Source of the DNA: Cryobacterium gelidum
GTDB lineage: Bacteria > Actinomycetota > Actinomycetes > Actinomycetales > Microbacteriaceae
Assembly: GCF_004403985.1 (NCBI RefSeq)
Contig: NZ_SOHL01000006.1
Location: 1-64,000, forward strand
Direction: 5' to 3'
DNA length: 64,000 nt
Below are positions 1-64,000 of this stretch, piece after piece. The stretch's first letter is position 1. Every line of letters begins with the position of its first letter. The notes under the pieces were generated by a model. That model saw only the letters and a list, made by a program, of their open reading frames with translations. It did no database searches and was not told where the DNA came from. Both the position numbers and the translations under genes were made by a program.

Positions 1-279
1 GTTGAGATGGCCTGGCATGAGGAGCTCACCGAAGCGACAGGAGTTCCGATCTACTTCGCAGAACGCTCCAGCCCCTGGCAGCGCGGCGCGAACGAGAACT
101 TCAACGGACTGGCCCGCCAGTACTTTCCCAAGGGCACCAACCTGGCCCTGCACAGCTCTAAGCACGTTGACCACGTCGTCCTGGAACTCAACGATCGACC
201 TCGGAAAACACTCGGCTACGACACCCCGTCTGAGCGATTCAACGCCGAACGCGACACGCCCGAAGTGAATCCGCGATAG
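1..279 (+). CDS. IS30-family transposase, C-terminal part (cut by window edge)
   Basis: This is the end of a DDE transposase open from the first base, so the 5' part lies outside the window. The residues around SPWQRGANENFNG carry the last catalytic Glu of the IS30 family, followed by the usual RQYFPKGT and NDRPRKTLGY stretches near the C-terminus. It resembles the transposase at 7672-8865 but is clearly a different element, with many substitutions in the shared block. I cannot tell whether the full gene is intact. No terminal inverted repeat was recognised downstream of the stop. Confidence 0.85.
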   Translation, partial: VEMAWHEELTEATGVPIYFAERSSPWQRGANENFNGLARQYFPKGTNLALHSSKHVDHVVLELNDRPRKTLGYDTPSERFNAERDTPEVNPR

Positions 280-673
280 CCTCGAAATGCCCGGAAATCC
301 GCCGGACATTCACGCTTCTGTTGCGTCGACCATCAGAATCCGCCCCCCGTCGATCGGGCATTTTCTCGGGCGGGTCTTACGGGAATGAAGCATCCTGCCT
401 TCATAGGGCACCCGCGTATCATGACCACGCCGTGTGTTGTCCCGGTGGAGGTCCGGCTTGCGGGCGATCCACCCGGTGTTTGCGTTCGCGTTGGAGTGAA
501 TGGTTTCGCTTGAGTGGCAGGGCGGTTCCACTGAGTCGCCGCAACAGTTACTTTGATGAGGTTACGAAGGTCGGGTCTGGCGAGCATTGGTTTGCGGTGA
601 CGGAATCGTCTCCGTTGACAGAGAGATGTCAAGTTCCGACACCAAGCAACCTCTCGCAACCGAAAGGTAGATC
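280..673. other. Non-coding stretch with one spacer element
   Basis: I see no convincing gene here. ORFs on both strands lack family resemblance and overlap each other. The only structured item is the spacer element at 441-466. The stretch separates the IS30 fragment from the first small gene of the accessory region. Confidence 0.5.
441..466 (+). repeat. Spacer element copy 1
   Basis: Left arm CCCGGTGGAG, centre GGTCCGG, right arm CTTGCGGGCG. It is a clear member of the dispersed family and the leftmost copy seen. Confidence 0.7.
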
Positions 674-955
674 GTGATGCATGCCGCCCACCGACGAACT
701 ATTCGCATGTTCGCGGACTGCGACGGACCCTTGTGGGAGAACGACCACCCCAACTACGCCATGGAGCCCAGCGACTACGACCTTCCCGAAGGTCTCGCCG
801 AAGAACTGGTGGAATGGAATCGGCAGTTTGGCGTTCTTATGAGTGCCCGGGCAAAGCGGCGGGCCTGGCGAGAATGGCGAAGAGCGGGTCGAGCGCTCGC
901 AGATCGCGTCGCCGAGGTGGTTCGTGACTACGCGGATGTATCGTACGAGCCGTGA
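674..955 (+). CDS. Small hypothetical protein
   Basis: A 93-residue soluble protein that I do not recognise. It starts GTG-ATG, with a GAAAGG ribosome-binding site six bases before the GTG and nine before the ATG, so either could be the start. An acidic, aromatic N-terminal part (DCDGPLWENDHPNYAMEPSDY) is followed by an Arg/Ala-rich helix and a Tyr-containing tail. There is no signal peptide or membrane segment. It stands alone, flanked by spacer elements on both sides, as expected of a single-gene cassette. Confidence 0.6.
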   Translation: MMHAAHRRTIRMFADCDGPLWENDHPNYAMEPSDYDLPEGLAEELVEWNRQFGVLMSARAKRRAWREWRRAGRALADRVAEVVRDYADVSYEP

Positions 956-1175
956 AATAGTCGGGTTAGCCTGACCGTGGGCGGCGAATCGTGCGAAGAG
1001 CGGACTGCTCCCGAATGGCCTCCGAAGCCGACTCTGGTGAAGGTATGGGTGAGGTACGGACCGGTGCCGCTCTAGGTGGAGCGGAACGCGGTCGTGGATG
1101 AAGAAGGCTGTTGCTGTTCCCCTCTGACACGAGAGCACCAGCCCACGCGACCGCGTTAGCCGGCCCCCGATCTGG

Positions 1176-1201
1176 CCCGGTGACGGTCCGCCTCACGGAT
1201 G
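1176..1201 (+). repeat. Spacer element copy 2
   Basis: Left arm CCCGGTGACG, centre GTCCG, right arm CCTCACGGATG. It lies 32 bp beyond the stop of the minus-strand gene that ends at 1234. Confidence 0.6.
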
Positions 1202-1233
1202 CCTTCAATCGGCAGGGCTCACGTAGGAATTAG

Positions 1234-1674
1234 CTAGTCGAAGATATTGCCGTTCCAGCCCTCAGGGCCGGCGGCAGCTTTGAGGCGAAGGTGATCGTGT
1301 TCGTCGCTCCTTCGCCATCCATAGGGTTCGACAGACACGTAGCTGACACCGTCGGAGGCCGTGCGGGAGCGGCTCGCGCCGAGACCAAGTGTGAACACTT
1401 CTTCGTCTATCCAGATCAGGAGCTGGTTCACCCAATCTTCCGCATTTGCGGGCGGAGCGTATAACCAGTACTGGGGGGAATCCGAGGACACCAAGGAGAC
1501 AACTAGCCTGGCGGTCAGGCCATCCCGTTGCTGCAGTTCGATGTCAGCGAAGCCTTCGCCTGCGACAACGTCGGTGATGCGGTAGTCGTAGGGTTCTTCT
1601 CGTTTTCGCCCATTGGCACACCACCAGCTATCGAGGCTCTGGAGTATCCGAATAATGTCCTTATCCGCAATCAT
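1234..1674 (-). CDS. Hypothetical protein, 146 aa
   Basis: An acidic soluble protein that I do not recognise. The open frame extends upstream to 1872, but that extension is low-complexity and overlaps the next gene, so I place the start at the ATG at 1674 (MIADKDIIRIL). The protein has an alpha/beta-like pattern with several Trp residues (WW near residue 16, WLYAPP, WVNQLLIWIDEE) and ends GWNGNIFD. It follows the acetyltransferase at 1809-2414 on the same strand, but spacer copy 3 lies between them, so co-transcription is doubtful. Confidence 0.6.
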   Translation of the reverse strand: MIADKDIIRILQSLDSWWCANGRKREEPYDYRITDVVAGEGFADIELQQRDGLTARLVVSLVSSDSPQYWLYAPPANAEDWVNQLLIWIDEEVFTLGLGASRSRTASDGVSYVSVEPYGWRRSDEHDHLRLKAAAGPEGWNGNIFD

Positions 1675-1737
1675 GCTGCCAGTATGGGGCGCGAGCTGCG
1701 ACTTACCAGCGGGCGGAGCGGTCACGATCGAATAGCG

Positions 1738-1763
1738 CCCTGTGAGGGTTCGCCTTACGGAGT
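1738..1763 (+). repeat. Spacer element copy 3
   Basis: Left part CCCTGTGAGG, centre GTTCG, right part CCTTACGGAG. It lies between two minus-strand genes but reads in the plus direction like the other copies. Confidence 0.7.
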
Positions 1764-1808
1764 GAGGCCGTTGTGAAATCAGGCGGCCCAGCCGACGATG
1801 CGACGCAA

Positions 1809-2414
1809 TTATTGGAGGGAGAATTCCCTCGTGGTCAAGGAATGCCGAAGGCCCAGGCGCACGGCTGGCCATTCACTTGCAGTGATGGAAAATATGACGG
1901 TGTCGCGGAGAGCGCCGTCCGGTCCAACTGAGTGGCTGCGCAGCACTCCATCTTCCTTTGCGCCCAAAGCAGCTATTGCCTTTCGTGATTGGCGGTTGTG
2001 CCAGTGAGTACGAAACTCGACGGCAATGCAGTCCAAAACGTCGAAGGCGTACGTCAGCTGGAGGAGCTTGGCCTCTCGGTTCACGCCCGTACCTTGAGCG
2101 CTTCTCGCCAGCCAAGTGGAGCCGATTTCTAATCGCTGCGCATCGGCGCTCGGGTTCATAAAGGTCGTCATGCCGACGATCCGCCCCGTTGACGATTGCC
2201 GAGTGGCCCATGGCAGCATTTTTCCCTGCTCGTGGAGGCTGAGTCGGCGTTCAACCTCCGTGGTCATCGCCTCGGGGTGCGGTATTGATGTGTACCAAGC
2301 ACGCCAGAGTTCTGCTTCGTTCGCAGCTTCACGGAGCTCGGCTACGTGATCGAATGACAGGGGCTCAAGGGTTACGAGCGATCCTGCGAGCGTGGGCGAT
2401 TCTGTGAGCTGCAT
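1809..2414 (-). CDS. GNAT N-acetyltransferase, RimJ/RimL type
   Basis: A 201-residue acetyl-CoA-dependent N-acyltransferase of the ribosomal-protein type. It has the expected layout: an N-terminal strand (GSLVTLEPLSFDHVAEL), a substrate region, the strand IVGMTTFMNPSADAQRLEIGSTWL, a pyrophosphate-binding stretch around SAQGTGVNREAKLLQL, and the late NRQSRKAIAALGAKEDGVLR motif typical of RimL-like proteins. The substrate cannot be read from sequence; relatives modify protein N-termini, amino acids or antibiotics. It is divergent from the GNAT at 2573. Confidence 0.85.
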   Translation of the reverse strand: MQLTESPTLAGSLVTLEPLSFDHVAELREAANEAELWRAWYTSIPHPEAMTTEVERRLSLHEQGKMLPWATRQSSTGRIVGMTTFMNPSADAQRLEIGSTWLARSAQGTGVNREAKLLQLTYAFDVLDCIAVEFRTHWHNRQSRKAIAALGAKEDGVLRSHSVGPDGALRDTVIFSITASEWPAVRLGLRHSLTTREFSLQ

Positions 2415-2572
2415 GCTCCGACACTATGGCACCCGGAAACCTCGTGCGCTTCGGGCGGTATGCGCCGCACCAGGGACTGAACCCGGAGGAGGTTCCCTCC
2501 TAAGTCTCGATCATCCGTGGAGCGACGGTCACTCGGCTTGCGTCCCGTCTACAGTTCCGATTCAGTGGAGTC

Positions 2573-3007
2573 ATGACGAATGCTTCTTACCGGTTCTCTG
2601 CACGTGCCGGCGATATGGACCGCGAGCAGATCCACGCGTGGTTGAGCCGCGAGGCATACTGGGCGACGGGGCGACCCCGTGCCCTTCAGGATGCCGCAAT
2701 CGACGCATCCACCAATTTCGGCATGTTCGACTCAGCCAGCGGACGGCAGGTAGCTTATGCCCGAGTCGTGACCGACTCGGTAACATTCGCGTGGCTCTGC
2801 GACGTCTTCGTGGACCCAAAGGTCCGCGGACACGGCGTGGGGGTCGCACTCATGGAGAACGTCTGCGCGCTACTCGACGATCTGCATCTGAAGCGTGTCG
2901 TACTTTCCACCGGGGACGCCCACGGTCTCTACGAGAAATTCGGTTTCGAGCCCCTCGCTCAGCCTGAAAAATGGATGGCAAGGACTGCAGCGACACCAGA
3001 AACCTGA
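2573..3007 (+). CDS. GNAT N-acetyltransferase, small
   Basis: A 144-residue single-domain GNAT. The acetyl-CoA loop is VDPKVRGHGVGVALME (residues about 82-97) and the C-terminal strand is LYEKFGFEPL, both diagnostic. GTGGAG lies just before the ATG as a weak ribosome-binding site. Substrate unknown. It is divergent from the RimL-type gene across about 160 bp and is followed 12 bp after its stop by spacer copy 4. Confidence 0.88.
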   Translation: MTNASYRFSARAGDMDREQIHAWLSREAYWATGRPRALQDAAIDASTNFGMFDSASGRQVAYARVVTDSVTFAWLCDVFVDPKVRGHGVGVALMENVCALLDDLHLKRVVLSTGDAHGLYEKFGFEPLAQPEKWMARTAATPET

Positions 3008-3019
3008 GCCGAGAGCAAT

Positions 3020-3045
3020 CCCGCTGAGGGTTCGTCATACGGGCG
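3020..3045 (+). repeat. Spacer element copy 4
   Basis: Left arm CCCGCTGAGG, centre GTTCG, right arm TCATACGGGCG. This is one of the best-preserved copies and lies just downstream of a stop codon. Confidence 0.75.
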
Positions 3046-3201
3046 ATGACAGGCTGTGATGATGATCATGACTCTGCACTTCACCGTTCCCACCTGGCTC
3101 CGAGCCTGAGCCATTCGAGCGGCGACACCAGATGTTCACCAACACTCGCTAGTGTCGCCACAGAACTAATTTGGTACAACCGGGCCTGATTTGGGGGAAA
3201 A

Positions 3202-3873
3202 ATGCTCGCCATTATTAAGTCGCGTAAATCATGGGCGGCGCTGTTTGTACTGACGTCGTCCGCCCTCGTTTTCCTCTCGGGTTGTGCGAACGCCACCCCT
3301 GGCCCAGCGGCCTCAAGCTCGACAGCCCCAGCGAGCTCGCTCGCGCTCACCCTCGACGTCGCGGGTCAAGAACAACTCGACTGGGAATGGGAGCGAGTGT
3401 TACGCGAATCGCCCGATGCGGTGCGACCGATGATCGACATCGTTCGCTTCGTTGACAACGATGACTGGGGAACGGCAAGGGAAAGCTGCATGCACGATTT
3501 GGGCTGGCCCGACGTGCGCGCCACAGCGGATGGCGGGCTGGAGTCCGGCATGATTCAAAACTCCCAGCTCGGAGCGCATGCTCTGGCCATGTATACGTGT
3601 AACGCGAAGTACCCGATGGATCCGAAGTACAACGTGCCGCTTACCGACGAGGGTCTCGGGGAGTTGTTTGACTATTTCACCGATGAGCTCCAGCCCTGCT
3701 TAGCGGCCGAAGGGTACGACACCCCGGAGGCTCCGAGCCGGGAAACGTTCATCGATACCTACGCCGAGACGGGTGGTTGGAACCTCTACGAGGGCGTAGC
3801 CGGAGGCGGACAGTCCGAATGGAATGAGATCAACAAGAAGTGTCCGCAGCTTCCTGCCGACGTCGATGAGTGA
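3202..3873 (+). CDS. Secreted lipoprotein, function unknown
   Basis: A 223-residue lipoprotein. The N-terminus is a basic segment plus a hydrophobic helix ending in the lipobox LSGC, so the mature protein is lipid-anchored outside the membrane. A Ser/Ala/Pro linker follows, then an acidic domain with paired cysteines. The start has a GGGGG ribosome-binding site. Its stop lies inside the first codons of the next gene (8-bp overlap), which makes it the first gene of an operon with an adaptor protein, an ABC ATPase and a permease. A partner or substrate-sensing role for that transporter is an inference. Confidence 0.8.
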   Translation: MLAIIKSRKSWAALFVLTSSALVFLSGCANATPGPAASSSTAPASSLALTLDVAGQEQLDWEWERVLRESPDAVRPMIDIVRFVDNDDWGTARESCMHDLGWPDVRATADGGLESGMIQNSQLGAHALAMYTCNAKYPMDPKYNVPLTDEGLGELFDYFTDELQPCLAAEGYDTPEAPSRETFIDTYAETGGWNLYEGVAGGGQSEWNEINKKCPQLPADVDE

Positions 3874-4945
3874 CGCAGCAGCAGTGCGCTCACCGCGCTG
3901 GGCGCGCTGGGTGACCGGTCTGCTGGTAGCAGTCGGGGCTGGCGCCGGTGTGGGGTGGGCGGCGACGACCGCGCTCACACCCCCGACAGATGTTGTGGCC
4001 ACAACCGCGTTCACCCTCGTCGAGGTTGTGCCCGGCGAGGTGGGGTCGAGCATCAACCTGAACACGGTGGCGCAGTGGACTCCGGTGCCCGCCGGATCAA
4101 ACCAGGCAGTCGGCACCGTCACCTCCGTGAATGTCACCGCGGGCCAAAGCGTCGCGGTCGGGGCGACGCTCTACACCGTGAACCTGCGACCGGTCGTGAT
4201 CGCCCAGGGCCAGGTGCCGGCGTTCCGTGCGCTGGCGCAGGACGCTGAAGGAGCGGATGTCACGCAGCTGCAGCAGGCACTCACCGACCTGGCGCTCTAC
4301 ACTGATGCGGTCGATGGACAGTTCGGCCCCCGCACCACCACGGCGGTCAAGACGTGGCAGAAGTCTCTGGGCGTTCCCGCCGACGGCGTCGTGCAGCCGG
4401 GCGACATCATCTTTGTCCCGACGCTGCCGACCCAGGTAGCTCTCGATACCGAGATCGTCACGCGTGGGGCGCTCCTCACCGGCGGAGAAAACGTCGTGCG
4501 GGCGTTACCGGCCGCGCCCATCTTCACCGTACCGGTCAGCGAATCCCAGGCCGCGTTGATGCCCACGGGTACCCGGGTAGAAATCACCAGCATCGACGGC
4601 GGCATTTGGGAAGGGTTCGTGGCCGACCAGGCCGCTGATGAGACCGGACTGATTGTCATCACCCTCGTGGGCAAAGACGGCGCGGTCATCTGCGCCGATG
4701 CCTGCGCGAGCATCCCCGTCACGGAGCAGTCGCTGCTGTCATCACGGATCGTCACGGTGGAATCGATCGCCGGACTGATGGTCCCGAGTGCCGCGCTGCT
4801 CAGCGCGGCCGACGGCACCGCATCCGTCATCGACAACGCCGGCACGAGTCATCCCGTGACGGTGGTCACCAGCGCCCGCGGAATGTCGATCATTGACGGC
4901 GTCGCCGACGGCACCTCGGTGCGCATCCCGGCGACGGCCGACTAG
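3866..4945 (+). CDS. Efflux adaptor with peptidoglycan-binding domain
   Basis: A 359-residue membrane-anchored adaptor. One N-terminal transmembrane helix (about residues 15-35) is followed by a HlyD/MacA-like beta domain with VTSVNVTAGQSVAVGATLYTV. A PG_binding_1 domain follows at about residues 120-165 (DVTQLQQALTDLALYTDAVDGQFGPRT), then more beta structure. The ATG at 3866 overlaps the previous stop; the frame upstream of it is only a shadow. In actinomycetes such adaptors sit next to MacB-like ABC ATPase/permease pairs, as here, and are thought to link the permease to cell-wall export. Confidence 0.85.
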   Translation: MSDAAAVRSPRWARWVTGLLVAVGAGAGVGWAATTALTPPTDVVATTAFTLVEVVPGEVGSSINLNTVAQWTPVPAGSNQAVGTVTSVNVTAGQSVAVGATLYTVNLRPVVIAQGQVPAFRALAQDAEGADVTQLQQALTDLALYTDAVDGQFGPRTTTAVKTWQKSLGVPADGVVQPGDIIFVPTLPTQVALDTEIVTRGALLTGGENVVRALPAAPIFTVPVSESQAALMPTGTRVEITSIDGGIWEGFVADQAADETGLIVITLVGKDGAVICADACASIPVTEQSLLSSRIVTVESIAGLMVPSAALLSAADGTASVIDNAGTSHPVTVVTSARGMSIIDGVADGTSVRIPATAD

Positions 4946-4947
4946 CC

Positions 4948-5595
4948 ATGGTCGATACCATCCGGATGGCCGCCCGCGACATCACCTTCGGCTACGTTCC
5001 GACCGCACCGATCCTGGCGGACTGGAGCGCGGACTTCCACGCCGGAGAGGTGGTCGCCATCCTCGGCCCGTCCGGGCGCGGCAAGTCCACCCTGCTCTAC
5101 GTGCTCGGCCTCATGCTCAAACCCACCGCCGGACAGGTGCAGATCGACGGGACGGATGCTGCGCACCGGCGCGACGCAGACCGCGCCGGTTTACGGGCGC
5201 ATCAGTATGGCTTCGTCTTTCAAGACGCTGCCCTCGATGCCACCCGAACGGTGCTGGACAACATCATCGAGACCACCCTCTACCGCGGAACCCCCAGGAA
5301 GCCGACCATTCGTCGCGCGCACGAGCTGATGGACCAGTTCGGCGTCGCGCTGCGAGCGGGGGCGAAACCGGGTCAGGTGTCGGGCGGTCAGGCGCAACGC
5401 ATCGCGCTCTGCCGTGCCCTACTCAACGACCCGCAGATTCTGCTCGCGGACGAGCCCACCGGCAACCTCGATCCGGCCTCATCCGACCTCGTCGTCGATG
5501 CCCTGCACGCTCAGGCCCACCGCGGCGCGGCCGTCATCGTCGTCACCCACGACCCGGCACTGGTCGCCCGCTGCGACCGCCGACTCGAACTATGA
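4948..5595 (+). CDS. ABC transporter ATP-binding protein, MacB/LolD type
   Basis: A 215-residue ATPase of the family that pairs with FtsX-like permeases. Walker A is GPSGRGKST (about residues 40-48), the Q-loop is FVFQDAAL, the signature is VSGGQAQR, Walker B is ILLADEPTGNLD and the H-loop is VVTHDP. It starts two bases after the previous stop and ends in an ATGA overlap with the permease, so the three are translationally coupled. It is a complete, normal-looking subunit. Confidence 0.95.
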   Translation: MVDTIRMAARDITFGYVPTAPILADWSADFHAGEVVAILGPSGRGKSTLLYVLGLMLKPTAGQVQIDGTDAAHRRDADRAGLRAHQYGFVFQDAALDATRTVLDNIIETTLYRGTPRKPTIRRAHELMDQFGVALRAGAKPGQVSGGQAQRIALCRALLNDPQILLADEPTGNLDPASSDLVVDALHAQAHRGAAVIVVTHDPALVARCDRRLEL

Positions 5596-6698
5596 GCGCG
5601 CTGCGCCGGTGGGCTGCCGTGGTGCGGGAAGCGTTGGCGACGGCGTGGGCGCAACCCGTCGCATCCGTTGTCACCATCGTCATGGTCGCCGGTATGTGTG
5701 CCACGGTACTGCTGACGACTGGACGCACGGTCGGGGCGGAGCAGGCCGTGCTCGGCTCAATCGACTCGGAGGGGACGCGTTCCATCATCATTCGTGCCGA
5801 CACCGACGCCGGGCTCGACGCCACAGTGCTGGACCGGCTGGCACACATCGACGGCATCCAATGGGCTGGAGCGTTCGGTATCGCCCAGGACGTCACCAAC
5901 CTCCAATTTGCCGGCGCGACCAAGGTCCCCATGCGCTTGGCCTGGAGCAGCCAACTCAACCACCTCGGGATCACCACGCTGCCGCCAGTGAGCAACGCCT
6001 CGATCTGGGCATCACCGACTGCGCTGGCGGGCCTGGGAATGCCGGACGCCGTCGGGGCTGTCGTGGACGACTCCGGCGTCGACTTCGCCGTCACCGGGAG
6101 CCTGACCGTTCCGGACTTTCTCGCCTTCCTTGAACCCCTCGTCATCGCCCCGCAGACCGAAAACACCCCGGGAACGGTCGCCGTGCTCATTGTCATCGCC
6201 GACCGCCCCGACCTGGTCGCTCCCGTCTCCGACGCGGTGCGATCCATCCTGGCGGTCACCGATCCCGCCAAAGTGACCCTGACCACGAGTGAAAACCTCG
6301 CCGCACTCCGTGGCCTGGTTGAAGGACAGCTGGATTCGTTCGGCCGCAGCCTCGTCGTCGTCGTTTTCGCACTGACCGCGGTGCTGGTGGCAGCGATTCT
6401 TTACGGCCTGGTGATGCTGCGTCGCAAGGACTTCGGGCGCCGCCGCGCCTTGGGCGCCTCCCAAGCCCTGATCATCTCGCTGCTCCTCACGCAAACCGGT
6501 GCCCTCGCCCTGGTCGGTGCCACGATCGGCAGCATTGCAGCGTCGATCGGGCTGACCGCCTCCGGAGATCCACTCCCGGGCTGGGACTTCGTCGGCGCCG
6601 TCGCACTCCTGTCGACCACCATCGGCGTGATCGCGGCCCTGGTACCCGCGCTGGCGGCCGCCCGCCGCGATCCGCTCAAAGAACTCCGCGTGCCGTAA
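5592..6698 (+). CDS. FtsX-like ABC transporter permease
   Basis: A 368-residue permease with MacB/FtsX topology. One N-terminal helix (about residues 18-40) is followed by a large external domain of about 200 residues and three C-terminal helices ending in the family motif RRDPLKELRVP. It starts inside the ATGA overlap with the ATPase gene; a longer open frame upstream is antiparallel noise over the ATPase. With the adaptor and lipoprotein it forms a mechanotransmission-type exporter, substrate unknown. Spacer copy 5 follows about 90 bp downstream. Confidence 0.93.
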   Translation: MSALRRWAAVVREALATAWAQPVASVVTIVMVAGMCATVLLTTGRTVGAEQAVLGSIDSEGTRSIIIRADTDAGLDATVLDRLAHIDGIQWAGAFGIAQDVTNLQFAGATKVPMRLAWSSQLNHLGITTLPPVSNASIWASPTALAGLGMPDAVGAVVDDSGVDFAVTGSLTVPDFLAFLEPLVIAPQTENTPGTVAVLIVIADRPDLVAPVSDAVRSILAVTDPAKVTLTTSENLAALRGLVEGQLDSFGRSLVVVVFALTAVLVAAILYGLVMLRRKDFGRRRALGASQALIISLLLTQTGALALVGATIGSIAASIGLTASGDPLPGWDFVGAVALLSTTIGVIAALVPALAAARRDPLKELRVP

Positions 6699-6790
6699 CC
6701 AACGGCGCACCGACCAATGTCAGGAAACGAACAGGGCGACATAGCTGATCCAGGATTAATCGCCAAGAGCAGACAGCTCGGCCAAATTGT

Positions 6791-6813
6791 CCCGTAGGGG
6801 GTTGGCGAAACGG
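6791..6813 (+). repeat. Spacer element copy 5 (degenerate)
   Basis: Left arm CCCGTAGGGG, centre GTTGG, then CGAAACGG. The right arm is weak. It separates the efflux operon from the gene at 6948. Confidence 0.4.
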
Positions 6814-6947
6814 ACAGTTTCGGCGCCAGTGCACCCGTCCACGACGATGGGGGCCAGCGGCATCGACACATCCTCTCGCGGCGGTCTAAACATCCGGCTG
6901 GGCCACCCGATATCGTGGATCTGTCGATGGAATGAGACGGAGCGACA

Positions 6948-7550
6948 GTGACGAGTCTGTTTGAGCGCTGGAAGAAAACCGATCCGCGAGCGTGGACAAC
7001 GGAGGCCGTTGAAGGTTGGCTGGAAAAGGAATTTCTGGCCTATGAGATCCCGTTGGCAGCGATTTCCAGTGCGGACTACCGCAATGATGAAGAGGTCCGT
7101 GAAGACCTGATCTACAAGCTGTACACAATCACTCACCCTGATGTACTTCAACGCCTGTACAGCGCAGAAGAGAAAGCGATGAAAGACTGCGGCCCTGAGG
7201 CCTACGAGGACTATTGGAGGAGCCTGTTCCTGAGGCAGAATCATCGCCCGGGAGCCGAAACGTCGCATACGGCATTGACGGATGCGACGTGGCTGGCCTA
7301 CAACTTGCTGACGATTCAGCACGCGCTGGGGCAGCGCACATCGATTGTTCTTGAACGCGAAGGTGGTCAGGTAACCGGGGCCAAAGTATATGGAATGTCC
7401 GATTACCTCAGCACATTCTTGGTCGCGGTGACGGGTTACCGGGAAGCCGGAACCAACGAGCGTAACTACTATTCCATGGTCACTGGCGACGTGAATGATG
7501 TCGGCTTCGATTGGTACCTCGACTGCTTGGCGCGCCACGGAATGATCTAA
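6948..7550 (+). CDS. Hypothetical protein, 200 aa
   Basis: A soluble acidic protein that I do not recognise. It uses a GTG start with GGAG six bases upstream. The sequence looks like a real globular protein with regular helices and balanced composition (LFERWKKTDPRAWTTEAVEGWLEKEF near the N-terminus, YNLLTIQHALGQ in the middle). There is no membrane segment or known catalytic motif. It is monocistronic between spacer copy 5 and the IS30-interrupted copy 6, again one gene per interval. Confidence 0.7.
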   Translation: MTSLFERWKKTDPRAWTTEAVEGWLEKEFLAYEIPLAAISSADYRNDEEVREDLIYKLYTITHPDVLQRLYSAEEKAMKDCGPEAYEDYWRSLFLRQNHRPGAETSHTALTDATWLAYNLLTIQHALGQRTSIVLEREGGQVTGAKVYGMSDYLSTFLVAVTGYREAGTNERNYYSMVTGDVNDVGFDWYLDCLARHGMI

Positions 7551-7607
7551 CAGCGCCGGCGGCTGCTCAGTAAGTCCTACCCGCAACGGACCCGAAAAAC
7601 CCCCCGT

Positions 7608-7626
7608 CCCGCTCAGGGTTTGGCGC
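7608..7626 (+). repeat. Spacer element copy 6, left half, cut by IS30
   Basis: Left arm CCCGCTCAGG and centre GTTTGG are followed at once by the left end of the IS30 element. The matching right half lies on the other side of the element at 8872-8887. Confidence 0.55.
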
Positions 7627-8867
7627 ATTCAACCGGTCGTCGCAACACTCCATTTTTGAGAGGTGTTGCCGATGTGGTCGAAGTTTGAGTTGGTGGAGAT
7701 GCAGGCTCGGTTTTGGGTGTTGATGTCTAAAGGGTCGACGCTGACGGCGGCGTGTGATGCTGTGGGAGTGAATCGACGAACTGGACGGCGTTGGCGTCAA
7801 GCAACGGGAGGGCGGATCCCTGTTCCGGAGGCCGTGAGGTCCGGGCGGTATTTGTGCTTGGAAGAACGGCTACGAATCGCGGACTTGCATGTGACCGGTG
7901 CCGGCGTGCGTGCGATCGCTGCCGAGGTGGGCCGGTCTCCTGCGACGATCAGTCGGGAGTTAGCTCGCGGTGGGTCCAAGGCTGGCCCACGAGCGCGAAC
8001 AAGGTATGCCCCTTATGCGGCGCAGAAGCAGGCTGAGCTTCGCGGGCGCCGTCCCAAGGCCAGCAAATTCGATCACCTGGAACTAGCATCCTTGGTGCAG
8101 ACGAAGCTGTGCGTGAAATGGAGTCCGGAACAAATCAGTGACCACTTGGCGACAGTGTTTTCGGACCGGCAGGAGATGCGGGTGAGCCCCGAAGCGATTT
8201 ACCAAGCACTCTATGCGCAGGGCCGCGGTCATTTGCGTGCTGATCTGCATCAACACTTGCGCACCGGCCGTGCCATCCGGCGTCCGAGACGGCCTGCCGC
8301 GAAGAACTCGGGCAAGATCCCCGACATGATCATGATCAGCGAGCGACCTGCAGAAGTTTCTGACCGTGCCGTACCTGGCCATTGGGAAGGCGATCTGATC
8401 TTGGGGTCACACTGCCGATCGGCCATCGCCACTCTGGTGGAGCGTCAGACCCGCTTCACGATGCTGGTCCACCTTCCCGGCGATCACAGTGCCATCACCG
8501 TTCGCGATGGCCTGTTAGCCACCATCAAAACTCTGCCCGAGCGCTTGGCTAAAACCTTGACCTGGGATCAGGGAACCGAGCTGGCCCAACACCGGCAGAT
8601 AACAATGGCCACCAAGATGTCCATCTACTTCTGTGATCCACACTCGCCGTGGCAACGCGGCTCCAACGAAAACACCAACGGGCTGCTGCGCCAGTATTTC
8701 CCCAAGGGCACCGACCTCTCCGTCCATTCACCCGAGCGGCTCCTGGAAGTGGCCACCGAACTCAACAATCGACCCCGCAAAACACTCGGCGGCATCACAC
8801 CCGCCCAAGCCATGCAACGACTACTCTCAGACCCAGAAAAACCAATCGTTGCGACGACCGGTTGAAT
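7627..8867 (+). mobile_element. IS30-family insertion sequence, complete
   Basis: The element is about 1241 bp, within the usual IS30 size. Its ends are perfect 20-bp inverted repeats, ATTCAACCGGTCGTCGCAAC at 7627-7646 and its complement at 8848-8867; the match extends with one mismatch to 25 bp. The transposase stop lies within the right repeat. I could not identify a clear target-site duplication. The insertion splits a spacer element into halves at 7608-7626 and 8872-8887. Confidence 0.93.
7672..8865 (+). CDS. IS30-family transposase
   Basis: A 397-residue DDE transposase. It has an N-terminal helix-turn-helix (TLTAACDAVGVNRRTGRRW), a second one (GVRAIAAEVGRSPATISREL) and an RNase H-fold core with Asp in GHWEGDLILG, Asp in TWDQGTEL and Glu in GSNENTNGLLRQYFPKG. 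I prefer the ATG at 7672, eight bases after GAGAGG, over the GTG at 7663. The frame is uninterrupted and all three catalytic residues are present, so the enzyme is probably functional. Confidence 0.95.
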   Translation: MWSKFELVEMQARFWVLMSKGSTLTAACDAVGVNRRTGRRWRQATGGRIPVPEAVRSGRYLCLEERLRIADLHVTGAGVRAIAAEVGRSPATISRELARGGSKAGPRARTRYAPYAAQKQAELRGRRPKASKFDHLELASLVQTKLCVKWSPEQISDHLATVFSDRQEMRVSPEAIYQALYAQGRGHLRADLHQHLRTGRAIRRPRRPAAKNSGKIPDMIMISERPAEVSDRAVPGHWEGDLILGSHCRSAIATLVERQTRFTMLVHLPGDHSAITVRDGLLATIKTLPERLAKTLTWDQGTELAQHRQITMATKMSIYFCDPHSPWQRGSNENTNGLLRQYFPKGTDLSVHSPERLLEVATELNNRPRKTLGGITPAQAMQRLLSDPEKPIVATTG

Positions 8868-8871
8868 CCGC

Positions 8872-8887
8872 CTTCGGCTTGTGGGCA
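8872..8887 (+). repeat. Spacer element copy 6, right half
   Basis: CTTCGGCTTGTGGGCA directly follows the right end of the IS30 element. Joined to the left half at 7608-7626 it restores a normal spacer element. Confidence 0.55.
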
Positions 8888-9014
8888 CATGCAAGGACCG
8901 CCGACGTTAAGCGCTTGCACTCGCGGCCTGCGGTTTTGCCCGCGTTTGGGCATCGTCTCATCGAAGTGGTCGGGACTCGTGGGTGTGGCCTTGACCCCGG
9001 AGAGTGGACACGGG

Positions 9015-9889
9015 TTAAGCGGCGAGTTGGATCCCTGCGGCCTGTGACGAGTATTGCAGCTCGAAGTCCACAGGCGTGACGTCTCCGATCGAGGAGTGGC
9101 GACGGCGACGGTTGTAACGGTCCTCGATCCACGCTGCGACGTCTCGAATCGCTCGGGCCCGGGCGGGCCAGACTCGTCGGTAGTAGAACTCCGTTTTCAG
9201 TGTTGCGAAGAAGCTCTCAGCCAGGGCGTTGTCCCAGCAAATTCCGGTGTATCCCATCGACCGGGTGATGCCATGTGCAGCGGCGAATTCGGTGATCTGA
9301 GCCGATGCGTATTGGGTTCCGCGGTCGCTGTGAAAAGTCACAGTCTCCGGGCGGTCCCCACGCAGGACTATGGCCATGGTGAGGGCATCCTGGATGAGGT
9401 CGGTGCGCATGTGGTTGGCGATAGCCCAACCGATGACGCGGCGACTGTGGGCGTCGATGACCGTCGCCAAATAGACCCACCCCTCCCACGTCCTCAGGTA
9501 GGTAATATCGCCGACCCAAACCTGGTTCAACGCGCCGGTATCCCACTTCCGTTTCACGGCATCCACCGGGTAGGCGTCCGCGTGGTCGATGACGGTGGTT
9601 GTCTTCCAGTTCTTCGGGCAGATCCCCGCCAAACCCAAGCGTTTCATGGTCCTGGCAACTGTTTTGCGGGAGATGATTTCGCCGTCTGCACGCAGGTCCA
9701 CGAGGATCCGCGGTGCCCCGTAAACTTCGTCAGAATCGCCGTGGAAGAAGGCGACTTTCTGCTCGATGTGTTCCCGCCGGATCGCCGCCAGCGAGGGTGC
9801 ACGGTCCATCCACGCGTAGTAGCAGAGCGGGAAACCTCGAGGAGGCGGACCATGCGGGTGATGGTGAGGTTGGTCTTCTCCGCCAGCAT
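9015..9889 (-). pseudogene. IS3 transposase orfB, frameshifted
   Basis: The integrase-core half of an IS3 transposase. The DDE residues are present (Asp in VWVGDITYLRT, Asp in FHSDRGTQYAS, Glu in WDNALAESFFATLKTE). The N-terminal part reads in one frame (MLAEKTNLTITRMVRLLEVSRS) and the rest in another. The family's usual SRSGYYAW turn becomes SRSA then YYAWMDRA out of frame, because one base is missing near 9823. The protein is therefore split into about 22 and 264 residues. The break lies before the catalytic core. Confidence 0.85.
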
Positions 9890-10203
9890 CAGTTCGAACG
9901 CAAGACGTTCGTATCCGAGGCTTCCCGGGCGAAGAAGATGGACGCTTTTTTTAAGAACGCCCTGTCCATTTTCAAGTCCGCGTTTTCTTTCCGCAGCCGC
10001 AGCAGCTCGGCCCTCTCCGACTCCGTCACCTCGGCTTGTCCGGTCTCGTTGCGGGCCTTAAATGCCATCACCCAGCGGCCCAACGTGGCCTCGTTAATGC
10101 CGAGCTCGCGGGCGACCGTTGCGACCGCTCTGCCCGTGGTAACCACCAGCTTCACGGCCTCGTCCTTGTACTCAGGGGTGAAGTCCCGACGTGATCTTGC
10201 CAT
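9889..10203 (-). CDS. IS3 transposase orfA
   Basis: A 104-residue helix-turn-helix DNA-binding protein of IS3 elements (DFTPEYKDEAVKLVVTTGRAVATVARELGINEATLGRW) with a C-terminal leucine-zipper-like part. The stop TGA overlaps the orfB ATG by one base. Near 9949-9956 the run A AAA AAA G sits where a -1 programmed frameshift would fuse orfA to orfB. After the slip the reading passes directly into the orfB frame, as expected for the fusion transposase. Start chosen at the ATG at 10203 behind GAGAGA. Confidence 0.9.
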   Translation of the reverse strand: MARSRRDFTPEYKDEAVKLVVTTGRAVATVARELGINEATLGRWVMAFKARNETGQAEVTESERAELLRLRKENADLKMDRAFLKKASIFFAREASDTNVLRSN

Positions 10204-10280
10204 AGTGAACATTCTCTCTTGTGAGGTGTCCACACAACGGGGTCAGGGCCAAATCATGCTCCGAAGCCTATGGGTCCTGC

Positions 10281-10307
10281 CCCGCTCAGGGTCTTCGCTA
10301 CGCTGGC
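10281..10307 (+). repeat. Spacer element copy 7
   Basis: Left arm CCCGCTCAGG, centre GTCTTCG, right part CTACGCTGGCG. It lies between the right end of the IS3 element and the NodA-like gene, only four bases before its start. Confidence 0.5.
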
Positions 10308-10310
10308 GTG

Positions 10311-10865
10311 ATGGCTGGCCTGGTATGGACACTCCGGTGGGAAGCAGATCTTTCACGCGACGAACACGACGCTCTTGCAACGCTTCTGTCGTGTATCTAT
10401 CCGGAGCACCACGCCACGTTCGCCGAGGGTCGCAGTTGGTCAGGCGCCCGCCCGGAAGGACGGGTTATCGGGTATTCGGAGGACCGGCCCGTTGCTCATC
10501 TCGGATTTATCAGACGGACGCTCCGAATCAACGAGGATTCGAGCCTGTTGGTTGGGGACGTGGGCCTCGTTGGCGTCGAACCCTCGCTTCACGGGTCCGG
10601 TATTGGACTTCGCCTCCTGGAAGAGGCATCGACCAGCTTCCACAATCTGGCCCTGCCGTTCGGCTTCTTGACCTGTCGTCCGAGCGTCGTGCCGTTCTAC
10701 GAACGGGGTGGGTGGAAAGAGCTACCCGGCCAGGCGACTCGCATGATCGACAATGATCTGCAGCCCGAAACCTACACCGGTCCCGCGCTGGCGCTTCCTG
10801 TGTTGGCGTCCATGTCAGAGTGGCCATCGGGCCAGACGGTCATCCGCGATGGACTCGAAGTGTGA
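10311..10865 (+). CDS. NodA-like N-acyltransferase
   Basis: A 184-residue GNAT-fold protein that strongly resembles rhizobial NodA, which N-acylates the de-N-acetylated end of a chitooligosaccharide. Shared blocks are SWSGARPEGRVIGY, PVAHLGFIRR, VGDVGLVGVEPSLHGSGIGLRLLE, LPFGFLTCR and the C-terminal MSEWPSG. Length is close to NodA (about 195). No nodB or nodC is adjacent, so the acceptor is unknown; an aminoglycoside-type or cell-wall amino sugar acceptor is equally possible. Start at ATG 10311. It lies between spacer copies 7 and 8 as a single-gene unit. Confidence 0.78.
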   Translation: MAGLVWTLRWEADLSRDEHDALATLLSCIYPEHHATFAEGRSWSGARPEGRVIGYSEDRPVAHLGFIRRTLRINEDSSLLVGDVGLVGVEPSLHGSGIGLRLLEEASTSFHNLALPFGFLTCRPSVVPFYERGGWKELPGQATRMIDNDLQPETYTGPALALPVLASMSEWPSGQTVIRDGLEV

Positions 10866-10869
10866 GCAC

Positions 10870-10895
10870 CCCGTAAGACGTTCGGCTTACGGGCG
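10870..10895 (+). repeat. Spacer element copy 8 (best palindrome)
   Basis: Left arm CCCGTAAG, centre ACGTTCGG, right arm CTTACGGG followed by CG. The eight-base arms are perfectly complementary, and two more pairs form inside. It begins four bases after the NodA-like stop. Confidence 0.8.
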
Positions 10896-10968
10896 GTCGC
10901 ATGAGCGACACGCAAATTTCTCCGACCGTATGCTCGGCTGCATGGGTTCGATACCCCCGATCAGCTAG

Positions 10969-11199
10969 ACGCGAAGCACCGTCATCATCCTGGCGGCCGC
11001 GGTCCTCGCTGTCGCTGGCCTGGCGCAAGTTTTGCTTCGGATCGCTGAGGGGGAGGGCGAGCCGGGTGACATATTCGTGTTGATACTCGGTGCCATTCAG
11101 TTCATCTGCGGGCTAGCGGCGTTCATCTATTACGGTCGTCGCCGCTATCTGCAAAAATTTGCGCTCGACAAGTCTCAGGATGACTCGCCTGAAAGCTAG
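10969..11199 (+). CDS. Possible small membrane protein, start unclear
   Basis: An open frame of about 75 codons encodes two hydrophobic segments (VIILAAAVLAVAGLAQVLL and IFVLILGAIQFICGLAAFIYY), then RRRYLQKF and a polar tail. This pattern is too regular to be noise. However, no ATG, GTG or TTG is available before the first helix after an in-frame TAG at 10966. Either it uses a rare start, or the 5' end was lost and this is a remnant. Function unknown. Confidence 0.4.
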   Translation, partial: TRSTVIILAAAVLAVAGLAQVLLRIAEGEGEPGDIFVLILGAIQFICGLAAFIYYGRRRYLQKFALDKSQDDSPES

Positions 11200-11220
11200 C
11201 GCGCGATCCGCCAAAAGCAA

Positions 11221-11244
11221 CCCGTGAGGGTCAGGCTTACGGCA
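11221..11244 (+). repeat. Spacer element copy 9
   Basis: Left arm CCCGTGAGG, centre GTCAG, right arm GCTTACGGCA. It lies 21 bp after the stop at 11199 and just upstream of the GNAT remnant. Confidence 0.65.
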
Positions 11245-11270
11245 CCCTTCGTCAAGCTACATTCGGAGTC

Positions 11271-11700
11271 ATGTGGAGGGCTTTTGTGCGACAGGCGACG
11301 GCCGACGACCTGGAGTTTCTTGAAGCGATCGAGAATGAAGCAGATGCGCTGTTCGCGACCGTGTTCTCGATAGTCGGCTGGCGGCCTGCTCCTTCCTATA
11401 CGACGCCCTCACTGCAGAGTGGCTTCATCCTCGTAGCCAGCGAAAATCCGGGATCGGACCCGATCGGGTTTGCCCATGTCCTCGAAGTCCCTGGCAGCAG
11501 TCATCTCGAGCAGCTGTCGGTCATGCCGTCGGCGGCACACCGCGGGCATGGGCGCGCGCTCGTCGAGGCAGTCAAGAGCGAATCACGATTCGCGGAAATC
11601 AAGCTCTCGACAGCCCCCATCCTCCGGCGTCGGTTTTACCGGGCTAGGCACCGCCCGCACCGCAACAATCGGCGCAGGGCTTTATTTGGTTTGGCCGTCG
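11271..11700 (+). pseudogene. GNAT acetyltransferase, frameshifted remnant
   Basis: The first 110 residues form a good GNAT N-terminal half, with the CoA loop AAHRGHGRALVEAVKSE. After IKLSTAP the frame becomes Arg-rich and low-complexity. The +1 frame then carries GFTGLGTARTATI, which looks like the family's next strand. A deletion with frameshift near 11610-11640 therefore explains the gene. The C-terminal tail beyond about 11700 has no resemblance to anything. Likely inactive. Confidence 0.65.
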
Positions 11701-11950
11701 TGCGCTCGGCCACCGCACCACCGCCGTCTAGAAGTCAGTCACTTTCTTGGCAGGCCACGCGCACCTTGCAGGAATACGATCTCTCTATCGGGCTTCCCGT
11801 CACGTCGGCAGCCCGCGACGCACCGCCCCACAGCAGCGTCGAAGCATCGCTGCAGCACAGATTGACACCGCTGCGATGCGGCGGCTAATCGGTATATTGT
11901 GACCCCGACGACACCGTTTCTCATCCAGCTAAAGCACACAGGGAGCATCA

Positions 11951-14263
11951 ATGGGCACTGACGACCAGACCAACACATGCAGTTTCCACATGAGCGGTGC
12001 GCTGCCAGCAGGTGGCGACCACCTCGGTGGCACCTTCGGTCAGTCGCCGACTCTGGACAGTTGGTACCCGCAGCGTCTCCGGGTTGAGCTTCTCCACCGG
12101 AACGGCGTAGACGCCGACCCGCTCGGCGCGGACTTCGACTACGCGGCGGCTTTCGCCACGATCGACCTCACGACGCTCAAGTCGGACATCAAGCGACTGC
12201 TCACCACATCGGTCGACTGGTGGCCGGCGGACTACGGCAACTACGGTCCACAGATGATCCGAATGGCGTGGCATGCCGCCGGCACGTACCGCATTGCCGA
12301 CGGCCGTGGCGGAGCGGGCACCGCGATGCAGCGGTTCGCACCAATCGGAAGCTGGTGGGACAACGCCAACACCGACAAATCACGACGACTCCTACAGCCG
12401 ATCAAGCACCAGTACGGCAACGCTCTGTCGTGGGCCGACCTGATGGTCTTGACCGGCAACTGCTCCCTCGAGTTGATGGGCCTGCCGACGTACGGCTTCG
12501 GTGGTGGACGACTCGATGCGTGGGAACCGGACGACGGCACCTGGTGGGGCCCGGAGGTCTGGAACCCGCACGCGGTTGCGAGCCCTGACGAGATGGTGAG
12601 CCGCGATGAACGCTGGCATGGTCAGAACGGCGACGCCGGCTACGACTTGCAGAGCCCCCTGGCCGCGTCGCACCAGGCGCTCATCTACGTCAACCCTGAG
12701 GGGCCCTATTCGAACGGCGACCCGCTGGGCTCAGCACGCGACATTCGCATCACGTTCACGCGGATGGCGATGAACGACGAGGAAACGGTGGCATTGATCG
12801 CCGGTGGCCACGCGTTCGGTAAGAGCCACGGCCAGGTACCCGCATCCGACATCGGACCATCACCCGAGAAGGCCCCGATCGAGTCGATGGGGCTCGGTTG
12901 GCACAACCCGGTGGGTACCGGCAGTGCCGAGCACGCTTCGACCAACGGCATCGAGGGCAGCTGGACTCCGAACCCGACACAGTGGGACAACGCCTACCTC
13001 GAGAACCTGTTCGCGTACGACTACGAGCAGACGAAAAGCCCGGCCGGCGCGCTGCAGTGGACACCGACTGACTCGGAGGCGCCGAAGACTCCGGACGCCC
13101 ACGTATCCGGTCAGATGTACCCGCTCATGATGATGACCTCGGACATCGCACTCAAGGTCGACCCGGAGTATCGGGCCATATGCGAGCGTTTCCTGGCCGA
13201 CTTCGATCTGTTCACCCTCGCGTTCTCGAAGGCCTGGTACAAGCTCACGCACCGCGACATGGGGCCGAAGCACCGGTACCTCGGCCCGGAGGTCACCATC
13301 GCCGACGACCTGCTCTGGCAGGACCCGCTTCCGGACGCAGCAGGATCCTCACTCGACGAGGCCGACGTGGCAGCGCTCAAGGACGCCGTCCTCGCGACCG
13401 GGCTGTCCGTGTCCGACCTCGTGTACACGGCGTTCTCCGCCGCCTCGACCTACCGCGACAGCGACAAGCGCGGAGGGGCGAACGGTGCCCGCCTGGCCTT
13501 GTCGCCGCAGAAAGACTGGGCGGTCAACCGACGCACCGTCCCAGTCATCGACGCGCTGCGGAACGTGCAGACGGCTTTCACGGCGACGTCGGGCGGACGG
13601 AAGGTGTCTCTCGCCGACCTCATCGTCCTCGCCGGCAGCGCCGCCGTGGAGCAGGCGGCACGGGCGGCAGGATCTGACGCCAGCGTGCCGTTTACGCCAG
13701 GCCGTGTCGACACGACGCAGGAGTTGACCGACATCGAGATGTTCGAGTGGCTGCGACCCATTGCGGACGGGTTCCGCAACTTCGTGTCCGAGCGCTTCGA
13801 AGAGTTTGCTCCGGGCGTCGCGCCCGAGGCGGCATTCCTCGACAAGGCGAACCTGTTCACTCTCACCGCACCGGAGTGGACCGTCCTGCACGCCGGGCTC
13901 CGCGTGCTCGGCAGCAACTGGGACGGGTCCGACGTGGGTGTGCTCACGGATCACGTCGGAGCCCTGACGACCGACTTCCTCGTGAATCTGACCGACACCG
14001 ACCTCATCTGGACGAAGGACGACGAGACCGCGATGACCTTCACTGGTCGGGTTCAGGCGACCGGCGAGGCTCGCTGGAGGGCCTCCCGGAATGACCTGGT
14101 ATTCGGCTCGAACGCGCAACTGCGGTCGATCGCCGACGCCTACGCGGGCAGCGACGGGCAAGAGCGGTTCGTCCGCGAATTCATCCGCGTCTGGTCGAAG
14201 GTCATGATGCTCGACCGCTACGACGTCAAGGGCCACAAGCGTTACGGGGCGATGGCCGCCTGA
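11951..14263 (+). CDS. katG: Catalase-peroxidase KatG
   Basis: A 770-residue bifunctional haem catalase-peroxidase that removes hydrogen peroxide. Distal residues Arg104, Trp107 and His108 are in [12 protein letters not shown], and the proximal His is in [10 protein letters not shown] (about residue 287). The Tyr of LIYVNPEGP (246) and a Met in [10 protein letters not shown] (272/274) can form the Met-Tyr-Trp adduct needed for catalase activity. The second, haem-free KatG domain is complete. GGGAG precedes the ATG. A TATATT -10-like box sits at 11893-11898 without a well-spaced -35. No furA-like regulator adjoins it. Confidence 0.96.
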
Positions 14264-14296
14264 CCCCGGAGGTCGCGTCCCGGCGAGCTAACGGCG

Positions 14297-14329
14297 TGGA
14301 GGCACGGCGCGGTCACGCGCTGAGCCTCC
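14297..14329 (+). terminator. Possible terminator downstream of katG
   Basis: Arms TGGAGGC and GCCTCCA enclose a further GC-rich internal pairing (GCGCG/CGCGC), starting 34 bp after the katG stop. No T-run follows. Confidence 0.35.
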
Positions 14330-14630
14330 AAGCCGTCGAGGCCTTGACCGAACGACGCTTGAGGCCGCGAGCCGAACGTTGCACGGATTGATCAGGCTGG
14401 GGACGGCCAAGGAACCTCCGCGGGCAGCACGTGGTCGACCACACTCGCACCTCGACGGCCTGCGAGGGTGGACGGGCCGCTATGCCCTGGAAGCCGTTGC
14501 CCCCACTCGTAGAGACGCCGGCCGGATTTGCTTTGGCCTCGGGTCGCGAGAGGGTGCCGCTGATGTTCTCTGTGGCGGCTCGTAAGGCCTGAGCCTTCCG
14601 GGGTCATGTCCCGCTGAGGAATGCGCGTGA

Positions 14631-14655
14631 CCGGTAGAGGTTCGGTTTGCGGGCG
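14631..14655 (+). repeat. Spacer element copy 10
   Basis: CCGGTAGAGG, then TTCGG, then TTTGCGGGCG. An extra left-arm-like sequence CCCGCTGAGG lies just before it at 14610-14619, so the copy may be a partial duplication. Confidence 0.6.
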
Positions 14656-14702
14656 TTCGTGAGCAAGCCAGCCGCGCGTTGGCTCTCCCATACAGTGAGG
14701 GC

Positions 14703-15110
14703 ATGTCCCAAAATGTTGTCTTGATCCGTTCTGCTGAGCTTTCCAATGTGGCTCAGTATGCCTACGCTGCAACAGCTCCCGCTGAGGCGCGCCTCATCTT
14801 TCTGGCCGGCGCCTGCCCGCTCAATCTCGATGGCAGCACCGCAGGAGTCGGAGACTACTCGGCGCAGGCCAGCAAGGCGATGGAAAACCTCGCTATTGCC
14901 CTGCACGCAGCGGGCGCCCGACTCGATGATGTCCTGAGCACACGAGTTCTCGTCGCCTCCTCTAATCAGAGCGACCTCGTCAAGACCTGGGCAGTCGTTC
15001 GCGAGGCCTTTGGAACGCATGACGTACCGAGCACGCTCATAGGCGTCACCGTCCTCGGGTATACGGATCAGCTCGTCGAGATCGAAGCCGTCGCTGCTGT
15101 GATCGACTGA
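14703..15110 (+). CDS. RidA/YjgF family protein
   Basis: A 135-residue RidA-family protein, expected to be a trimeric enamine/imine deaminase or relative. It has the family fold order and the motif VLSTRVLVASSNQSDLVKTWAVVREAFG followed by PSTLIGVTVLGYTDQLVEIEAVA. The substrate-binding Arg of the canonical RidA motif (usually in the R-x-VGV region) is not obvious, as the block reads PSTLIGV. Start at ATG 14703. It is a single gene between spacer copies 10 and 11. Confidence 0.88.
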   Translation: MSQNVVLIRSAELSNVAQYAYAATAPAEARLIFLAGACPLNLDGSTAGVGDYSAQASKAMENLAIALHAAGARLDDVLSTRVLVASSNQSDLVKTWAVVREAFGTHDVPSTLIGVTVLGYTDQLVEIEAVAAVID

Positions 15111-15119
15111 CGAGGCCGT

Positions 15120-15144
15120 CCCGCAGGGCGTTCCGCGAGCGGAC
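15120..15144 (+). repeat. Spacer element copy 11
   Basis: CCCGCAGGGC, then GTTCCGC, then GAGCGGAC. It lies nine bases after the RidA stop, between convergent genes. Confidence 0.5.
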
Positions 15145-15147
15145 ACT

Positions 15148-15696
15148 TTATGCGTGCTCCTGGACGTCGACGAGCCAGCCCTCCAGTGAGCGTCGGCGTT
15201 GCTCGGGCGGTGGAACAGCGAACTCTCCGATGGAAGAGAGTTCGGCTTCTTCGTCGATGCGCAGCCGAACTCCCTGAACCGAGGTCAACATCGCCGTATT
15301 CGCAACTGGCTCAATCTCGATCATGTATCGAGAGGGCGTAGCTCCGAGGAACGCACCACTGCCGAAATCGCGGCCGACCATCGGCCACTCGTCGCCGTCC
15401 GCCGTCGTGATCGATTCGGTCGGCGCGCCGTGCCCGGGCCGACGTAGCGACCGACGCTCGATGACGTCCCGCGTGACCGCGTGCACCGCGACGGCCCTGC
15501 CGCGCACACGATCGGTGCATTCTTCCTCATGGTGCGACTCCATTGTGTCTACCGTGGCGATGAGTTCCGGTTCGAGCATGTCAGCGAGAGCAGAATGCGG
15601 CGTTCGCGTCTCGATACCGAAGTCGACCTCATCGCCGATGGCAAAAGCATCGCCGCAGCACGCCCATTCCCATTTCGTCAGCCAGACGCGCGTCAT
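15148..15696 (-). CDS. Hypothetical protein, DUF6578-like
   Basis: A 182-residue soluble protein. The N-terminal block MTRVWLTKWEWACCGDAFAIGDEVDF, with a Cys-Cys pair and an OB-like strand order, recalls the DUF6578 proteins of actinomycetes; this assignment is from memory and tentative. The rest is acidic with no catalytic motif. I place the start at ATG 15696; a GTG at 15705 is an alternative. It is convergent with the RidA gene and divergent from the kinase-like gene. Confidence 0.65.
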   Translation of the reverse strand: MTRVWLTKWEWACCGDAFAIGDEVDFGIETRTPHSALADMLEPELIATVDTMESHHEEECTDRVRGRAVAVHAVTRDVIERRSLRRPGHGAPTESITTADGDEWPMVGRDFGSGAFLGATPSRYMIEIEPVANTAMLTSVQGVRLRIDEEAELSSIGEFAVPPPEQRRRSLEGWLVDVQEHA

Positions 15697-15775
15697 AATG
15701 CCCACGCTAGCTCAACTCACACGCTGCGACTCGGCCGATGTATTAGGGGATCCGCTACCGGAACGTTGTAGCTTT

Positions 15776-15800
15776 CCCACTCAAGGTTCCGCTTACAGCC
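15776..15800 (+). repeat. Spacer element copy 12
   Basis: CCCACTCAAG, then GTTCC, then GCTTACAGCC. It lies just upstream of the gene at 15815. Confidence 0.6.
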
Positions 15801-15814
15801 TTTAGGTTGGAAGG

Positions 15815-16552
15815 ATGGATGAAGAGGTGTTAGCCGGGGGAAACTCGAGCACGATCGTGCGGGTAGGCGACACGGTTCACCGCCCAGCAGGACTATGGAC
15901 TCCCGCGGTGCATCAACTCCTGACCACACTCCGCGCGGCGGGAGTGACGGAAGTACCCGAGCCCTTCGGCCTGGACGAGCAGGGCCGCGAAGTGCTCTCC
16001 TACCTCCCTGGAATCGTCGGCAACTACCCAATGCCAAGCTGGATCTGGTCGCCGACGATCCTGCACGAGGCTGGATCTTTGCTCCGACGGGTACATGGCG
16101 CCGACGCGCCACTCGCACACCGGGCCGCCACGTGGCAGCTGCCGGCGCACGAGCCAATCGAGGTGGTGTGCCTGAACGACGTCGCTCCCTACAACATGGT
16201 CTTCCAAGACGGGCACATCACGGGACTTATCGACGTCGACATGGCTTCTCCGGGGCCTCGGATTTGGGATCTCGCTTACCTCGCATATCGGCTCGTACCG
16301 CTCGGCGAGTACACAGACCATGACGTTCCAGGAGAGGATGCTCGCCCCGGTCGGCTCGATGCACTCATTCGTTCCTACGGATATGACTTCGACCAGGCCG
16401 CCGTCCTCCGTACGGCAGCGGATCGAATGGAGAATCTGGCCATTTTCACGGATCAACGTGCCGCCGACACAGGTCGCAATGACTTCATCGAACACGCCGC
16501 ACTCTACCGACGCGATCGCGCCCGACTTCTCGAAATGAGCGCGAGCCTGTAG
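15815..16552 (+). CDS. Phosphotransferase, APH/choline kinase fold
   Basis: A 245-residue small-molecule kinase-like protein. The catalytic loop is CLNDVAPYNMVF (about residues 120-131) and the metal-binding loop is GLIDVDMASPGPRIWDLAY. In relatives the loop begins with His two residues before the catalytic Asp; here it is Leu, while Asp and Asn are kept. N-terminal strands LAGGNSSTIVRVGDTVHRP form a nucleotide-binding sheet. The substrate is unknown and resistance should not be assumed. Monocistronic. Confidence 0.85.
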   Translation: MDEEVLAGGNSSTIVRVGDTVHRPAGLWTPAVHQLLTTLRAAGVTEVPEPFGLDEQGREVLSYLPGIVGNYPMPSWIWSPTILHEAGSLLRRVHGADAPLAHRAATWQLPAHEPIEVVCLNDVAPYNMVFQDGHITGLIDVDMASPGPRIWDLAYLAYRLVPLGEYTDHDVPGEDARPGRLDALIRSYGYDFDQAAVLRTAADRMENLAIFTDQRAADTGRNDFIEHAALYRRDRARLLEMSASL

Positions 16553-16640
16553 CTACGGGTTTTGAAGACCCTTTAGCCGTTTCTCCGCGGACCAGTTCGC
16601 GGGCTGCCTCCGCGTCTACGATGCCGTCTATTCTTGGGCC

Positions 16641-16865
16641 ATGGTTGATCAATCCGTTGTGACTCTGATCACGGGCGCCGAACACCGGCTGCTACTTCCT
16701 TCGGTGCGCCGACGCGGCTCAGAGGTAGATTCCTCACCCCAGGCTGCGGCCGTGTTCGGCGAAACAGCTCTGTCCGCTGGCGGTAGAAACGGGCAGCGCC
16801 TCCTACCCGGGCGGGAAGTGATAAGCCGGCTGGACGGGGAGACCAACGGAACCTCCGCGAGATGA
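16641..16865 (+). pseudogene. Possible DUF4440-like fragment
   Basis: The first 30 residues (VDQSVVTLITGAEHRLLLPSVRR) and the last block (GREVISRLDGETNGTSAR) recall the small SnoaL/DUF4440 proteins, but the middle is not recognisable in this frame. The 3' end runs directly into the IS21 remnant. Read as a decayed gene cut by that element; weak call. Confidence 0.3.
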
Positions 16866-17244
16866 ACGCCGGCGAGCTACTGGAGGCGATCGACGCCCAG
16901 GACGAGACGCTCAGCATCGGGTTGCCGTTCGAGGACCGCGTCCATTGGCGGTGGATGACGTCTACTCGTCGTTCACGGACTCCACGGTCGCGGGTCTGAT
17001 CCGGCGGGCGGGGCTGCGTTACCCGAACGCCGACCTGCGCCGCATCGACTTGCTCGACGAGTGCGACCCTGAACCGGCAGCTCCTGGCCCTGCTCGGCAC
17101 CTGCCCTTCGTGGGCCGGCAGCAGAACGTCGTCTTCCAAGGGTTCACCGGGTCGGGGAAGTCGTATCTGGGTGGCGCGCTGCCCAGGGCGGATAGGACGG
17201 CGAGGCTGGGCTCGGGCATCGCGTGGAGGCGCGGCAGGAAGTAG
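16863..17244 (+). pseudogene. IS21-type IstB helper ATPase, decayed remnant
   Basis: Pieces of an IstB-like ATPase are spread over several frames. MNAGELLEAIDAQDETLSIG and LPFEDRV come first; after a shift follows VAGLIRRAGLRYPNADLRRID; after another comes RQQNVVFQGFTGSGKSYLGGAL with the Walker A GxxGSGKS. The order matches IstB (LSFEERF, LIRQAGFRYP, then the P-loop). At least two frameshifts are needed, and the protein stops shortly after the P-loop. No istA was found. Confidence 0.7.
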
Positions 17245-17443
17245 AGGGCGGTGCCACTGACCCCCAAGGCTGAACATTGGGCTGTATCACAGCAGCCCGC
17301 GAAGCGCAGTCCCCTCATGAGCCGACGTGTGATCATCTGCGGCAAGTCATACCTTTCAATTGCACCTGTGTTGAACGCTCAATATGGGCAAAGTCATTGG
17401 TGACTACTTGGCAATCCACTACCCACAAGGAAAAGGATTTTTC

Positions 17444-18841
17444 ATGCTCAAAAGATTTTCGGAACAGATGCGTCTCAAGCTCTTCACCGCAGCGGCTGCC
17501 TCGTCGGCGATCCTGATCGGCATGACCGGACTGGCCCTTAGCACGCCCGCTTCGGCCGCTCCCGCCCCACAAGCCAACGGTACCGCTGCTGCCGCAGTCC
17601 CCGGCGAGCTCGTCGTCGGCTACGTGGCCGGCGCCTCCGCCGACCAGCGCGAGCGTGCTCGCGAGCACGCCTCGGCACGGTTCGCCGAGCGCATCGTCGC
17701 CGCCGCCGCCGACCGCACCGAGGTCGAGCTCGTCCGTCTGCCGCAGGGCAAGAACCTGAACCAGGCGATCGCGCAGCTGAAGAGTGACCCCGCCGTCGCC
17801 TACGCCGAGCCGAACTACGTCCTGACCCACCAGGCCACCGCCACCGACCCCATCTTCACCAGCACCAATACCTCCCAGGACCTCTGGGGCATGTACGGCG
17901 ACGCCTCGACCCCCGCCAACACCTACGGCAGCCAGGCCGCCGAGGCCTGGACCGCCGGCCACACGGGGTCGAAGAGCGTCTACGTCGGGATCATCGACGA
18001 GGGCATCCAGTACACCCACCCCGAGCTCTCCGGGCAGGTCTGGACCAACCCGTACGAGACCGCGGCGGACGGCGTGGACAACGACGGCAACGGCTACGTC
18101 GACGACGTCAACGGCTGGGACTTCGCCAACAGCGACAACACCATCTATGACGGTGGCTCCAGAGGCTCGCTCGACAACCACGGCACGCACGTGTCCGGGA
18201 CCATCGGCGCCAAGGCCAACAACGGGCAAGGCGTAGCCGGCATGAACTGGGACGTGACCCTGATCAGCGGCAAGTTCCTCGGCCGCCAGGGCGGATCCCT
18301 GGCCGACGCGGTCAAGTCGGTCGACTACTTCACCGACCTCAAGACCCGCCACGGCCTGAACATCGTGGCGACCAACAACAGCTGGGGCGGCGGCGCCTTC
18401 TCCCAGACCCTGCTCGACGCCATCACGCGCGCCAACGCCGCGAACATCCTGTTCGTCGCGGCCGCCGGCAACAGCGGCACGAACAACGACACGACGGCGT
18501 CCTACCCGTCCAACTACGACGTCGCCAACGTCATCGCAGTCGCCGCCATCGACCGCAATGGGGCGCTGGCGTCCTTCAGCCAGTACGGCGCCACGACCGT
18601 CGACCTCGGCGCCCCCGGAGTCGGTGTCTGGTCGACGACCGCCTTCAACACCTACTCGTCCTACAACGGCACCTCAATGGCCACGCCACACGTCACGGGC
18701 GCGGCCGCCCTCTACGCCTCCACGCACCCCGGTGCGACAGCGGCGCAGATCAAGAGCGCGATCCTGAGCTCGGTCGTCCCGACGGCCTCCCTCAGCGGCA
18801 AGACGGTCACCGGCGGACGGCTCAACGTCAGCGGCTTCTGA
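17444..18841 (+). CDS. Secreted subtilisin-like serine protease (S8)
   Basis: A 465-residue secreted protease. A signal peptide (basic start, hydrophobic core, ASA cleavage region near residue 40) is followed by an inhibitor-I9-like propeptide (GELVVGYVAG to AVAYAEPNYVL). The catalytic domain has Asp in GIIDEGIQYTHPEL, His in NHGTHVSGTIGA and Ser in NGTSMATPHVTGAAAL; the oxyanion Asn is in AAGNSGTNNDT. The ATG at 17444 with AAGGAAAAGG upstream is a better start than 17384. No C-terminal anchor, so it is probably released. Confidence 0.95.
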   Translation: MLKRFSEQMRLKLFTAAAASSAILIGMTGLALSTPASAAPAPQANGTAAAAVPGELVVGYVAGASADQRERAREHASARFAERIVAAAADRTEVELVRLPQGKNLNQAIAQLKSDPAVAYAEPNYVLTHQATATDPIFTSTNTSQDLWGMYGDASTPANTYGSQAAEAWTAGHTGSKSVYVGIIDEGIQYTHPELSGQVWTNPYETAADGVDNDGNGYVDDVNGWDFANSDNTIYDGGSRGSLDNHGTHVSGTIGAKANNGQGVAGMNWDVTLISGKFLGRQGGSLADAVKSVDYFTDLKTRHGLNIVATNNSWGGGAFSQTLLDAITRANAANILFVAAAGNSGTNNDTTASYPSNYDVANVIAVAAIDRNGALASFSQYGATTVDLGAPGVGVWSTTAFNTYSSYNGTSMATPHVTGAAALYASTHPGATAAQIKSAILSSVVPTASLSGKTVTGGRLNVSGF

Positions 18842-18855
18842 CCTAGAAGACGGTC

Positions 18856-18895
18856 AGCGGGTGTGGTCGGGGCGAGAGCCCGGACCACACCCGCT
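18856..18895 (+). terminator. Terminator after the subtilase
   Basis: Perfect 13-bp arms AGCGGGTGTGGTC and GACCACACCCGCT are separated by 14 bases, starting 14 bp after the stop. No long T-run follows, but the stem is very stable. Confidence 0.7.
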
Positions 18896-18934
18896 TCTCG
18901 TTGCCGAGCGCCGTCTCCAAGACTCACTGACAGT

Positions 18935-19303
18935 TCACGACGCCACGCTCAATCCTTGGCGCCAGAAATCCGGTAACAGCCGATACCCCAGTTCTGCTTG
19001 TCCTCGCTTATCATCGTCCTCCAGCGTGAGGAGCCACCAACCGACGAAGTCTGCACCAACAAAACCCGCCCAGAAACCGAGACCGTTTCGCGCTTCGTCG
19101 ATACGAAATTGATGGTGTTCCTCAACTTCCAATCGCTCCCGCGGCTCGCCAGTACCGAGGTAACGCATGACGTCGGGATGTGCGTCCAGGGTGACCTCGA
19201 ATTCGAGGTGTTCCTCTCCCAGGGGAACAAGAGTCAACCGTTTGGTCTTAAGAGTGCGTTGGATCATCTCCTGACTATTGCAGCCAGGCATTTCCATAGC
19301 CAA
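18935..19303 (-). pseudogene. GNAT acetyltransferase, C-terminally truncated
   Basis: The N-terminal 110 residues match a RimL-type GNAT (LKTKRLTLVPLGEEHLEFEVTL, GFWAGFVGADFVGWWLLTLE, ELGYRLLPDFWRQGL). The frame ends at VAS just after the start of the CoA-binding region. Full proteins run about 60 residues longer and contain the R/Q-GxG/A loop. The missing part would lie where the subtilase terminator region begins, so a rearrangement removed it. Probably inactive. Confidence 0.7.
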
Positions 19304-19374
19304 TCTGACCGCGGGCGGCCAAACTGACCGCCCGCGATGGCCACCAACTGCTCGTTCATTTTCGACAGCAGCGT

Positions 19375-19399
19375 CCCTTTGAGGGTTCCCCTGTGGAAC
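19375..19399 (+). repeat. Spacer element copy 13
   Basis: CCCTTTGAGG, then GTTCC, then CCTGTGGAAC. A degenerate right arm. It lies between the divergent GNAT remnant and the lipoprotein gene. Confidence 0.45.
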
Positions 19400-19472
19400 T
19401 GGATCAAGGCCGGTCTTGGACTACGCACGGAGCGGATGTGCCTACAACCGAGCGGTGTGGGACCATGCAGTC

Positions 19473-19871
19473 ATGAAGATAGCCGGGAGAGCTCGAGTCT
19501 TAACCGTTGTTGCGATTGCCTTGACCATGAGCGGGTGTCAGGCGGTGCTTGAGCCTCGGTCAACGATGGGGGTCGATGATGTGGTGGCTGCTTTCACAGC
19601 GCAGGCTGATCTCCCCGTGACGAATCCACGCGGCATTACCGCCGACGGCTGTGCCTCAAACGACGACTGCATAGCGGCGGTACGGTCAGAAGAAATTTCG
19701 ATTTACCGTTTTGAGTCGCCGAACGAAGCGGAGAAAATCGCGGAAACCCTTGGGGAGAACGGCCATCAATCCGACTGGATTGTTTTGAAATATCCAGGAG
19801 CCAAATTTGATACCGATCTCACTAAATTGTCGTATGCCGGCCTTATCGACTCCATGTGGACGAGCGACTGA
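19473..19871 (+). CDS. Small lipoprotein, function unknown
   Basis: A 132-residue lipoprotein. The signal peptide MKIAGRARVLTVVAIALTMSGC has a lipobox ending at Cys22. The mature part has a CASNDDC cysteine pair and the stretch EEISIYRFESPNEAEKIAE, which resembles small secreted sensors of unknown role. Start at ATG 19473; the longer frame upstream lacks a signal. Base composition is a little lower in GC than the chromosome part. It is followed 37 bp later by spacer copy 14. Confidence 0.75.
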   Translation: MKIAGRARVLTVVAIALTMSGCQAVLEPRSTMGVDDVVAAFTAQADLPVTNPRGITADGCASNDDCIAAVRSEEISIYRFESPNEAEKIAETLGENGHQSDWIVLKYPGAKFDTDLTKLSYAGLIDSMWTSD

Positions 19872-19908
19872 CGACAACCAGCGAGTCAATCACCGGGACG
19901 TAGCAGGT

Positions 19909-19935
19909 CCCGTAGAAGGTTCCTCATCGCGGGCG
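19909..19935 (+). repeat. Spacer element copy 14
   Basis: CCCGTAGAAG, then GTTCC, then TCATCGCGGGCG. Good arms. It lies after the lipoprotein stop and before the convergent gene that ends at 20063. Confidence 0.6.
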
Positions 19936-20062
19936 CGCGTCCACGGAGCAGTTTTGAACAGCCGGATGACGCGAGGGCGGCCGTCAGTTCACCACTCATC
20001 ATTGGAACGCTCGTAGTTGCTTTCCAGATTGTGTCCTTCTGACCGGACGATCGTCCCCGCGA

Positions 20063-20440
20063 CTACTGATGGTCAAGCAGTCGCCGCACTTCGGGAGAGA
20101 AAAGCAAAATATAAGGGCTAGTCTTCAGGATCTCGATCGATGCGCTTATCCCGATTCGTTCCAGAATTTCACAATATTCATGCCAAGGAAGCCGCTCTCC
20201 AGCATCCTCTACGATTCCCTCATCGGGCAGCAAGGCCATCGAGACGTGATACCGCAGCTCGGATTCCGCCAACTGCCACTGACGGCCCTTAGGGCGGGAG
20301 CTTATTCCAAAACCGCGATCACTCCGAAAGGCAACTTGCGAGGAATCGTCAAGGCACGCAAATTCTTGAAGCGAAAAAGAGAGCGAGTCCTCAGACGTGT
20401 GGTCTATTGAGCACGAAACGCCCAAGCCAATTACATGCAT
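20063..20440 (-). CDS. Hypothetical protein, 125 aa, low GC
   Basis: A soluble protein that I do not recognise. The composition and codon use differ from neighbours, with more A/T at third positions, which suggests recent acquisition. The clearest block is ERLPWHEYCEILERIGISASIEILKTSPYILLFSPEVRRLL near the C-terminus. No signal peptide. It lies between spacer copies 14 and 15 as a single-gene unit. Confidence 0.6.
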   Translation of the reverse strand: MHVIGLGVSCSIDHTSEDSLSFSLQEFACLDDSSQVAFRSDRGFGISSRPKGRQWQLAESELRYHVSMALLPDEGIVEDAGERLPWHEYCEILERIGISASIEILKTSPYILLFSPEVRRLLDHQ

Positions 20441-20615
20441 CCCAGTTCATCCCCATCCCTGTTTGTTCCAAGCCTAACTATTCGAACCAAGTCAGTTCGA
20501 GTGCCCGCTCCCAATGCTGCTGTTTCGGAATCTAGAACTTCACAAGGCATTCGAATGGCAAGTACGACTGCGACGTGCACTGTTCTGATCTGCTCCTTTG
20601 AAGCGCGATAAGGCT

Positions 20616-20643
20616 GTCCTGTACAGGGTTCGTCATAAGGGAC
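20616..20643 (+). repeat. Spacer element copy 15
   Basis: GTCCTGTACAGG, then GTTCG, then TCATAAGGGAC. The outer arms GTCC and GGAC pair. It lies downstream of the LysM lipoprotein stop on the other strand. Confidence 0.65.
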
Positions 20644-20671
20644 GACCGCGGTGTATGCCTTGGATCGGCGT

Positions 20672-21475
20672 TCAGGCCGAGGGTGGCGGGACCGAGGCGC
20701 CGCCGCGCAGCGCCACCCGAAGGTTCAGATCGTCGCCGGCCTGGAGCTGCCGGCTGGTAAGAGGGTTGAGGAAGCCGAGGTCGTCAAGCGTGACACCGAA
20801 GCGGTCGGCGATGTCGTTGAGCGTGTCGCCGGCGACCGCGCGATAGGAGATGGGAGAACCACCGGCTGTTGCGGTGGCACCGCCAGCGCCGAACCGAGCG
20901 CCTGTATCGACGGCGAGTAGCCCGGGGCGGGTGTCCGGCACCTCCCAGGTGATCGTGCCAACCGCCCGGGGAGTGAGCACGCAGCCGTCAGGATCGGTCG
21001 TGGCCGGGGTGCTCGCGGTGATGACGGCGGTCAGATAGTAACTGGGGTCGCCCCGGGAGAAGTCCCTGTCGCCCAGGCTCAGCCCGAGCTGATCGGCGTC
21101 CGTCGAGAGGTTACCGAACGAGAAGTTGTACATGTCGGCCAGGCAGGTCGTGGTCTCCGACCAGGGACTGAAGAACAGTTGCACGCCTCCGGGAACGTCC
21201 GAGTTGAAGTCCTTCAGCGCAACGTCGAACCCGCCGCCTCCCGCAATGACCACGACGGTTCCGGAGATGGTGTTATCCCCCGAGGCCGACGTGAGCTCGG
21301 CCGTGCCGATGACACCGTCGGGGATGACGACGTCGGCTGCGTCGTCGGACGGGGCCGGCGCAACACTATGGACAGCGGTGTCAACCGGTGGAGTCTCGGT
21401 CGTCGGGGGCGAGCATGCCATTAGCCCGAGCACCAAAGCGATGCTCCCCAGAACGGATGTCGTCAGTCGTGGCAT
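20672..21475 (-). CDS. LysM-domain lipoprotein
   Basis: A 267-residue cell-envelope lipoprotein. The signal ends in the lipobox LMAC (Cys about residue 21), followed by a Thr/Pro/Ala linker and a beta-rich domain carrying GTVVVIAGGGGFDVALKDF. A C-terminal LysM domain (about residues 210-250: YRAVAGDTLNDIADRFGVTLDDLGFLN) should bind peptidoglycan. The middle domain resembles the DM13-like or electron-transfer surface domains only vaguely. Start at ATG 21475; longer frames lack a signal. Monocistronic. Confidence 0.85.
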   Translation of the reverse strand: MPRLTTSVLGSIALVLGLMACSPPTTETPPVDTAVHSVAPAPSDDAADVVIPDGVIGTAELTSASGDNTISGTVVVIAGGGGFDVALKDFNSDVPGGVQLFFSPWSETTTCLADMYNFSFGNLSTDADQLGLSLGDRDFSRGDPSYYLTAVITASTPATTDPDGCVLTPRAVGTITWEVPDTRPGLLAVDTGARFGAGGATATAGGSPISYRAVAGDTLNDIADRFGVTLDDLGFLNPLTSRQLQAGDDLNLRVALRGGASVPPPSA

Positions 21476-21578
21476 CACGTCCCCTCCCCACCGAACCCAG
21501 TATGGCAGTCGGCCCCATCGCCGGTCCAACCGCGGCCTCGACCAACGAAGTAGCTCGACGCACCGATCGCTATGAACC

Positions 21579-21603
21579 GTCCCGTAAGCGGTTCCCGTAG
21601 GAC
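21579..21603 (+). repeat. Spacer element copy 16
   Basis: GTCCCGTAAGC, then GGTTCC, then CGTAGGAC. Outer arms GTCC and GGAC pair. It lies between two minus-strand genes and reads in the plus direction. Confidence 0.65.
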
Positions 21604-21650
21604 ACAGCGCTAGGCAGCCTTACCCACCGTTGGACGTCGTCGGTGCTCGA

Positions 21651-22088
21651 TCAGTTGATGCGATTAGCGGTGCGGTCGCAAAGCGGTAACCATACTTCAG
21701 CGGGTTTCCACTCCCAAGCGATCTCCTGGCTGCGACCGTCTTCGCCAAATCGATACGTTGCTCGCTCGTGCTCCCCCGTCAGCGTCCAAGTATGACCGTC
21801 GACAGTCAAAGTGTAATCGCGTGCGAAGCCGTGATTCTCGACCGTTCGGGCGAAATAGCGGCCGGCTTCAGCGTCCCAGCCCATCAGACTAAGTGTGTCG
21901 AACGGACCGTTCGCGCGCTCATCTTGCACGATGAAGTAGTTGCCCGAATGCCACCGGGCGGAGTGGATGCTGTTCCACGGGCTCGCTCCCGCGCGCGGAT
22001 TATCCAGCGACTGCTCGTCACCACCATAAGAGGCGCCCTCGGCATGCCAGTCACCCAGAAAAACTGCCAACTCTTCATGCTCAGCCAT
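21651..22088 (-). CDS. DUF1579-like protein
   Basis: A 145-residue soluble beta-barrel-type protein. The order GDWHAEGASY, then SARWHSGNYFIVQDERANG, then LSLMGWDAEAGRYFARTVENHGFARDY, then TWTLTGEHERATYRF, is that of DUF1579 proteins, which are lipocalin-like and of unknown ligand. The complete length matches the family. Single gene between spacer copies 16 and 17. Confidence 0.8.
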   Translation of the reverse strand: MAEHEELAVFLGDWHAEGASYGGDEQSLDNPRAGASPWNSIHSARWHSGNYFIVQDERANGPFDTLSLMGWDAEAGRYFARTVENHGFARDYTLTVDGHTWTLTGEHERATYRFGEDGRSQEIAWEWKPAEVWLPLCDRTANRIN

Positions 22089-22185
22089 GATTCAACCCTA
22101 CGTTCGGGAGCCAAACCGGGCAATCATCTGAGGTGTCCGGTTACGGATCGCCCGACCGGATATCGGCGGTTCAGGCGTCAGCGTA

Positions 22186-22210
22186 CCCATTAAGCGTTCG
22201 GCATACGGCC
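22186..22210 (+). repeat. Spacer element copy 17
   Basis: CCCATTAAGC, then GTTCG, then GCATACGGCC. It lies between the DUF1579 gene and the DUF3052 gene, both on the minus strand. Confidence 0.65.
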
Positions 22211-22319
22211 ATTGCATTCGAACCGCTTTACAGGTGTCGCGCGGCGCAATCATGAAGTTATGACGCGCACGGGCGCCGAGTCAATCATGGCCACCCGAGG
22301 GCAGAACAGCGTACCCGGC

Positions 22320-22754
22320 TCAGAGATCGGGCAGGGATCCGTAGCTGTTGTTGTAGATCTTGCCGTTCTTCGGGTGCGTGAACTTCAGCCCTGCCCACGT
22401 GTCGTCAATGCGCAGGCATGTGCTCTCGACGAGGCTGTGACTGTATCCGATCTCGATGACCTTCGGCAGACTGAGACCTGAGCCCAGCTTCCGCGCCTTC
22501 GGCCAGGAGAGCCACAACATGCCCGACGGCTTCAGATGGAGCTTGAGTCGTGGAAAGATGTCGTGCATCTCGGATTGAGTCACGCTGAAGAAATGGATGT
22601 AGTCGAAGTCTCCCTCGAGATCCTCACTGACCTCCAACTCCGGAAGTCCGATGGCCTTGAGGGTCGACCCAGGGGCGTTCACGAAGTGGGCCAGCGCGCC
22701 CTCTTTGATTCCCATCTTCTGAGCGACAGACCGAGACATGACAGCTTCGCTCAT
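22320..22754 (-). CDS. DUF3052-like protein
   Basis: A 144-residue protein of the DUF3052 type. It carries KMGIKEGALAHFVNAPG at the N-terminus, DFDYIHFFSVTQSEM in the middle and PSGMLWLSWPKARKLGSGL, then DDTWAGLKFTHPKN. The fold is expected to be Rossmann-like, function unknown. Its ATG lies in an ATGA overlap with the stop of the VOC gene, so the two are translated as a pair. Both read away from the WYL regulator. Confidence 0.85.
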   Translation of the reverse strand: MSEAVMSRSVAQKMGIKEGALAHFVNAPGSTLKAIGLPELEVSEDLEGDFDYIHFFSVTQSEMHDIFPRLKLHLKPSGMLWLSWPKARKLGSGLSLPKVIEIGYSHSLVESTCLRIDDTWAGLKFTHPKNGKIYNNSYGSLPDL

Positions 22755-23149
22755 TTCCCGGAAACCTTCTTGAGCACCTCGAGATAGTGCGGGTTATACA
22801 TAATCCCCAGGATATTGCCGAAGGGATCGACGACGGATGCCGTCACAAATCCTTCACTGCGGTCAGTCGGCGGCTGGTATTCGGTCGCCCCCATCGACAG
22901 TAGCTTCTCGAATGACCCCGGCAGGTCGTCCACGTGCCATTGGATGATCTCCCCGGCCGGCCCGTCTGGCACTGGTGGCGCGTACGACGCGTCAATGATT
23001 CCAAGCTCGTTCTGATAGTCGCCAACCCTGAACTCCACATAGCCGGGCATCTGAAAGTACGCGCCGATACCCAGCAGCTCGCTGTACCACTTGCGTGCCG
23101 CCTCCAGATCGGCGGCGAAATAGCTGACTGTAGCGAAGCCTCGCAACAT
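22751..23149 (-). CDS. VOC-family (glyoxalase-like) protein
   Basis: A 132-residue single-domain VOC protein. It has the strand pattern GFATVSYFAADLEAARKWYSELLG, then EFRVGDYQNELGIID, WHVDDLPGSFEKLL and VVDPFGNILGIMYNPHY, including a Glu/His set that could bind metal. Such proteins act as dioxygenases, isomerases or antibiotic-binding proteins; the ligand cannot be told. Start at ATG 23149 behind GGAAGGA. It is the first gene of a pair with DUF3052 and is divergent from the WYL regulator. Confidence 0.85.
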   Translation of the reverse strand: MLRGFATVSYFAADLEAARKWYSELLGIGAYFQMPGYVEFRVGDYQNELGIIDASYAPPVPDGPAGEIIQWHVDDLPGSFEKLLSMGATEYQPPTDRSEGFVTASVVDPFGNILGIMYNPHYLEVLKKVSGK

Positions 23150-23234
23150 GTGATTTTCCTTCCGATTCACGTGATGTCAGTCTCCACCAGTAAAGTGCTC
23201 ACCTTCTGACTACTTTGTTTGCGACAATTGATTC

Positions 23235-24179
23235 ATGCGCGCAGATCGCCTCGTCGCCACACTCCTGCTGATGCAGGCGCGGGGACGCGTGACAGCGAAG
23301 GAAGTAGCTGCTGAGTTTGAGACATCCGTCGCTACGGCGAGGCGTGATCTCGAAGCGCTGTCAGCTGCGGGAATTCCCGTGTACCCACAGGTCGGCCGCG
23401 GCGGTGGGTGGCAACTACTCGGCGGTGCTCGCACCGACCTGAGCGGGCTCACATCGGCTGAGGCGCGTGCGCTTTTCCTCCTGGTCGGGCCAGCCGCGTC
23501 CGTAGTCCCAGAGGCCAAGTCGGCGCTCCGCAAGCTTGTGCACGCCCTTCCCGACAGCTTTAGAACGGATGCCGAAGCGGCGGCAGAGGCCGTCGTGCTT
23601 GACCCCGCGCGGTGGGACCGGCCCCACCGCGCACAGCCACCACTTGTGACCGAACTCCAGGCCGCTGTCATACAGCGCCGGAAGGTGCGCCTGAGCTACC
23701 GGGGTTGGGACCGCGACCCGGTCGAAAGACTCTGCGACCCGTGGGGCCTGGTCGAGAAGAACGAGGTGTGGTACCTACTCGGCGGCGTGGATGGCGCCCA
23801 GCGAACATTTCGCATCGAGCGGATCATCTGGGCAGTTGTCACAGAAGATCCCGCCGACCGCCCGGACGACTTCGACCTCGCAGAGGCATGGAATACCGTC
23901 GTACGCGACGTGAACCAGCAGCGCGAGAGCGCATCCACGATCGTGGTCACAAATACCGCGATATTGCCCTTCCTGCGTGAACAGTTCGGCGAGCTGGCAG
24001 TGGAGGACACCGCGATCGACGACCATCGATCCAGGGTCCGAATCAGTGCGCCGGCCGAAATCATGCTCGCACGTGGCCTCGCTGGATGGGGTGAATACAT
24101 TGACGTTCTCGAGCCGGCATCCGTGCGCTCGGAACTCATGCGCCTCGGCGCCGCGCTCTTGGAGCGCAATGGGCCGTAG
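23235..24179 (+). CDS. HTH-WYL transcriptional regulator
   Basis: A 314-residue regulator. An N-terminal winged helix (RLVATLLLMQARGRVTAKEVAAEFETSVATARRDLEAL) is followed by a WYL sensor domain (about residues 140-230, with LSYRG and WYLLGG, then TFRIERI) and a C-terminal WCX-like extension. This is the DeoR-like architecture of actinomycetes. It is divergent from the VOC/DUF3052 pair across 85 bp and probably controls them and itself, which is an inference from layout. Confidence 0.92.
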   Translation: MRADRLVATLLLMQARGRVTAKEVAAEFETSVATARRDLEALSAAGIPVYPQVGRGGGWQLLGGARTDLSGLTSAEARALFLLVGPAASVVPEAKSALRKLVHALPDSFRTDAEAAAEAVVLDPARWDRPHRAQPPLVTELQAAVIQRRKVRLSYRGWDRDPVERLCDPWGLVEKNEVWYLLGGVDGAQRTFRIERIIWAVVTEDPADRPDDFDLAEAWNTVVRDVNQQRESASTIVVTNTAILPFLREQFGELAVEDTAIDDHRSRVRISAPAEIMLARGLAGWGEYIDVLEPASVRSELMRLGAALLERNGP

Positions 24180-24202
24180 GCCCGGGACCCGCACTCACAA
24201 TG

Positions 24203-24228
24203 CCCGTTGAGCGTCCGTCTTGCGGGCA
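24203..24228 (+). repeat. Spacer element copy 18 (rightmost)
   Basis: CCCGTTGAGC, then GTCCG, then TCTTGCGGGCA. Good arms. It is 24 bp after the WYL stop. I see no convincing copy to the right of this point. Confidence 0.7.
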
Positions 24229-24269
24229 GTCGGGTCGGACGCCGCAGAGGTCCCCGGCCGCGAAGGCGC

Positions 24270-24845
24270 TCAGGCCTGTACTGACTCTCCGGAGATTGGC
24301 TTCGATTGCGGCGCTCGGTAATCTCTCACGTTCACGATTCCGGCCTGAGAACACGATTGCGGGTGATCCCGGGCAACACCAGAGGAGTCACCGAACCGAA
24401 CCGGGTCCAGGACGGTCGCCACCCAGCCTCTGTTCGGATCGCTTGCCATGTAGAACTCGCTCGTGGACCATTTTGTGAGCACAGCCTCGGCTGCAACTTG
24501 ACGTTGGGCGTCCTTCTTGGCCATCGACGTCAGGTATTCGGATTCCCACGCGCACAGCCAGGTGTATTGAGCGACGACGTACCCCGCGCCTGATTGCATC
24601 ATGCCCGCCGAGCTCGATCCCGAATCTAGGCCTTCTGGCACGCTATCCGGTTAGGCCGCACCCGGAGGGAGCGGATCATCCATCGCATCGATGGCCGCCT
24701 GATACTCGAAGCACCCCGTACCAGTAGTCACCCGGGCAGGGCCATTTGGGGTGGCGTTGACCACTGATGTGATCTCTTCAGCGGTGCCGGTCGGTGAGGA
24801 CAGCGACACGCTGACCGGGACGAGGAAACGCCATACTAGTAGATC
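24270..24845 (-). pseudogene. Hypothetical gene, interrupted by stop codon and truncated
   Basis: The stretch ending ...DAMDDPLPPGAA stops at TAA (24651-24653). The same frame continues at once as PDSVPEGLDSGSSSAGMMQSG and carries on to 24270 (AQYTWLCAWESEYLTSMAKKD). The two parts join without a frame change and read like one alpha-helical protein, so I treat it as one gene with an internal stop. Its N-terminal part is lost where the IS1380 fragment begins near 24845. Family unknown; two separate small genes are the alternative. Confidence 0.5.
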
Positions 24846-25319
24846 GTGGGACGATTGGTCGTGCGCCGGATCCCGGAACTGAACCAGAAAGCCGGTGAAG
24901 GGCAGCCGACCCTCTTCGACACGCACCGCTTTCACGCGTTCTTCACTACCAGTGACCTGGACACCGTCACGGCTGATCAAACTCACAGGCAGCATGCGAT
25001 CATCGAGCAGATCAACGCCGACCTCAAGGATAGTGCGCTCGCGCACCTACCTTCCGGGGTCTTCACGGCCAACGCGGCCTGGCTCGTGCTGGCCACGATC
25101 GCATTCAACCTCGCCCGCGCCGTTGGCTCGGTGGCCGGCGCGGAACTGGGCAAAGCGCGCAGCAGCACCATCCGCCGCAAACTCATCAGTATCCCGGCCC
25201 GCATATCGACGTCGGCCCGAAAAATCACCCTGCACCTTCCAGCGAACTGGCCATGGGAAACCGGGTGGACAGCCGCATTCGCAGCGGCCTGCGGCCCGCC
25301 GCAAACCATCATCACCTGA
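24846..25319 (+). pseudogene. IS1380-family transposase, C-terminal fragment
   Basis: About 150 residues of the C-terminal part of an IS1380-type transposase. The diagnostic part is HAIIEQINADLKDSALAHLPSGVFTANAAWLVLATIAFNLARA, with the Glu of the DDE set, followed by RRKLISIPARISTSARKITLHLP and the WPW..W tail. The N-terminal two thirds are absent. The right end of the element may lie near 25440-25460, but no left end exists here. Confidence 0.85.
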
Positions 25320-25550
25320 CCCGTAGCCACCCGGCCCGAAGACCACGGAACATCACCGGCAGCAAGGCCGGCGGCTCCGCCACGCCCACCGCCACAACAC
25401 CGTTCAGAAATCAGCGACGCCGCTCACTCAAGGCGGACCGGTGGATCGAGGCTAAACCTTGCCTGTGCTTGGCCGTGGTGCGCCTAACATACACCGTAGC
25501 TATCGCTAACATGCTCCGGGTGAATTTCAATCGAAATCGACAATACTGAA

Positions 25551-26450
25551 TTGAATTCCCTCTTGTACCTCTTCTCATATTTCACCGGCGACGACGAGGC
25601 TCTGCACCTTGCTCTAAGCGAAGACGGGCACGTGTTCTCGCCATTCGCTGGCGGCAGGCCGGTCGTGCAGAGCGCGGTGGGCGCGGAATCGATGCGCGAC
25701 CCGTTCATCGGCAGGGATCCAAAGGGCGGTTTCCATTTACTCGCGACCGATAGTTGGAACAGCGATTCCATCGTCTACTCCTACTCCGCCGACTTGGTTG
25801 TGTGGACCGAACCGACCCTGATCCCGCTCATGGAGGACAACCCCGGGGCCAGAAACACCTGGGCCCCGGAATGGTTCGGACAGCCCAACGGAACTTTTCG
25901 CATCATCTGGTCTTCAGTCTGCGACACCGAAACGGCAGGACTTGTCGACTTCTCCGACCTTCGGGAGCCCCAGCGAATCTGGAGCGCCATCACGAGCGAC
26001 TTCTCGAAATTCTGGCCAAGTACGCCGTTCTTTGCACCCGCTTTCTCCGTCATAGACGCGTCCATGCAGCAGGTTGGCAACGAGTTTGTGGTGTGTTTCA
26101 AGGATGAGCGCGAGCGGCGGGACGACTTGAAGCCTACGAAAAACCTGTATTCAACGGTTTGGAACCCGGTCACCGGCAAATTCGGGGCACCTCTCGGCCT
26201 GATCTCGCCGCCGCGCGTCGAGGGACCGGCCTGGTTTCGTCGCGGCGATGAATTCGTCATCGCCTACGACTATTTCATGGACGGCGGATACGGCGCGTCC
26301 AGTTCCGCCGACCTGACGACCTTGGTCGACCTCGGCTATCGACATTCCAGCGGGCGCGCGGCATGGAGCATTTCTCGAGATCAGCGAAGACGAGCCGACG
26401 TTTCGTTGATCGTCAGCGTGCACAGAAAACTTCCGCTCCCGCCGCGGTAA
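25551..26450 (+). pseudogene. Glycoside hydrolase family 43-like gene, damaged
   Basis: The product reads like a GH43-type five-blade propeller: LFSYFTGDDEALHLALSEDG, MRDPFIGRDPKGGFHLLATD, then ARNTWAPEWFGQPNGTFRIIW, with Asp/Glu residues typical of the active site. There is no ATG; the first possible start is TTG at 25551, after an in-frame stop at 25521. Near 26325-26335 the frame shifts. The other frame gives IPAGARHGAFLEISEDEPTFR with a stop at 26409, which fits the family C-terminus better. Both ends are thus disturbed. It follows the IS1380 fragment. Confidence 0.6.
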
Positions 26451-26509
26451 TCTGAATACCCCTGTCGTCGTCCTTCACCAGAAGGACGCCCCAAACCGAG
26501 GAGAACTAG

Positions 26510-27400
26510 ATGTCGGTCGGCTTGCTCGCCGTGGTCGATGACATACTCACCGCCGCCCTCAAGGCCAGTGCCAAGACCGCCGGCGTTGTGATCGACGACG
26601 CGGCCGTCACCCCGCAATACGTTCAGGGGCTCTCACCGGCGCGCGAGCTCCACGTCGTCTGGCGGATCGCCCTGGGCAGTCTGTTCAACAAGTTCATCAT
26701 CATCATCCCGCTGGCACTATTGCTTTCCGCATTCGCGCCGTGGGTCTTGCCGTGGCTGCTGATCCTCGGCGGGACCTATCTGTGCTTCGAGGGTGCGGAG
26801 AAAGTCACGGAATGGTTCGGCGCACATCACGCCACCGACGAAACCGAATCGCGGGATGAGAAGAAGCTGATCTTCGGCGCTATTCGTACCGATCTCATCC
26901 TCAGCACAGAGATCATGCTGATCGCGCTGGCGGGCCTCGATCCCGATTTTGGGATCTGGATGACGCTCGGCGCTTTGGTCGTGATCGGCCTCGGCATGAC
27001 AGTGCTCGTCTACGGCGCGGTCGCGCTGCTGGTCAAGATCGACGATGTCGGATTGGCACTGATGGAGAACGCAGCACGACGGGTGCGACGCATCGGCGCA
27101 AGCATTGTGCAGGCAATGCCCACCGTGTTCCGTGTGATCGGCATCATCGGAACGGTCGCCATGCTGTGGGTTGGCGGCCACCTGGTGATCGCCAACCTGG
27201 CCGACACGTTCTGGCACGGTCCCTACGACGTGCTGCACGCCGTGACGAACGCCATAGAATCGGCCGGACCTGTCTTCGTCTGGGTCACCGACACTGCGAT
27301 GTCGGCCGTGTTCGGGCTCATTCTAGGCCTGGTTGTAATCGCGATTATTCTCGCAGTATCGCGCCTGCTCAAGCGGAAGCGGCCAGCCGGCGTGGCATAG
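26510..27400 (+). CDS. DUF808 family membrane protein
   Basis: A 296-residue inner-membrane protein of the DUF808/YedI type. It opens with LLAVVDDILTAALKASAKTAGVVIDDAAVTPQYVQG and has five or six membrane segments. The conserved YLCFEGAEKV and DEKKLIFGAIRTDLILSTEI blocks are present. The role of this family is unknown; some members respond to envelope stress. GAGGAG precedes the ATG. It is convergent with the MerR gene, 20 bp apart. Confidence 0.92.
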   Translation: MSVGLLAVVDDILTAALKASAKTAGVVIDDAAVTPQYVQGLSPARELHVVWRIALGSLFNKFIIIIPLALLLSAFAPWVLPWLLILGGTYLCFEGAEKVTEWFGAHHATDETESRDEKKLIFGAIRTDLILSTEIMLIALAGLDPDFGIWMTLGALVVIGLGMTVLVYGAVALLVKIDDVGLALMENAARRVRRIGASIVQAMPTVFRVIGIIGTVAMLWVGGHLVIANLADTFWHGPYDVLHAVTNAIESAGPVFVWVTDTAMSAVFGLILGLVVIAIILAVSRLLKRKRPAGVA

Positions 27401-27420
27401 ATCGGCGAAATGTCGGGCTG

Positions 27421-27816
27421 CTATTGCATGCGCAGCAACTCCAGAAACTCGTCCGCCATTGCCAGCTGGTCCTGCAGTTTTTGACGACGCTCCACTGCCT
27501 CGGCGACGAACGCGTCAAGCTCCGCGCGCACACTCGTATTGTTCGAGCCGGCCACGCCACCCTGCATCGTGTCGATGACCTTCAACAACGCCATCATCTC
27601 GTCGAGGGAGAATCCGAGCGGCTTCATCCGTCGAATCACCATCAGCCGAGAATGATCTTCCTGCGTGTACAGGCGAAATCCGCCTTCGGTACGAGCGGAT
27701 GCCTTCAGCAGGCCGACCTCGTCGTAGTGGCGAATGGTGCGCAGCGACAGCCCGGTTTTCTCCGCGAGCTCGCCGATGTGCATCGTGACCGCGGACCCTG
27801 TCGCGCTTGATGTCAC
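27421..27816 (-). CDS. MerR-family transcriptional regulator
   Basis: A 131-residue MerR regulator. The N-terminal winged helix is MHIGELAEKTGLSLRTIRHYDEVGLLKASART, followed by GGFRLYTQEDHSRLMVIRRMKPLGFSLDEM and a dimerisation helix. There is no metal-binding Cys pair, so it probably senses an organic or redox signal, or none. I choose the GTG at 27816, with AAAGAGG upstream, over the ATG at 27783. It is divergent from the SulP transporter, with an operator-like dyad between them. Confidence 0.9.
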   Translation of the reverse strand: MTSSATGSAVTMHIGELAEKTGLSLRTIRHYDEVGLLKASARTEGGFRLYTQEDHSRLMVIRRMKPLGFSLDEMMALLKVIDTMQGGVAGSNNTSVRAELDAFVAEAVERRQKLQDQLAMADEFLELLRMQ

Positions 27817-27848
27817 CGGAAGACCTCTTTCCCTGGAGTCGCAATCAA

Positions 27849-27862
27849 CCCTTACGTTAGGG
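27849..27862. promoter_or_regulatory. MerR-type operator candidate
   Basis: CCCTTACGTTAGGG is a near-perfect dyad (six of seven bases pair) in the spacer between the MerR gene and the SulP gene. MerR proteins typically bind such sites within a promoter with a long -35/-10 spacer. It is the most likely site for this regulator. Confidence 0.6.
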
Positions 27863-28010
27863 TAGTGTTGCAGGAGTCGGCTGACCTTCATCTGTGAGCC
27901 CACTCTCCCACCATTGTCCTCGATGACCGGTGGAGGTGCGCACCGCGGCGCCCATCCAAACTCTCTGTATCCATTTCGGCCGCACAGCCGGCCCAGCTTC
28001 TGGAGGCCTC

Positions 28011-29531
28011 ATGGCCATTATTCACAAATCCACCGCGCCCAACCGTTACCGGGCGGAACCCTCCGTCCTCACCGCTTTGCGCACGCCCCGCCTGCTCACC
28101 CGCGAGGTCCTCGCCGGCCTCGTCGTGGCCATGGCCCTCATTCCCGAGGCGATCGCCTTTTCGATCATCGCCGGCGTCGACCCGCGCGTTGGCCTGTTCT
28201 CCTCATTCGTCATGGCCGTCACCATCGCCTTCGTCGGCGGACGCCCCGCCATGATCACCGCCGCCACCGGCGCCGTCGCCCTCGTCATCGCCCCCGTCGC
28301 CCGCGACTACGGCATGGAATACTTCATCGCCACGGTCATCCTCGCCGGTGTGTTTCAAATCGTGCTCAGCCTGGTGGGGGTCGCCAAGCTCATGCGATTC
28401 ATCCCCCGCAGCGTCATGGTCGGCTTCGTCAACGCCCTCGCCATCCTGATTTTCGGCGCACAGCTGCCGCAACTGCTCGGCGTACCCTTTCTGGTCTACC
28501 CGCTCGTCGCGGCGGGTCTGATCATCATGGTCGTCATGCCCCGCGTCACCAAGGTGGTTCCCGCGCCGCTCGTGGCGATCGTCGTGCTCACCGTGGCGAC
28601 CGTCGTCATCGCCATCAACGTGCCCACCATCGGCGACCAGGGCGAGCTGCCCACGAGCCTGCCTGAGCTGTTCCTCCCGAACATTCCGCTCAGCTGGGAG
28701 ACGTTCAGCATCATCGCCCCCTACGCCCTCGGCATGGCCCTGGTCGGCATCCTCGAGTCGCTCATGACCGCGAAGTTCGTCGACGAGATCACCGACACCC
28801 ACTCCAACAAGACCCGCGAAACCTGGGGTCAGGGCGTTGCCAACGTGCTCTCCGGCCTGTTCGGCGGCATGGGAGGCTGCGCCATGATCGGCCAGACCAT
28901 GATCAACGTCAAAGCCTCCGGCGCCCGCACCCGCATCTCCACCTTCCTCGCCGGCATCTTCCTGCTCGTTCTGGTACTCGGCCTCGGCGACGTGCTCGCC
29001 GTCGTGCCCATGGCCGCCCTGGTGGCCGTGATGATCATCGTGTCGTATCTGACCTTCGATTGGCACAGCATCCGCTTGTCAACTCTCAAGCGGATGCCCA
29101 AGAGCGAGACCACCGTCATGATCGCCACGGTCATCGTCATCGTCCTCACCCACAACCTGGCCATCGGCGTCGTCGCGGGCGTGATCGTGGCGATGGTCGC
29201 GTTCGCGCGCCGCGTCGCCCACCTCGCCAGGGTGGAACGCACCGTCGAACTCGAACAGCCCGTACCGACCGCCTATTACACGGTAACCGGGGCCCTGTTC
29301 TTCGCCTCGAGCAACGACCTGATGACCCAGTTCGAGTACGCCGACGACCCGGACCACATTGTCATCGACCTCTCGGCCTCGCACATCTGGGATGCCTCGA
29401 CCGTAGCCACGCTCGACGCCATCACCTACAGGTACCAGCAGCACGACAAGCACGTCGTCATCGAAGGCCTCAACGAGGCCAGCCACGAGCTTCACAACCG
29501 CCTCGCCGGCCACCTCGGCGGCGGCCAGTAG
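28011..29531 (+). CDS. SulP-family anion transporter with STAS domain
   Basis: A 506-residue membrane transporter. The SulP core has about 10-12 helices ([29 protein letters not shown], then [20 protein letters not shown]). A C-terminal STAS domain lies at about residues 415-500 ([20 protein letters not shown], then [19 protein letters not shown]). The ligand is an anion such as sulfate, bicarbonate or a dicarboxylate; sequence alone does not decide. Start ATG 28011 with CTGGAGG. It is probably controlled by the divergent MerR protein. Confidence 0.92.
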
Positions 29532-29538
29532 CACACAA

Positions 29539-29576
29539 ACGAAGAAGCCCCAGTCCACTGACCGGGGCTTCTTCGT
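29539..29576. terminator. Bidirectional terminator between SulP and aceA
   Basis: Perfect 13-bp arms ACGAAGAAGCCCC and GGGGCTTCTTCGT with a 12-base loop lie between the two convergent genes. The A/T-rich arm ends serve both directions. Confidence 0.9.
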
Positions 29577-29593
29577 TACGCACTCCGTTGGAG

Positions 29594-31210
29594 TCAGTGG
29601 CTGCTCAGAACCGGTTCCTCGAACTGGTTCATCGTGTTGTTCTTGCCGCCAGCCTTCAGCGCGGCCTCACCAGCGAAGTATTCCTTGTGGTTGTCACCCA
29701 GGTCGGATCCAGACATGTTCTGGTGCTTGACCGTGGCGATTCCCTCGCGGATCTCGCGACGCTGCACGCCCTTGACGTACGCGAGCATGCCCTGGTCGGC
29801 GAAATAGCCCTTGGCCAGGTCATCCGTTGAGAGTGCGGCCGTGTGGTAGGTCGGCAGGGTGATCAGGTGGTGGAAGATACCGGCCTCGGCCGACGCGTCG
29901 CGCTGGAAGGTGCGGATCTTCTCGTCGGCACGCTGCGCCAGCTCGGTCTCGTCGTAGACGACGCTCATGAGCTTGGCACGGTCGTAGGCCGAGACGTCTT
30001 TGCCCTCTTCGACCATCGCGTCGAACATCTGCTGGCGAAAGTTGAGGGTCCAGTTGAACGACGGGCTGTTGTTGTAGACCAGCTTGGCGTTCGGGATGGC
30101 CTTGCGAACCTCGTTCATCATGCCGGCGATCTGGCCGATGTGCGGCTTCTCGGTCTCGATCCAGAGCAGGTCAGCGCCGTTCTGCAGCGAGGTGATGCTG
30201 TCGAGCACGCAGCGGGCCTCGCCGGTTCCCTGGCGGAACTGGAAGAGGTTGCTGGCCAGCCGCTTCGGGCGCAGCAGCTTGCCGTCCCGCTTGATGACGA
30301 CATCGCCATTGCCGAGGTCGGCCTCGGTGATCTCATCGACGTCGAGGAAGGAGTTGTACTGGTCGCCCAGGTCTCCGGGCTGGTTGGTCACAGCGAGCTT
30401 CTGCGTGAGGCCGGCACCGAGCGAGTCGGTGCGGGACACGATGATGCCGTTTTCGATGCCGAGCTCGAGGAACGCGTAACGAACGGCATTGATCTTGGCG
30501 ATGAAGTCTTCGTGAGGAACCGTGACCTTGCCGTCCTGATGGCCGCACTGCTTCTCGTCGGAGACCTGGTTCTCGATCTGGATGGCGCAGGCGCCGGCCT
30601 CGATCATCTTCTTGGCCAGGAGGTATGTGGCTTCGGGGTTACCGAAACCGGCATCGATGTCAGCAATGATCGGCACGACGTGGGTCTCGAAGGCGTCGAT
30701 CTGTGCCAGGAGGCTGGTGATCTTCTTGTCGTCTCCGACGATGCGGGCGTTGTCCAGAGCGGTGAAGAGCAGGTCGAGCTCGCGGGCATCGGCCTGGCGA
30801 AGGAAGGTGTAGAGCTCCTCGACGAGCGCGGGGACGGCCGTCTTCTCGTGCATGGACTGGTCGGGGAGCGGACCGAACTCGCTGCGCAGCGCGGCAACCA
30901 TCCAGCCGGACAGGTACAGGTAGCGCTTGTTGGTCGTCTTGAGGTGCTTCTTGATCGAGATCATCTTCTGTTGGCCGATAAAACCGTGCCAGACGCCCAA
31001 CGACTGGGTGTAGATGGAGGAATCAGCGTCGTACTCCCCCATGTCCTGGCGCATGATGTCCGCGGTGTATTGCGCGATCTCGAGGCCGGTCTTGAACCGG
31101 TTCTGGGCCCGCATTCGGGCGACAGACTCGGGGTTGATGGCGTCCCAGCTGCTTCCAACCTGCTGCTTGAGCGCTTCGATGGCTTCGATGTCTTTCTGGT
31201 AGACAGTCAT
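29594..31210 (-). CDS. aceA: Isocitrate lyase, long form
   Basis: A 538-residue isocitrate lyase that splits isocitrate into glyoxylate and succinate, the first step of the glyoxylate shunt for growth on acetate or fatty acids. The catalytic Cys lies in KQCGHQDGKVTVP, and the metal site is in PIIADIDAGFGNPEATYLL. About 430 residues is usual for the mycobacterial type; this is the roughly 530-residue type best known from Pseudomonas, with the insertion in the C-terminal half. No malate synthase is adjacent. The upstream region carries a long palindrome at 31326-31349. Confidence 0.95.
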   Translation of the reverse strand: MTVYQKDIEAIEALKQQVGSSWDAINPESVARMRAQNRFKTGLEIAQYTADIMRQDMGEYDADSSIYTQSLGVWHGFIGQQKMISIKKHLKTTNKRYLYLSGWMVAALRSEFGPLPDQSMHEKTAVPALVEELYTFLRQADARELDLLFTALDNARIVGDDKKITSLLAQIDAFETHVVPIIADIDAGFGNPEATYLLAKKMIEAGACAIQIENQVSDEKQCGHQDGKVTVPHEDFIAKINAVRYAFLELGIENGIIVSRTDSLGAGLTQKLAVTNQPGDLGDQYNSFLDVDEITEADLGNGDVVIKRDGKLLRPKRLASNLFQFRQGTGEARCVLDSITSLQNGADLLWIETEKPHIGQIAGMMNEVRKAIPNAKLVYNNSPSFNWTLNFRQQMFDAMVEEGKDVSAYDRAKLMSVVYDETELAQRADEKIRTFQRDASAEAGIFHHLITLPTYHTAALSTDDLAKGYFADQGMLAYVKGVQRREIREGIATVKHQNMSGSDLGDNHKEYFAGEAALKAGGKNNTMNQFEEPVLSSH

Positions 31211-31325
31211 GTTCTTTCCTTCGACGTGTGGGGTGGGCTCAGCCGGGACTTCTGGCCCGGCAGGCCGCTATCGGCTACTAAGTCCAGATTGGCGCAAGAA
31301 CAACCAGTCTTCTCAGGAAAATTGC

Positions 31326-31349
31326 GCAGAAGAAGTGCACTTCTTCTGC
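31326..31349. promoter_or_regulatory. 24-bp perfect palindrome upstream of aceA
   Basis: Half-site GCAGAAGAAGTG followed by its exact complement, 116 bp before the aceA start and 29 bp after the stop of the zinc-ribbon gene. TTGC and GCAA flank it, extending the symmetry. It could be the operator of an aceA regulator, or a terminator hairpin of the upstream small gene, since a short T-rich run follows in the minus direction. Confidence 0.6.
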
Positions 31350-31377
31350 AATTGAAAAGTTATGCGGGAGAATGCGT

Positions 31378-31527
31378 CTATTCCGGCCAGAGGCCCGGCA
31401 CGACGATGACCAGCCCGCAGCGGCGGCACCGATGGCAGGATTCCAGGCCGTCGGCGGTATCGACGCCGTCCGTGATCATCTCGGCGCCGCACGCGGGGCA
31501 GGTGAGGTCATCGTCAGTGTCTGGCAT
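31378..31527 (-). CDS. 49-residue zinc-ribbon protein
   Basis: A short open frame starts ATG at 31527 and stops TAG at 31380-31378. It encodes MPDTDDDL, then CPAC, then a 16-residue spacer, then CHRCRRC and GLVIVVPGLWPE. The CxxC...CxxCxxC arrangement is a small zinc ribbon. A stop codon lies five codons upstream, so the start is confined. The function is unknown; such proteins often act as nucleic-acid or protein adaptors. The 17-bp tandem repeat lies directly upstream. Confidence 0.65.
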   Translation of the reverse strand: MPDTDDDLTCPACGAEMITDGVDTADGLESCHRCRRCGLVIVVPGLWPE

Positions 31528-31534
31528 TCCCCCA

Positions 31535-31608
31535 GTCTGGCATCACGGTCGGTCTGGCATCACGGTCGGTCTGGCATCACGGTCGGTCTGGCATCACGGT
31601 CGGTCTGG
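31535..31608. repeat. 17-bp tandem repeat, four full copies
   Basis: The unit GTCTGGCATCACGGTCG repeats perfectly at 31535, 31552, 31569 and 31586, with a fifth partial copy. It spans the stop region of the MFS gene and the upstream region of the zinc-ribbon gene. On the minus strand each unit carries ATGCCAGAC, the same first nine bases as the zinc-ribbon gene. Confidence 0.95.
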
Positions 31609-32823
31609 GCCGTCGGCATCCGCTGTAGGGATGAGACCATGATCGGCTCGAAAGAGGTACCAGACGACCACGGCACAGCCGAGGAAGAGGGCGCCGCTGG
31701 CCAGGAAGGGCGCGGACAAGGAGTAGGACGCCGCCAGGATGCCGCCCAGCAGCGCTCCCAGGGTCAACCCGGTGAGGCTGAGCACCCGGGCGGGAGCGTT
31801 CACTCGTCCGCGGAGGGCGTCTGGCACGAGGCGTTGACGGAGCGAACTCACGCAGATTCCCCATACAACGGCGTGCAGAATGTAGGCCGCCAACAGGGCA
31901 GCGGCGACCCACGGCGCACGCACGAACGCCAGCGCCAGCATTGCCGCGCTCCCGAGGACAAGACTTGCGGTGATGGTCCAGCCGTATCCGATCCGCGATC
32001 GCAGTGGGACAGTGATGGCGGAGCCGACCAGACCACCCAACGCGGAAATCGCCAGGATCAGGCCATATCCAGCTGAGTCGAGCCCCAGTGTCTTCTGGGA
32101 GAAGAGCACCAAGACAGAAAATGGCATCATGTAGGCAACGCTCGCCAGCCCGCCCACGACGGCGAGGCCGTTCAACAGGCGGTGCCCGCGCAACCATCGT
32201 GCGCCCGCGACGGCCTCACGGAAGACGGACCGGCTCGGCTTGGTAACGACCCTGGCCACTCGTAGGCGAGGCAAAGCAAGGAAGAACAATCCGGCCGCCA
32301 GATAGAGACTGCCAGCGGCCAGCACGGGAAGCGCCAGGCCGAGGGCGAAGAGAAGACCTCCAAGCGGCGGGCCGACGAATTCATCCGCGATGAGCTGAGC
32401 TGCGGAAATCCGGCTGTTCGCCCGGTCGAGCTGATGGATTGGCACCAGCGAGGGCAGGATCGACAGAGCCGCGTTGTCTGCCGCAGCTTCCAGCACTCCG
32501 ATCCCGGCGAGCGCGATATACAGAAGCGGGAGCGAACCCAGACCGACCGCGAATAGCACGGACGTCACTATCAGGAGGGCCGCTCGCAGGAGGTTCGCCA
32601 GCCACAGCATCGTTCGACGATCAAAGCGATCCACGTAGACACCAACGGGGACCACCACGAGCAAGCGCACCGCCGAGTACACAACGGCGAGACCCGCGAT
32701 GAGCAGGGCATTCGACGTCAGCGACGTGGCCAGCAGCGGAATCGCCACGAAAACCAGGCCGTCGCTCAGGTTGCCGGCGGCACTGCCGGCCCACAGCGGC
32801 GTGAATCCCCGACCCAACGACAT
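31594..32823 (-). CDS. MFS transporter, EntS/MFS_3-like
   Basis: A 409-residue major-facilitator exporter with about 12 helices. The loop PVGVYVDRFDRRTMLW is the A-motif, and the second half has SRIGYGWTITASLVLG. This type often exports siderophores or drugs, but no biosynthetic gene is nearby. The last codons run into the 17-bp tandem repeat, which contributes the final residues (GPDRP). The C-terminus may thus vary between strains with copy number. Confidence 0.9.
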   Translation of the reverse strand: MSLGRGFTPLWAGSAAGNLSDGLVFVAIPLLATSLTSNALLIAGLAVVYSAVRLLVVVPVGVYVDRFDRRTMLWLANLLRAALLIVTSVLFAVGLGSLPLLYIALAGIGVLEAAADNAALSILPSLVPIHQLDRANSRISAAQLIADEFVGPPLGGLLFALGLALPVLAAGSLYLAAGLFFLALPRLRVARVVTKPSRSVFREAVAGARWLRGHRLLNGLAVVGGLASVAYMMPFSVLVLFSQKTLGLDSAGYGLILAISALGGLVGSAITVPLRSRIGYGWTITASLVLGSAAMLALAFVRAPWVAAALLAAYILHAVVWGICVSSLRQRLVPDALRGRVNAPARVLSLTGLTLGALLGGILAASYSLSAPFLASGALFLGCAVVVWYLFRADHGLIPTADADGPDRP

Positions 32824-32843
32824 CTGTAAACCCTAGCGGCGCG

Positions 32844-34040
32844 TCAAATCTGTTCGAAGCGGGACGGACGCGACCGCGTCGACGGCACCGGTATGGTGTC
32901 GCCGGGTGATTTCAGGCCGGCACCGCACAGGGGCACGACCACCGATCCGGCCGTGAGCAGGCTCGCGGCGACCGCCCAAGTGGGGCTGGCGGCGTCGAAA
33001 GTCTGGTCGACGGCGGCTCGCACAGCGGCGTAACACACCGCCGAGGTCGGCTCGACGAAGAGTCCTTCGCCGCCGAGTTCCCGGCGTGCGGCGGCTGTTT
33101 GCCGGTCGGTGACGGCAATGATGGTGCCACCGGTGGCGCGCACAGCACGCAGAATTTGTTTTCCCCGCGGCGGCGCCGCGATGGCGATGCCCTCGGCAAT
33201 CGTGGCGCGGCCGTCGATGGCCACAGGTACGTCGAGTCCCTGCGCCATGGCCTGTTCGAGCGGTGAACAAGCGGATGCCTGTACTGCGATGATCCGCGGC
33301 ATCCTCTCGGCCAGCCCCGCGGCGACGAGCTCGCTGAAGGCGAGGTAACAGCCGAGCACCATGGTGCCGTTGCCGACCGGAACCACGACCGTCTCCGGCA
33401 GTGAGCGCCCGCGCTGCTCCCAGATCTCATAGCCGTAGGTTTTCACGCCGTGCAGAAAGTACGGATGGTAGACATGGCTCGCAAACATGACGCCATCGCT
33501 GTTTGCCGCCTGCCGGGCCGCTTCGGCGGTGTCTGCCCGTGAACCGGCTACCCGTTCGACCGTTGCGCCGTGCGCGCGCATCTGCGCGAGCTTGCCGGGC
33601 GAGGTGGACTCGGGAACGTACACCGTGCAATGTATGCCGGCCCGCCCGAAATAGGCGGCCATCGCCGTGCCGGCATTTCCGCTGCTGTCGACCAGGGCCC
33701 GACGAACGCCCAGCCGTTTGGCGAGAGTCGCGAGCACTACGGCGCCGCGGTCTTTGAACGAGAGCGTCGGCAGCAGAAAATCGAGTTTGAGTTGCGCGTG
33801 CGGCAGTGCGCGGGAGGGCGCGAGCGGCGACAGGCCCTCCCCCAGCGTGATTGTGGGGTCGACGGCGATCGGCAACGCCTCGGCATAGCGCCAGAGTGAG
33901 GGAGCGCGGCCGGGAAGGGCCGCGGCATCCACTTCGGTGGCAAACGCGGCCACGTCGAGAAGGCCGCCACAGGTGCACTGCCAGACCAGGCTCTCGACCG
34001 GGTAGGTTGCGGCGCACTCGGAGCAGACGAGGTCGATCAT
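32844..34040 (-). CDS. Threonine synthase-like PLP enzyme
   Basis: A 398-residue fold-type II pyridoxal-phosphate enzyme. An N-terminal zinc knuckle (CSECAATYPVESLVWQCTCGG) precedes the catalytic domain. The PLP lysine is in LSFKDRGA, and the phosphate loop is NGTMVLG. This is the arrangement of short threonine synthases (ThrC), which make threonine from phosphohomoserine. Whether this is the main biosynthetic enzyme is unclear, because no homoserine genes adjoin it. Confidence 0.85.
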   Translation of the reverse strand: MIDLVCSECAATYPVESLVWQCTCGGLLDVAAFATEVDAAALPGRAPSLWRYAEALPIAVDPTITLGEGLSPLAPSRALPHAQLKLDFLLPTLSFKDRGAVVLATLAKRLGVRRALVDSSGNAGTAMAAYFGRAGIHCTVYVPESTSPGKLAQMRAHGATVERVAGSRADTAEAARQAANSDGVMFASHVYHPYFLHGVKTYGYEIWEQRGRSLPETVVVPVGNGTMVLGCYLAFSELVAAGLAERMPRIIAVQASACSPLEQAMAQGLDVPVAIDGRATIAEGIAIAAPPRGKQILRAVRATGGTIIAVTDRQTAAARRELGGEGLFVEPTSAVCYAAVRAAVDQTFDAASPTWAVAASLLTAGSVVVPLCGAGLKSPGDTIPVPSTRSRPSRFEQI

Positions 34041-34064
34041 CGCTTCAGACTATCGGCCGGGCAC

Positions 34065-34901
34065 TCAGGAGTGCTCTCGCAGCCAATCCATCGCGACGGC
34101 GCAGGCATTCAGAACGGCAATGTGGCCGTCGCGAGGTCGCAGCCATAACTCTGCCTCGGACGTGTTCTGCACCAGCCAGGTCGCGTGCGCTGGCGGTACA
34201 ACGCGGTCGCGGCCGCCCTGCACATAGAGCACCGGGGTATCGATGTCGCCAACGCTGAATTCCCACGGCAGCACGAAGGCGAGGTCGTCGTCGATCAGGC
34301 CATCGGTTCCATCGGCCGCCGCCAGGCCGACATCTGTTTCGAGGCAGGCCCAGCTGCCCGCGAGGGCCGCATAGTCGCGGTCGATAAAGCTCTCCGGGTC
34401 GAATTCGGCCGTCTGCTCATACTCGTCGCGGGCGTCGCGGCCGAGCAGCGCTGCGCGCAAGGAAGCACCATCCGATGCCATCCCGTCGAACCAGTCGAGG
34501 CCATCGGCATCTGAAGGTGCCAGGCTCGCCAGGCACGCCGTGGCCGACACCCGCTCCGGCAGCAGGGCGGCGCAGGTCAGTGCGTGCGGTCCCCCGCCCG
34601 ATGCCCCCATCACCGCGAAACGGTCGAGGTTGAGCTGCTCGGCGAGCTGCGCCACATCGGCGGCGGCCGATGCCACGGTGCGACCCAGCAGCCTGGTCGA
34701 CCCGCCGTAGCCGGGTCTCCCGTACGACAGTAGACGGATGCCCCGTGCGGCCGCTGCCGCCAGCAACGGTTCGAGCAGAGCCCCGGTTTGGGGCGAGCCG
34801 TGGTGCCAGAGCACAGTGAAGGCATGGCTGTGCGAGTCGGCGCTGTCGTGCACCCGCAACGTGCGACCGTCGGGCAGGAGCAGATTCTGCGTAGACACCA
34901 T
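34065..34901 (-). CDS. Alpha/beta hydrolase
   Basis: A 278-residue serine hydrolase. The oxyanion region is HHGSPQTG, the nucleophile elbow is GASGGGPHAL (Ser near residue 100), an acid is in VLYVQGGRDRVVPP, and the His is in LRPRDGHIAVL. It is an esterase/epoxide-hydrolase-like protein without a signal peptide, substrate unknown. It is separated from the truncated gene at 34937 by only 35 bp. Confidence 0.9.
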   Translation of the reverse strand: MVSTQNLLLPDGRTLRVHDSADSHSHAFTVLWHHGSPQTGALLEPLLAAAAARGIRLLSYGRPGYGGSTRLLGRTVASAAADVAQLAEQLNLDRFAVMGASGGGPHALTCAALLPERVSATACLASLAPSDADGLDWFDGMASDGASLRAALLGRDARDEYEQTAEFDPESFIDRDYAALAGSWACLETDVGLAAADGTDGLIDDDLAFVLPWEFSVGDIDTPVLYVQGGRDRVVPPAHATWLVQNTSEAELWLRPRDGHIAVLNACAVAMDWLREHS

Positions 34902-34936
34902 TCGATCAGCGTAGGACCATTTGTTGCAAAGGTTTG

Positions 34937-35398
34937 ATGGACATTGACGAAACGTTGATTCCTGAATTGAGGAAGCTGACGAAGGAGGTGTTTGACCTCG
35001 ACTCCATCATCAACTCTGCTGAGGAGCTCAAGCACATTGGTCAGATCAAGCGAACCATCGCGGCACAGTTCACAGAGCCTGAAGACGACTGGATTCGTTT
35101 CTTCACGACGCGAGTTTACGAAGGGGCCTTTACTCAGAAGGTCCGTGAGCAGTTCACATCATTGGTAACAAAGTCGACGAAGCAGTTTCTGAATGATCAA
35201 GTCAACGACCGGTTAAAAACGGCACTGGGCGGTTCAAACTTTTCGGGCGCTGCGGCAGAGTCCGCGGGCAATGTCATCAACAGCCACGACATCGTTGAGG
35301 GCGATCTCGCGCGTGAAACTGAGATCGAGACGCGCCACCCCATCGACAGTCTTGACGAGATCTACCTCTTCGCTGATGGCATCCGCGAAACGATCTAG
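34937..35398 (+). pseudogene. C-terminal fragment of an HSDR_N_2-type restriction protein
   Basis: A 153-residue piece. Blocks SIINSAEELKHIGQIKRTIAAQF, WIRFFTTRVYEGAFTQKVREQF and TKSTKQFLNDQVNDRLKTAL match the C-terminal helical part of stand-alone type I restriction R-like proteins. Full proteins have an N-terminal PD-(D/E)xK-type nuclease domain of about 200 residues; that part is absent. The coding is markedly less GC-rich than its neighbours. A weak AAAGG precedes the ATG, so a short protein could still be made. Confidence 0.65.
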
Positions 35399-35467
35399 AG
35401 TTACCAGGACGCCCAGTAGGTCTCCGACACTTTTTGGGCGACACAGTCGTATTGCCTCTGTACACGG

Positions 35468-35626
35468 ATGCTGACCGTGTTCGGGCTTATCGTCATGACC
35501 GGCATCACCGTGGTCGGCTGCATCGATCGGCGCCTCGCGAAGTCGTCTGGTGCGCGCACCGGCACAGCGCGCCCCCGGCCACAGCCGGTGGAGCATCCGC
35601 TGCCGAGCGCCCAGGCCGAGGGCTAG
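35468..35626 (+). CDS. Possible 52-residue membrane peptide
   Basis: A short frame starts ATG at 35468. It has one hydrophobic helix (MLTVFGLIVMTGITVVGCI), then basic residues and a Pro-rich tail. It may be a real small membrane protein or the leftover C-terminus of a transporter. No clear ribosome-binding site. Confidence 0.35.
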   Translation: MLTVFGLIVMTGITVVGCIDRRLAKSSGARTGTARPRPQPVEHPLPSAQAEG

Positions 35627-35665
35627 AAGACCGCCTGAAACCCGGCCACCCCGTAGGGTGGGCAC

Positions 35666-36103
35666 ATGGTAATCAGGCGGTATTGGCGCATCGCCGTGTT
35701 CGCACCGATCGTGGGGTTTCTCCTCGCGGCGGTCGTGGCGGTCGTGATGACCGACGGCGGGAGCGGAGAAACCGACTTTCGGTTCTGGTTCGTTGTGCTA
35801 TCCATGGCGAATTACGGCGTCGTCGGCTTCGTCATAGCGGCAGCCGCGCTGCTTGGCGGCCTCGCTACCATCGCGATGTTCGATCGACACCTCGTGAAAT
35901 CGCCGCGCATGCGCACGACTCTGGCCGCATTCGGTGCGAGTGCCGGCGTGGTGCTGCTGTCGGTCGTGGTTGCCGTGCTGCTGTCCATGCTGGACGACGG
36001 GGCATACACCGGCATCACCATCGCATTCGGTCTGGTTTTCGGTGTGGCAGCCGCCGTCGTGGCGGCCGTTATGGTGCATTTTGCGGAATGGCAAAGCCGC
36101 TAG
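35666..36103 (+). CDS. Hypothetical integral membrane protein
   Basis: A 145-residue protein with four hydrophobic segments (about residues 10-30, 43-68, 86-107 and 116-138). Sequence is simple Ala/Val-rich, and no family is recognised. The ends are polar and short. It overlaps the stop of the convergent DUF2277 gene by four bases. Confidence 0.7.
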   Translation: MVIRRYWRIAVFAPIVGFLLAAVVAVVMTDGGSGETDFRFWFVVLSMANYGVVGFVIAAAALLGGLATIAMFDRHLVKSPRMRTTLAAFGASAGVVLLSVVVAVLLSMLDDGAYTGITIAFGLVFGVAAAVVAAVMVHFAEWQSR

Positions 36104-36372
36104 GCGGCCGCGAACCGCTTCTGCGAGCGCGCTTTAGCCTTGTCGGCCTCGACCTCACGGTTTTTGGGCGGCGCGGTGCTGACGAGGTCCTCAAGCAGAT
36201 GCCGCGAGATGTGCGCGATCTCCTGCACCGCACGATCGAACGCCTCCTCGTTCGTCTTTGACGGGCGCGTCGAGCCACTGATCTTGCGCACGTATTGCAG
36301 CGCGGCCGCGTGCACCTCGTCCTCGGTCGCGGCGGGCTCAAAATTATGTAGGACATGAATATTTCGGCACAT
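36100..36372 (-). CDS. DUF2277 family protein
   Basis: A 90-residue protein with the highly conserved DUF2277 start MCRNIHVLHNFEPAATEDEVHAAALQYVRKISG, then a helix pair and a basic C-terminus. Function unknown. It is oriented toward the membrane-protein gene and divergent from the hut regulator. Confidence 0.92.
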   Translation of the reverse strand: MCRNIHVLHNFEPAATEDEVHAAALQYVRKISGSTRPSKTNEEAFDRAVQEIAHISRHLLEDLVSTAPPKNREVEADKAKARSQKRFAAA

Positions 36373-36614
36373 GCTTTCAGGGTAATCACGGCACGCCCAC
36401 CCTTCAAGACCCGGGCGTAGGGTGCCTCTGCTCCGCCGGCTTCGTCAGGAGACTTCCATGCCCGCACGCACTGCCGACCTCACCCCGGTTGATATCACCG
36501 CACGGCTGCGCGCGCCCGTATCCTGTGGGCTGACGAGTTGGACGCGACGGTCGTCAAAGGTCTTGCCATCTAGTGACATCAGTGTTTTACTGAGCGCACG
36601 AGGAGGGTGCGCCC

Positions 36615-37298
36615 ATGCAGAGTGCCCAGGTTGTGGTGTCACGCAAGGCCGACAGCACCACCCGCACTGCGGAACGCGCCCTGACCCTGCTGAGCGTGGT
36701 CTGCGAGCGCGGCTCGGTCACCCTCGGCGACGCGGCCAAAGCCGCCGACCTGTCGCCGAGTACCGCGCTGCGGCTGTTGCGCACGCTCGAATCCACGTCC
36801 TTCGTGCGTCGAGATGACACGGGAGCCTATCGCCCGGGCGTGGCCATCGTGCAGCTCGGCGTGCTCGCGCTCAGCCACGAATCGCTCGTCGCGCTCTGCC
36901 GCGAACCCATGAATCGCGTGGTCGAACAGACCGGAGAATCCGCCTATCTGAGCGTTCCGGCCCCCGGGCGCCAAGGCCTCTACATTGCCATCGTCGAGGG
37001 AACCCACTCCGTGCGGCACGCAAACTGGGTTGGCCGCCGGTTTCCGGCGCAGTCGAGCGCATCGGGCCGGGCGCTCGACGGCGCGACCGACGTGAGCGGA
37101 TACTGCGTCATCAGCGACGGCGTCGAGCAGGACGTGACCGCCATCGCCGTGCCGATCCTGGTCGGTGACCACGTGGTCGGAGCCCTAAGCGTGGTCGTTC
37201 CGAGCTACCGCGTCACACCCCACAGCGTCAAGCAGATGGCGCAGGTTCTGCTCGCGGAAAGCCGTGCGCTGTATCGCGCCGCCGCATCCGTCTCGTAA
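36615..37298 (+). CDS. IclR-family regulator, likely of the hut genes
   Basis: A 227-residue IclR regulator. The N-terminal winged helix is [43 protein letters not shown]. The C-terminal ligand domain has [21 protein letters not shown] and [19 protein letters not shown]. Slightly shorter than typical (about 250). A strong GAGGAGG precedes the ATG. It is 38 bp before hutU in the same direction, so it probably controls histidine use in response to urocanate or a related metabolite; this is an inference from position. Confidence 0.88.
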
Positions 37299-37336
37299 TC
37301 ATTCACTGCAGGAGCAGCATTCGAGGGAGAACACGC

Positions 37337-39007
37337 ATGACGACCACGAGCACCCACACCGCACGCCCCGTTCGCGCCGCCCGCGGCACCGAACTCACCG
37401 CGAAGAGCTGGCAGACCGAGGGGCCACTGCGCATGCTCATGAACAACCTCGACCCGGAGGTCGCCGAGCGCCCCGACGACCTCGTCGTCTATGGCGGCAC
37501 CGGCAAGGCCGCCCGCAACTGGGAGTGCTACGACGCGATCGTACGCACCCTGGAAACGTTGGAGAAAGATGAAACCCTGCTCGTGCAGTCCGGCAAACCG
37601 GTCGGCGTCTTTCGCACCCACGAGTGGGCGCCGCGCGTACTCATCGCCAACTCCAACCTCGTCGGCGATTGGGCGACCTGGCCCGAGTTTCGCCGGCTCG
37701 AGCACCTCGGGCTCACCATGTACGGGCAGATGACCGCCGGATCGTGGATCTATATCGGCACCCAGGGCATTTTGCAGGGCACCTACGAGACCTTCGGCGC
37801 GGTCGCCACCAAACGGTTCAACGGCACTCTGGCCGGCACTCTCACGTTGACCGGCGGCGCGGGCGGTATGGGCGGCGCGCAGCCGCTCGCCGTCACCATG
37901 AATGACGGTGTCGTGCTCATTGTCGACGTTGACCCGGCGCGACTGCACCGCCGGGTCGACCACGGCTATCTCGATCAGATGACCGATGATATCGACGAGG
38001 CGATCGACCGGGTGCTCGCCGCCAAGTCAGAACGCCGCGCCCTCTCGGTGGGCCTGGTCGGCAATGCCGCGACCGTGTTCGCCGAGTTGCTGGCCCGCCG
38101 GGTGCCGATCGACATCGTCACCGACCAGACCAGCGCGCACGACCCGCTGTCCTATCTGCCCGAGGGTGTCAGCGTCGAACAGTGGCACGCTTATGCGGCT
38201 GAGAATCCCGAAGAGTTCACTGTGCGGGCCCGGGCCGCGATGGCCAAGCAGGTGCAGGCCATGGTCGAATTCCAGGATGCCGGCGCTGAGGTCTTCGACT
38301 ACGGCAACTCCATTCGCGCCGAGGCGAAGCTCGGCGGCTACGATCGGGCATTCGCGTTTCCCGGATTTGTGCCCGCCTATATTCGACCACTGTTCGCCGA
38401 GGGCAAGGGCCCGTTCCGCTGGGTGGCGCTCTCGGGCGACCCGGCCGACATTCTGGCCACCGACACAGCCATTCTGGAACTGTTTCCACACGACACACAG
38501 CTGCACCGTTGGATCACCAAGGCCGAAGAGAAGGTGCAGTTCGAAGGGCTGCCGGCCCGCATTTGCTGGCTCGGATACCAGGAACGTCACCTGGCCGGGC
38601 TCAGGTTCAACGAAATGGTCGCCTCCGGCGAGCTCAGTGCGCCAATCGTGATCGGCCGCGACCACCTCGACTCCGGCTCGGTTGCCTCGCCCTACCGCGA
38701 GACCGAGGACATGAAAGACGGTTCCGACGCGATCGCCGACTGGCCGCTGCTGAACGCATTGCTCAATACCGCCTCGGGCGCGACCTGGGTCTCAATTCAC
38801 CACGGCGGCGGTGTGGGAATCGGCCGCAGCATCCACGCCGGGCAGGTCATCGTCGCCGACGGCACCGCATTGGCCGCCGAAAAGATCGAACGCGTGCTCA
38901 CTAACGATCCGGGCACCGGGGTCATGCGGCACGTCGATGCGGGCTACGAGCGGGCCGAAGAGGTGGCCCGCGAGCGCGGTCTGCGCGTGCCCATGTGGGA
39001 AGACTGA
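37337..39007 (+). CDS. hutU: Urocanate hydratase
   Basis: A 556-residue urocanase that hydrates urocanate to imidazolonepropionate, with NAD+ as a bound electrophile. It has the typical length and start region ([32 protein letters not shown]), the NAD region ([19 protein letters not shown]) and the active-site region around [30 protein letters not shown] precedes the ATG. It is the first enzyme gene of the hut set here; hutF starts one base after its stop. Confidence 0.96.
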
Positions 39008-39008
39008 G

Positions 39009-40334
39009 GTGTCGGCCGGATACTGGTGCGCGTCCCTGCTGATCGACGGAACAGCCAGCGCGGGGGTGCGGCTTGAGGTCGACGTGGCTGGGCGCATCGC
39101 TCGGGTTCAGCGCGGGGTCGCGGCGGAGGCTGCGGACATCCGCTTGGGAACGGTGATGCCGGGTTTTGGCAACGCGCACTCGCACGCCTTTCACCGCGCT
39201 CTGCGGGGCCAGACTCACGGTGAGGACGGCGATTTCTGGCTCTGGCGCGAGCGGATGTTCCGGGTTGCCGCGCAGCTGGACCCGTCGAGATACCAGGCAC
39301 TGGCGACGGCGGTCTTCGCCGAGATGCTCGTGAGTGGTTACACCGCCGTTGGCGAGTTTCACTACGTGCACCACCGACCCAGCGGTGAGCCGTATGAGAC
39401 CGAGCATGCGATGGAACTGGCGCTCGCGGCGGCGGCACGGCAGGTCGGCATTCGTCTGCTGCTGCTCGACACCGTGTATTTGCAGGGCTCGATCGGTCGG
39501 GACCTGGCGCCGGAGCAGCGAGCCTTTGGCGACGGCAGTGCGGCTGGCTGGCTGACCCGGTGGCAGTCGCTGCGTTCACAGCTTGCCCGCGACGAGCTCG
39601 TGACGCTCGGGGCCGCCCTGCACTCGGTACGCGCCGTTCCGCCCGACGCGATGCGTGAGCTGCTGCACGGGTTGCCGCCGGAGGTTCCCTTACACATACA
39701 TCTATCGGAGCAGCCGCAGGAGAACGAGGATTGTCTGGCGGCGTACGGCCTGACTCCGACCGGTCTGCTCCATACAGTGGGAGCTCTGTCGCCGCGGCTG
39801 AGCGTGGTGCACGCGACGCACGTGAGGGACGACGACAGAAAATTACTCGGTGACGCCGGGGTGACCGTTGTCATGTGCCCGACCACCGAGGCCGACCTGG
39901 GTGACGGCATCGGTCCGGCGCTCGCGCTGGCGTCGGCAGGTACGCCGATTGCGCTCGGTTCCGATCAGAACGCGGTTATCGATCCGTTCCTGGAGATGCG
40001 CGGCCTCGAAATGGGTGAGCGGCTCGCCTCGCAGAAACGTGGTCGCTTCGCCCCCGCCGAATTGCTGACCGGCGCATCGACCGGGGGCTACGCCGCCCTC
40101 GGGCTCGGACGTCACCGTCTGCAACCGGGCGACCCGTGCGATCTTGTCGAGATCAGCACGACCAGCGTGCGCACGATCGGGTCTGTGCCGGAGCAGCTTG
40201 CGCTGACCGCAACGGCTTCCGACGTGGTGCGCGTAGTCGTTGGCGGGCGCCTGGTCGCCGAGTGCGGTCAGCTGGTCGGCGGTGCTTGGCCGGCAACACT
40301 GATGGCCGACGCTCTCGATAGGCTCAGCACATGA
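39009..40334 (+). CDS. hutF: Formimidoylglutamate deiminase
   Basis: A 441-residue amidohydrolase that releases ammonia from formimidoylglutamate to give formylglutamate. It has metal-binding HSHAFHRALRG, then HIHLSEQPQENEDC, a further His in LSVVHATHV and Asp in ALGSDQNAVIDPFLEM. The GTG start at 39009 follows the hutU stop by one base; the frame upstream is a shadow. It ends in an ATGA overlap with hutI. This defines the two-step deiminase branch of histidine breakdown, which would need HutG to release formate and glutamate. Confidence 0.94.
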   Translation: MSAGYWCASLLIDGTASAGVRLEVDVAGRIARVQRGVAAEAADIRLGTVMPGFGNAHSHAFHRALRGQTHGEDGDFWLWRERMFRVAAQLDPSRYQALATAVFAEMLVSGYTAVGEFHYVHHRPSGEPYETEHAMELALAAAARQVGIRLLLLDTVYLQGSIGRDLAPEQRAFGDGSAAGWLTRWQSLRSQLARDELVTLGAALHSVRAVPPDAMRELLHGLPPEVPLHIHLSEQPQENEDCLAAYGLTPTGLLHTVGALSPRLSVVHATHVRDDDRKLLGDAGVTVVMCPTTEADLGDGIGPALALASAGTPIALGSDQNAVIDPFLEMRGLEMGERLASQKRGRFAPAELLTGASTGGYAALGLGRHRLQPGDPCDLVEISTTSVRTIGSVPEQLALTATASDVVRVVVGGRLVAECGQLVGGAWPATLMADALDRLST

Positions 40335-41494
40335 ACGGCACCGAGCTGGTCACCGGAATCGGCGAACTGACCACGCAGGATGAATCGAGTGAACGACTGC
40401 ACGACGCCGCCCTCGTGATCGGCGAGGGTCGAATCCTGTGGATCGGCCCGGCCGCTCAGGCGCCCGCTGCCGATCGTCGAACGGATGTTGACGGTCGCGC
40501 CGTTCTACCCGGCTGGGTCGACACGCACACCCACCTCGTGTTCGGCGGGGACCGCTCGGCGGAGTTCGAAGCCCGGATGGCTGGCCGGGCCTACGCTGCT
40601 GGCGGCATCAACACGACCGTCGCGGCTACACGGGCAGCGCCCGAGGAGCAGCTCGTGGCCACAGCTCGTAATCTGCGCCACGAGGCAGAAACCCAGGGCA
40701 CCACCTTTCTCGAAACGAAGACCGGATATGGGCTCGATGTGGCGAGCGAAGAGCGTTCGGCGCGCGCTGCCGCCAACGTCGCCGATGTCGTGACCTTTCT
40801 CGGTGCCCACATTGTGCCCGCCGGCATGGATCGTCGCGCCTACATCGACCTCGTGACCGGACCGATGCTCACTGCCGCGCTTCCCTATGTGCAGTTCATC
40901 GACGCATTTTGCGAGACGGGCGCGTTCGACGTGGAAGAAGCCCGGGAGGTACTGTTGGCCGGCCGTGCCGCCGGTCTGGGATTGCGGGTGCACGGCAACC
41001 AACTCGGTTTCAGCGGTGGCGTGCGGCTGGCAGTTGAGCTCGGCGCCGCGAGCGTCGACCACTGCAACTACCTGGAGCCCGTCGACATCGATGCGCTGGC
41101 CGCCGGGACGACGGTCGCCACCCTGCTACCGGCCTGCGATCTGTCGACCCGGCAGCCCTTTCCGCCAGCCCGACAGTTGCTCGACGCCGGCGTGGTCATC
41201 GCTCTGGCGACCAATTGCAATCCGGGCACCTCCTACACAACGTCGATGCCATTGTGCGTGGCGACCGCAGTGTTGCAGATGGGCCTGAGCGTGGGCGAAG
41301 CCGTCTGGGCCGCGACGCGCGGTGCTGCCCGGTCCCTCGGCCGCGATCGGGGAGCGGATGCCGTCGGCTCCCTGTTTGTCGGCGGCCGCGCCGACCTGCA
41401 GGTTCTGAATGCTCCGTCGATTTCGCACCTGGCCTACCGCGTCGGGGTTCCGCTGACCGCTGCGGTTTGGCGCACGGGTGTGCGCGTGGATTGA
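40331..41494 (+). CDS. hutI: Imidazolonepropionase
   Basis: A 387-residue amidohydrolase that opens the ring of imidazolonepropionate to formimidoylglutamate. Metal His residues are in WVDTHTHLVFGGDR. FLETKTGYGLD carries the substrate region. Further metal ligands are in RVHGNQLGFSGG, and DHCNYLE and ALATNCNPGTSYTTSMPL complete the pattern. It starts within the hutF stop (ATGA). The gene order hutU-F-I means reaction order U, I, F. The stop lies 40 bp before the convergent HNH gene end. Confidence 0.95.
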   Translation: MNGTELVTGIGELTTQDESSERLHDAALVIGEGRILWIGPAAQAPAADRRTDVDGRAVLPGWVDTHTHLVFGGDRSAEFEARMAGRAYAAGGINTTVAATRAAPEEQLVATARNLRHEAETQGTTFLETKTGYGLDVASEERSARAAANVADVVTFLGAHIVPAGMDRRAYIDLVTGPMLTAALPYVQFIDAFCETGAFDVEEAREVLLAGRAAGLGLRVHGNQLGFSGGVRLAVELGAASVDHCNYLEPVDIDALAAGTTVATLLPACDLSTRQPFPPARQLLDAGVVIALATNCNPGTSYTTSMPLCVATAVLQMGLSVGEAVWAATRGAARSLGRDRGADAVGSLFVGGRADLQVLNAPSISHLAYRVGVPLTAAVWRTGVRVD

Positions 41495-41534
41495 TCTCCA
41501 CCTCGATCCCCGCGACGCTCACTGCGATCTGAAT

Positions 41535-43091
41535 CTAGGTGCGCCAGGGTGGATCAGCACTGGGGGTGTTGGCGCGGTGGGTGCGGGCTGGTCGCCAGGT
41601 TTGGGTGGGGTCCCAGATGAGTGGTCCTTGTATCTGGGGTCTTCCTCGGACCATGCGGATCTTCCACCCACTCGTGTCGATGGTGTGGTGGTGGTACCAG
41701 CACAAAAGGGTGCCGTTACCAATGTTGGTGGGTCCGTTTTGCTGCCAGGGGGTGACGTGGTGCACTTCGCACCAGCGGGCGGGGATGGTGCAGCCGGGGA
41801 TGATGCAGCCTTCGTCGCGGGCGGCGATGGCGGTGCGTTGCTTGGGGGTGAAGCAGCGGATGGTGTTGCCGAGGGAGAGCACGTTGCCGTTCTGGCCGAG
41901 CAGTACTTGTTGGTAGCCGCCGGCGCAGATGAGTTCGCTGACGCGGCGGAAGCTGAGGGGGGCGTCGATGCCGTCGATCCAGCCGACGCCGCGGCCGCGT
42001 TCGAGGTCGACCGCGTTGATGTGCACCAGCACCGTCGGCGCGGCGCCGCCCATGGTCGGGGTCTGTGGGTCGCGCGCGGCAGATTCAAAGATCGAGCGAA
42101 GGATGTCAGCTCGTTTCTCCCCGCCGGTACGGCGGTCACCGTCGAACCGGGTGTCGCCCGTGAATGGTTCGTCACTGAACGGCTCAGTGCCGGTGCCGGT
42201 GCCGGTGCCGGTGCCGGTGCCGGTGCCGGTGCCAGCACCAGGCTCGCCGTTGAGCAGTTCGGTCGGCAGAAACCTGGGTGTGGTCGACCGTGCCGACAGG
42301 TAGGTGTCGAATAGGGTGTCCATGATGCCGCGGAGTTCGGGGGTGACGTCGGCGCGCAGCGGGTAGAGCCCATTGCGCAGCAGCCCGAACGTGAGGGTGC
42401 TTGTCGCTTCGACGGCGTCGTCGTTGGGGGCGGTGCCGTCGGGATCGAGCCGGCCCTGCCATTCCAGGGCTTGGGCCTGTAGCAGGTCGGGCGCAAAACG
42501 GATCCCCGCGCCGGGTAGCCCGGCGGTCTCTGGGGTGATGGCGCCGGTCGCCGAGGCGACGAGGGCGCGTTCGACCCGGTCAAGGTCGTCCTGCCCGACC
42601 CGGCCGTGCAGGCCGGTGAGGGTGGTGGCGATGATCTCCGCCGACTCCAGCCCGAGGTCGCCACTGATCAGGCCGTCGGCAATGACCGGATACCGGGCAG
42701 GCACCGGCAAGCCAAGCGGCGTGCGTTCCACCGCGGTCTCGCCCAGCTTGAGGCGGCGTTTGGCTTCGCGGGCGGAGATGCCGGCGAGGTGGCTGATGAA
42801 ATCGACCCGGTTGCGGCATCCGTTCCTGTAGGCGAGCGACCCGGTGCCGAGGTCGGTCTCGGCACGCGCACCAATGTCGGTGGTGGCTCGGAGCCTGGCC
42901 CCATCAACCTTGCGACCGAGAGCTTCCAAGGCCGCCATTACCGCGATGGCTTCGGCGTCGTCGAGGTGACCAAACCGCACCCCATCTAACGCCCCAGCCA
43001 GAATCGCACCAGCTTGCGCAATCGCCGCCACCCAGGAAACCTCGGGTTCCGGCAGAGAGTCGGCTGCGGCGGGCGGGGCGGTGAGGGTCAT
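41535..43091 (-). CDS. DUF222/HNH endonuclease
   Basis: A 518-residue protein of the actinobacterial DUF222-HNH family. The N-terminal DUF222 domain is helical. A Gly-Thr repeat linker of about 16 residues lies near residue 290, encoded by a hexanucleotide repeat. The C-terminal HNH nuclease has CIIPGC, then CEVHHVTPWQQNG, then NIGNGTLLCWYHHHTID. Start at ATG 43091 with AAGGAGG; the longer upstream frame is not needed. These proteins occur in many copies per genome in this group, and their role is unknown, possibly mobile-element-like. Confidence 0.92.
   Translation of the reverse strand: MTLTAPPAAADSLPEPEVSWVAAIAQAGAILAGALDGVRFGHLDDAEAIAVMAALEALGRKVDGARLRATTDIGARAETDLGTGSLAYRNGCRNRVDFISHLAGISAREAKRRLKLGETAVERTPLGLPVPARYPVIADGLISGDLGLESAEIIATTLTGLHGRVGQDDLDRVERALVASATGAITPETAGLPGAGIRFAPDLLQAQALEWQGRLDPDGTAPNDDAVEATSTLTFGLLRNGLYPLRADVTPELRGIMDTLFDTYLSARSTTPRFLPTELLNGEPGAGTGTGTGTGTGTGTGTEPFSDEPFTGDTRFDGDRRTGGEKRADILRSIFESAARDPQTPTMGGAAPTVLVHINAVDLERGRGVGWIDGIDAPLSFRRVSELICAGGYQQVLLGQNGNVLSLGNTIRCFTPKQRTAIAARDEGCIIPGCTIPARWCEVHHVTPWQQNGPTNIGNGTLLCWYHHHTIDTSGWKIRMVRGRPQIQGPLIWDPTQTWRPARTHRANTPSADPPWRT
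42187..42233. repeat. Hexanucleotide repeat in the HNH gene
   Basis: GTGCCG on the plus strand repeats seven times plus a partial copy. It encodes alternating Gly-Thr in the linker of the endonuclease. Copy changes keep the frame, so linker length can vary without loss of the protein. Confidence 0.95.
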
Positions 43092-43282
43092 GGCGGCGGT
43101 GCCTCCTTCACCCACAATTCTACCGCGATTCGCCCTCGAAGGCGAGAAATTCTCAGGCAAACTATGATGTCTTATAAGAGTTGTCTACGATTCAACAGAG
43201 CAGGCAACCGGCTGATTCGAAACACCCAGAGCAAGGGTGAACGGGCGTGTGGAGTGTCGCCTTCACAAACTACGCTGGAGAA

Positions 43283-45442
43283 ATGACCTCTGGCCCGATC
43301 ACTCCCCCCGTCGCCGCCGCCCCGCTCGCCGCCCCCCTCGCCGCAAAGAAGCCGCACCGTCGCGTTCACCACAACGATGTTTACATTGACGACTACGAAT
43401 GGTTGCGCGATAAGGACAGCCCCGAGGTCCTCGCCCACCTTGAGGCCGAGAACGGTTACACACAGGCCCGCACCGCCGGCCAGGCATCGCTGCGGCAACA
43501 GATCTTCGACGAAATCAAGAACCGCACCCAGGAGACCGACCTGAGCGTCCCGGTGCGTCGCGGCAGCTTTTGGTACTACACGCGCACCGTGGAGGGCCAG
43601 GAATACGGCATCCACTGCCGGGCGCCCATCAGTGGTCCCGAAGACTGGGTCGCCCCCATCCTCGGCGACACCGACCCGACCAGTCCGGGCCTTCCCGGCG
43701 AGCAAATTCTGCTCGACGACAACATCGAAGCCGAAGGCCACGACTTCTTCTCGCTCGGCAGCTTCGACCTGAGCGAAGATGGCGCCCAGTTGCTTTATGC
43801 GGTCGACGTGGAGGGCGACGAGCGCTACACGATCCGCGTGCGCACCATCGCGACCGGTGAAAACCTGCCCGACACGATCTTGAACACGAGCGCTGGCGCC
43901 CTGTTCGACCCGAGCGGTCGCTACCTCTTCTACACGACCGTCGACGACGCCTGGCGCCCCGACACCGTGTGGCGGCATGAAATCGGCACCGCGCCAGACG
44001 CTGATATGAGCATCTTCCACGAACCCGACGAACGGTTCTGGGTAGGCGTGGGCATCACGCGCAGCCGCAGGTTCCTCATGATCGAGGCCGGCTCGAGTGT
44101 CACGACCGAATCCTGGGTGCTCGACGCAAACGAGCCGACCGGGGACTTCACCGTGGTCTGGCCGCGGCAGGACAATACGGAATACGACGTTGAGCATGCC
44201 GTGATCGATGGAGAAGACCGCCTGCTGATCGTGCACAACGGCGGTGGTGCGATCAATTTCGAGCTGGTCAGCGTGGCAGCACGAGACCCGCAGGGTGAGC
44301 AGCGGATGCTGCTGCCGCACGACCCGCAGATCCGCCTCGAAAGCGTTGACGCCTTCGCCGATTTTCTCGTCGTGGAGTACCGCCGAGACGGCCTCACGCG
44401 GCTCGCCATCGACCGGCACGACGCGAAAGGTCTCACCGAGCTCGACTTTGACGAGCCATTGTTCGCCGTCGGTTCGGCGGGCAATCCGGAATGGTATCAA
44501 CCGACCATCCGGTTCGGATTCACCAGCTTTGTCACCCCCTCGACGGTGTACGACCTCGTCGTGGCAACCGGCGAGAGGCGCCTGCTCAAGCAGCAGCCCG
44601 TGCTCGGCGGCTACGACCCGGCCCGCTACGAGCAGCGCCGCGAGTGGGCCACCGCCGAGGACGGCACCCGCGTGCCGATCTCACTGGTCTATCGCCGCGA
44701 CCTCGTCACGCCCGGCGCACCGGCACCGACCCTGCTCTACGGCTACGGATCGTACGAGCACAGCATCGATCCCGGGTTCGGCATCGCCCGGCTCAGCCTG
44801 CTCGACCGCGGTATGGTCTTCGCCATCGCGCACGTGCGCGGCGGCGGCGAACTGGGGCGCACCTGGTACGAAAATGGAAAAACCACGACTAAGCGCAACA
44901 CCTTCACCGACTTCGTGGCCTGCGCCCGGCACTTGATCGATACAGGCTTCACCACTCCGGCTCAGCTGGTCGCCGAGGGTGGAAGCGCCGGCGGGCTGCT
45001 GATGGGCGCCGTCGCCAACCTCGCGCCCGAGCTGTTTTCCGGCATCCTCGCCGAGGTTCCATTTGTCGATGCGCTCACCTCTATTCTCGACCCCTCCCTG
45101 CCGTTGACCGTGATCGAATGGGACGAATGGGGCGATCCCCTGCACGATGCCGCGGTGTATGCCTACATGAAGTCGTACTCCCCCGTCGAGAACGTGCGCG
45201 CCGTCACCTACCCGGCAATTTTGGCCGTGACCAGCTTGAACGATACCCGAGTGCTCTATGTCGAGCCGGCTAAGTGGGTGGCGAAGCTGCGCGAAGTGGG
45301 CGCGGACGCCCTGCTCAAGACCGAAATGTCGGCCGGCCACGGTGGGGTCTCCGGTCGGTACAGCGCTTGGCACGAGCGTGCGTTCAACTACGCCTGGGTG
45401 CTCGACGCCGCCGGCCTGAACGCCTCAGAGAGCGACAAGTAG
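43283..45442 (+). CDS. ptrB: Oligopeptidase B (S9 prolyl oligopeptidase family)
   Basis: A 719-residue cytoplasmic serine peptidase that cuts peptides after basic residues. The N-terminal part (about 25-430) is the seven-bladed propeller. The catalytic part has Ser in EGGSAGGLLMGA, Asp in SLNDTRVLYVEP and His in MSAGHGGVSGRY. The acidic region IEWDEWGDP is typical of oligopeptidase B. I choose ATG 43283; the GTG at 43247 is an alternative. It is upstream of the SNF2 gene by four bases. Confidence 0.92.
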   Translation: MTSGPITPPVAAAPLAAPLAAKKPHRRVHHNDVYIDDYEWLRDKDSPEVLAHLEAENGYTQARTAGQASLRQQIFDEIKNRTQETDLSVPVRRGSFWYYTRTVEGQEYGIHCRAPISGPEDWVAPILGDTDPTSPGLPGEQILLDDNIEAEGHDFFSLGSFDLSEDGAQLLYAVDVEGDERYTIRVRTIATGENLPDTILNTSAGALFDPSGRYLFYTTVDDAWRPDTVWRHEIGTAPDADMSIFHEPDERFWVGVGITRSRRFLMIEAGSSVTTESWVLDANEPTGDFTVVWPRQDNTEYDVEHAVIDGEDRLLIVHNGGGAINFELVSVAARDPQGEQRMLLPHDPQIRLESVDAFADFLVVEYRRDGLTRLAIDRHDAKGLTELDFDEPLFAVGSAGNPEWYQPTIRFGFTSFVTPSTVYDLVVATGERRLLKQQPVLGGYDPARYEQRREWATAEDGTRVPISLVYRRDLVTPGAPAPTLLYGYGSYEHSIDPGFGIARLSLLDRGMVFAIAHVRGGGELGRTWYENGKTTTKRNTFTDFVACARHLIDTGFTTPAQLVAEGGSAGGLLMGAVANLAPELFSGILAEVPFVDALTSILDPSLPLTVIEWDEWGDPLHDAAVYAYMKSYSPVENVRAVTYPAILAVTSLNDTRVLYVEPAKWVAKLREVGADALLKTEMSAGHGGVSGRYSAWHERAFNYAWVLDAAGLNASESDK

Positions 45443-45446
45443 GGGA

Positions 45447-48176
45447 ATGACGGATTCGGCGGGTGCCCCGGCGAATGGGCCCGACGGGACCGCGGCCTGG
45501 AAGCGGCTGGTACTGCCGGGGGAACCGCCGCACGGCGCATCCGCTCTGCCACGGATCGGCAATTTCGGCCAACCCCGGCCGTCAGCGACCGGGCCGAAGG
45601 TACCGATGGGGCTGCAGTTCGAGCTGCGTGAGCAGACTCCACGCACCAACGACCGCTGGCGTGGGCCGACCGCCAAACCGGTGAAGACCCTCGCGGCCGG
45701 CCACGGCGATTTTCGGCTCGGCGTGCGGCCGGTCATCCAGAATGCCAATGGTAATTGGGTGCGCAGCAACGTCACGTGGAGCCACCTCACCTTTCAGTTG
45801 AACCGGTTCAACCTCGACCCCGAACATCACCGTTGGATCTCCCAGTTCGCCGCCCTCTACAAGGCCGTGCGCGAGGTCTACACGAGCCAGGAAACCGACT
45901 GGATCTATCTCGACAATTTCACCAGCCCGCTGCTCTGGCCGCTTCTGCGTGAGGCCGAGCAGCTCGGCATCGGTTTCGTCGGCAGCAAGAAAGACGTCTC
46001 CGTGCGGGTCGGGTCGCTCGCTGAGATCAGCCTGGACGTCTCCCAGGCGGATGCTGCCGGCCCGCTGGTATTGCAAGCTCGCCTGCACATCGACGACACC
46101 GGGCATCCGCTCGAGGCCGCCGGAATCATCGCGGGCCACGGGGTCTACAGCGCGCGGTTCGGCACCCCGACCGTGTTCACCCTGGCGCCGACGGCTGGTC
46201 CGCTAAGCGCTGAGCAGCGTCATCTGGTCGGGCAGGTCGATGCGGCAGCGGTTCCCGCGGCCGACACGGCCGAGTTTCTTGGGACCGTCTACCCATCCTT
46301 GCAACGCTCGGTCGCGGTCACCAGCTTGGATGCCTCCGTGCGTTTTCCCGAGGTCCTCCCCCATAATCTCGAACGCACCGAAGTGCCGCACCTCGTGATC
46401 ACGACGGTGGAGACCGACCAGCGGGACTGGTTCGACCTCGGCGTCATCGTCACGGTGGGCGCGATCACCGTGCCGTTCGGGCCGCTGTTCAAGGCCCTCG
46501 CGAAGGGCCAGACCCGCCTGAAGCTGGTCGACAACAGCTTTCTCTCGCTCGAACAGCCCGAGTTCGAGCAGCTGCACGAACTGATCAACGAAGCCCGCGC
46601 ACTTCAGGAATGGGAGACCGGCCTGCGCATCAGCCGCTACCAGGCCAGCCTATGGAGCGATTTTGAGGATCTCGCCGATGAAACCGTGCCGGCCACGTCG
46701 TGGCGGGCGGCCGCCGCAGGCCTCAAAGACCTGGCCGGGATCGACGCGGTTCCGCTGCCTGCAGGTGTGCAGGCGATCCTCCGCCCATATCAACAGGAGG
46801 GGTTCGCCTGGCTCGCATTTCTCTGGAAGCACCAGCTCGGCGGGGTGCTCGCCGACGATATGGGGCTCGGCAAGACGCTGCAGACCCTGGCGGCACTGGT
46901 GCACGCGACCGAGTCGACGTTGACATTTCCATTACCAGGGCCATTCCTGGTTGTGGCACCGACATCCGTGGTGGCGAACTGGCTGAACGAGGCAACCCGA
47001 TTCACGCCCGGACTGCAAGTGCGCACACTCACGGCCACCGAGTCCAAGAGCCGCCGGCTCATAGCGGATGCCGCGGCCGACGTCGACGTACTCGTCACCT
47101 CGTACGCATTGTTCCGTCTCGATTTCGACGCGTACCAGGCGGTGACCTGGGCCGGCCTCATTCTCGATGAGGCGCAATTCGTGAAGAACCGCACGAGCCG
47201 CGCCTACGCCTGCGCGAAGGAGCTGAACACGCCGTTCAAACTGGCTATCACTGGCACTCCGCTGGAGAACAACCTGATGGACCTGTGGTCGCTGTTCAGC
47301 ATCGTCGCACCGGGCCTGTTTGCATCGTCACGCAAATTCATCGAGGACTACGTGCGGCCGGTGACCCTCGGATCGAGCCCGGAGCGGCTCGCGAAGCTGC
47401 GGCGGCGCATCCGCCCGCTGATTTTGCGCCGCACCAAGGAGGTCGTGGCCCGCGACCTGCCGGCCAAGCAGGAGCAGGAGCTGCAGATCGCGCTGAACCC
47501 GGCGCACCAGAAGCTCTACGATACGTTTCTGCAGAGGGAACGGCAGAAGCTCTACGGCTTGATCGAGGAGCTCGACAAGAACCGATTCATCATTTTTCGT
47601 TCGCTCACCCTGCTGCGGCTGCTGAGCCTCGATGCCTCACTCGTCGACAAGAAGTATGCGGGTGTGCGCTCGAGCAAGCTTGACGCCCTGTTTGAGCAGC
47701 TCGACGATGTCATCGCCGAGGGACACAAGGCGCTCATCTTCAGCCAGTTCACGTCGTTCTTGAAGCTCGCCGCTGCCCGGCTCGACGCGCAGGGAGTTCC
47801 GTATTGCTACCTCGACGGGTCGACACTGCGGCGCAGCGAGGTGATCGACCGGTTCAAGAGCGGAGTGGCACCGGTGTTTCTGATCAGCCTCAAAGCCGGC
47901 GGCTTCGGTCTCAACCTGACCGAAGCCGACTATGTCTTTCTGCTCGACCCGTGGTGGAACCCGCAGGCTGAGGCGCAGGCCGTTGACCGCACCCACCGCA
48001 TCGGCCAGACTCGCAACGTGATGGTCTACCGGCTGGTCGCCACCGGCACCATCGAGGAGAAGGTTGTGGCGCTCCAGAAGCAGAAATCTCAGTTGTTCAC
48101 CGCGGTGCTCGACGACGACGCCATGTTCAGCAGTGCGCTGACCGCCGACGATATTCGCGGGCTGCTCGAGCCCTGA
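45447..48176 (+). CDS. SNF2-family helicase/ATPase
   Basis: A 909-residue Swi2/Snf2 DNA translocase. Helicase motif I is DDMGLGKTLQTL (about residue 470), motif II is ILDEAQFVKN, motif III is LAITGTPLENNLMDLWSLF, and motifs V-VI are LKAGGFGLNLTEADYVFLLDPWWNP and DRTHRIGQTRNVMVYRL. The N-terminal 440 residues are a non-catalytic region with no SWIM zinc finger seen. Such proteins remodel protein-DNA complexes or work with HepA/RapA-like roles; partners unknown. Confidence 0.95.
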   Translation: MTDSAGAPANGPDGTAAWKRLVLPGEPPHGASALPRIGNFGQPRPSATGPKVPMGLQFELREQTPRTNDRWRGPTAKPVKTLAAGHGDFRLGVRPVIQNANGNWVRSNVTWSHLTFQLNRFNLDPEHHRWISQFAALYKAVREVYTSQETDWIYLDNFTSPLLWPLLREAEQLGIGFVGSKKDVSVRVGSLAEISLDVSQADAAGPLVLQARLHIDDTGHPLEAAGIIAGHGVYSARFGTPTVFTLAPTAGPLSAEQRHLVGQVDAAAVPAADTAEFLGTVYPSLQRSVAVTSLDASVRFPEVLPHNLERTEVPHLVITTVETDQRDWFDLGVIVTVGAITVPFGPLFKALAKGQTRLKLVDNSFLSLEQPEFEQLHELINEARALQEWETGLRISRYQASLWSDFEDLADETVPATSWRAAAAGLKDLAGIDAVPLPAGVQAILRPYQQEGFAWLAFLWKHQLGGVLADDMGLGKTLQTLAALVHATESTLTFPLPGPFLVVAPTSVVANWLNEATRFTPGLQVRTLTATESKSRRLIADAAADVDVLVTSYALFRLDFDAYQAVTWAGLILDEAQFVKNRTSRAYACAKELNTPFKLAITGTPLENNLMDLWSLFSIVAPGLFASSRKFIEDYVRPVTLGSSPERLAKLRRRIRPLILRRTKEVVARDLPAKQEQELQIALNPAHQKLYDTFLQRERQKLYGLIEELDKNRFIIFRSLTLLRLLSLDASLVDKKYAGVRSSKLDALFEQLDDVIAEGHKALIFSQFTSFLKLAAARLDAQGVPYCYLDGSTLRRSEVIDRFKSGVAPVFLISLKAGGFGLNLTEADYVFLLDPWWNPQAEAQAVDRTHRIGQTRNVMVYRLVATGTIEEKVVALQKQKSQLFTAVLDDDAMFSSALTADDIRGLLEP

Positions 48177-48184
48177 TCGGAGGG

Positions 48185-49210
48185 TTAGACGTCGCTCGAA
48201 GCTGCCCACAGGTTGATGCCGTTGTCGACGGCGTGCACGTCGATCGCGGCCAATTCCTCGGCGCTGAACTCGAGGTGCTGCAGTGCCGCCACGTTCGTCT
48301 CGAGCTGGGCGACCGACGATGCCCCGATCAGGGCACTGGTCACCGCGGAGTTGCGCAGCACCCAGGCCAGGGCCATCTGGGCGAGCGACTGACCGCGCTC
48401 GGATGCGATCTCGGTCAACGCCCGGATGTGGGTCAGCGCCTCGGTACTCACCATGGATTTCTTCGCCGAACCCTCACGCGCCACACGCGAGTCCGCCGGG
48501 ATGCCCCCGAGGTAGCGGTCGGTGAGCAGCCCCTGGGCCAGCGGCGAGAAGGCGATGCAGCCGGCACCGATGTCGTCGAGCGTGTCAAGCAGGTCGTTTT
48601 CGACCCACCGGTTGAACATGGAGTAGGACGGCTGGTGGATCAGCAGCGGCGTGCCCAGGTCGGCCAAGATAGCGGCGGCCTCCCTGGTGCGCTCGGGCGA
48701 GTAGGAGGAGATGCCGGCGTAGAGGGCGCGGCCGCTCGTGACGGCGGTGTGCAGTGCCCCCATCGTCTCCTCGAGCGGGGTGTCGGGGTCGGCGCGGTGG
48801 GAGTAGAAAATGTCGACATAGTCGACGCCCATACGGCCGAGGGACTGGTCGAGGCTCGACAACAGGTACTTGCGGGAGCCGAAGTTGCCGTAGGGACCCG
48901 GCCACATGTCGTATCCGGCCTTGGTTGAAAGCACGACCTCATCGCGGTGGGCGGCAAAATCCTCACGAAATAGCTGGCCGAAGTTTGTTTCGGCCGAACC
49001 GTAGGGAGGCCCATAGTTGTTGGCAAGGTCGAAGTGGGTGATGCCCAGGTCGAAGGCCCGACGCAGAATGGCCCGCTGCGTTGCGAGCGGCTTGTCATCG
49101 CCGAAGTTTTGCCAGAGTCCGAGCGAAATGGAAGGAAGTTTGAGGCCGCTGCGCCCGGCGCGGCGGTACGGCATGGACTCGTATCGGGATTCATTCGGAA
49201 GATAGGTCAT
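48185..49210 (-). CDS. Aldo/keto reductase, YghZ/glyceraldehyde-3-P reductase type
   Basis: A 341-residue NADPH-dependent reductase of the AKR14-like group. The catalytic set is Asp in HFDLANNYGPPYGSAE, Tyr in the same block, Lys in VVLSTKAGYDMWPGPYG and His in YSHRADPDTP. SMVSTEALTHIRAL and the tail HLEFSAEELAAID are typical. Homologues reduce L-glyceraldehyde-3-phosphate and methylglyoxal. Its stop is eight bases from the SNF2 stop on the other strand. Confidence 0.9.
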   Translation of the reverse strand: MTYLPNESRYESMPYRRAGRSGLKLPSISLGLWQNFGDDKPLATQRAILRRAFDLGITHFDLANNYGPPYGSAETNFGQLFREDFAAHRDEVVLSTKAGYDMWPGPYGNFGSRKYLLSSLDQSLGRMGVDYVDIFYSHRADPDTPLEETMGALHTAVTSGRALYAGISSYSPERTREAAAILADLGTPLLIHQPSYSMFNRWVENDLLDTLDDIGAGCIAFSPLAQGLLTDRYLGGIPADSRVAREGSAKKSMVSTEALTHIRALTEIASERGQSLAQMALAWVLRNSAVTSALIGASSVAQLETNVAALQHLEFSAEELAAIDVHAVDNGINLWAASSDV

Positions 49211-49262
49211 CCCACCATGATCGCATCCTCAGCGCCGTGTTCGGGCGCGGTCGGGCAATCGA

Positions 49263-50021
49263 TCAGTGCTCGGCTTTGCTCCCGAGCTGTGTGGCGTCGA
49301 CGTGATCGCGCAGATAGTCGGCGAATCCCGCTGGAGCACGTCCGACCCGTCGCCCCGACGTCAACACCGGAATCAGCGCGGTGCGGGCCTCTGACACCGC
49401 GAGGTCGCGTAGCGAGGCCACCAGCAGCACGTCTTCATCGCGGTCGACCGGTGCAAACTCGCCGGCGGCGAGGTAGAGGTCGGCTCGTACGCCTAGATTG
49501 GCGCCGTGAACGTGCGGATGCCCCTCATCAATCGTGTGCAGGGCCTCCCAGCGCCGCAGCTCGGTGACGGCCAGATCGTTGTCGGGCTGCACCGTTCCGA
49601 GCACGAGTTCGGCACCGTTGCGGGCCAGCGCCAGCTGGGTCACCAGCCAGTTCGGCGGCACGGCCGAGTCCGCATCGGTGGTGGCGATCCAGATACCCGC
49701 AGCGGATGCCGCGACATCCGTTCGTGAATGCAGCGGCAGGTCCAGCGCGTGCCGAATACCGACGCGGCGAGCCACTCCAACGGCTCCAGCCTCGATCTCG
49801 TGGCAGCTGAAGTTTGTCCAGTGTGCGGCTACTCGCGCTGACAGGTCGGTGCAGCGATCGAGCACCAGAAGCACGAACACTCGTGGTCGGTCCGGCTCGG
49901 GCACGGCGCTCAGCGCGTCGATCGCCGCGGTGAGCGCGCTCAAACAGCGTGGCAGCAACAGCTCCTCATTGCGCACGGGAACGACGATCGCTACGACGTC
50001 GATAGAAACGAGACTGATCAC
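49263..50021 (-). CDS. Family 2 glycosyltransferase
   Basis: A 252-residue GT-A enzyme. It begins VDVVAIVVPVRNEELLLPRCLSALTAA and has the DxD-like IATTDADSAVPPNWL and the GTVQPDNDLAVTELRRWE region. There are no membrane segments, so it acts on a soluble or loosely bound acceptor. Its start overlaps the stop of the PIG-L/methyltransferase gene by four bases. It is the last of the three-gene operon. Confidence 0.9.
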   Translation of the reverse strand: MISLVSIDVVAIVVPVRNEELLLPRCLSALTAAIDALSAVPEPDRPRVFVLLVLDRCTDLSARVAAHWTNFSCHEIEAGAVGVARRVGIRHALDLPLHSRTDVAASAAGIWIATTDADSAVPPNWLVTQLALARNGAELVLGTVQPDNDLAVTELRRWEALHTIDEGHPHVHGANLGVRADLYLAAGEFAPVDRDEDVLLVASLRDLAVSEARTALIPVLTSGRRVGRAPAGFADYLRDHVDATQLGSKAEH

Positions 50022-51463
50022 GGAACCAGCCCGCCGCGCTGGGCTACCGACAGGGCCGGGCGCGGCTCGTAAACCTCGAGCACGAAGTCACGTTCAAGGT
50101 GGTGCACGGTGCGCTGCAGCCCAACCACGCGGGTGAGCTGGGTGTGCACCGCGTCACCGGTGAGCGGATGTTCCGCAACCGGATGCCGCCAGTGACAGGC
50201 CACGAGCACTCCATTCGGAGCGAGGCTGGCCCGGCACCGTTCGAGCAGGCGGCGCAGATCGTTCGCGGAACAGTAATAACCGACCTCTGACATTACGATG
50301 AGGTCAAACGTACCGTCCGGCCACTCCCCCGGCACCGTGCGGCACTCAAAGGTGACACCCGGCCGGCCAGCCAGCCGTTCGCGGGCTATGGTGAGCGGCT
50401 CCTCAACCAGGTCGATGCACAACAGGGTGTCACAGTACTCGGCGAGTTCGGCCGTCAGCACTCCGGTCGAGCAGCCCAGCTCAAGCGCGGCAGAGAAGCG
50501 CTGACGCGGGAGGGCCGCGATCAATGCGGAGCGTTTGCGTTTCTCATACCAACGGGATTCAAATCCCCACGGGTCGGGACCCGATGCATAGACACCCTCG
50601 AAGAACCCGGCGGTGAGGGTCTGATTCGGGTCGGCCCGGACGCGAGGGGGGCGATTCGCCGGTTTTCGTGCGCGAGCGGGCCGGGGCGGGGCATCCGCCG
50701 CTCCGTTCAGAGTCATCTCGAGGAGCGTTTCGTAGTCCCGCGCGAAGTGCGCTCGAAAGCCAGCCGGAACGATCTCTTCATCGCCGAGGGAATCCGACAG
50801 GGGCCCCACCTGGCTGCGATGAAATGCGAGAGCTCGAGCCTTGACCTTACGCTCGGCGGGAAGCAGGTTGAACAAACGCACGGCCGCCTCCGACCAGACC
50901 GCAGCGTCGGGGGTCGACCAGTGCCAGGCCCAGATCGGATACTCGAACAGGCGCGCACCGCGTTCTCGCGCCGCGCGCTCGGCCGCCGCACTGGCCGCTG
51001 CATGATCCGGATGCTTATCGGCTCGCCACGGCGATACAACCCAGGTGGATCCACCCGCCTCACCGATCGCCTCAACGATTTCTTCCGCGGCGATTCCTAC
51101 ATGCTCGGCCAGTTCGCCGTCGGGAAGCTCCAACAGGTGAACCCGGGCGTTGGGAGCGAGGTGAGCGAGGGCATCCGTCACCTCGATGCGGCGAATTTGT
51201 GCGAGTCGCGCCGGATCATGGGTCGGTGACTGTGGGTGAGACGCCTCGCCGTTACTCAGCACTATGACCACGATTGGCAGCCCGAGCCCGGCGACATGAG
51301 TGATGAGTCCACCGACGCCAAGACTCTCGTCGTCGGGATGCGCCGACACCACGACAAGTCGTTTTAGCCCGTCGAGGTCCAGCGAAGCGAAGCGATCGGG
51401 CCAGTGAGCTGCCTCCCAGACCTTCTCAGGCGTTCCTTTGTCAGAATGACTGAAAGTCACCAT
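50018..51463 (-). CDS. PIG-L deacetylase fused to NodS-like methyltransferase
   Basis: A 481-residue fusion. The N-terminal half (about residues 35-245) is a zinc LmbE/PIG-L N-deacetylase with SAHPDDESLGVGGLI and KHPDHAAASAAAE. The C-terminal half (about 280-470) is a SAM methyltransferase with TAGFFEGVYASGPDPWGFESRWYE, motif I LELGCSTGVLTAEL and MSEVGYYCSANDL, closely like NodS, the N-methylase of Nod factors. The two activities would free an amine from an acetylated sugar, then methylate it. The product is not known. Overlaps both operon neighbours. Confidence 0.9.
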   Translation of the reverse strand: MVTFSHSDKGTPEKVWEAAHWPDRFASLDLDGLKRLVVVSAHPDDESLGVGGLITHVAGLGLPIVVIVLSNGEASHPQSPTHDPARLAQIRRIEVTDALAHLAPNARVHLLELPDGELAEHVGIAAEEIVEAIGEAGGSTWVVSPWRADKHPDHAAASAAAERAARERGARLFEYPIWAWHWSTPDAAVWSEAAVRLFNLLPAERKVKARALAFHRSQVGPLSDSLGDEEIVPAGFRAHFARDYETLLEMTLNGAADAPPRPARARKPANRPPRVRADPNQTLTAGFFEGVYASGPDPWGFESRWYEKRKRSALIAALPRQRFSAALELGCSTGVLTAELAEYCDTLLCIDLVEEPLTIARERLAGRPGVTFECRTVPGEWPDGTFDLIVMSEVGYYCSANDLRRLLERCRASLAPNGVLVACHWRHPVAEHPLTGDAVHTQLTRVVGLQRTVHHLERDFVLEVYEPRPALSVAQRGGLVP

Positions 51464-52494
51464 GGTGCATTCCCCCTCGCTACGAGCATCCGGCCCAACG
51501 CAGCATCATCGCGTTCGGCATGGTGTTGGCGCACATAAAGCTGCAGGTCGGCCACCCGCTGGGCATGCCGGGCATCGAGCGCGAGCGGAGCCGGCCCCAG
51601 TGCATGCCCGATACGGAATACAACCTCGTCGACCGTTCGGGCAACGAGCGCCCGCACGCGTGCGGCGAGCAGGGAACCAGCTGGCCCGTCAGCCTCGCCG
51701 GCATCAATGGCGAGTGCCGCCGCCCCGAGCGCCAATTTCGACCCGGTCACGGCCACGTCGACCGCGCCGAGGTGGGCGAGTGCAATCTGGTCGGGGGTGC
51801 GGTTCGCGGTGGAATCGTAGAGCGTGCGGGCCATTCCCACGACGCCACCCCACCACACGGCGGCCACGCCGATGCCGCCCCAGGCAAACCCTGGCCGACG
51901 CTGGTACCATCCCTCGTCGCCGACCGGATCGGCGGTGACGGCCGAAAAATCGACGGGGCCGCTCGTCACCTGGCAAAGCCCGCGCGCCACCCAGGCGTCG
52001 TCGTGCACCCTGATGCCCAGATCGCGCAGGTCGACGGCAAACAGACGGCGGCCCAGGTCGCCAGCCGGGCCTGATACGCGAGCCGTCACGAGCGCGTGGC
52101 TGAGTAATCCCGCGAGCGAACACCACGGCTTGATGCCGTCGAGCCGCCACCGGTCGCCGACCCGGGTTGCCGTGACGGCGGGGCCAGCACTCTCCGCCGC
52201 GAACACGCCCCAGGTTTGGTCGGGCCGGGCCGGGTAGCCCGCCTGGTGCAGAATTGCCCGCGCGTCGAGGTGCGCCTCGGCCACCCGCGCCGCCGTGAGG
52301 TCGGCCGCCGCGAGCGTCGACAGTATGTCGAAGAGTTGCGCCGTGTGGCCCTCCCCCGGCCGGGGAACGGCGGCGAGAGTGCTCGCAAGCGTCAGCGCCC
52401 GCCGCGCGTCACCGTTGACTGCGAAGGCAGCGCCAGCGAGGCCACCCTGTGTGCTGCCGCTGTCGGCCCAGAGCACCTTCGATTCACCCGGCAT
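51457..52494 (-). CDS. Acyl-CoA dehydrogenase-like flavoprotein
   Basis: A 345-residue protein with the acyl-CoA dehydrogenase fold: an N-terminal helical part, a middle domain with WGVFAAESAGPAVTATRVGDRWRLDGIKPWCSLAG, and a C-terminal helical bundle with TGSKLALGAAALAID. It is somewhat shorter than usual (about 380), and the catalytic Glu is not certain by eye. It leads the operon with the fused deacetylase/methyltransferase and the GT2 gene (7-bp overlap). It may oxidise a sugar-linked acyl or amine intermediate; inference only. Confidence 0.8.
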   Translation of the reverse strand: MPGESKVLWADSGSTQGGLAGAAFAVNGDARRALTLASTLAAVPRPGEGHTAQLFDILSTLAAADLTAARVAEAHLDARAILHQAGYPARPDQTWGVFAAESAGPAVTATRVGDRWRLDGIKPWCSLAGLLSHALVTARVSGPAGDLGRRLFAVDLRDLGIRVHDDAWVARGLCQVTSGPVDFSAVTADPVGDEGWYQRRPGFAWGGIGVAAVWWGGVVGMARTLYDSTANRTPDQIALAHLGAVDVAVTGSKLALGAAALAIDAGEADGPAGSLLAARVRALVARTVDEVVFRIGHALGPAPLALDARHAQRVADLQLYVRQHHAERDDAALGRMLVARGNAPW

Positions 52495-52538
52495 GTCAAC
52501 CCTTTCCGTTGGCGGCTCCCGAATGGGGGCCCCGAACG

Positions 52539-53027
52539 TCAGGACGCCCGAGACTTCGACGTGGACGAGGAGCGCTTGCGCGGTTTGCGGTTTTCCGCGC
52601 TGACCATCCAGGAGTACTGCTCGAGTTTTTCAATGAACGCGTGCAGAAGGTCGGCGCTCGTGGGGTCTTCCTCGTCGACCTCATCGTGCACCTTACGCAT
52701 GTTGTCGACGGTTGCATCGAGCCGTTCAGTGATCAGCGTGACCGTCTCGGTGGTGTCGACCTCGCCGTCCGGAAACTTCGGGAGGTGCGTCGTTTTGGTG
52801 ACCGTCTCGCTACGGCCATCCGGCATGGCATCGAGGGAGCGCATCCGCTCGGCCACTTCGTCGGAGAACTCGCGCGCATCCATGATGATTTCGTCCAGTT
52901 GCAGGTGGAGGTCTCGAAAGTTCTTGCCGACGACGCTCCAGTGCGCCTGCTTGCCCTGAACGTGCAGTTCGATCATGTCGACGAGAACGGACTGCAGGTT
53001 GTTGCTGAGTCTTTCGGAGGCTTGCAT
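52539..53027 (-). CDS. dps: Dps-family ferritin-like protein
   Basis: A 162-residue Dps/ferritin-like protein that stores iron and protects DNA from oxidation. Ferroxidase residues are in HVQGKQAHWSVVGKNFRDLHLQLDEIIMDAREFSDEVAERM (His and Asp/Glu of the dimer interface). The C-terminal tail is rich in Lys, Arg and Ser (KPRKRSSSTSKSRAS), as for DNA-binding Dps. Start at ATG 53027 with GGAAGG; longer frames are not needed. Confidence 0.93.
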   Translation of the reverse strand: MQASERLSNNLQSVLVDMIELHVQGKQAHWSVVGKNFRDLHLQLDEIIMDAREFSDEVAERMRSLDAMPDGRSETVTKTTHLPKFPDGEVDTTETVTLITERLDATVDNMRKVHDEVDEEDPTSADLLHAFIEKLEQYSWMVSAENRKPRKRSSSTSKSRAS

Positions 53028-53180
53028 GGTGACCTTCCAATCGGGGGGAATTTGCATCGAGACCATATCACCGCGGAAGATTCTGGGGCACAATGCCAGT
53101 AGCCCGACCGAGGGTCGCAGACCCGAAGTGCGGCCCCCGGGTTTTCGGGCAGCAGGTGCAAGCACGCATCTCGCGGCAGG

Positions 53181-53468
53181 TCAGGCGTCGTTCGAATCCC
53201 GTGGCGCGCGCGGCTTGCTGTATTTTTTGTGCGCGGTCTGCGGTGCGGTGCCGAGGATGCGCGCAATGTCGGCCCAGGAACAGCCGCCGTCGCGCATCGC
53301 GTTCACCGCCGCGGTGACCCGGAGGGTGACCTCCACCCGATCGCGCACCGCGCGTTCCAGCTCACGTTCGAGGGCCCGGTACGGGCGCGCGATGTGCGCT
53401 GTGGGCTCTTCTGCAGGGGCAGACACCGTCACCGACTCGTTGGGCTGGTCCGGGGCAGTACTGGTCAT
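53181..53468 (-). CDS. Small helix-turn-helix-like protein
   Basis: A 95-residue protein. The N-terminal 25 residues are flexible and acidic. The remaining part (YRALERELERAVRDRVEVTLRVTAAVNAMRDGGCSWADIARILGTAPQTAHKKY) looks like an AsnC/sigma-like helix-turn-helix, probably DNA-binding. Start at ATG 53468 with AAAGG upstream. It is divergent from the MOSC gene across 136 bp. Target unknown. Confidence 0.75.
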   Translation of the reverse strand: MTSTAPDQPNESVTVSAPAEEPTAHIARPYRALERELERAVRDRVEVTLRVTAAVNAMRDGGCSWADIARILGTAPQTAHKKYSKPRAPRDSNDA

Positions 53469-53604
53469 CGGCAACCTTTCCATGGATGCAACGTAGGCCG
53501 CGCGTGCCGCTGCGTCAAGCGTTAGGCGGAGGCACGCTGACGCCTGCACGGTCGCGTCGTCGGCATCTCTTCGCACGTGCGTGCGCTGTGGCAGAATCGG
53601 TGGC

Positions 53605-54162
53605 ATGACACGCGTGAGGCTTCCCGGCACAGTCCTGTCCGTGAGCCGTGACGATAAGCACCGCTTCAGTAAACCGACGGTGAGCAGCATTCGTCTTGTG
53701 GCCGGATTCGGCGTGGACGGCGACTCGCACGCCGGGGCGACGGTGCAGCACCTGTATGAAAAAAAGCGCAATCCTTCGGCGCCGAACCTCTGCCAGGTGC
53801 ACTTCATGGCCGCCGAGCTCTTCGATGACCTCGTGCCGACCGGCTACACGGTAGCGCCGGGCGAACTCGGCGAGAACGTGACGACCGAGGGAATCAACCT
53901 GATGTCCCTGCCACTCGGTACCCGGCTGCACCTCGGCGCGCAGGCTGTGGTTTCAATCACCGGCATGCGCAGCCCCTGCTCGCTCATCAACGGCTATCAA
54001 AAAGGCCTGATGAAGCAGCTCATCAAAACGGATGCCGCCGGTACGGTTCACCGCCGCGGCGGCATCATGGGTGTCGTGGTCAGGGGCGGGGTCGTGAACC
54101 CGGGCGACTGCATCCGGGTGGAGCTCCCCGCAGGCGAGCAACTCCCCCTTGGCGTCGTCTAG
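53605..54162 (+). CDS. MOSC-domain protein
   Basis: A 185-residue MOSC protein, a fold that handles sulfur or molybdenum-cofactor chemistry. It has GTVLSVSRDDKHRFSKP at the start, GVDGDSHAG and the conserved GELGENVTTEGINLMSLPLGTRLHLG; the reactive Cys is in GMRSPCSLINGY. It is the YiiM-like single-domain type. It may act on N-hydroxylated or sulfur compounds. No cofactor genes adjoin it. Confidence 0.9.
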   Translation: MTRVRLPGTVLSVSRDDKHRFSKPTVSSIRLVAGFGVDGDSHAGATVQHLYEKKRNPSAPNLCQVHFMAAELFDDLVPTGYTVAPGELGENVTTEGINLMSLPLGTRLHLGAQAVVSITGMRSPCSLINGYQKGLMKQLIKTDAAGTVHRRGGIMGVVVRGGVVNPGDCIRVELPAGEQLPLGVV

Positions 54163-54252
54163 CGGTGAGCGCGCCCGAGGACGACTCGGCGCCCCCCGTC
54201 ACCCGCACCACGACCGGGCTCTCGACTGGAGTCTCGGCCGGCGGGGTTTAGG

Positions 54253-55167
54253 CTACTGCGCGTCAGCGGAGCTGTGGAACCACGGCGGGTAGACCGCGAC
54301 CTTGGGCTTGAACGAGCTGGACTTCAAAATGCCGCGCACGGTCTCGCGCACATTGTCGTTGGACACTCCGATGAGCGTGATCCACTCGATCGGGAACGCA
54401 TCGGGCACGAGCAGCTCGGCTTCGAGGAGCATCGCGCCGTCGGCTTCGGCGCGCAGGGTCTGCAGCATGCGCTCGGCGGTGGCCGGCGTGGCGCCGAACC
54501 GGGTGAGTTCGTCGGCGGCATCACCGTTGGTGACGGCGATCACCGTGGGGATGAGGGCGGTCTCGTCCTCGGTGGAGTCGGCATCCGTCGCGGGGAGGGC
54601 AGCGAGTCCGTCGTTGATCTTTTTGACCGTGCTCACGAGCATGACGAAGTCGAAGGCCTCTGACCCATGGGCGTTGAGGGCCAGGCGCGGGTCAGCGGCC
54701 TCGGCGCGCAGGTTTTCCCAGACCGTCGCATTCGGCGACAGGAAGAAGGGCACATACTCAGCGACGCCGCGGCCGTCGCCAGCGACACGGGCCTCACGGC
54801 GCACGTCGCGAGTAGCCGGGGTCGAGATGTCAACGGTGGGCCGCGTGGTGAGGGCCTCGTTGGCGAGCAAGCGCCCGTCGTGCAAAATCGCGGCAAGGTT
54901 GCTGATGTGGGTGAGGTGATACACGCGTTGCTCGTCGACATTGTCGGCCGAGACCGGTTCGGCACGCACCGGTCGGGGTGCGCCGGCGAAGCGAACGGGG
55001 CGAGCAGTGCGCGCGGCCGGCGTGGCCGCGGTCGGCAACGGGTCGCGCAACGAGGACAGCTTCGGGGCGCGGGTCTTCTTCACCGGCGTAGCGGGCTCAA
55101 TGGCGGCTTTGGGAAAACACAGGGCGCACAATTGGCCCTCGAGTCCGTGGATGCATTCGTCGTCCAA
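54253..55167 (-). CDS. DarT-like ADP-ribosyltransferase (DUF4433) with zinc knuckle
   Basis: A 304-residue protein of the DarT/DUF4433 type; DarT modifies thymidine in single-stranded DNA with ADP-ribose. It has YHLTHISNLAAILHDGRLLANEA (NAD+-binding His), then GVAEYVPFFLSPNATVW and the late block LLEAELLVPDAFPIEWITLIGV, where the catalytic Glu is expected. The N-terminus adds CIHGLEGQLCALCFPK, a small Cys/His knuckle, and a Pro/Ala/Arg linker. No ATG is near; I use the TTG at 55167. No DarG-like macrodomain gene adjoins it. Confidence 0.7.
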   Translation of the reverse strand: MDDECIHGLEGQLCALCFPKAAIEPATPVKKTRAPKLSSLRDPLPTAATPAARTARPVRFAGAPRPVRAEPVSADNVDEQRVYHLTHISNLAAILHDGRLLANEALTTRPTVDISTPATRDVRREARVAGDGRGVAEYVPFFLSPNATVWENLRAEAADPRLALNAHGSEAFDFVMLVSTVKKINDGLAALPATDADSTEDETALIPTVIAVTNGDAADELTRFGATPATAERMLQTLRAEADGAMLLEAELLVPDAFPIEWITLIGVSNDNVRETVRGILKSSSFKPKVAVYPPWFHSSADAQ

Positions 55168-55486
55168 GAGGGAAAAACCTTTCGTTTTGCGGCTCGCGCC
55201 ACTCGGAAAAGCCGAACGTGCATACCGCCTATCAACGTTACGTTCATTTGGGGTGTGGCGGTGACCGTTCTCTACCTTTTCGGCGACTCCGCGTGAACAA
55301 TCGCAGCCGGCCTGCAACCCGGCTGGCGCGTGCTCGATCACCAGCAGCGCGAACGGTGTGCCGTGGGCCGTGTTATTTCGTCGTGGCGGGATGTCTCCGC
55401 GGTAAACCCCGCATGGTCGCTCGCCGCGTATGGTGCGGCCCGGGCCGGTATCGTTGGCAGCAACAACCGAGCTGGGAGACCCTACT

Positions 55487-56230
55487 GTGTGGACGACCGT
55501 TCCGGTGATTGCGGCCGTGCTGATCGGCTCGAGCATGCAGCGCATCACCGGCATGGGGTTCGCGCTGGTCGCGGCTCCGTTTCTGGTTCTGCTGCTGGGA
55601 CCGGTTGACGGTGTCATCGTGGTCAACGTGTGCGGGGCTCTCACCTCCTGCGTGATTTTGATGCGCGTGTTTCGACAGGTGGACTGGCGGCGCTACGGCC
55701 TTCTGGCGGCGTGCGCCGTGGTCGGCATTGTTCCCGGTTCGTACGTTTTGCAGTTCGTCTCCGTGGCGTGGCTTGAAATCTCGATCGGCGTGCTCGTGGC
55801 CGCTGGACTGACCGTCTCGGTGAATCTCGGCCGGGTTGTCGTGCGAGACCGGCTGGGTTTCCGCGTGATTGCGGGCGTGACCAGTGGGTTCATGAACACG
55901 ACTGCCGGCGTCGGCGGCCCGGCGGTGAGCATCTACGCGATCGCCACGGGTTGGCCGCAGCGTTCCTTTGCCGCCACGATGCAGCCGTACTTTCTCACGA
56001 TCGGGCTGGCGTCCCTGTCGTCGAAATTCGCCCTGGGCTCGGCCGACGTACCGCAGTTACCCACCGTGGTCTGGATTCTGATCGGATGCGCCTGCATCAT
56101 CGGCCTCATCGTTGGCGACCTGCTTTCCACGGTGATCGAGCCGCACGTGGCCCGGCGCCTGCTCGTGATTGTGGCCTACCTCGGGTCGATCGCGACCATC
56201 GTGCGCGGAGTTCTCGAGCTGCTCGCCTGA
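55487..56230 (+). CDS. TauE/SafE (TSUP) transporter
   Basis: A 247-residue membrane transporter with eight hydrophobic segments. The family repeat motifs are RITGMGFALVAAPFLVLLLGPVDGVIVVN and GVTSGFMNTTAGVGGPAVSIYAI. Members export sulfite or sulfonate-derived anions. GTG start at 55487 with GGGAG nine bases upstream; the longer frame is not needed. Substrate unknown. Confidence 0.88.
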   Translation: MWTTVPVIAAVLIGSSMQRITGMGFALVAAPFLVLLLGPVDGVIVVNVCGALTSCVILMRVFRQVDWRRYGLLAACAVVGIVPGSYVLQFVSVAWLEISIGVLVAAGLTVSVNLGRVVVRDRLGFRVIAGVTSGFMNTTAGVGGPAVSIYAIATGWPQRSFAATMQPYFLTIGLASLSSKFALGSADVPQLPTVVWILIGCACIIGLIVGDLLSTVIEPHVARRLLVIVAYLGSIATIVRGVLELLA

Positions 56231-56352
56231 TCGCGCTGGCCCCGCCCACTCCCAGCGCGAAAAACGCTCGGAGGGCCCAAGCAGCAGGTTCTCGCGATTC
56301 TTCTCCGAGAGGTGCTCGTGACCGGTCTTCGGTTCACTTGTTTCGGCAGCGT

Positions 56353-57093
56353 CTAGATGATGAAGTCGAGGCCCTCTGCCGACACCGACGCTGGCTCGGC
56401 GGGGTGATGCGCGGCATCCGTTTGCTGCTCATAGGTGGCCGTCACGAGAATAGGCATGTGGTCGGACGTGCCCTGCGGAAGCGTCTCGACGTTGGAGATC
56501 GTCAGGCCCATCGAGGTCGCGAGGTCGAAGTGCCCCCGAAAGAACTTGTAGCGGGTGTAGGTGCGCGTGTCGCTGAGCGTGAGGTCGTAGCCCGTGCGGT
56601 TCACCCTGTTGCCTAGCTTGCCCTGGAAGATCGGGTAGTTGTAGTCGCCGACCATGAGGGTCGGCAGGCCGGGGCCGAGGATGCTCAACTCTTCGTGGGC
56701 CGAGTGGATCTGGTTACGGCGCAGGGAATTGAGGGCGGTCAGCGGCGCCGCATGAAACGATGCGACGACGAACTCCCGCTGTGCGACATGGTCGATAAGA
56801 CGGGTGGCGATCAGTCGTTCGTGCGCGGGCGCGGCGAGTCGGTCGTGCAAGGACTTCTTGAGCGCGAAGGTCTGGGTTTTGACCGCCGTGAAGCGATCCT
56901 TGCGGTAGTAGATGGCGAGGCCGAGCCGGTTGCGGCGGGTCGAGTCGGCCAGGTGCAGGTTGCCGACCTCGGTCGGCAGGTCACTGGTGTTGCATTCCTG
57001 CAGACAGAGAATGTTGGGCGTGTAACGCTCGGTCAGTGCGACGAGTTCGCCGCTGGCGCGATTCTTGCGGAGGTTGTAACTAATGACCCTCAT
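56353..57093 (-). CDS. Endonuclease/exonuclease/phosphatase family protein
   Basis: A 246-residue EEP-fold phosphodiesterase. It begins MRVISYNLRKNRASGELVALTERY, then LCLQECN, with the metal Glu. FVVASFHAAPLTALNS, MVGDYNYPIF (Asp/Asn) and TSDHMPILVTATY (final Asp-His pair) complete the fold. It has no signal peptide. The target, DNA, lipid or nucleotide, is unknown. Confidence 0.9.
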   Translation of the reverse strand: MRVISYNLRKNRASGELVALTERYTPNILCLQECNTSDLPTEVGNLHLADSTRRNRLGLAIYYRKDRFTAVKTQTFALKKSLHDRLAAPAHERLIATRLIDHVAQREFVVASFHAAPLTALNSLRRNQIHSAHEELSILGPGLPTLMVGDYNYPIFQGKLGNRVNRTGYDLTLSDTRTYTRYKFFRGHFDLATSMGLTISNVETLPQGTSDHMPILVTATYEQQTDAAHHPAEPASVSAEGLDFII

Positions 57094-57351
57094 GGCACCC
57101 GTCTCAGACTCGATGGCTAGCCTTTAGCCTACGACTCTCGTCGGGGTCGAAATTGAACATCCGGGGTCAGTTGCTACATGCGCAGGTGGTGTCCAGCCTC
57201 GCGCCGGCCCGTGCAGCAAACGGCTCGCCGCCACACGGCACGAACTCAGGATGCGCCTGGCATCGATCTCCAGTGCGAAGACCGAGGCGTCGCGGCGCGC
57301 AAACGTAGACTGGAAAGCCCGGAGGTCACTTCGGCGACCGCGAGGAGCCGC

Positions 57352-57951
57352 ATGACCCAGAACGACATCGTTCTTATTCGCCATGGCCAGACGGAGTGGA
57401 GCATCTCCGGCCAGCACACCGGGCGCACCGACATTCCTCTGACCGACTTCGGGCGTCGGCAAGCGGATGCCCTCGGCGAGATGCTCGACGGCGCACACTT
57501 CGATCGGGTCTATTCGAGTCCGCTGGTGCGGGCCTGGGAGACCATGGAACGGGCGGGCTACGGCGCCCAGGGTGTGCCGAGCAACGACATGCTGGAGTGG
57601 GACTACGGGGTGTACGAGGGTCGGCGCACGGTGGACATCCGTTCGGAAATTGCCGGGTGGACCGTGTGGGACAACCCGGTTCTGGGCGGTGAGTCCGTCG
57701 ACGAGGTGGGCGCACGCGCCGACCTCGTCATCGAACAATGCCTCGCGGCCGAAGGCCGGGTGGCCGTTTTCGCGCACGGACATTTTCTGCGCATCATGAC
57801 CGCGCGCTGGATGGGCCTGTCCGCCGTCGCAGGCAAGGGCCTCAGCCTCGGTACCGCGACGATGTCGACGCTCGGCTGGGAGCACGAGAACAGGGTGTTG
57901 CAGATGTGGAACGACGCCTGCCACCTGAGCTCGATGGACCCGGTTGTCTAG
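57352..57951 (+). CDS. Histidine phosphatase (phosphoglycerate mutase-like)
   Basis: A 199-residue histidine phosphatase. The catalytic loop is LIRHGQTEW (His about residue 10), the second acid is in DYGVYEGRRTVDIR, and the second His is in AVFAHGHFLRIMTARW. Start at ATG 57352 with GAGGAG; the longer frame is spurious. It is probably a small-molecule phosphatase and not glycolytic mutase. Neighbours are unrelated. Confidence 0.92.
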   Translation: MTQNDIVLIRHGQTEWSISGQHTGRTDIPLTDFGRRQADALGEMLDGAHFDRVYSSPLVRAWETMERAGYGAQGVPSNDMLEWDYGVYEGRRTVDIRSEIAGWTVWDNPVLGGESVDEVGARADLVIEQCLAAEGRVAVFAHGHFLRIMTARWMGLSAVAGKGLSLGTATMSTLGWEHENRVLQMWNDACHLSSMDPVV

Positions 57952-57987
57952 TACGTTCCCTGACGGCACAAACTACCCCCAGTCTGA

Positions 57988-58377
57988 GTTAGACAGAATC
58001 TATTCGTTGGAATCGTTGTTGTCATCTCGGGTGCCGCTATCCACCTCACCTGCCCGGAGGTGACCAACGGAACGATTTACAGCGTCGACGCCGAGGGCCC
58101 CTCGTGCACCGCGGATGACGTCTTCATCTTTCAGATCTCCAAGGACCTGGAACAGGCATCCGCCCAGAACGTGATCCTGGCCGGCGGCGTGCAGGCGAAG
58201 AACGTGTTCTGGCAGGTTGCCGGATCCGTCGCCATCGGCACGACCGCGCACTTCGAAGGCACCATTCTCAGCCACACCATGATCGCACTGAAGACCGGAG
58301 CGACCATCAACGGCCGCCTCCAGGCCCAGACGGCCGTCACGCTGCAGAGCAACACGGTCACCGCGCCCGTGCAGTAA
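57988..58377 (+). pseudogene. DUF3494 ice-binding-like protein, remnant
   Basis: The C-terminal half fits DUF3494 well: DDVFIFQISKDLEQASAQNVILAGGVQAKNVFWQVAGSVAIGTTAHFEGTILSHTMIALKTGATINGRLQAQTAVTL. Complete proteins have about 200-250 residues and a signal peptide; here only about 105 residues are clear, and the N-terminal beta-helix turns appear shortened by an internal deletion. The frame is open from 57988 without a good ATG; GTG at 58060 could start a fragment. Ice-binding proteins of this type are common in cold-living microbes. Confidence 0.7.
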
Positions 58378-58389
58378 CACGGCAGACGC

Positions 58390-58426
58390 CAAAGGCGCGG
58401 GTGACGCACCGTCACCCGCGCCTTTG
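58390..58426. terminator. Terminator between the DUF3494 remnant and 58436
   Basis: Arms CAAAGGCGCGGGTGAC and GTCACCCGCGCCTTTG, 16 bp each and perfect, with a five-base loop. It lies between two convergent units and probably serves both. Confidence 0.9.
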
Positions 58427-58435
58427 ACGTTGACT

Positions 58436-58726
58436 TCAGCGCACCGGCACCCACGTGCCCTTGACTCGCTCGGTGACCAGGGACGCTCGCAGCTCGGCGA
58501 CGACCCTCAGCTCGGCCACGACGTGGGCGCCGATCTGCAGGGCCGACGGGGCGTCATCCGCTGTGAAACGCACGATCACCCGGGGTGCGCCGGCAACGAT
58601 CGACAGGTCGGAGGCCTCCACTGTGGTGAATTCTGCGGCTGCGGCTGCAGCCAGCGGCACGACCGAGGCTGGCGCGGTTCCCGGGTGCAGGGATTCGATA
58701 CTCATGGTGACGCGATAAGAAGGCAT
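58436..58726 (-). CDS. Hypothetical protein, 96 aa
   Basis: A small soluble protein with beta-strand-like segments (SYRVTMSIESLHPG, VRFTADDAPSALQIGAHVVAEL). Not recognised. Start at ATG 58726. It is divergent from the gene at 58788 across 61 bp, and both are small and soluble, so they may share a promoter region. Confidence 0.6.
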   Translation of the reverse strand: MPSYRVTMSIESLHPGTAPASVVPLAAAAAAEFTTVEASDLSIVAGAPRVIVRFTADDAPSALQIGAHVVAELRVVAELRASLVTERVKGTWVPVR

Positions 58727-58787
58727 GGTTTCAGGGTACGGGTACTGCTTTACTGAATGGGTCCTCATCACCCACGTTTGGAAACCC

Positions 58788-59084
58788 ATGACCTACACGG
58801 CCACGATCGTCGCCCAAGTGCAGTCCACCAAACCCGATGCCCTCTGGGCTATCGCAACCGCCCTCAACACCGAGGTCGAGAACCAGACCGGCGCGAACGC
58901 ATTCATCGCCCTGCCCGATGGCGGTCGGGTGGAAGTGGAAATCCCCAAGTTCGGCGAGAGCCTGCCGCTGACCATCGACGTGGTGGATGCACGCAGCCAG
59001 GGCGCGGCGCGGGCATCCGCTCAAAACATTCTGGACCTGCTCGAGCAGTCCACCGGCTGGCAGGTCGACCACCTGCACGACTGA
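58788..59084 (+). CDS. Hypothetical protein, 98 aa
   Basis: A small protein with two strands and a helix (YTATIVAQVQSTKPDALWAIATALNTEVENQTGANAF) and a C-terminal helix ending WQVDHLHD. Not recognised; the fold could be a ferredoxin-like alpha/beta sandwich. ATG 58788. Its stop is 49 bp before the glutaredoxin start, so weak co-transcription is possible. Confidence 0.65.
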   Translation: MTYTATIVAQVQSTKPDALWAIATALNTEVENQTGANAFIALPDGGRVEVEIPKFGESLPLTIDVVDARSQGAARASAQNILDLLEQSTGWQVDHLHD

Positions 59085-59133
59085 AACGGATGCCCCGCCG
59101 CAACACTCAGATGCGCCGCTTAGGATCGAAGAC

Positions 59134-59406
59134 ATGACTGAAATGACTGCCACCGCGCCGCGCATCACGATGTATGGAGCGGAGTGGTGTGGCGATTGCC
59201 GCCGGTCCAAGTCATTCCTTGACCGCCTCGAGGTGGACTACGACTACGTCGATCTGCTGCTCGTCGAGGACGGCGCCGACCGTGCCCGCGCCATCAGCGG
59301 CCGCACCAACATTCCCGTGATCGTGTTTCCCGACGACACCCACTTGGTCGAGCCGAGCGACGTCGAGGTGCGCATAAAGCTCACCCAGCTCGGCCGCATC
59401 AGCTGA
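59134..59406 (+). CDS. Glutaredoxin/mycoredoxin-like protein
   Basis: A 90-residue thioredoxin-fold protein with the redox motif CGDC (residues about 19-22: EWCGDCRRSKSF), TNIPVIVFPDD with the cis-Pro, and the VEPSDVEVRIKL end. Actinomycetes use such proteins with mycothiol to reduce mixed disulfides. Start ATG 59134; the longer upstream frame is spurious. Confidence 0.9.
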   Translation: MTEMTATAPRITMYGAEWCGDCRRSKSFLDRLEVDYDYVDLLLVEDGADRARAISGRTNIPVIVFPDDTHLVEPSDVEVRIKLTQLGRIS

Positions 59407-59480
59407 CCCACCTCGCCCCAGAGGGGCCCGCGGTGTTCGTGCTACTGTCAGAAATCGCAGATACCACCGGGGGTCGCACC

Positions 59481-59804
59481 ATGCACAAAACGCTCATGCC
59501 GTCGACGCGACGCGTGCCTCTTTCGCTGTGGATCAGCGCGGTGCTCTTCGTGCTGTACAGCGCGCTGGGGGTCGCGGTCTGTCTCGAAGTACGCAACGAT
59601 GCAGTGAATATACTCGCCCTGTTGACCGCGTCGCCACTGATGTTCGTGGGCATGGTCATCGCCGTGGTCGACATCGTGCGCACCCGCAAACGCGGCAACG
59701 CCGCCCAGGCTTACGCCCGGCTGCAGCGGGTGGGCCTCGTCCTCATGGTCGCCGCGATGCCGCTGTGGATGGCCATCGCCATCGCGATCGCCTCGCTGCC
59801 CTAG
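59481..59804 (+). CDS. Small membrane protein
   Basis: A 107-residue protein with three hydrophobic helices (WISAVLFVLYSALGVAVCL, ALLTASPLMFVGMVIAVVDIV, VGLVLMVAAMPLWMAIAIAIA) and a basic loop RTRKRGNAAQ. Not recognised. The start could also be at 59433, but 59481 gives a normal N-terminus. It is convergent with the glutamate dehydrogenase gene. Confidence 0.65.
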   Translation: MHKTLMPSTRRVPLSLWISAVLFVLYSALGVAVCLEVRNDAVNILALLTASPLMFVGMVIAVVDIVRTRKRGNAAQAYARLQRVGLVLMVAAMPLWMAIAIAIASLP

Positions 59805-59894
59805 CGTCCCCAGGGGAGGCCAGAAATTAGAAAGAGCTGAAAAACAGCCAACCCGGCCAGCAGTATGCAGAGCAAAAAACGCCTATTGCAGCCG

Positions 59895-62800
59895 TCAGCG
59901 GCGCACGATGGAACGTAGCAGACGTACGGCAACCGAGAGCGAGGCCATGTCGTCTTGTGCGAGCGAGTTGACCTCTTTGAACACGCTGCGAGCGCGGCCG
60001 AGCTGTTCTGCGTTGAGTTCTTCCCAGGCGAGGAGGCGCTCCTCGGGCGCACCGGCAGCTGTTTCGTCGAGCACGGACCGGACCATGTCGGCGACGGTCG
60101 AGTACAGGTCGTCGCGCAGTGCGGCGCGAGCAAGAGCCTGCCAGCGGTCCTTACGCGGAAGTTTGGTGATGCGCTCGAGCAGATTATCGACACCGAATCG
60201 GTTGTAGACCGTGTAGTAGATGGCGGCGACCTCGGTGACCTGCACGTTTGCCCTGGCCGCGACCTTGGCCACGTCGAGCAGCGCGTACGCCTCGAACAGC
60301 TCAGACCAACGGCGGCCGAGATCGTCGGGCAGGCCCGACTCCCTGGCCCGTTCTTCCTGCATTTTCAGGCGCTGGAGGTCTGTTCCCTGCAGGTAATCGC
60401 CGAGGCGCTCGCGCATCAGCGCGATCTGGGGCTTGTACTTCGCGATCACCGCGGCGACGGGCAGGGAGCCGCCGTGGTTGACCTGCCAGCGCACCGCACG
60501 GTCGAGCAGACGGCGAATGTCGAGGTGAATGGCCGTCCACTTCGCGGTTGGGAACGACGACGGCAGCGCGTTGAGTTCGCCGACCATCGTGTCGAGATCG
60601 AAGATCTCGCGCAGGGCCACGAAGGCCCGTGCGATCGTCGCCTCATTGGCCGAGGTCTCTTCCATCGTGCGGAAGGCAAAGGTGATGCCGCCGAGGTTGA
60701 TCATGTCGTTTGCCACGACGGTCGCGATGATCTCCCGGCGAAGCGGATGCGTGTCGAGCTCGGCATCGAAACGCTCCACCAGGTGAGTGGGAAAATACCG
60801 GCGCAGGGTGCTCCCGAACCACGGGTCATCGGCCAGATCGCTGTCGCGGAGCGCGGTGGCCAGCTCGATCTTGGCGTAGGCGGATAGCACGCTCAGCTCG
60901 GGGCTGGTCAGCCCCTGGCCGCGATCGAGACGCTCCCGCAGCGTGGCCGTCGTCGGCAGGGCCTCCAATTCTCGCTGCAGACCACCCGATTTCTCGAGCC
61001 AGTTCATCAGGCGTTCGTAGCTCGGGCTCCAGTTGTTCACGAGCACTCGGTCGTTGAGCAGCAGAATATTTTGGTCGACGTTGTCGACGAGAACGAGACG
61101 CCCGACCTCATCGGTCATCTCGGCGAGGAACTCGGCCCGCTCGGCCGGGTCAAGCTTGCCGGCGGCGACCATGCGGTCCACGAAGATTTTGATATTGACT
61201 TCGTGGTCGGAGCAGTCCACGCCGGCCGAGTTGTCGATCGCGTCGGTGTTGAGGATCACGCCGGCCAGCGCAGCTTCGATGCGCCCGAGCTGGGTGAAAC
61301 CGAGATTGCCGCCTTCCCCGACGACCTTGACGCGAAGGTCTTTGCCGTCGACACGAATGCCGTCGTTGGCCTTGTCGCCGACCTGCGCGGCGGTTTCGCT
61401 GCTCTCCTTGACGTAGGTGCCGATGCCACCGTTGTAGAGCAGATCGGTGGGCGCCAGCAGAATCGCGCGCAGCAGCTCCGGCGGGCTCAACTGCGTGGTC
61501 GTCTCGGGCAGTCCGAGCACGACCTGCACCTCGGCCGAGATGGGAACGACCTTGGCCTGGCGAGGAAAGACGCCACCGCCGGTGCTGATCAGGTCGGTCG
61601 AATAGTCGGCCCACGAGGAACGCGGAAGTTCAAACAGCCGGGCCCGCTCCGCGAAGGAACGCGCCGGGTCGGGGTTCGGGTCGAGAAAGATATGCCGATG
61701 GTCGAAGGCGGCGACCAGCTTGATGTGCTCCGACAGCAGCATGCCGTTGCCGAACACGTCGCCGGACATGTCGCCCACTCCAACGACGGTGAAGTCTTCG
61801 ATTTGAGTGTCAACGCCGAGTTCACTGAAGTGGCGTTTGACCGACTCCCAGGCGCCCTTGGCGGTGATGCCCATCTCTTTGTGGTCGTAGCCGACCGAGC
61901 CACCGGAGGCAAACGCATCACCGAGCCAGAAACCGTACTCGGCAGCCAGCCCGTTGGCGATGTCCGAGAACGACGCCGTACCCTTATCCGCTGCGACAAC
62001 GAGGTAACTGTCATCGTCGTCGTGCCGCACCACGCGGCGCGGTGCGACGACATGCTCGCCATCGGCCTCGGCTACCAGGTTGTCGGTGAGGTCGAGCAGC
62101 CCACGAATAAAGGTTTTGTAGCTCTCGATCCCCTCGGCCAGCCAGGGTGCACGGTCAACGCCGGGGTCGGGAAGCTTCTTGGCGAAGAACCCGCCCTTGG
62201 CACCGGTCGGCACGATGACGGCGTTCTTGACCGTCTGCGCCTTGACCAGGCCGAGCACCTCGGTGCGAAAGTCTTCTCGGCGGTCTGACCAGCGCAGCCC
62301 ACCCCGGGCGACCTTGCCAAAGCGCAGATGCACGCCCTCGACGCGCGGCGAATAGACCCAGATCTCATACATGGGCTTGGGAGAGGGCATCTGCCCGATC
62401 TGTGACGGGTCGAGTTTGATGCTCAGATACGGCTTGTACTGAAAGAAGTTCGTGCGCAGGGACGCCTCGATCAGGGTGATGAGCGTGCGCAGCACGCGGT
62501 CGGCGTCAAGGGTGGCCACCTGCTCCATCGCGACCCGCAGCTGTTCGCGCACGTCGGCGACGCGGAGCATCCGCTCATCATCTGACAGGTCGGGGTCGAA
62601 TCGGGCCTCGAACAGTGCGACCAACCTGCTGGTCACGGCCGGGTTGGCGAGGAGAGCGTTCGCCACGAAGCCATACGAGTTGGTGTTGCCGATCTGGCGC
62701 AGATACTTGGCGTAACTGCGCAAAATGACCACGCGGTGCCAGGGTATGCCGTCTTGCAACACCAGGCGGTCGAGGGTGTCGGATTCGATGGCTCCGCTGA

Positions 62801-64000
62801 TGGCTGCGCCGAACGAGTCGGCCAGCAGCGCGCCGGTCGTGACCGGGTCGACTCCGGCCGGGTAGTGCAAGCCGAGGTCGTAGAGGTAGAAGCGGCGCCC
62901 GTCGGTGGTCTGAATCTCGAACGGCACCTCATCGAGCACCTCGAGCCCGAGATTCTGCAGAAACGGCAGAATCTGGCTGAGGCTTTTCGGTTCGGTCATG
63001 TAGAGCTTGATGCGCGCGTCTTCGCCGGGGTCGCCGGACGTTTTCGGCAGGTATACGTGCAACCCGAGGCGAGCATGGGTCTCAGCGGATGCCCCGCCCT
63101 GCGCGGCGCAGGCCTCGAACCGCCCGATGTCTTCGAGGGCGTCGGTGATTTCGTAGTCGATCTGGTAGCTGTCGGGAAATGCGTCGGCCCAGACGTTCGA
63201 CAGGTGCTCGGCCTCTTCGACCGAGTGTGTCTCGCGCAGTTCGTCGCTGATCCCCTGGGGCCAGGACCGCACGGCCAAAGCCAGGCGGTGTTCCAGCGCC
63301 GCGGCATCGACAGAGTCGGCCGAGACGTCTTTGGGCAAGCGGATGCGATAGAAGAGGCGGGCGAGCGCCGATTCGGTCATACGCGCTTCGAAGTCGAGTG
63401 AATCCGAGCTGAACGTCTCCTGCAATTCTTTCTCAATGCGCAGCCGCACGGTCGTGTTGTAGCGGTCACGGGGCAGGTAGACGAGCGCCGACATGAAACG
63501 GCCGTAAATGTCGGGCCGCAGGAACAGCCGGGTACGGCGACGCTCCTGCAGGCGCTGAATCGCGAGCGACACGGCCACCAGTGCGGGCACCTCGATCTGG
63601 AACAGTTCGTCCCGCGGATAGGTTTCCATAATGCCGAGAAGATCTTTGCCGCTGTGCGACTCGGGCGGAAAACCAACCTCGGTCATGACGGCCTTGACCT
63701 TCTCGCGCAACACCGGCACGGCGGTGACCGAGCTGGTGTAGGCGCTCGCAGCGAACAAACCGATGAAGCGCTGCTCGCCATTGACCTGGCCGGCGGCATC
63801 GAAACTCTTGATGCCGATGTAGTCGAAGTAGGCCGGACGATGAACGGTGGACCGGGAGTTGGCCTTGGTGATCACGAGGGCCGCGCGCTCACGCGCTTTT
63901 TGACGGCCGGCATCCGTGAGGTGCTGGATCTGGTGGCGGTCGTCGGCGGAACGCAGCAGGCCGAGGCCGCTGCCTTCGATGAGCGTGAGCACGTCTTCGC
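59895..64000 (-). CDS. NAD-specific glutamate dehydrogenase, large type (5' end missing)
   Basis: Over 1365 residues of the roughly 1600-residue NAD-GDH class. The N-terminal regulatory part has VHRPAYFDYIGIKSFDAAGQVNGEQRFIGLF. The catalytic part carries PTGAKGGFFAKKLPDPGVDR with the active-site Lys, VGVGDMSGDVFGNGMLLSEH and GEGGNLGFTQLGRIE (nucleotide-binding). A long C-terminal helical region follows. It interconverts glutamate and 2-oxoglutarate with NAD(H), usually in the catabolic direction, which fits the glutamate produced by the hut pathway. The gene leaves the window at its 5' end. Confidence 0.96.
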   Translation of the reverse strand, partial: EDVLTLIEGSGLGLLRSADDRHQIQHLTDAGRQKARERAALVITKANSRSTVHRPAYFDYIGIKSFDAAGQVNGEQRFIGLFAASAYTSSVTAVPVLREKVKAVMTEVGFPPESHSGKDLLGIMETYPRDELFQIEVPALVAVSLAIQRLQERRRTRLFLRPDIYGRFMSALVYLPRDRYNTTVRLRIEKELQETFSSDSLDFEARMTESALARLFYRIRLPKDVSADSVDAAALEHRLALAVRSWPQGISDELRETHSVEEAEHLSNVWADAFPDSYQIDYEITDALEDIGRFEACAAQGGASAETHARLGLHVYLPKTSGDPGEDARIKLYMTEPKSLSQILPFLQNLGLEVLDEVPFEIQTTDGRRFYLYDLGLHYPAGVDPVTTGALLADSFGAAISGAIESDTLDRLVLQDGIPWHRVVILRSYAKYLRQIGNTNSYGFVANALLANPAVTSRLVALFEARFDPDLSDDERMLRVADVREQLRVAMEQVATLDADRVLRTLITLIEASLRTNFFQYKPYLSIKLDPSQIGQMPSPKPMYEIWVYSPRVEGVHLRFGKVARGGLRWSDRREDFRTEVLGLVKAQTVKNAVIVPTGAKGGFFAKKLPDPGVDRAPWLAEGIESYKTFIRGLLDLTDNLVAEADGEHVVAPRRVVRHDDDDSYLVVAADKGTASFSDIANGLAAEYGFWLGDAFASGGSVGYDHKEMGITAKGAWESVKRHFSELGVDTQIEDFTVVGVGDMSGDVFGNGMLLSEHIKLVAAFDHRHIFLDPNPDPARSFAERARLFELPRSSWADYSTDLISTGGGVFPRQAKVVPISAEVQVVLGLPETTTQLSPPELLRAILLAPTDLLYNGGIGTYVKESSETAAQVGDKANDGIRVDGKDLRVKVVGEGGNLGFTQLGRIEAALAGVILNTDAIDNSAGVDCSDHEVNIKIFVDRMVAAGKLDPAERAEFLAEMTDEVGRLVLVDNVDQNILLLNDRVLVNNWSPSYERLMNWLEKSGGLQRELEALPTTATLRERLDRGQGLTSPELSVLSAYAKIELATALRDSDLADDPWFGSTLRRYFPTHLVERFDAELDTHPLRREIIATVVANDMINLGGITFAFRTMEETSANEATIARAFVALREIFDLDTMVGELNALPSSFPTAKWTAIHLDIRRLLDRAVRWQVNHGGSLPVAAVIAKYKPQIALMRERLGDYLQGTDLQRLKMQEERARESGLPDDLGRRWSELFEAYALLDVAKVAARANVQVTEVAAIYYTVYNRFGVDNLLERITKLPRKDRWQALARAALRDDLYSTVADMVRSVLDETAAGAPEERLLAWEELNAEQLGRARSVFKEVNSLAQDDMASLSVAVRLLRSIVRR

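Follow-up and report, generated by a model that had tools for sequence, protein, structure and literature searches.

A repeat-bounded gene array in Cryobacterium gelidum

The window analysed here is a stretch of 64,000 nucleotides from Cryobacterium gelidum (contig NZ_SOHL01000006.1, positions 1 to 64,000). It opens on a gene array punctuated by a 27-bp imperfect palindrome, GTCCCGYWNRGSG-TY-CSNCTTRCGGGC, which keeps a single orientation throughout. The putative crossover sites all lie on the plus strand. Sites 1 (439–466) and 2 (1174–1201) have a TC core, at 452 and 1187, respectively, as does site 16 (24201–24228, core at 24214), the last of the array. The core is TT in sites 3 (1736–1763, core at 1749) and 4 (3018–3045, core at 3031), which bound the cassette 1749–3031, and in sites 5 (6789–6816, core at 6802), 7 (10868–10895, core at 10881), 8 (14628–14655, core at 14641), 9 (15118–15145, core at 15131), 10 (15774–15801, core at 15787), 11 (19373–19400, core at 19386), 12 (19907–19934, core at 19920), 13 (20616–20643, core at 20629) and 15 (22184–22211, core at 22197). 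Site 14 (21578–21605, core near 21591) has a degenerate right half; its score is below threshold, yet it is a genuine cassette edge, since homology to a related locus (L080) begins at 21590. The places 7608 and 8872 belong to one site, site 6, whose core is interrupted by an IS30-type element (7622–8872; inverted ends 7622–7657 and 8837–8872; transposase ORF 7663–8865 with HTH_38 and rve domains), leaving a left half at 7608–7621 and a right half at 8873–8888.

The cargo includes a NodA-like acyltransferase (10221–10865, PF02474), a peroxidase (11951–14263, PF00141 in two stretches), a RidA-type protein (14679–15110, PF01042) and a subtilase (17384–18841, PF00082), all on the plus strand, followed within 22751–24179 by a glyoxalase/VOC protein on the minus strand and a WYL regulator on the plus strand (PF00903 and PF13280). 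Scanning the window for Rfam families and tRNAs gave no matches.

The repeat was counted with two matrices. The first, of 23 bp, gave scores above 13 at a rate of 0.1 per 64 kb and strand in a Markov control, and recovered on the plus strand 15 of the 18 places listed by an earlier, sequence-only reading (scores 10.3–30.9). It also gave two minus-strand matches above 13 in the array: the one at 10871 is the palindrome counterpart of the site at 10870, and the other (14365, score 15.6) was lost with the second matrix. Because low-threshold iteration of the first matrix drifted into background, later matrices were trained on arrays with strict thresholds. The second matrix (arrays of six genomes, threshold 13, three false matches in 1 Mb of Markov sequence on one strand) places 14 sites in the window, namely all those above except 6 and 14, and all 14 are on the plus strand, in agreement with the single orientation previously claimed. 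Altogether 16 of the 18 places are supported; those at 10281 and 11221 receive no support from the second matrix. The absence of copies between 24.3 and 64 kb also holds, in that the three matches above a score of 8 found there (51625, 54196 and 61664; best 9.7) are close to the chance rate of 2.2 per 64 kb and strand. A scan of the whole genome, which the same reading had proposed, revealed a second array on contig C24 (90.2–104.6 kb, locus L010) and isolated copies on contig C18. The C24 array switches orientation once, from plus to minus, and no recombinase match was found there.

Breakpoints, core bases and polarity of the repeat

A given cassette recurs with different neighbours in Cryobacterium and its relatives, and the homology breaks in the middle of the site. 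The cassette 1749–3031 has a 98.4% identical copy in C. flavum (L070), and 3031–6802 has a 98.4% copy in two adjoining loci of another genome (L063/L062, G045). The cassette of site 6 is found, together with the left half, in an uninterrupted site of locus L099, while a relative of the cassette 15131–15787, at 85%, lies between two C24 array sites. A hybrid site of C. flavum (L072:9600) consists of the left half of site 8 (core 14641) and the right half of site 15 (core 22197). Window cassettes are found in other species with 94–98% nucleotide identity and edges at the site core, and enzymes, regulators and transporters appear to have moved between species in this way. A segment outside the array, at about 26.4–27.3 kb, is by contrast 83% identical in G018 and G045. 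Some window-cassette homologies stop away from sites. The comparison between genomes bears out the cassette-array reading: cassettes come and go at the element, and specifically at its centre. Of the eight events listed, two have a negative insert length, which sets them apart from simple indels, and four are entries for a single junction.

The breakpoints were mapped on 688 non-redundant sites from Cryobacterium and relatives, with flank homology cut-offs of 0.8 and 0.45; sites less than 80 bp from a locus end had been removed, and identical 160-base contexts collapsed (822 to 688). Pairs homologous in the right flank only (204 pairs, 74 families) have bases in common from position 0 rightwards, and pairs homologous in the left flank only (245 pairs, 69 families) have them in common up to +1; families within one genus are incompletely independent. 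At +1 the match rate is 0.91 and 0.95 in the flank-sharing sets, compared to 0.62 in unrelated pairs, and it is near baseline at −2 (0.58 vs 0.53) and +3 (0.59 vs 0.49). The fitted boundaries are 0 in 499 of 500 bootstraps and +2 in 463 of 500, tied with −1 and +1, respectively. The overlap positions 0 and +1 are tied with −1 and +2, because G and C hardly vary at the latter two. The zone common to both sets is the central dinucleotide, i.e., 2 bp and at most 4. Judging from these breakpoints, the 27-bp repeat is a recombination site, with a predicted crossover at a 2-bp central overlap of the serine-recombinase type. The length of an overlap can thus be read from split sites in genomes alone.

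Swap families retain the type of core: 62 of the 74 right-flank families are TT, 4 TC, 6 mixed TT/TC and 2 other, and the 69 left-flank families comprise 45 TT, 16 TC, 2 AC, 5 mixed TT/TC and 1 other. Adjacent sites have the same orientation in 336 of 347 pairs (median spacing 999 bp), and the cassette genes are split almost evenly between the two directions (198 vs 177, from rough codon-model gene calls; 104 of 353 cassettes have no gene). The polarity of half-sites was examined with left and right matrices trained on Cryobacterium TT sites, keeping only fully assigned sites (52 of 86 with an AT core, 103 of 171 with a non-palindromic core outside Cryobacterium). Two halves of the same kind occur in 29/52 AT sites vs 21/103 non-palindromic sites outside Cryobacterium (p 2e-5), and the comparison of AT with AC within other genera alone gives p 0.045; the assignment carries noise, in that among the 216 Cryobacterium TT sites with both halves assigned, 55 score as same-half. 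The palindromic AT core therefore goes with weaker left/right polarity, as expected for a serine recombinase. In a set of 360 unique TT sites, 13 pairs of mirrored positions were compared, and the mutual information between the arms is at shuffle level, the sole exception being one pair (p 0.027) without pairing excess.

Resolvases beside the arrays of relatives

The arrays of other Cryobacterium genomes are accompanied by a tight clade of Tn3-type resolvases of about 194 amino acids, with PF00239 (E 3.3e-40) and HTH_7 (E 7.3e-8) domains. They align to DNA invertase and also match the gamma-delta resolvase; their closest solved relatives are the DNA-invertase entries 4m6f and 3uj3 (best E 2.5e-33), which we take to be Gin. 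A relative encoded on pAG1 directly precedes a Tn3-family transposase, which is matched in none of 27 Cryobacterium loci and in 4 of 80 loci overall.

The element often lies 122–139 bp upstream of the recombinase gene, like a candidate res subsite I, and aligned loci show conserved half-site-like blocks between the two. In another recombinase subgroup it is 55 bp upstream, without a conserved block. A home site above the threshold is present at 13 of the 27 loci from Cryobacterium and at 29 of the 53 from elsewhere; at the 38 of 80 loci where it was undetected, contig ends and divergence account for some cases. The half-sites of the clade resemble those of the cassettes, and the first core base mostly agrees between home site and array. 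The core is TC in all 13 home sites found in Cryobacterium and mostly TT in cassette sites, so that the two kinds should not recombine freely.

The element is more abundant in Cryobacterium genomes that carry the clade. Genome-wide counts used a pattern with two mismatches, which misses many true sites and gives 0–3 control matches per genome and strand. The median is 7 in the 28 Cryobacterium genomes that carry a clade member, whole or as a fragment (one of them, G025, has a 67% fragment), and 2 in the 29 without (p 5e-6); considering only uninterrupted copies of the recombinase, it is 8.5 vs 2 (22 vs 35 genomes, p 9e-6). Among the further genera sampled from the same family and order, counts are mostly near control. 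Four Cryobacterium genomes, including that of the window (G000, G020, G010 and G013), have 8–12 pattern matches without a clade member. Indeed, no intact clade recombinase was matched in the window genome at E<=1e-25, nor any tyrosine recombinase in its two arrays: the seven PF00589 matches of this genome, at six places, are all outside them. The array had been proposed to be integrase-less, in agreement with these searches; as no intact clade member was found, it is either a relic or dependent on an enzyme from elsewhere. Other serine recombinases, near the isolated C18 sites, were set aside, since in the fetched loci they are not seen repeatedly at arrays.

Mechanism, alternatives and related systems

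These observations very probably reflect a cassette system that resembles an integron but is driven by a small serine recombinase of the Tn3-resolvase family. The element would be the crossover site (res subsite-I type) of the clade recombinase, and bare 27-bp copies bounding one or a few unrelated genes would build long arrays in Cryobacterium and other Micrococcales. The recombinase would bind two half-sites of 12–13 bp at each of two sites, and both DNAs would be cut around the central 2 bp, rotated and religated. A cassette would then consist of a right half-site, genes and a left half-site, and could leave in circular form, carrying one complete site, or enter a compatible site, every swap creating hybrid sites. 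A non-palindromic core (TT or TC) would hold the sites in one direction. From the genomic patterns we infer that cassettes are moved by the clade recombinase and form circles, and that bare sites are sufficient. It speaks against this reading that well-studied resolvases require accessory sites and prefer to act within one molecule; accessory sites of the resolvase type are absent from the cassette sites.

The window could also be read as an integron relic, in which a divergent or lost IntI would have recombined attC sites in folded, single-stranded form. This would fit the imperfect palindromes in direct orientation between small unrelated genes, the integron-type gene content and the lack of the clade recombinase in the window genome, and the sequence-only reading had hesitated between an integrase-less cassette array and an undescribed recombination system. 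That the site is not a canonical attC stands, its GTTC core not matching GTTRRRY. The attC-like working does not: the arms do not covary, the site is split midway whereas an attC stays with its cassette, and genes lie on both strands. With no tyrosine recombinase in the arrays of this genome, and a small serine recombinase of the Tn3-TnpR type rather than IntI at those of relatives, a relic is highly improbable. A Xer-like tyrosine recombinase acting on double-stranded sites is scarcely more credible. Palindromic arms around a centre, the tyrosine recombinases encoded in the genome and the precedent of pdif modules (PMC9501444) speak for it, but it would have a 6–8 bp overlap, and the common zone is too short. 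Least plausible is that the elements are passive spacers (terminators, or repeats of the REP or MITE-like kind) and that homologous recombination accounts for gene turnover. They would account for hairpin-like intergenic palindromes near stop codons; against them stand the central breakpoints, the hybrid sites, an orientation independent of gene strand and the clustering of the element in arrays, with near-control counts in most other genera sampled. All three were rejected on the evidence of the breakpoints, the covariation analysis and the orientation of the sites.

The alternative closest to the preferred reading is that another serine recombinase, resolvase or invertase, acts on the TT sites, and that the res of the clade merely shares an ancestral half-site. 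The TC home core beside mostly TT cassettes is in its favour, as are the 45 of 57 Cryobacterium genomes with some serine recombinase (E<=1e-25) and the resolvases of other groups near the C18 sites. However, among serine recombinases in the fetched loci only this clade recurs beside arrays across genera, and it carries the element upstream, with like half-sites and a mostly matching first core base, which makes this alternative unlikely.

Assuming that the clade is responsible, one may go further, with somewhat less than even confidence, and propose a categorically new actinobacterial gene-exchange platform: a Tn3-type resolvase that no longer depends on accessory sites would run the cassette arrays, and the 2-bp core would act as a compatibility code. 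Its first base would be a dialect (T for Cryobacterium, A for the majority of Arthrobacter and Frigoribacterium loci), and its second base would set the cassettes (xT) apart from the home site and from short adapters without genes (xC), separating housekeeping resolution from cassette exchange on one enzyme, with rare T/C crossovers.

Integrons are the textbook platform of gene capture. In Micrococcales, an unrelated enzyme with a different chemistry appears to yield a similar one, in bacteria that very seldom have integrons. Such a system would explain accessory-gene turnover in soil and cold-habitat bacteria, would supply a library of minimal, orthogonal serine-recombinase sites of natural origin, and raises the question of how a resolvase got around the topological control to which such enzymes are normally subject. 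Complete integrons are reported to be lacking in Actinobacteria (PMC9024848). Serine-recombinase cassette arrays were not found described in the open-access journal literature that was searched.

The system resembles integrons in that small unrelated genes are arrayed between short recombination sites in direct orientation, a recombinase gene adjoins its own primary site, and recombinase-less arrays exist (cf. CALIN). It differs from them by its serine recombinase, by a 27-bp site split at a 2-bp core with non-covarying arms, by genes on both strands and by the fact that the whole site does not travel with the cassette. With TnpR/res of the Tn3 family it shares the PF00239 and HTH_7 domains and a putative, element-like subsite I followed by conserved half-site-like blocks before the gene; unlike them, it mostly lacks a match to the transposase, many bare subsite-I copies far from the gene bound cassettes, and its proposed role is exchange between array positions, beyond cointegrate resolution. 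The sites of DNA invertases (Gin, Hin) are similar to the element in size and 2-bp centre, but they form one inverted pair, compared to up to 16 directly repeated sites in a 20-kb locus here. Kholodii is said to have described in 2001 resolvase-mediated shuffling, with DNA exchange between res sites; this concerned mosaic transposons or plasmids, whereas here arrays have dozens of bare sites. Lastly, in the pdif modules of Acinetobacter plasmids, genes between short sites likewise recur across plasmids (PMC9501444), but these modules use XerC/XerD tyrosine recombinases and dif-like sites, in inverse orientation at the module ends.

Copies of the element and their distribution

The sequence-only reading had listed 18 places at which a repeat occurs in the window. 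A first matrix, for which a Markov control gives 0.1 matches above 13 on each strand of 64 kb, recovers 15 of these on the plus strand, at 10.3–30.9 bits; the places 10281 and 11221 are not confirmed. The place 7608/8872 is a single site whose centre is cut by an IS30-type element (7622–8872), as judged from its inverted ends, its HTH_38 and rve domains and its flanks. Its position in the TT core means that the palindromic crossover site also serves as a target for insertion. The right half of the site at 21579 is damaged, yet a homology comparison shows that it is a real cassette edge. The arrays of six genomes (1.12 Mb, with 422 copies above 13 bits) served to train a second matrix, which gives 3 false positives in 1 Mb of Markov sequence. 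All 14 window sites that it retains are on the plus strand, which bears out the claim of a single orientation. A lone first-matrix match on the minus strand within the array (14365, 15.6) is unexplained, and the second matrix drops it. The proposed absence of copies from 24.3 to 64 kb also holds, the first-matrix matches there being not above chance.

In the second-matrix set, the information content spans −13 to +13 about the core (GTCCCGYWNRGSG, T[T/C], CSNCTTRCGGG(C/A)), and the flanks are near background. No covariation of mirrored positions was found in 360 unique TT sites. Because these positions do not covary, the element behaves like two protein-bound half-sites and not as a folded hairpin.

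The window opens contig C25 of a Cryobacterium genome of 3.47 Mb, which has a second array on contig C24 (90.2–104.6 kb) and single copies on C18. A 23-mer pattern (2 mismatches, both strands) gives up to 31 elements per genome in 57 Cryobacterium genomes, some of which have none, and 0–5 in 92 genomes from elsewhere in the family and order, versus 0–3 for the control. One match among these 92, in G102, is genuine and belongs to a locus (L031) that has both recombinase and site. In the arrays of six genomes, 336/347 adjacent sites have the same orientation, with a median spacing of 999 bp. In the second array of the window genome (L010:4156–6320) the orientation flips from plus to minus, and no recombinase match lies at this point.

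Exchange of cassettes and the crossover point

The sequence-only reading had called for a comparison of strains to see whether gene gains and losses break at the element, and cassettes are indeed gained and lost there. Eight three-way matches were found, of which four are one junction repeated and two are not simple indels. In the clearest event, site 9600 of the C. flavum locus L072 reads as a hybrid, its left half matching that of window site 14641 and its right half that of window site 22197; homology to the window flanks it on both sides, over 2.96 kb (98.7% identity) and 2.03 kb (94.2%), and the 7.6-kb block that separates the two window sites is missing at the junction. Window cassettes that are 94–98% identical in other species end at cores (1748–3033, 3031–6802, 6792–7620, 21.59–22.2 kb and 22196–24228); for another such cassette, 11.6–14.64 kb, the right end is no more than 12 bp from core 14641 in 3/4 loci. 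A window segment outside the array (~26.4–27.3 kb) is only 83% identical in C. flavum (G018) and C. aureum (G045), and this difference indicates that the cassettes moved recently between species. The remaining homologies of window cassettes are at 67–92%, and some of their ends are away from sites.

The breakpoint was located by comparing all pairs of 688 non-redundant sites, reduced from 822 (a first run used 418 sites). Pairs with homologous right flanks and unrelated left flanks have letters in common from position 0 onward, and pairs with homologous left flanks up to +1, so that only the central dinucleotide is common to both. The match at +1 is 0.91 in right-sharing pairs (CI 0.85–0.96, 74 families) and 0.95 in left-sharing pairs (0.90–0.99, 69 families), compared to 0.62 in unrelated pairs. 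Values are near baseline at −2 in right-sharing pairs (0.58 vs 0.53 in unrelated pairs) and at +3 in left-sharing pairs (0.59 vs 0.49). The fitted boundaries are at 0 and +1, which tie with −1 and +2 respectively. As there is little variation at G(−1) and C(+2), the deduced crossover overlap is 2 bp, at most 4. The core type, TT or TC, is kept in nearly all swap families (mixed in 6/74 right-sharing and 5/69 left-sharing ones).

Integron attC sites would break at one edge, and the break seen here is at the centre, which led to the rejection of attC. Tyrosine recombinases would share an overlap of 6–8 bp and were rejected on the 2 bp, at most 4, that is observed; none lies in the arrays of the window genome, all being elsewhere in it. 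The breakpoint pattern and the retention of the core are instead what a serine recombinase would leave.

A TT site is often followed by a TC site 36–83 bp on: of the 37 pairs in the first set that are less than 150 bp apart, 32 have the order TT then TC and one has TC then TT. The TT-to-TC spacings cluster at 36–40, 58–60, 68–71 and 82–83 bp (35/36 pairs, the last being at 128), a progression in approximately helical steps. The adapters contain no genes and recur across many contexts, for example at locus L055 (12883–12953) and C. flavum locus L070 (5690–5760). Analogous AT-to-AC adapters of 98 and 124 bp occur on an Antarctic Pseudarthrobacter plasmid (L305, NZ_CP047899.1), where AT and AC sites lie between mixed genes. 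These include VOC and WYL genes, like the last cassette of the window, with no nucleotide match to the window.

A resolvase clade and its home site

A PF00239 search of 13 Cryobacterium genomes found many small serine recombinases. One clade, of ~194 aa, adjoins arrays and has the element upstream of the gene start. The members first compared are at least 76% identical to the C. flavum reference, versus ~41% or less for the other serine recombinases there and at most 50% in a genus-wide search. The proteins have Resolvase and HTH_7 domains (Pfam), and the nearest solved structures are a DNA invertase (Gin) and gamma-delta resolvase.

The loci named here are the best 80 of 325, with identity of at least 74%; they come from Cryobacterium, Arthrobacter, Pseudarthrobacter, Frigoribacterium, Microbacterium, Georgenia, two MAGs assigned to Solirubrobacter(ales), and others. 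Among these best 80, a home site above threshold is present at 13/27 Cryobacterium and 29/53 other loci; where found, it lies 122–139 bp upstream (55 bp in one subgroup) and points away from the gene. The alignment reveals more conserved half-site-like blocks between home site and gene, as in Tn3 res, which we read as putative subsites II and III. A relative on pAG1 (72% identity) directly precedes a Tn3-family transposase; this transposase has no match at any of the 27 Cryobacterium loci, and matches at 4/80 of the best 80 of 325 overall. In the 55-bp subgroup the recombinase gene is flanked by a site on either side, and its homology to other loci runs from one core to the other (L072:14634–15337, L068:2846–3549), so that it looks like a travelling cassette.

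The element count is higher in Cryobacterium genomes that carry the clade (median 7 vs 2; 28 vs 29 genomes). The window genome has no clade member (0 matches at E ≤ 1e-25), nor have three others (G020, G010 and G013), each with 8–12 pattern matches. A stretch of the window genome (L014:2681–2776) weakly resembles the C-terminus of the recombinase over 40 aa and may be the remnant of a lost recombinase gene.

The home core is TC in the 13/13 Cryobacterium cases found, where the other sites are TT (48), TC (13) or other (4). At AC-home loci the other sites are mainly AT (29/41), and at the four TT-home loci 6/12 neighbours are AT. An AT core is identical on both strands, which predicts that an enzyme with a 2-bp overlap joins half-sites in either direction. 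Same-half sites make up 29/52 for AT, compared to 21/103 for TT, TC and AC outside Cryobacterium (p 2e-5), and 24/44 vs 7/25 for AT and AC alone (p 0.045), sites with an unassigned half being excluded. Because half assignment is noisy and the loci are related, the loss of polarity at AT cores is taken as support for, not proof of, an enzyme with a 2-bp overlap.

Comparison with known systems

Integron and pdif modules were rejected as the identity of the system by tests on crossover, covariation and recombinase. The recombinase protein and its putative res are of the same kind as those of Tn3 resolvase. Kholodii reportedly described resolvase-driven exchange at res in 2001. Such exchange is on record in PMC9501444. 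Since searches of the open-access literature yielded no description of an array in which bare serine-recombinase sites delimit cassettes, and in view of the tests against integrons and pdif, the system is rated as new and its parts as known.
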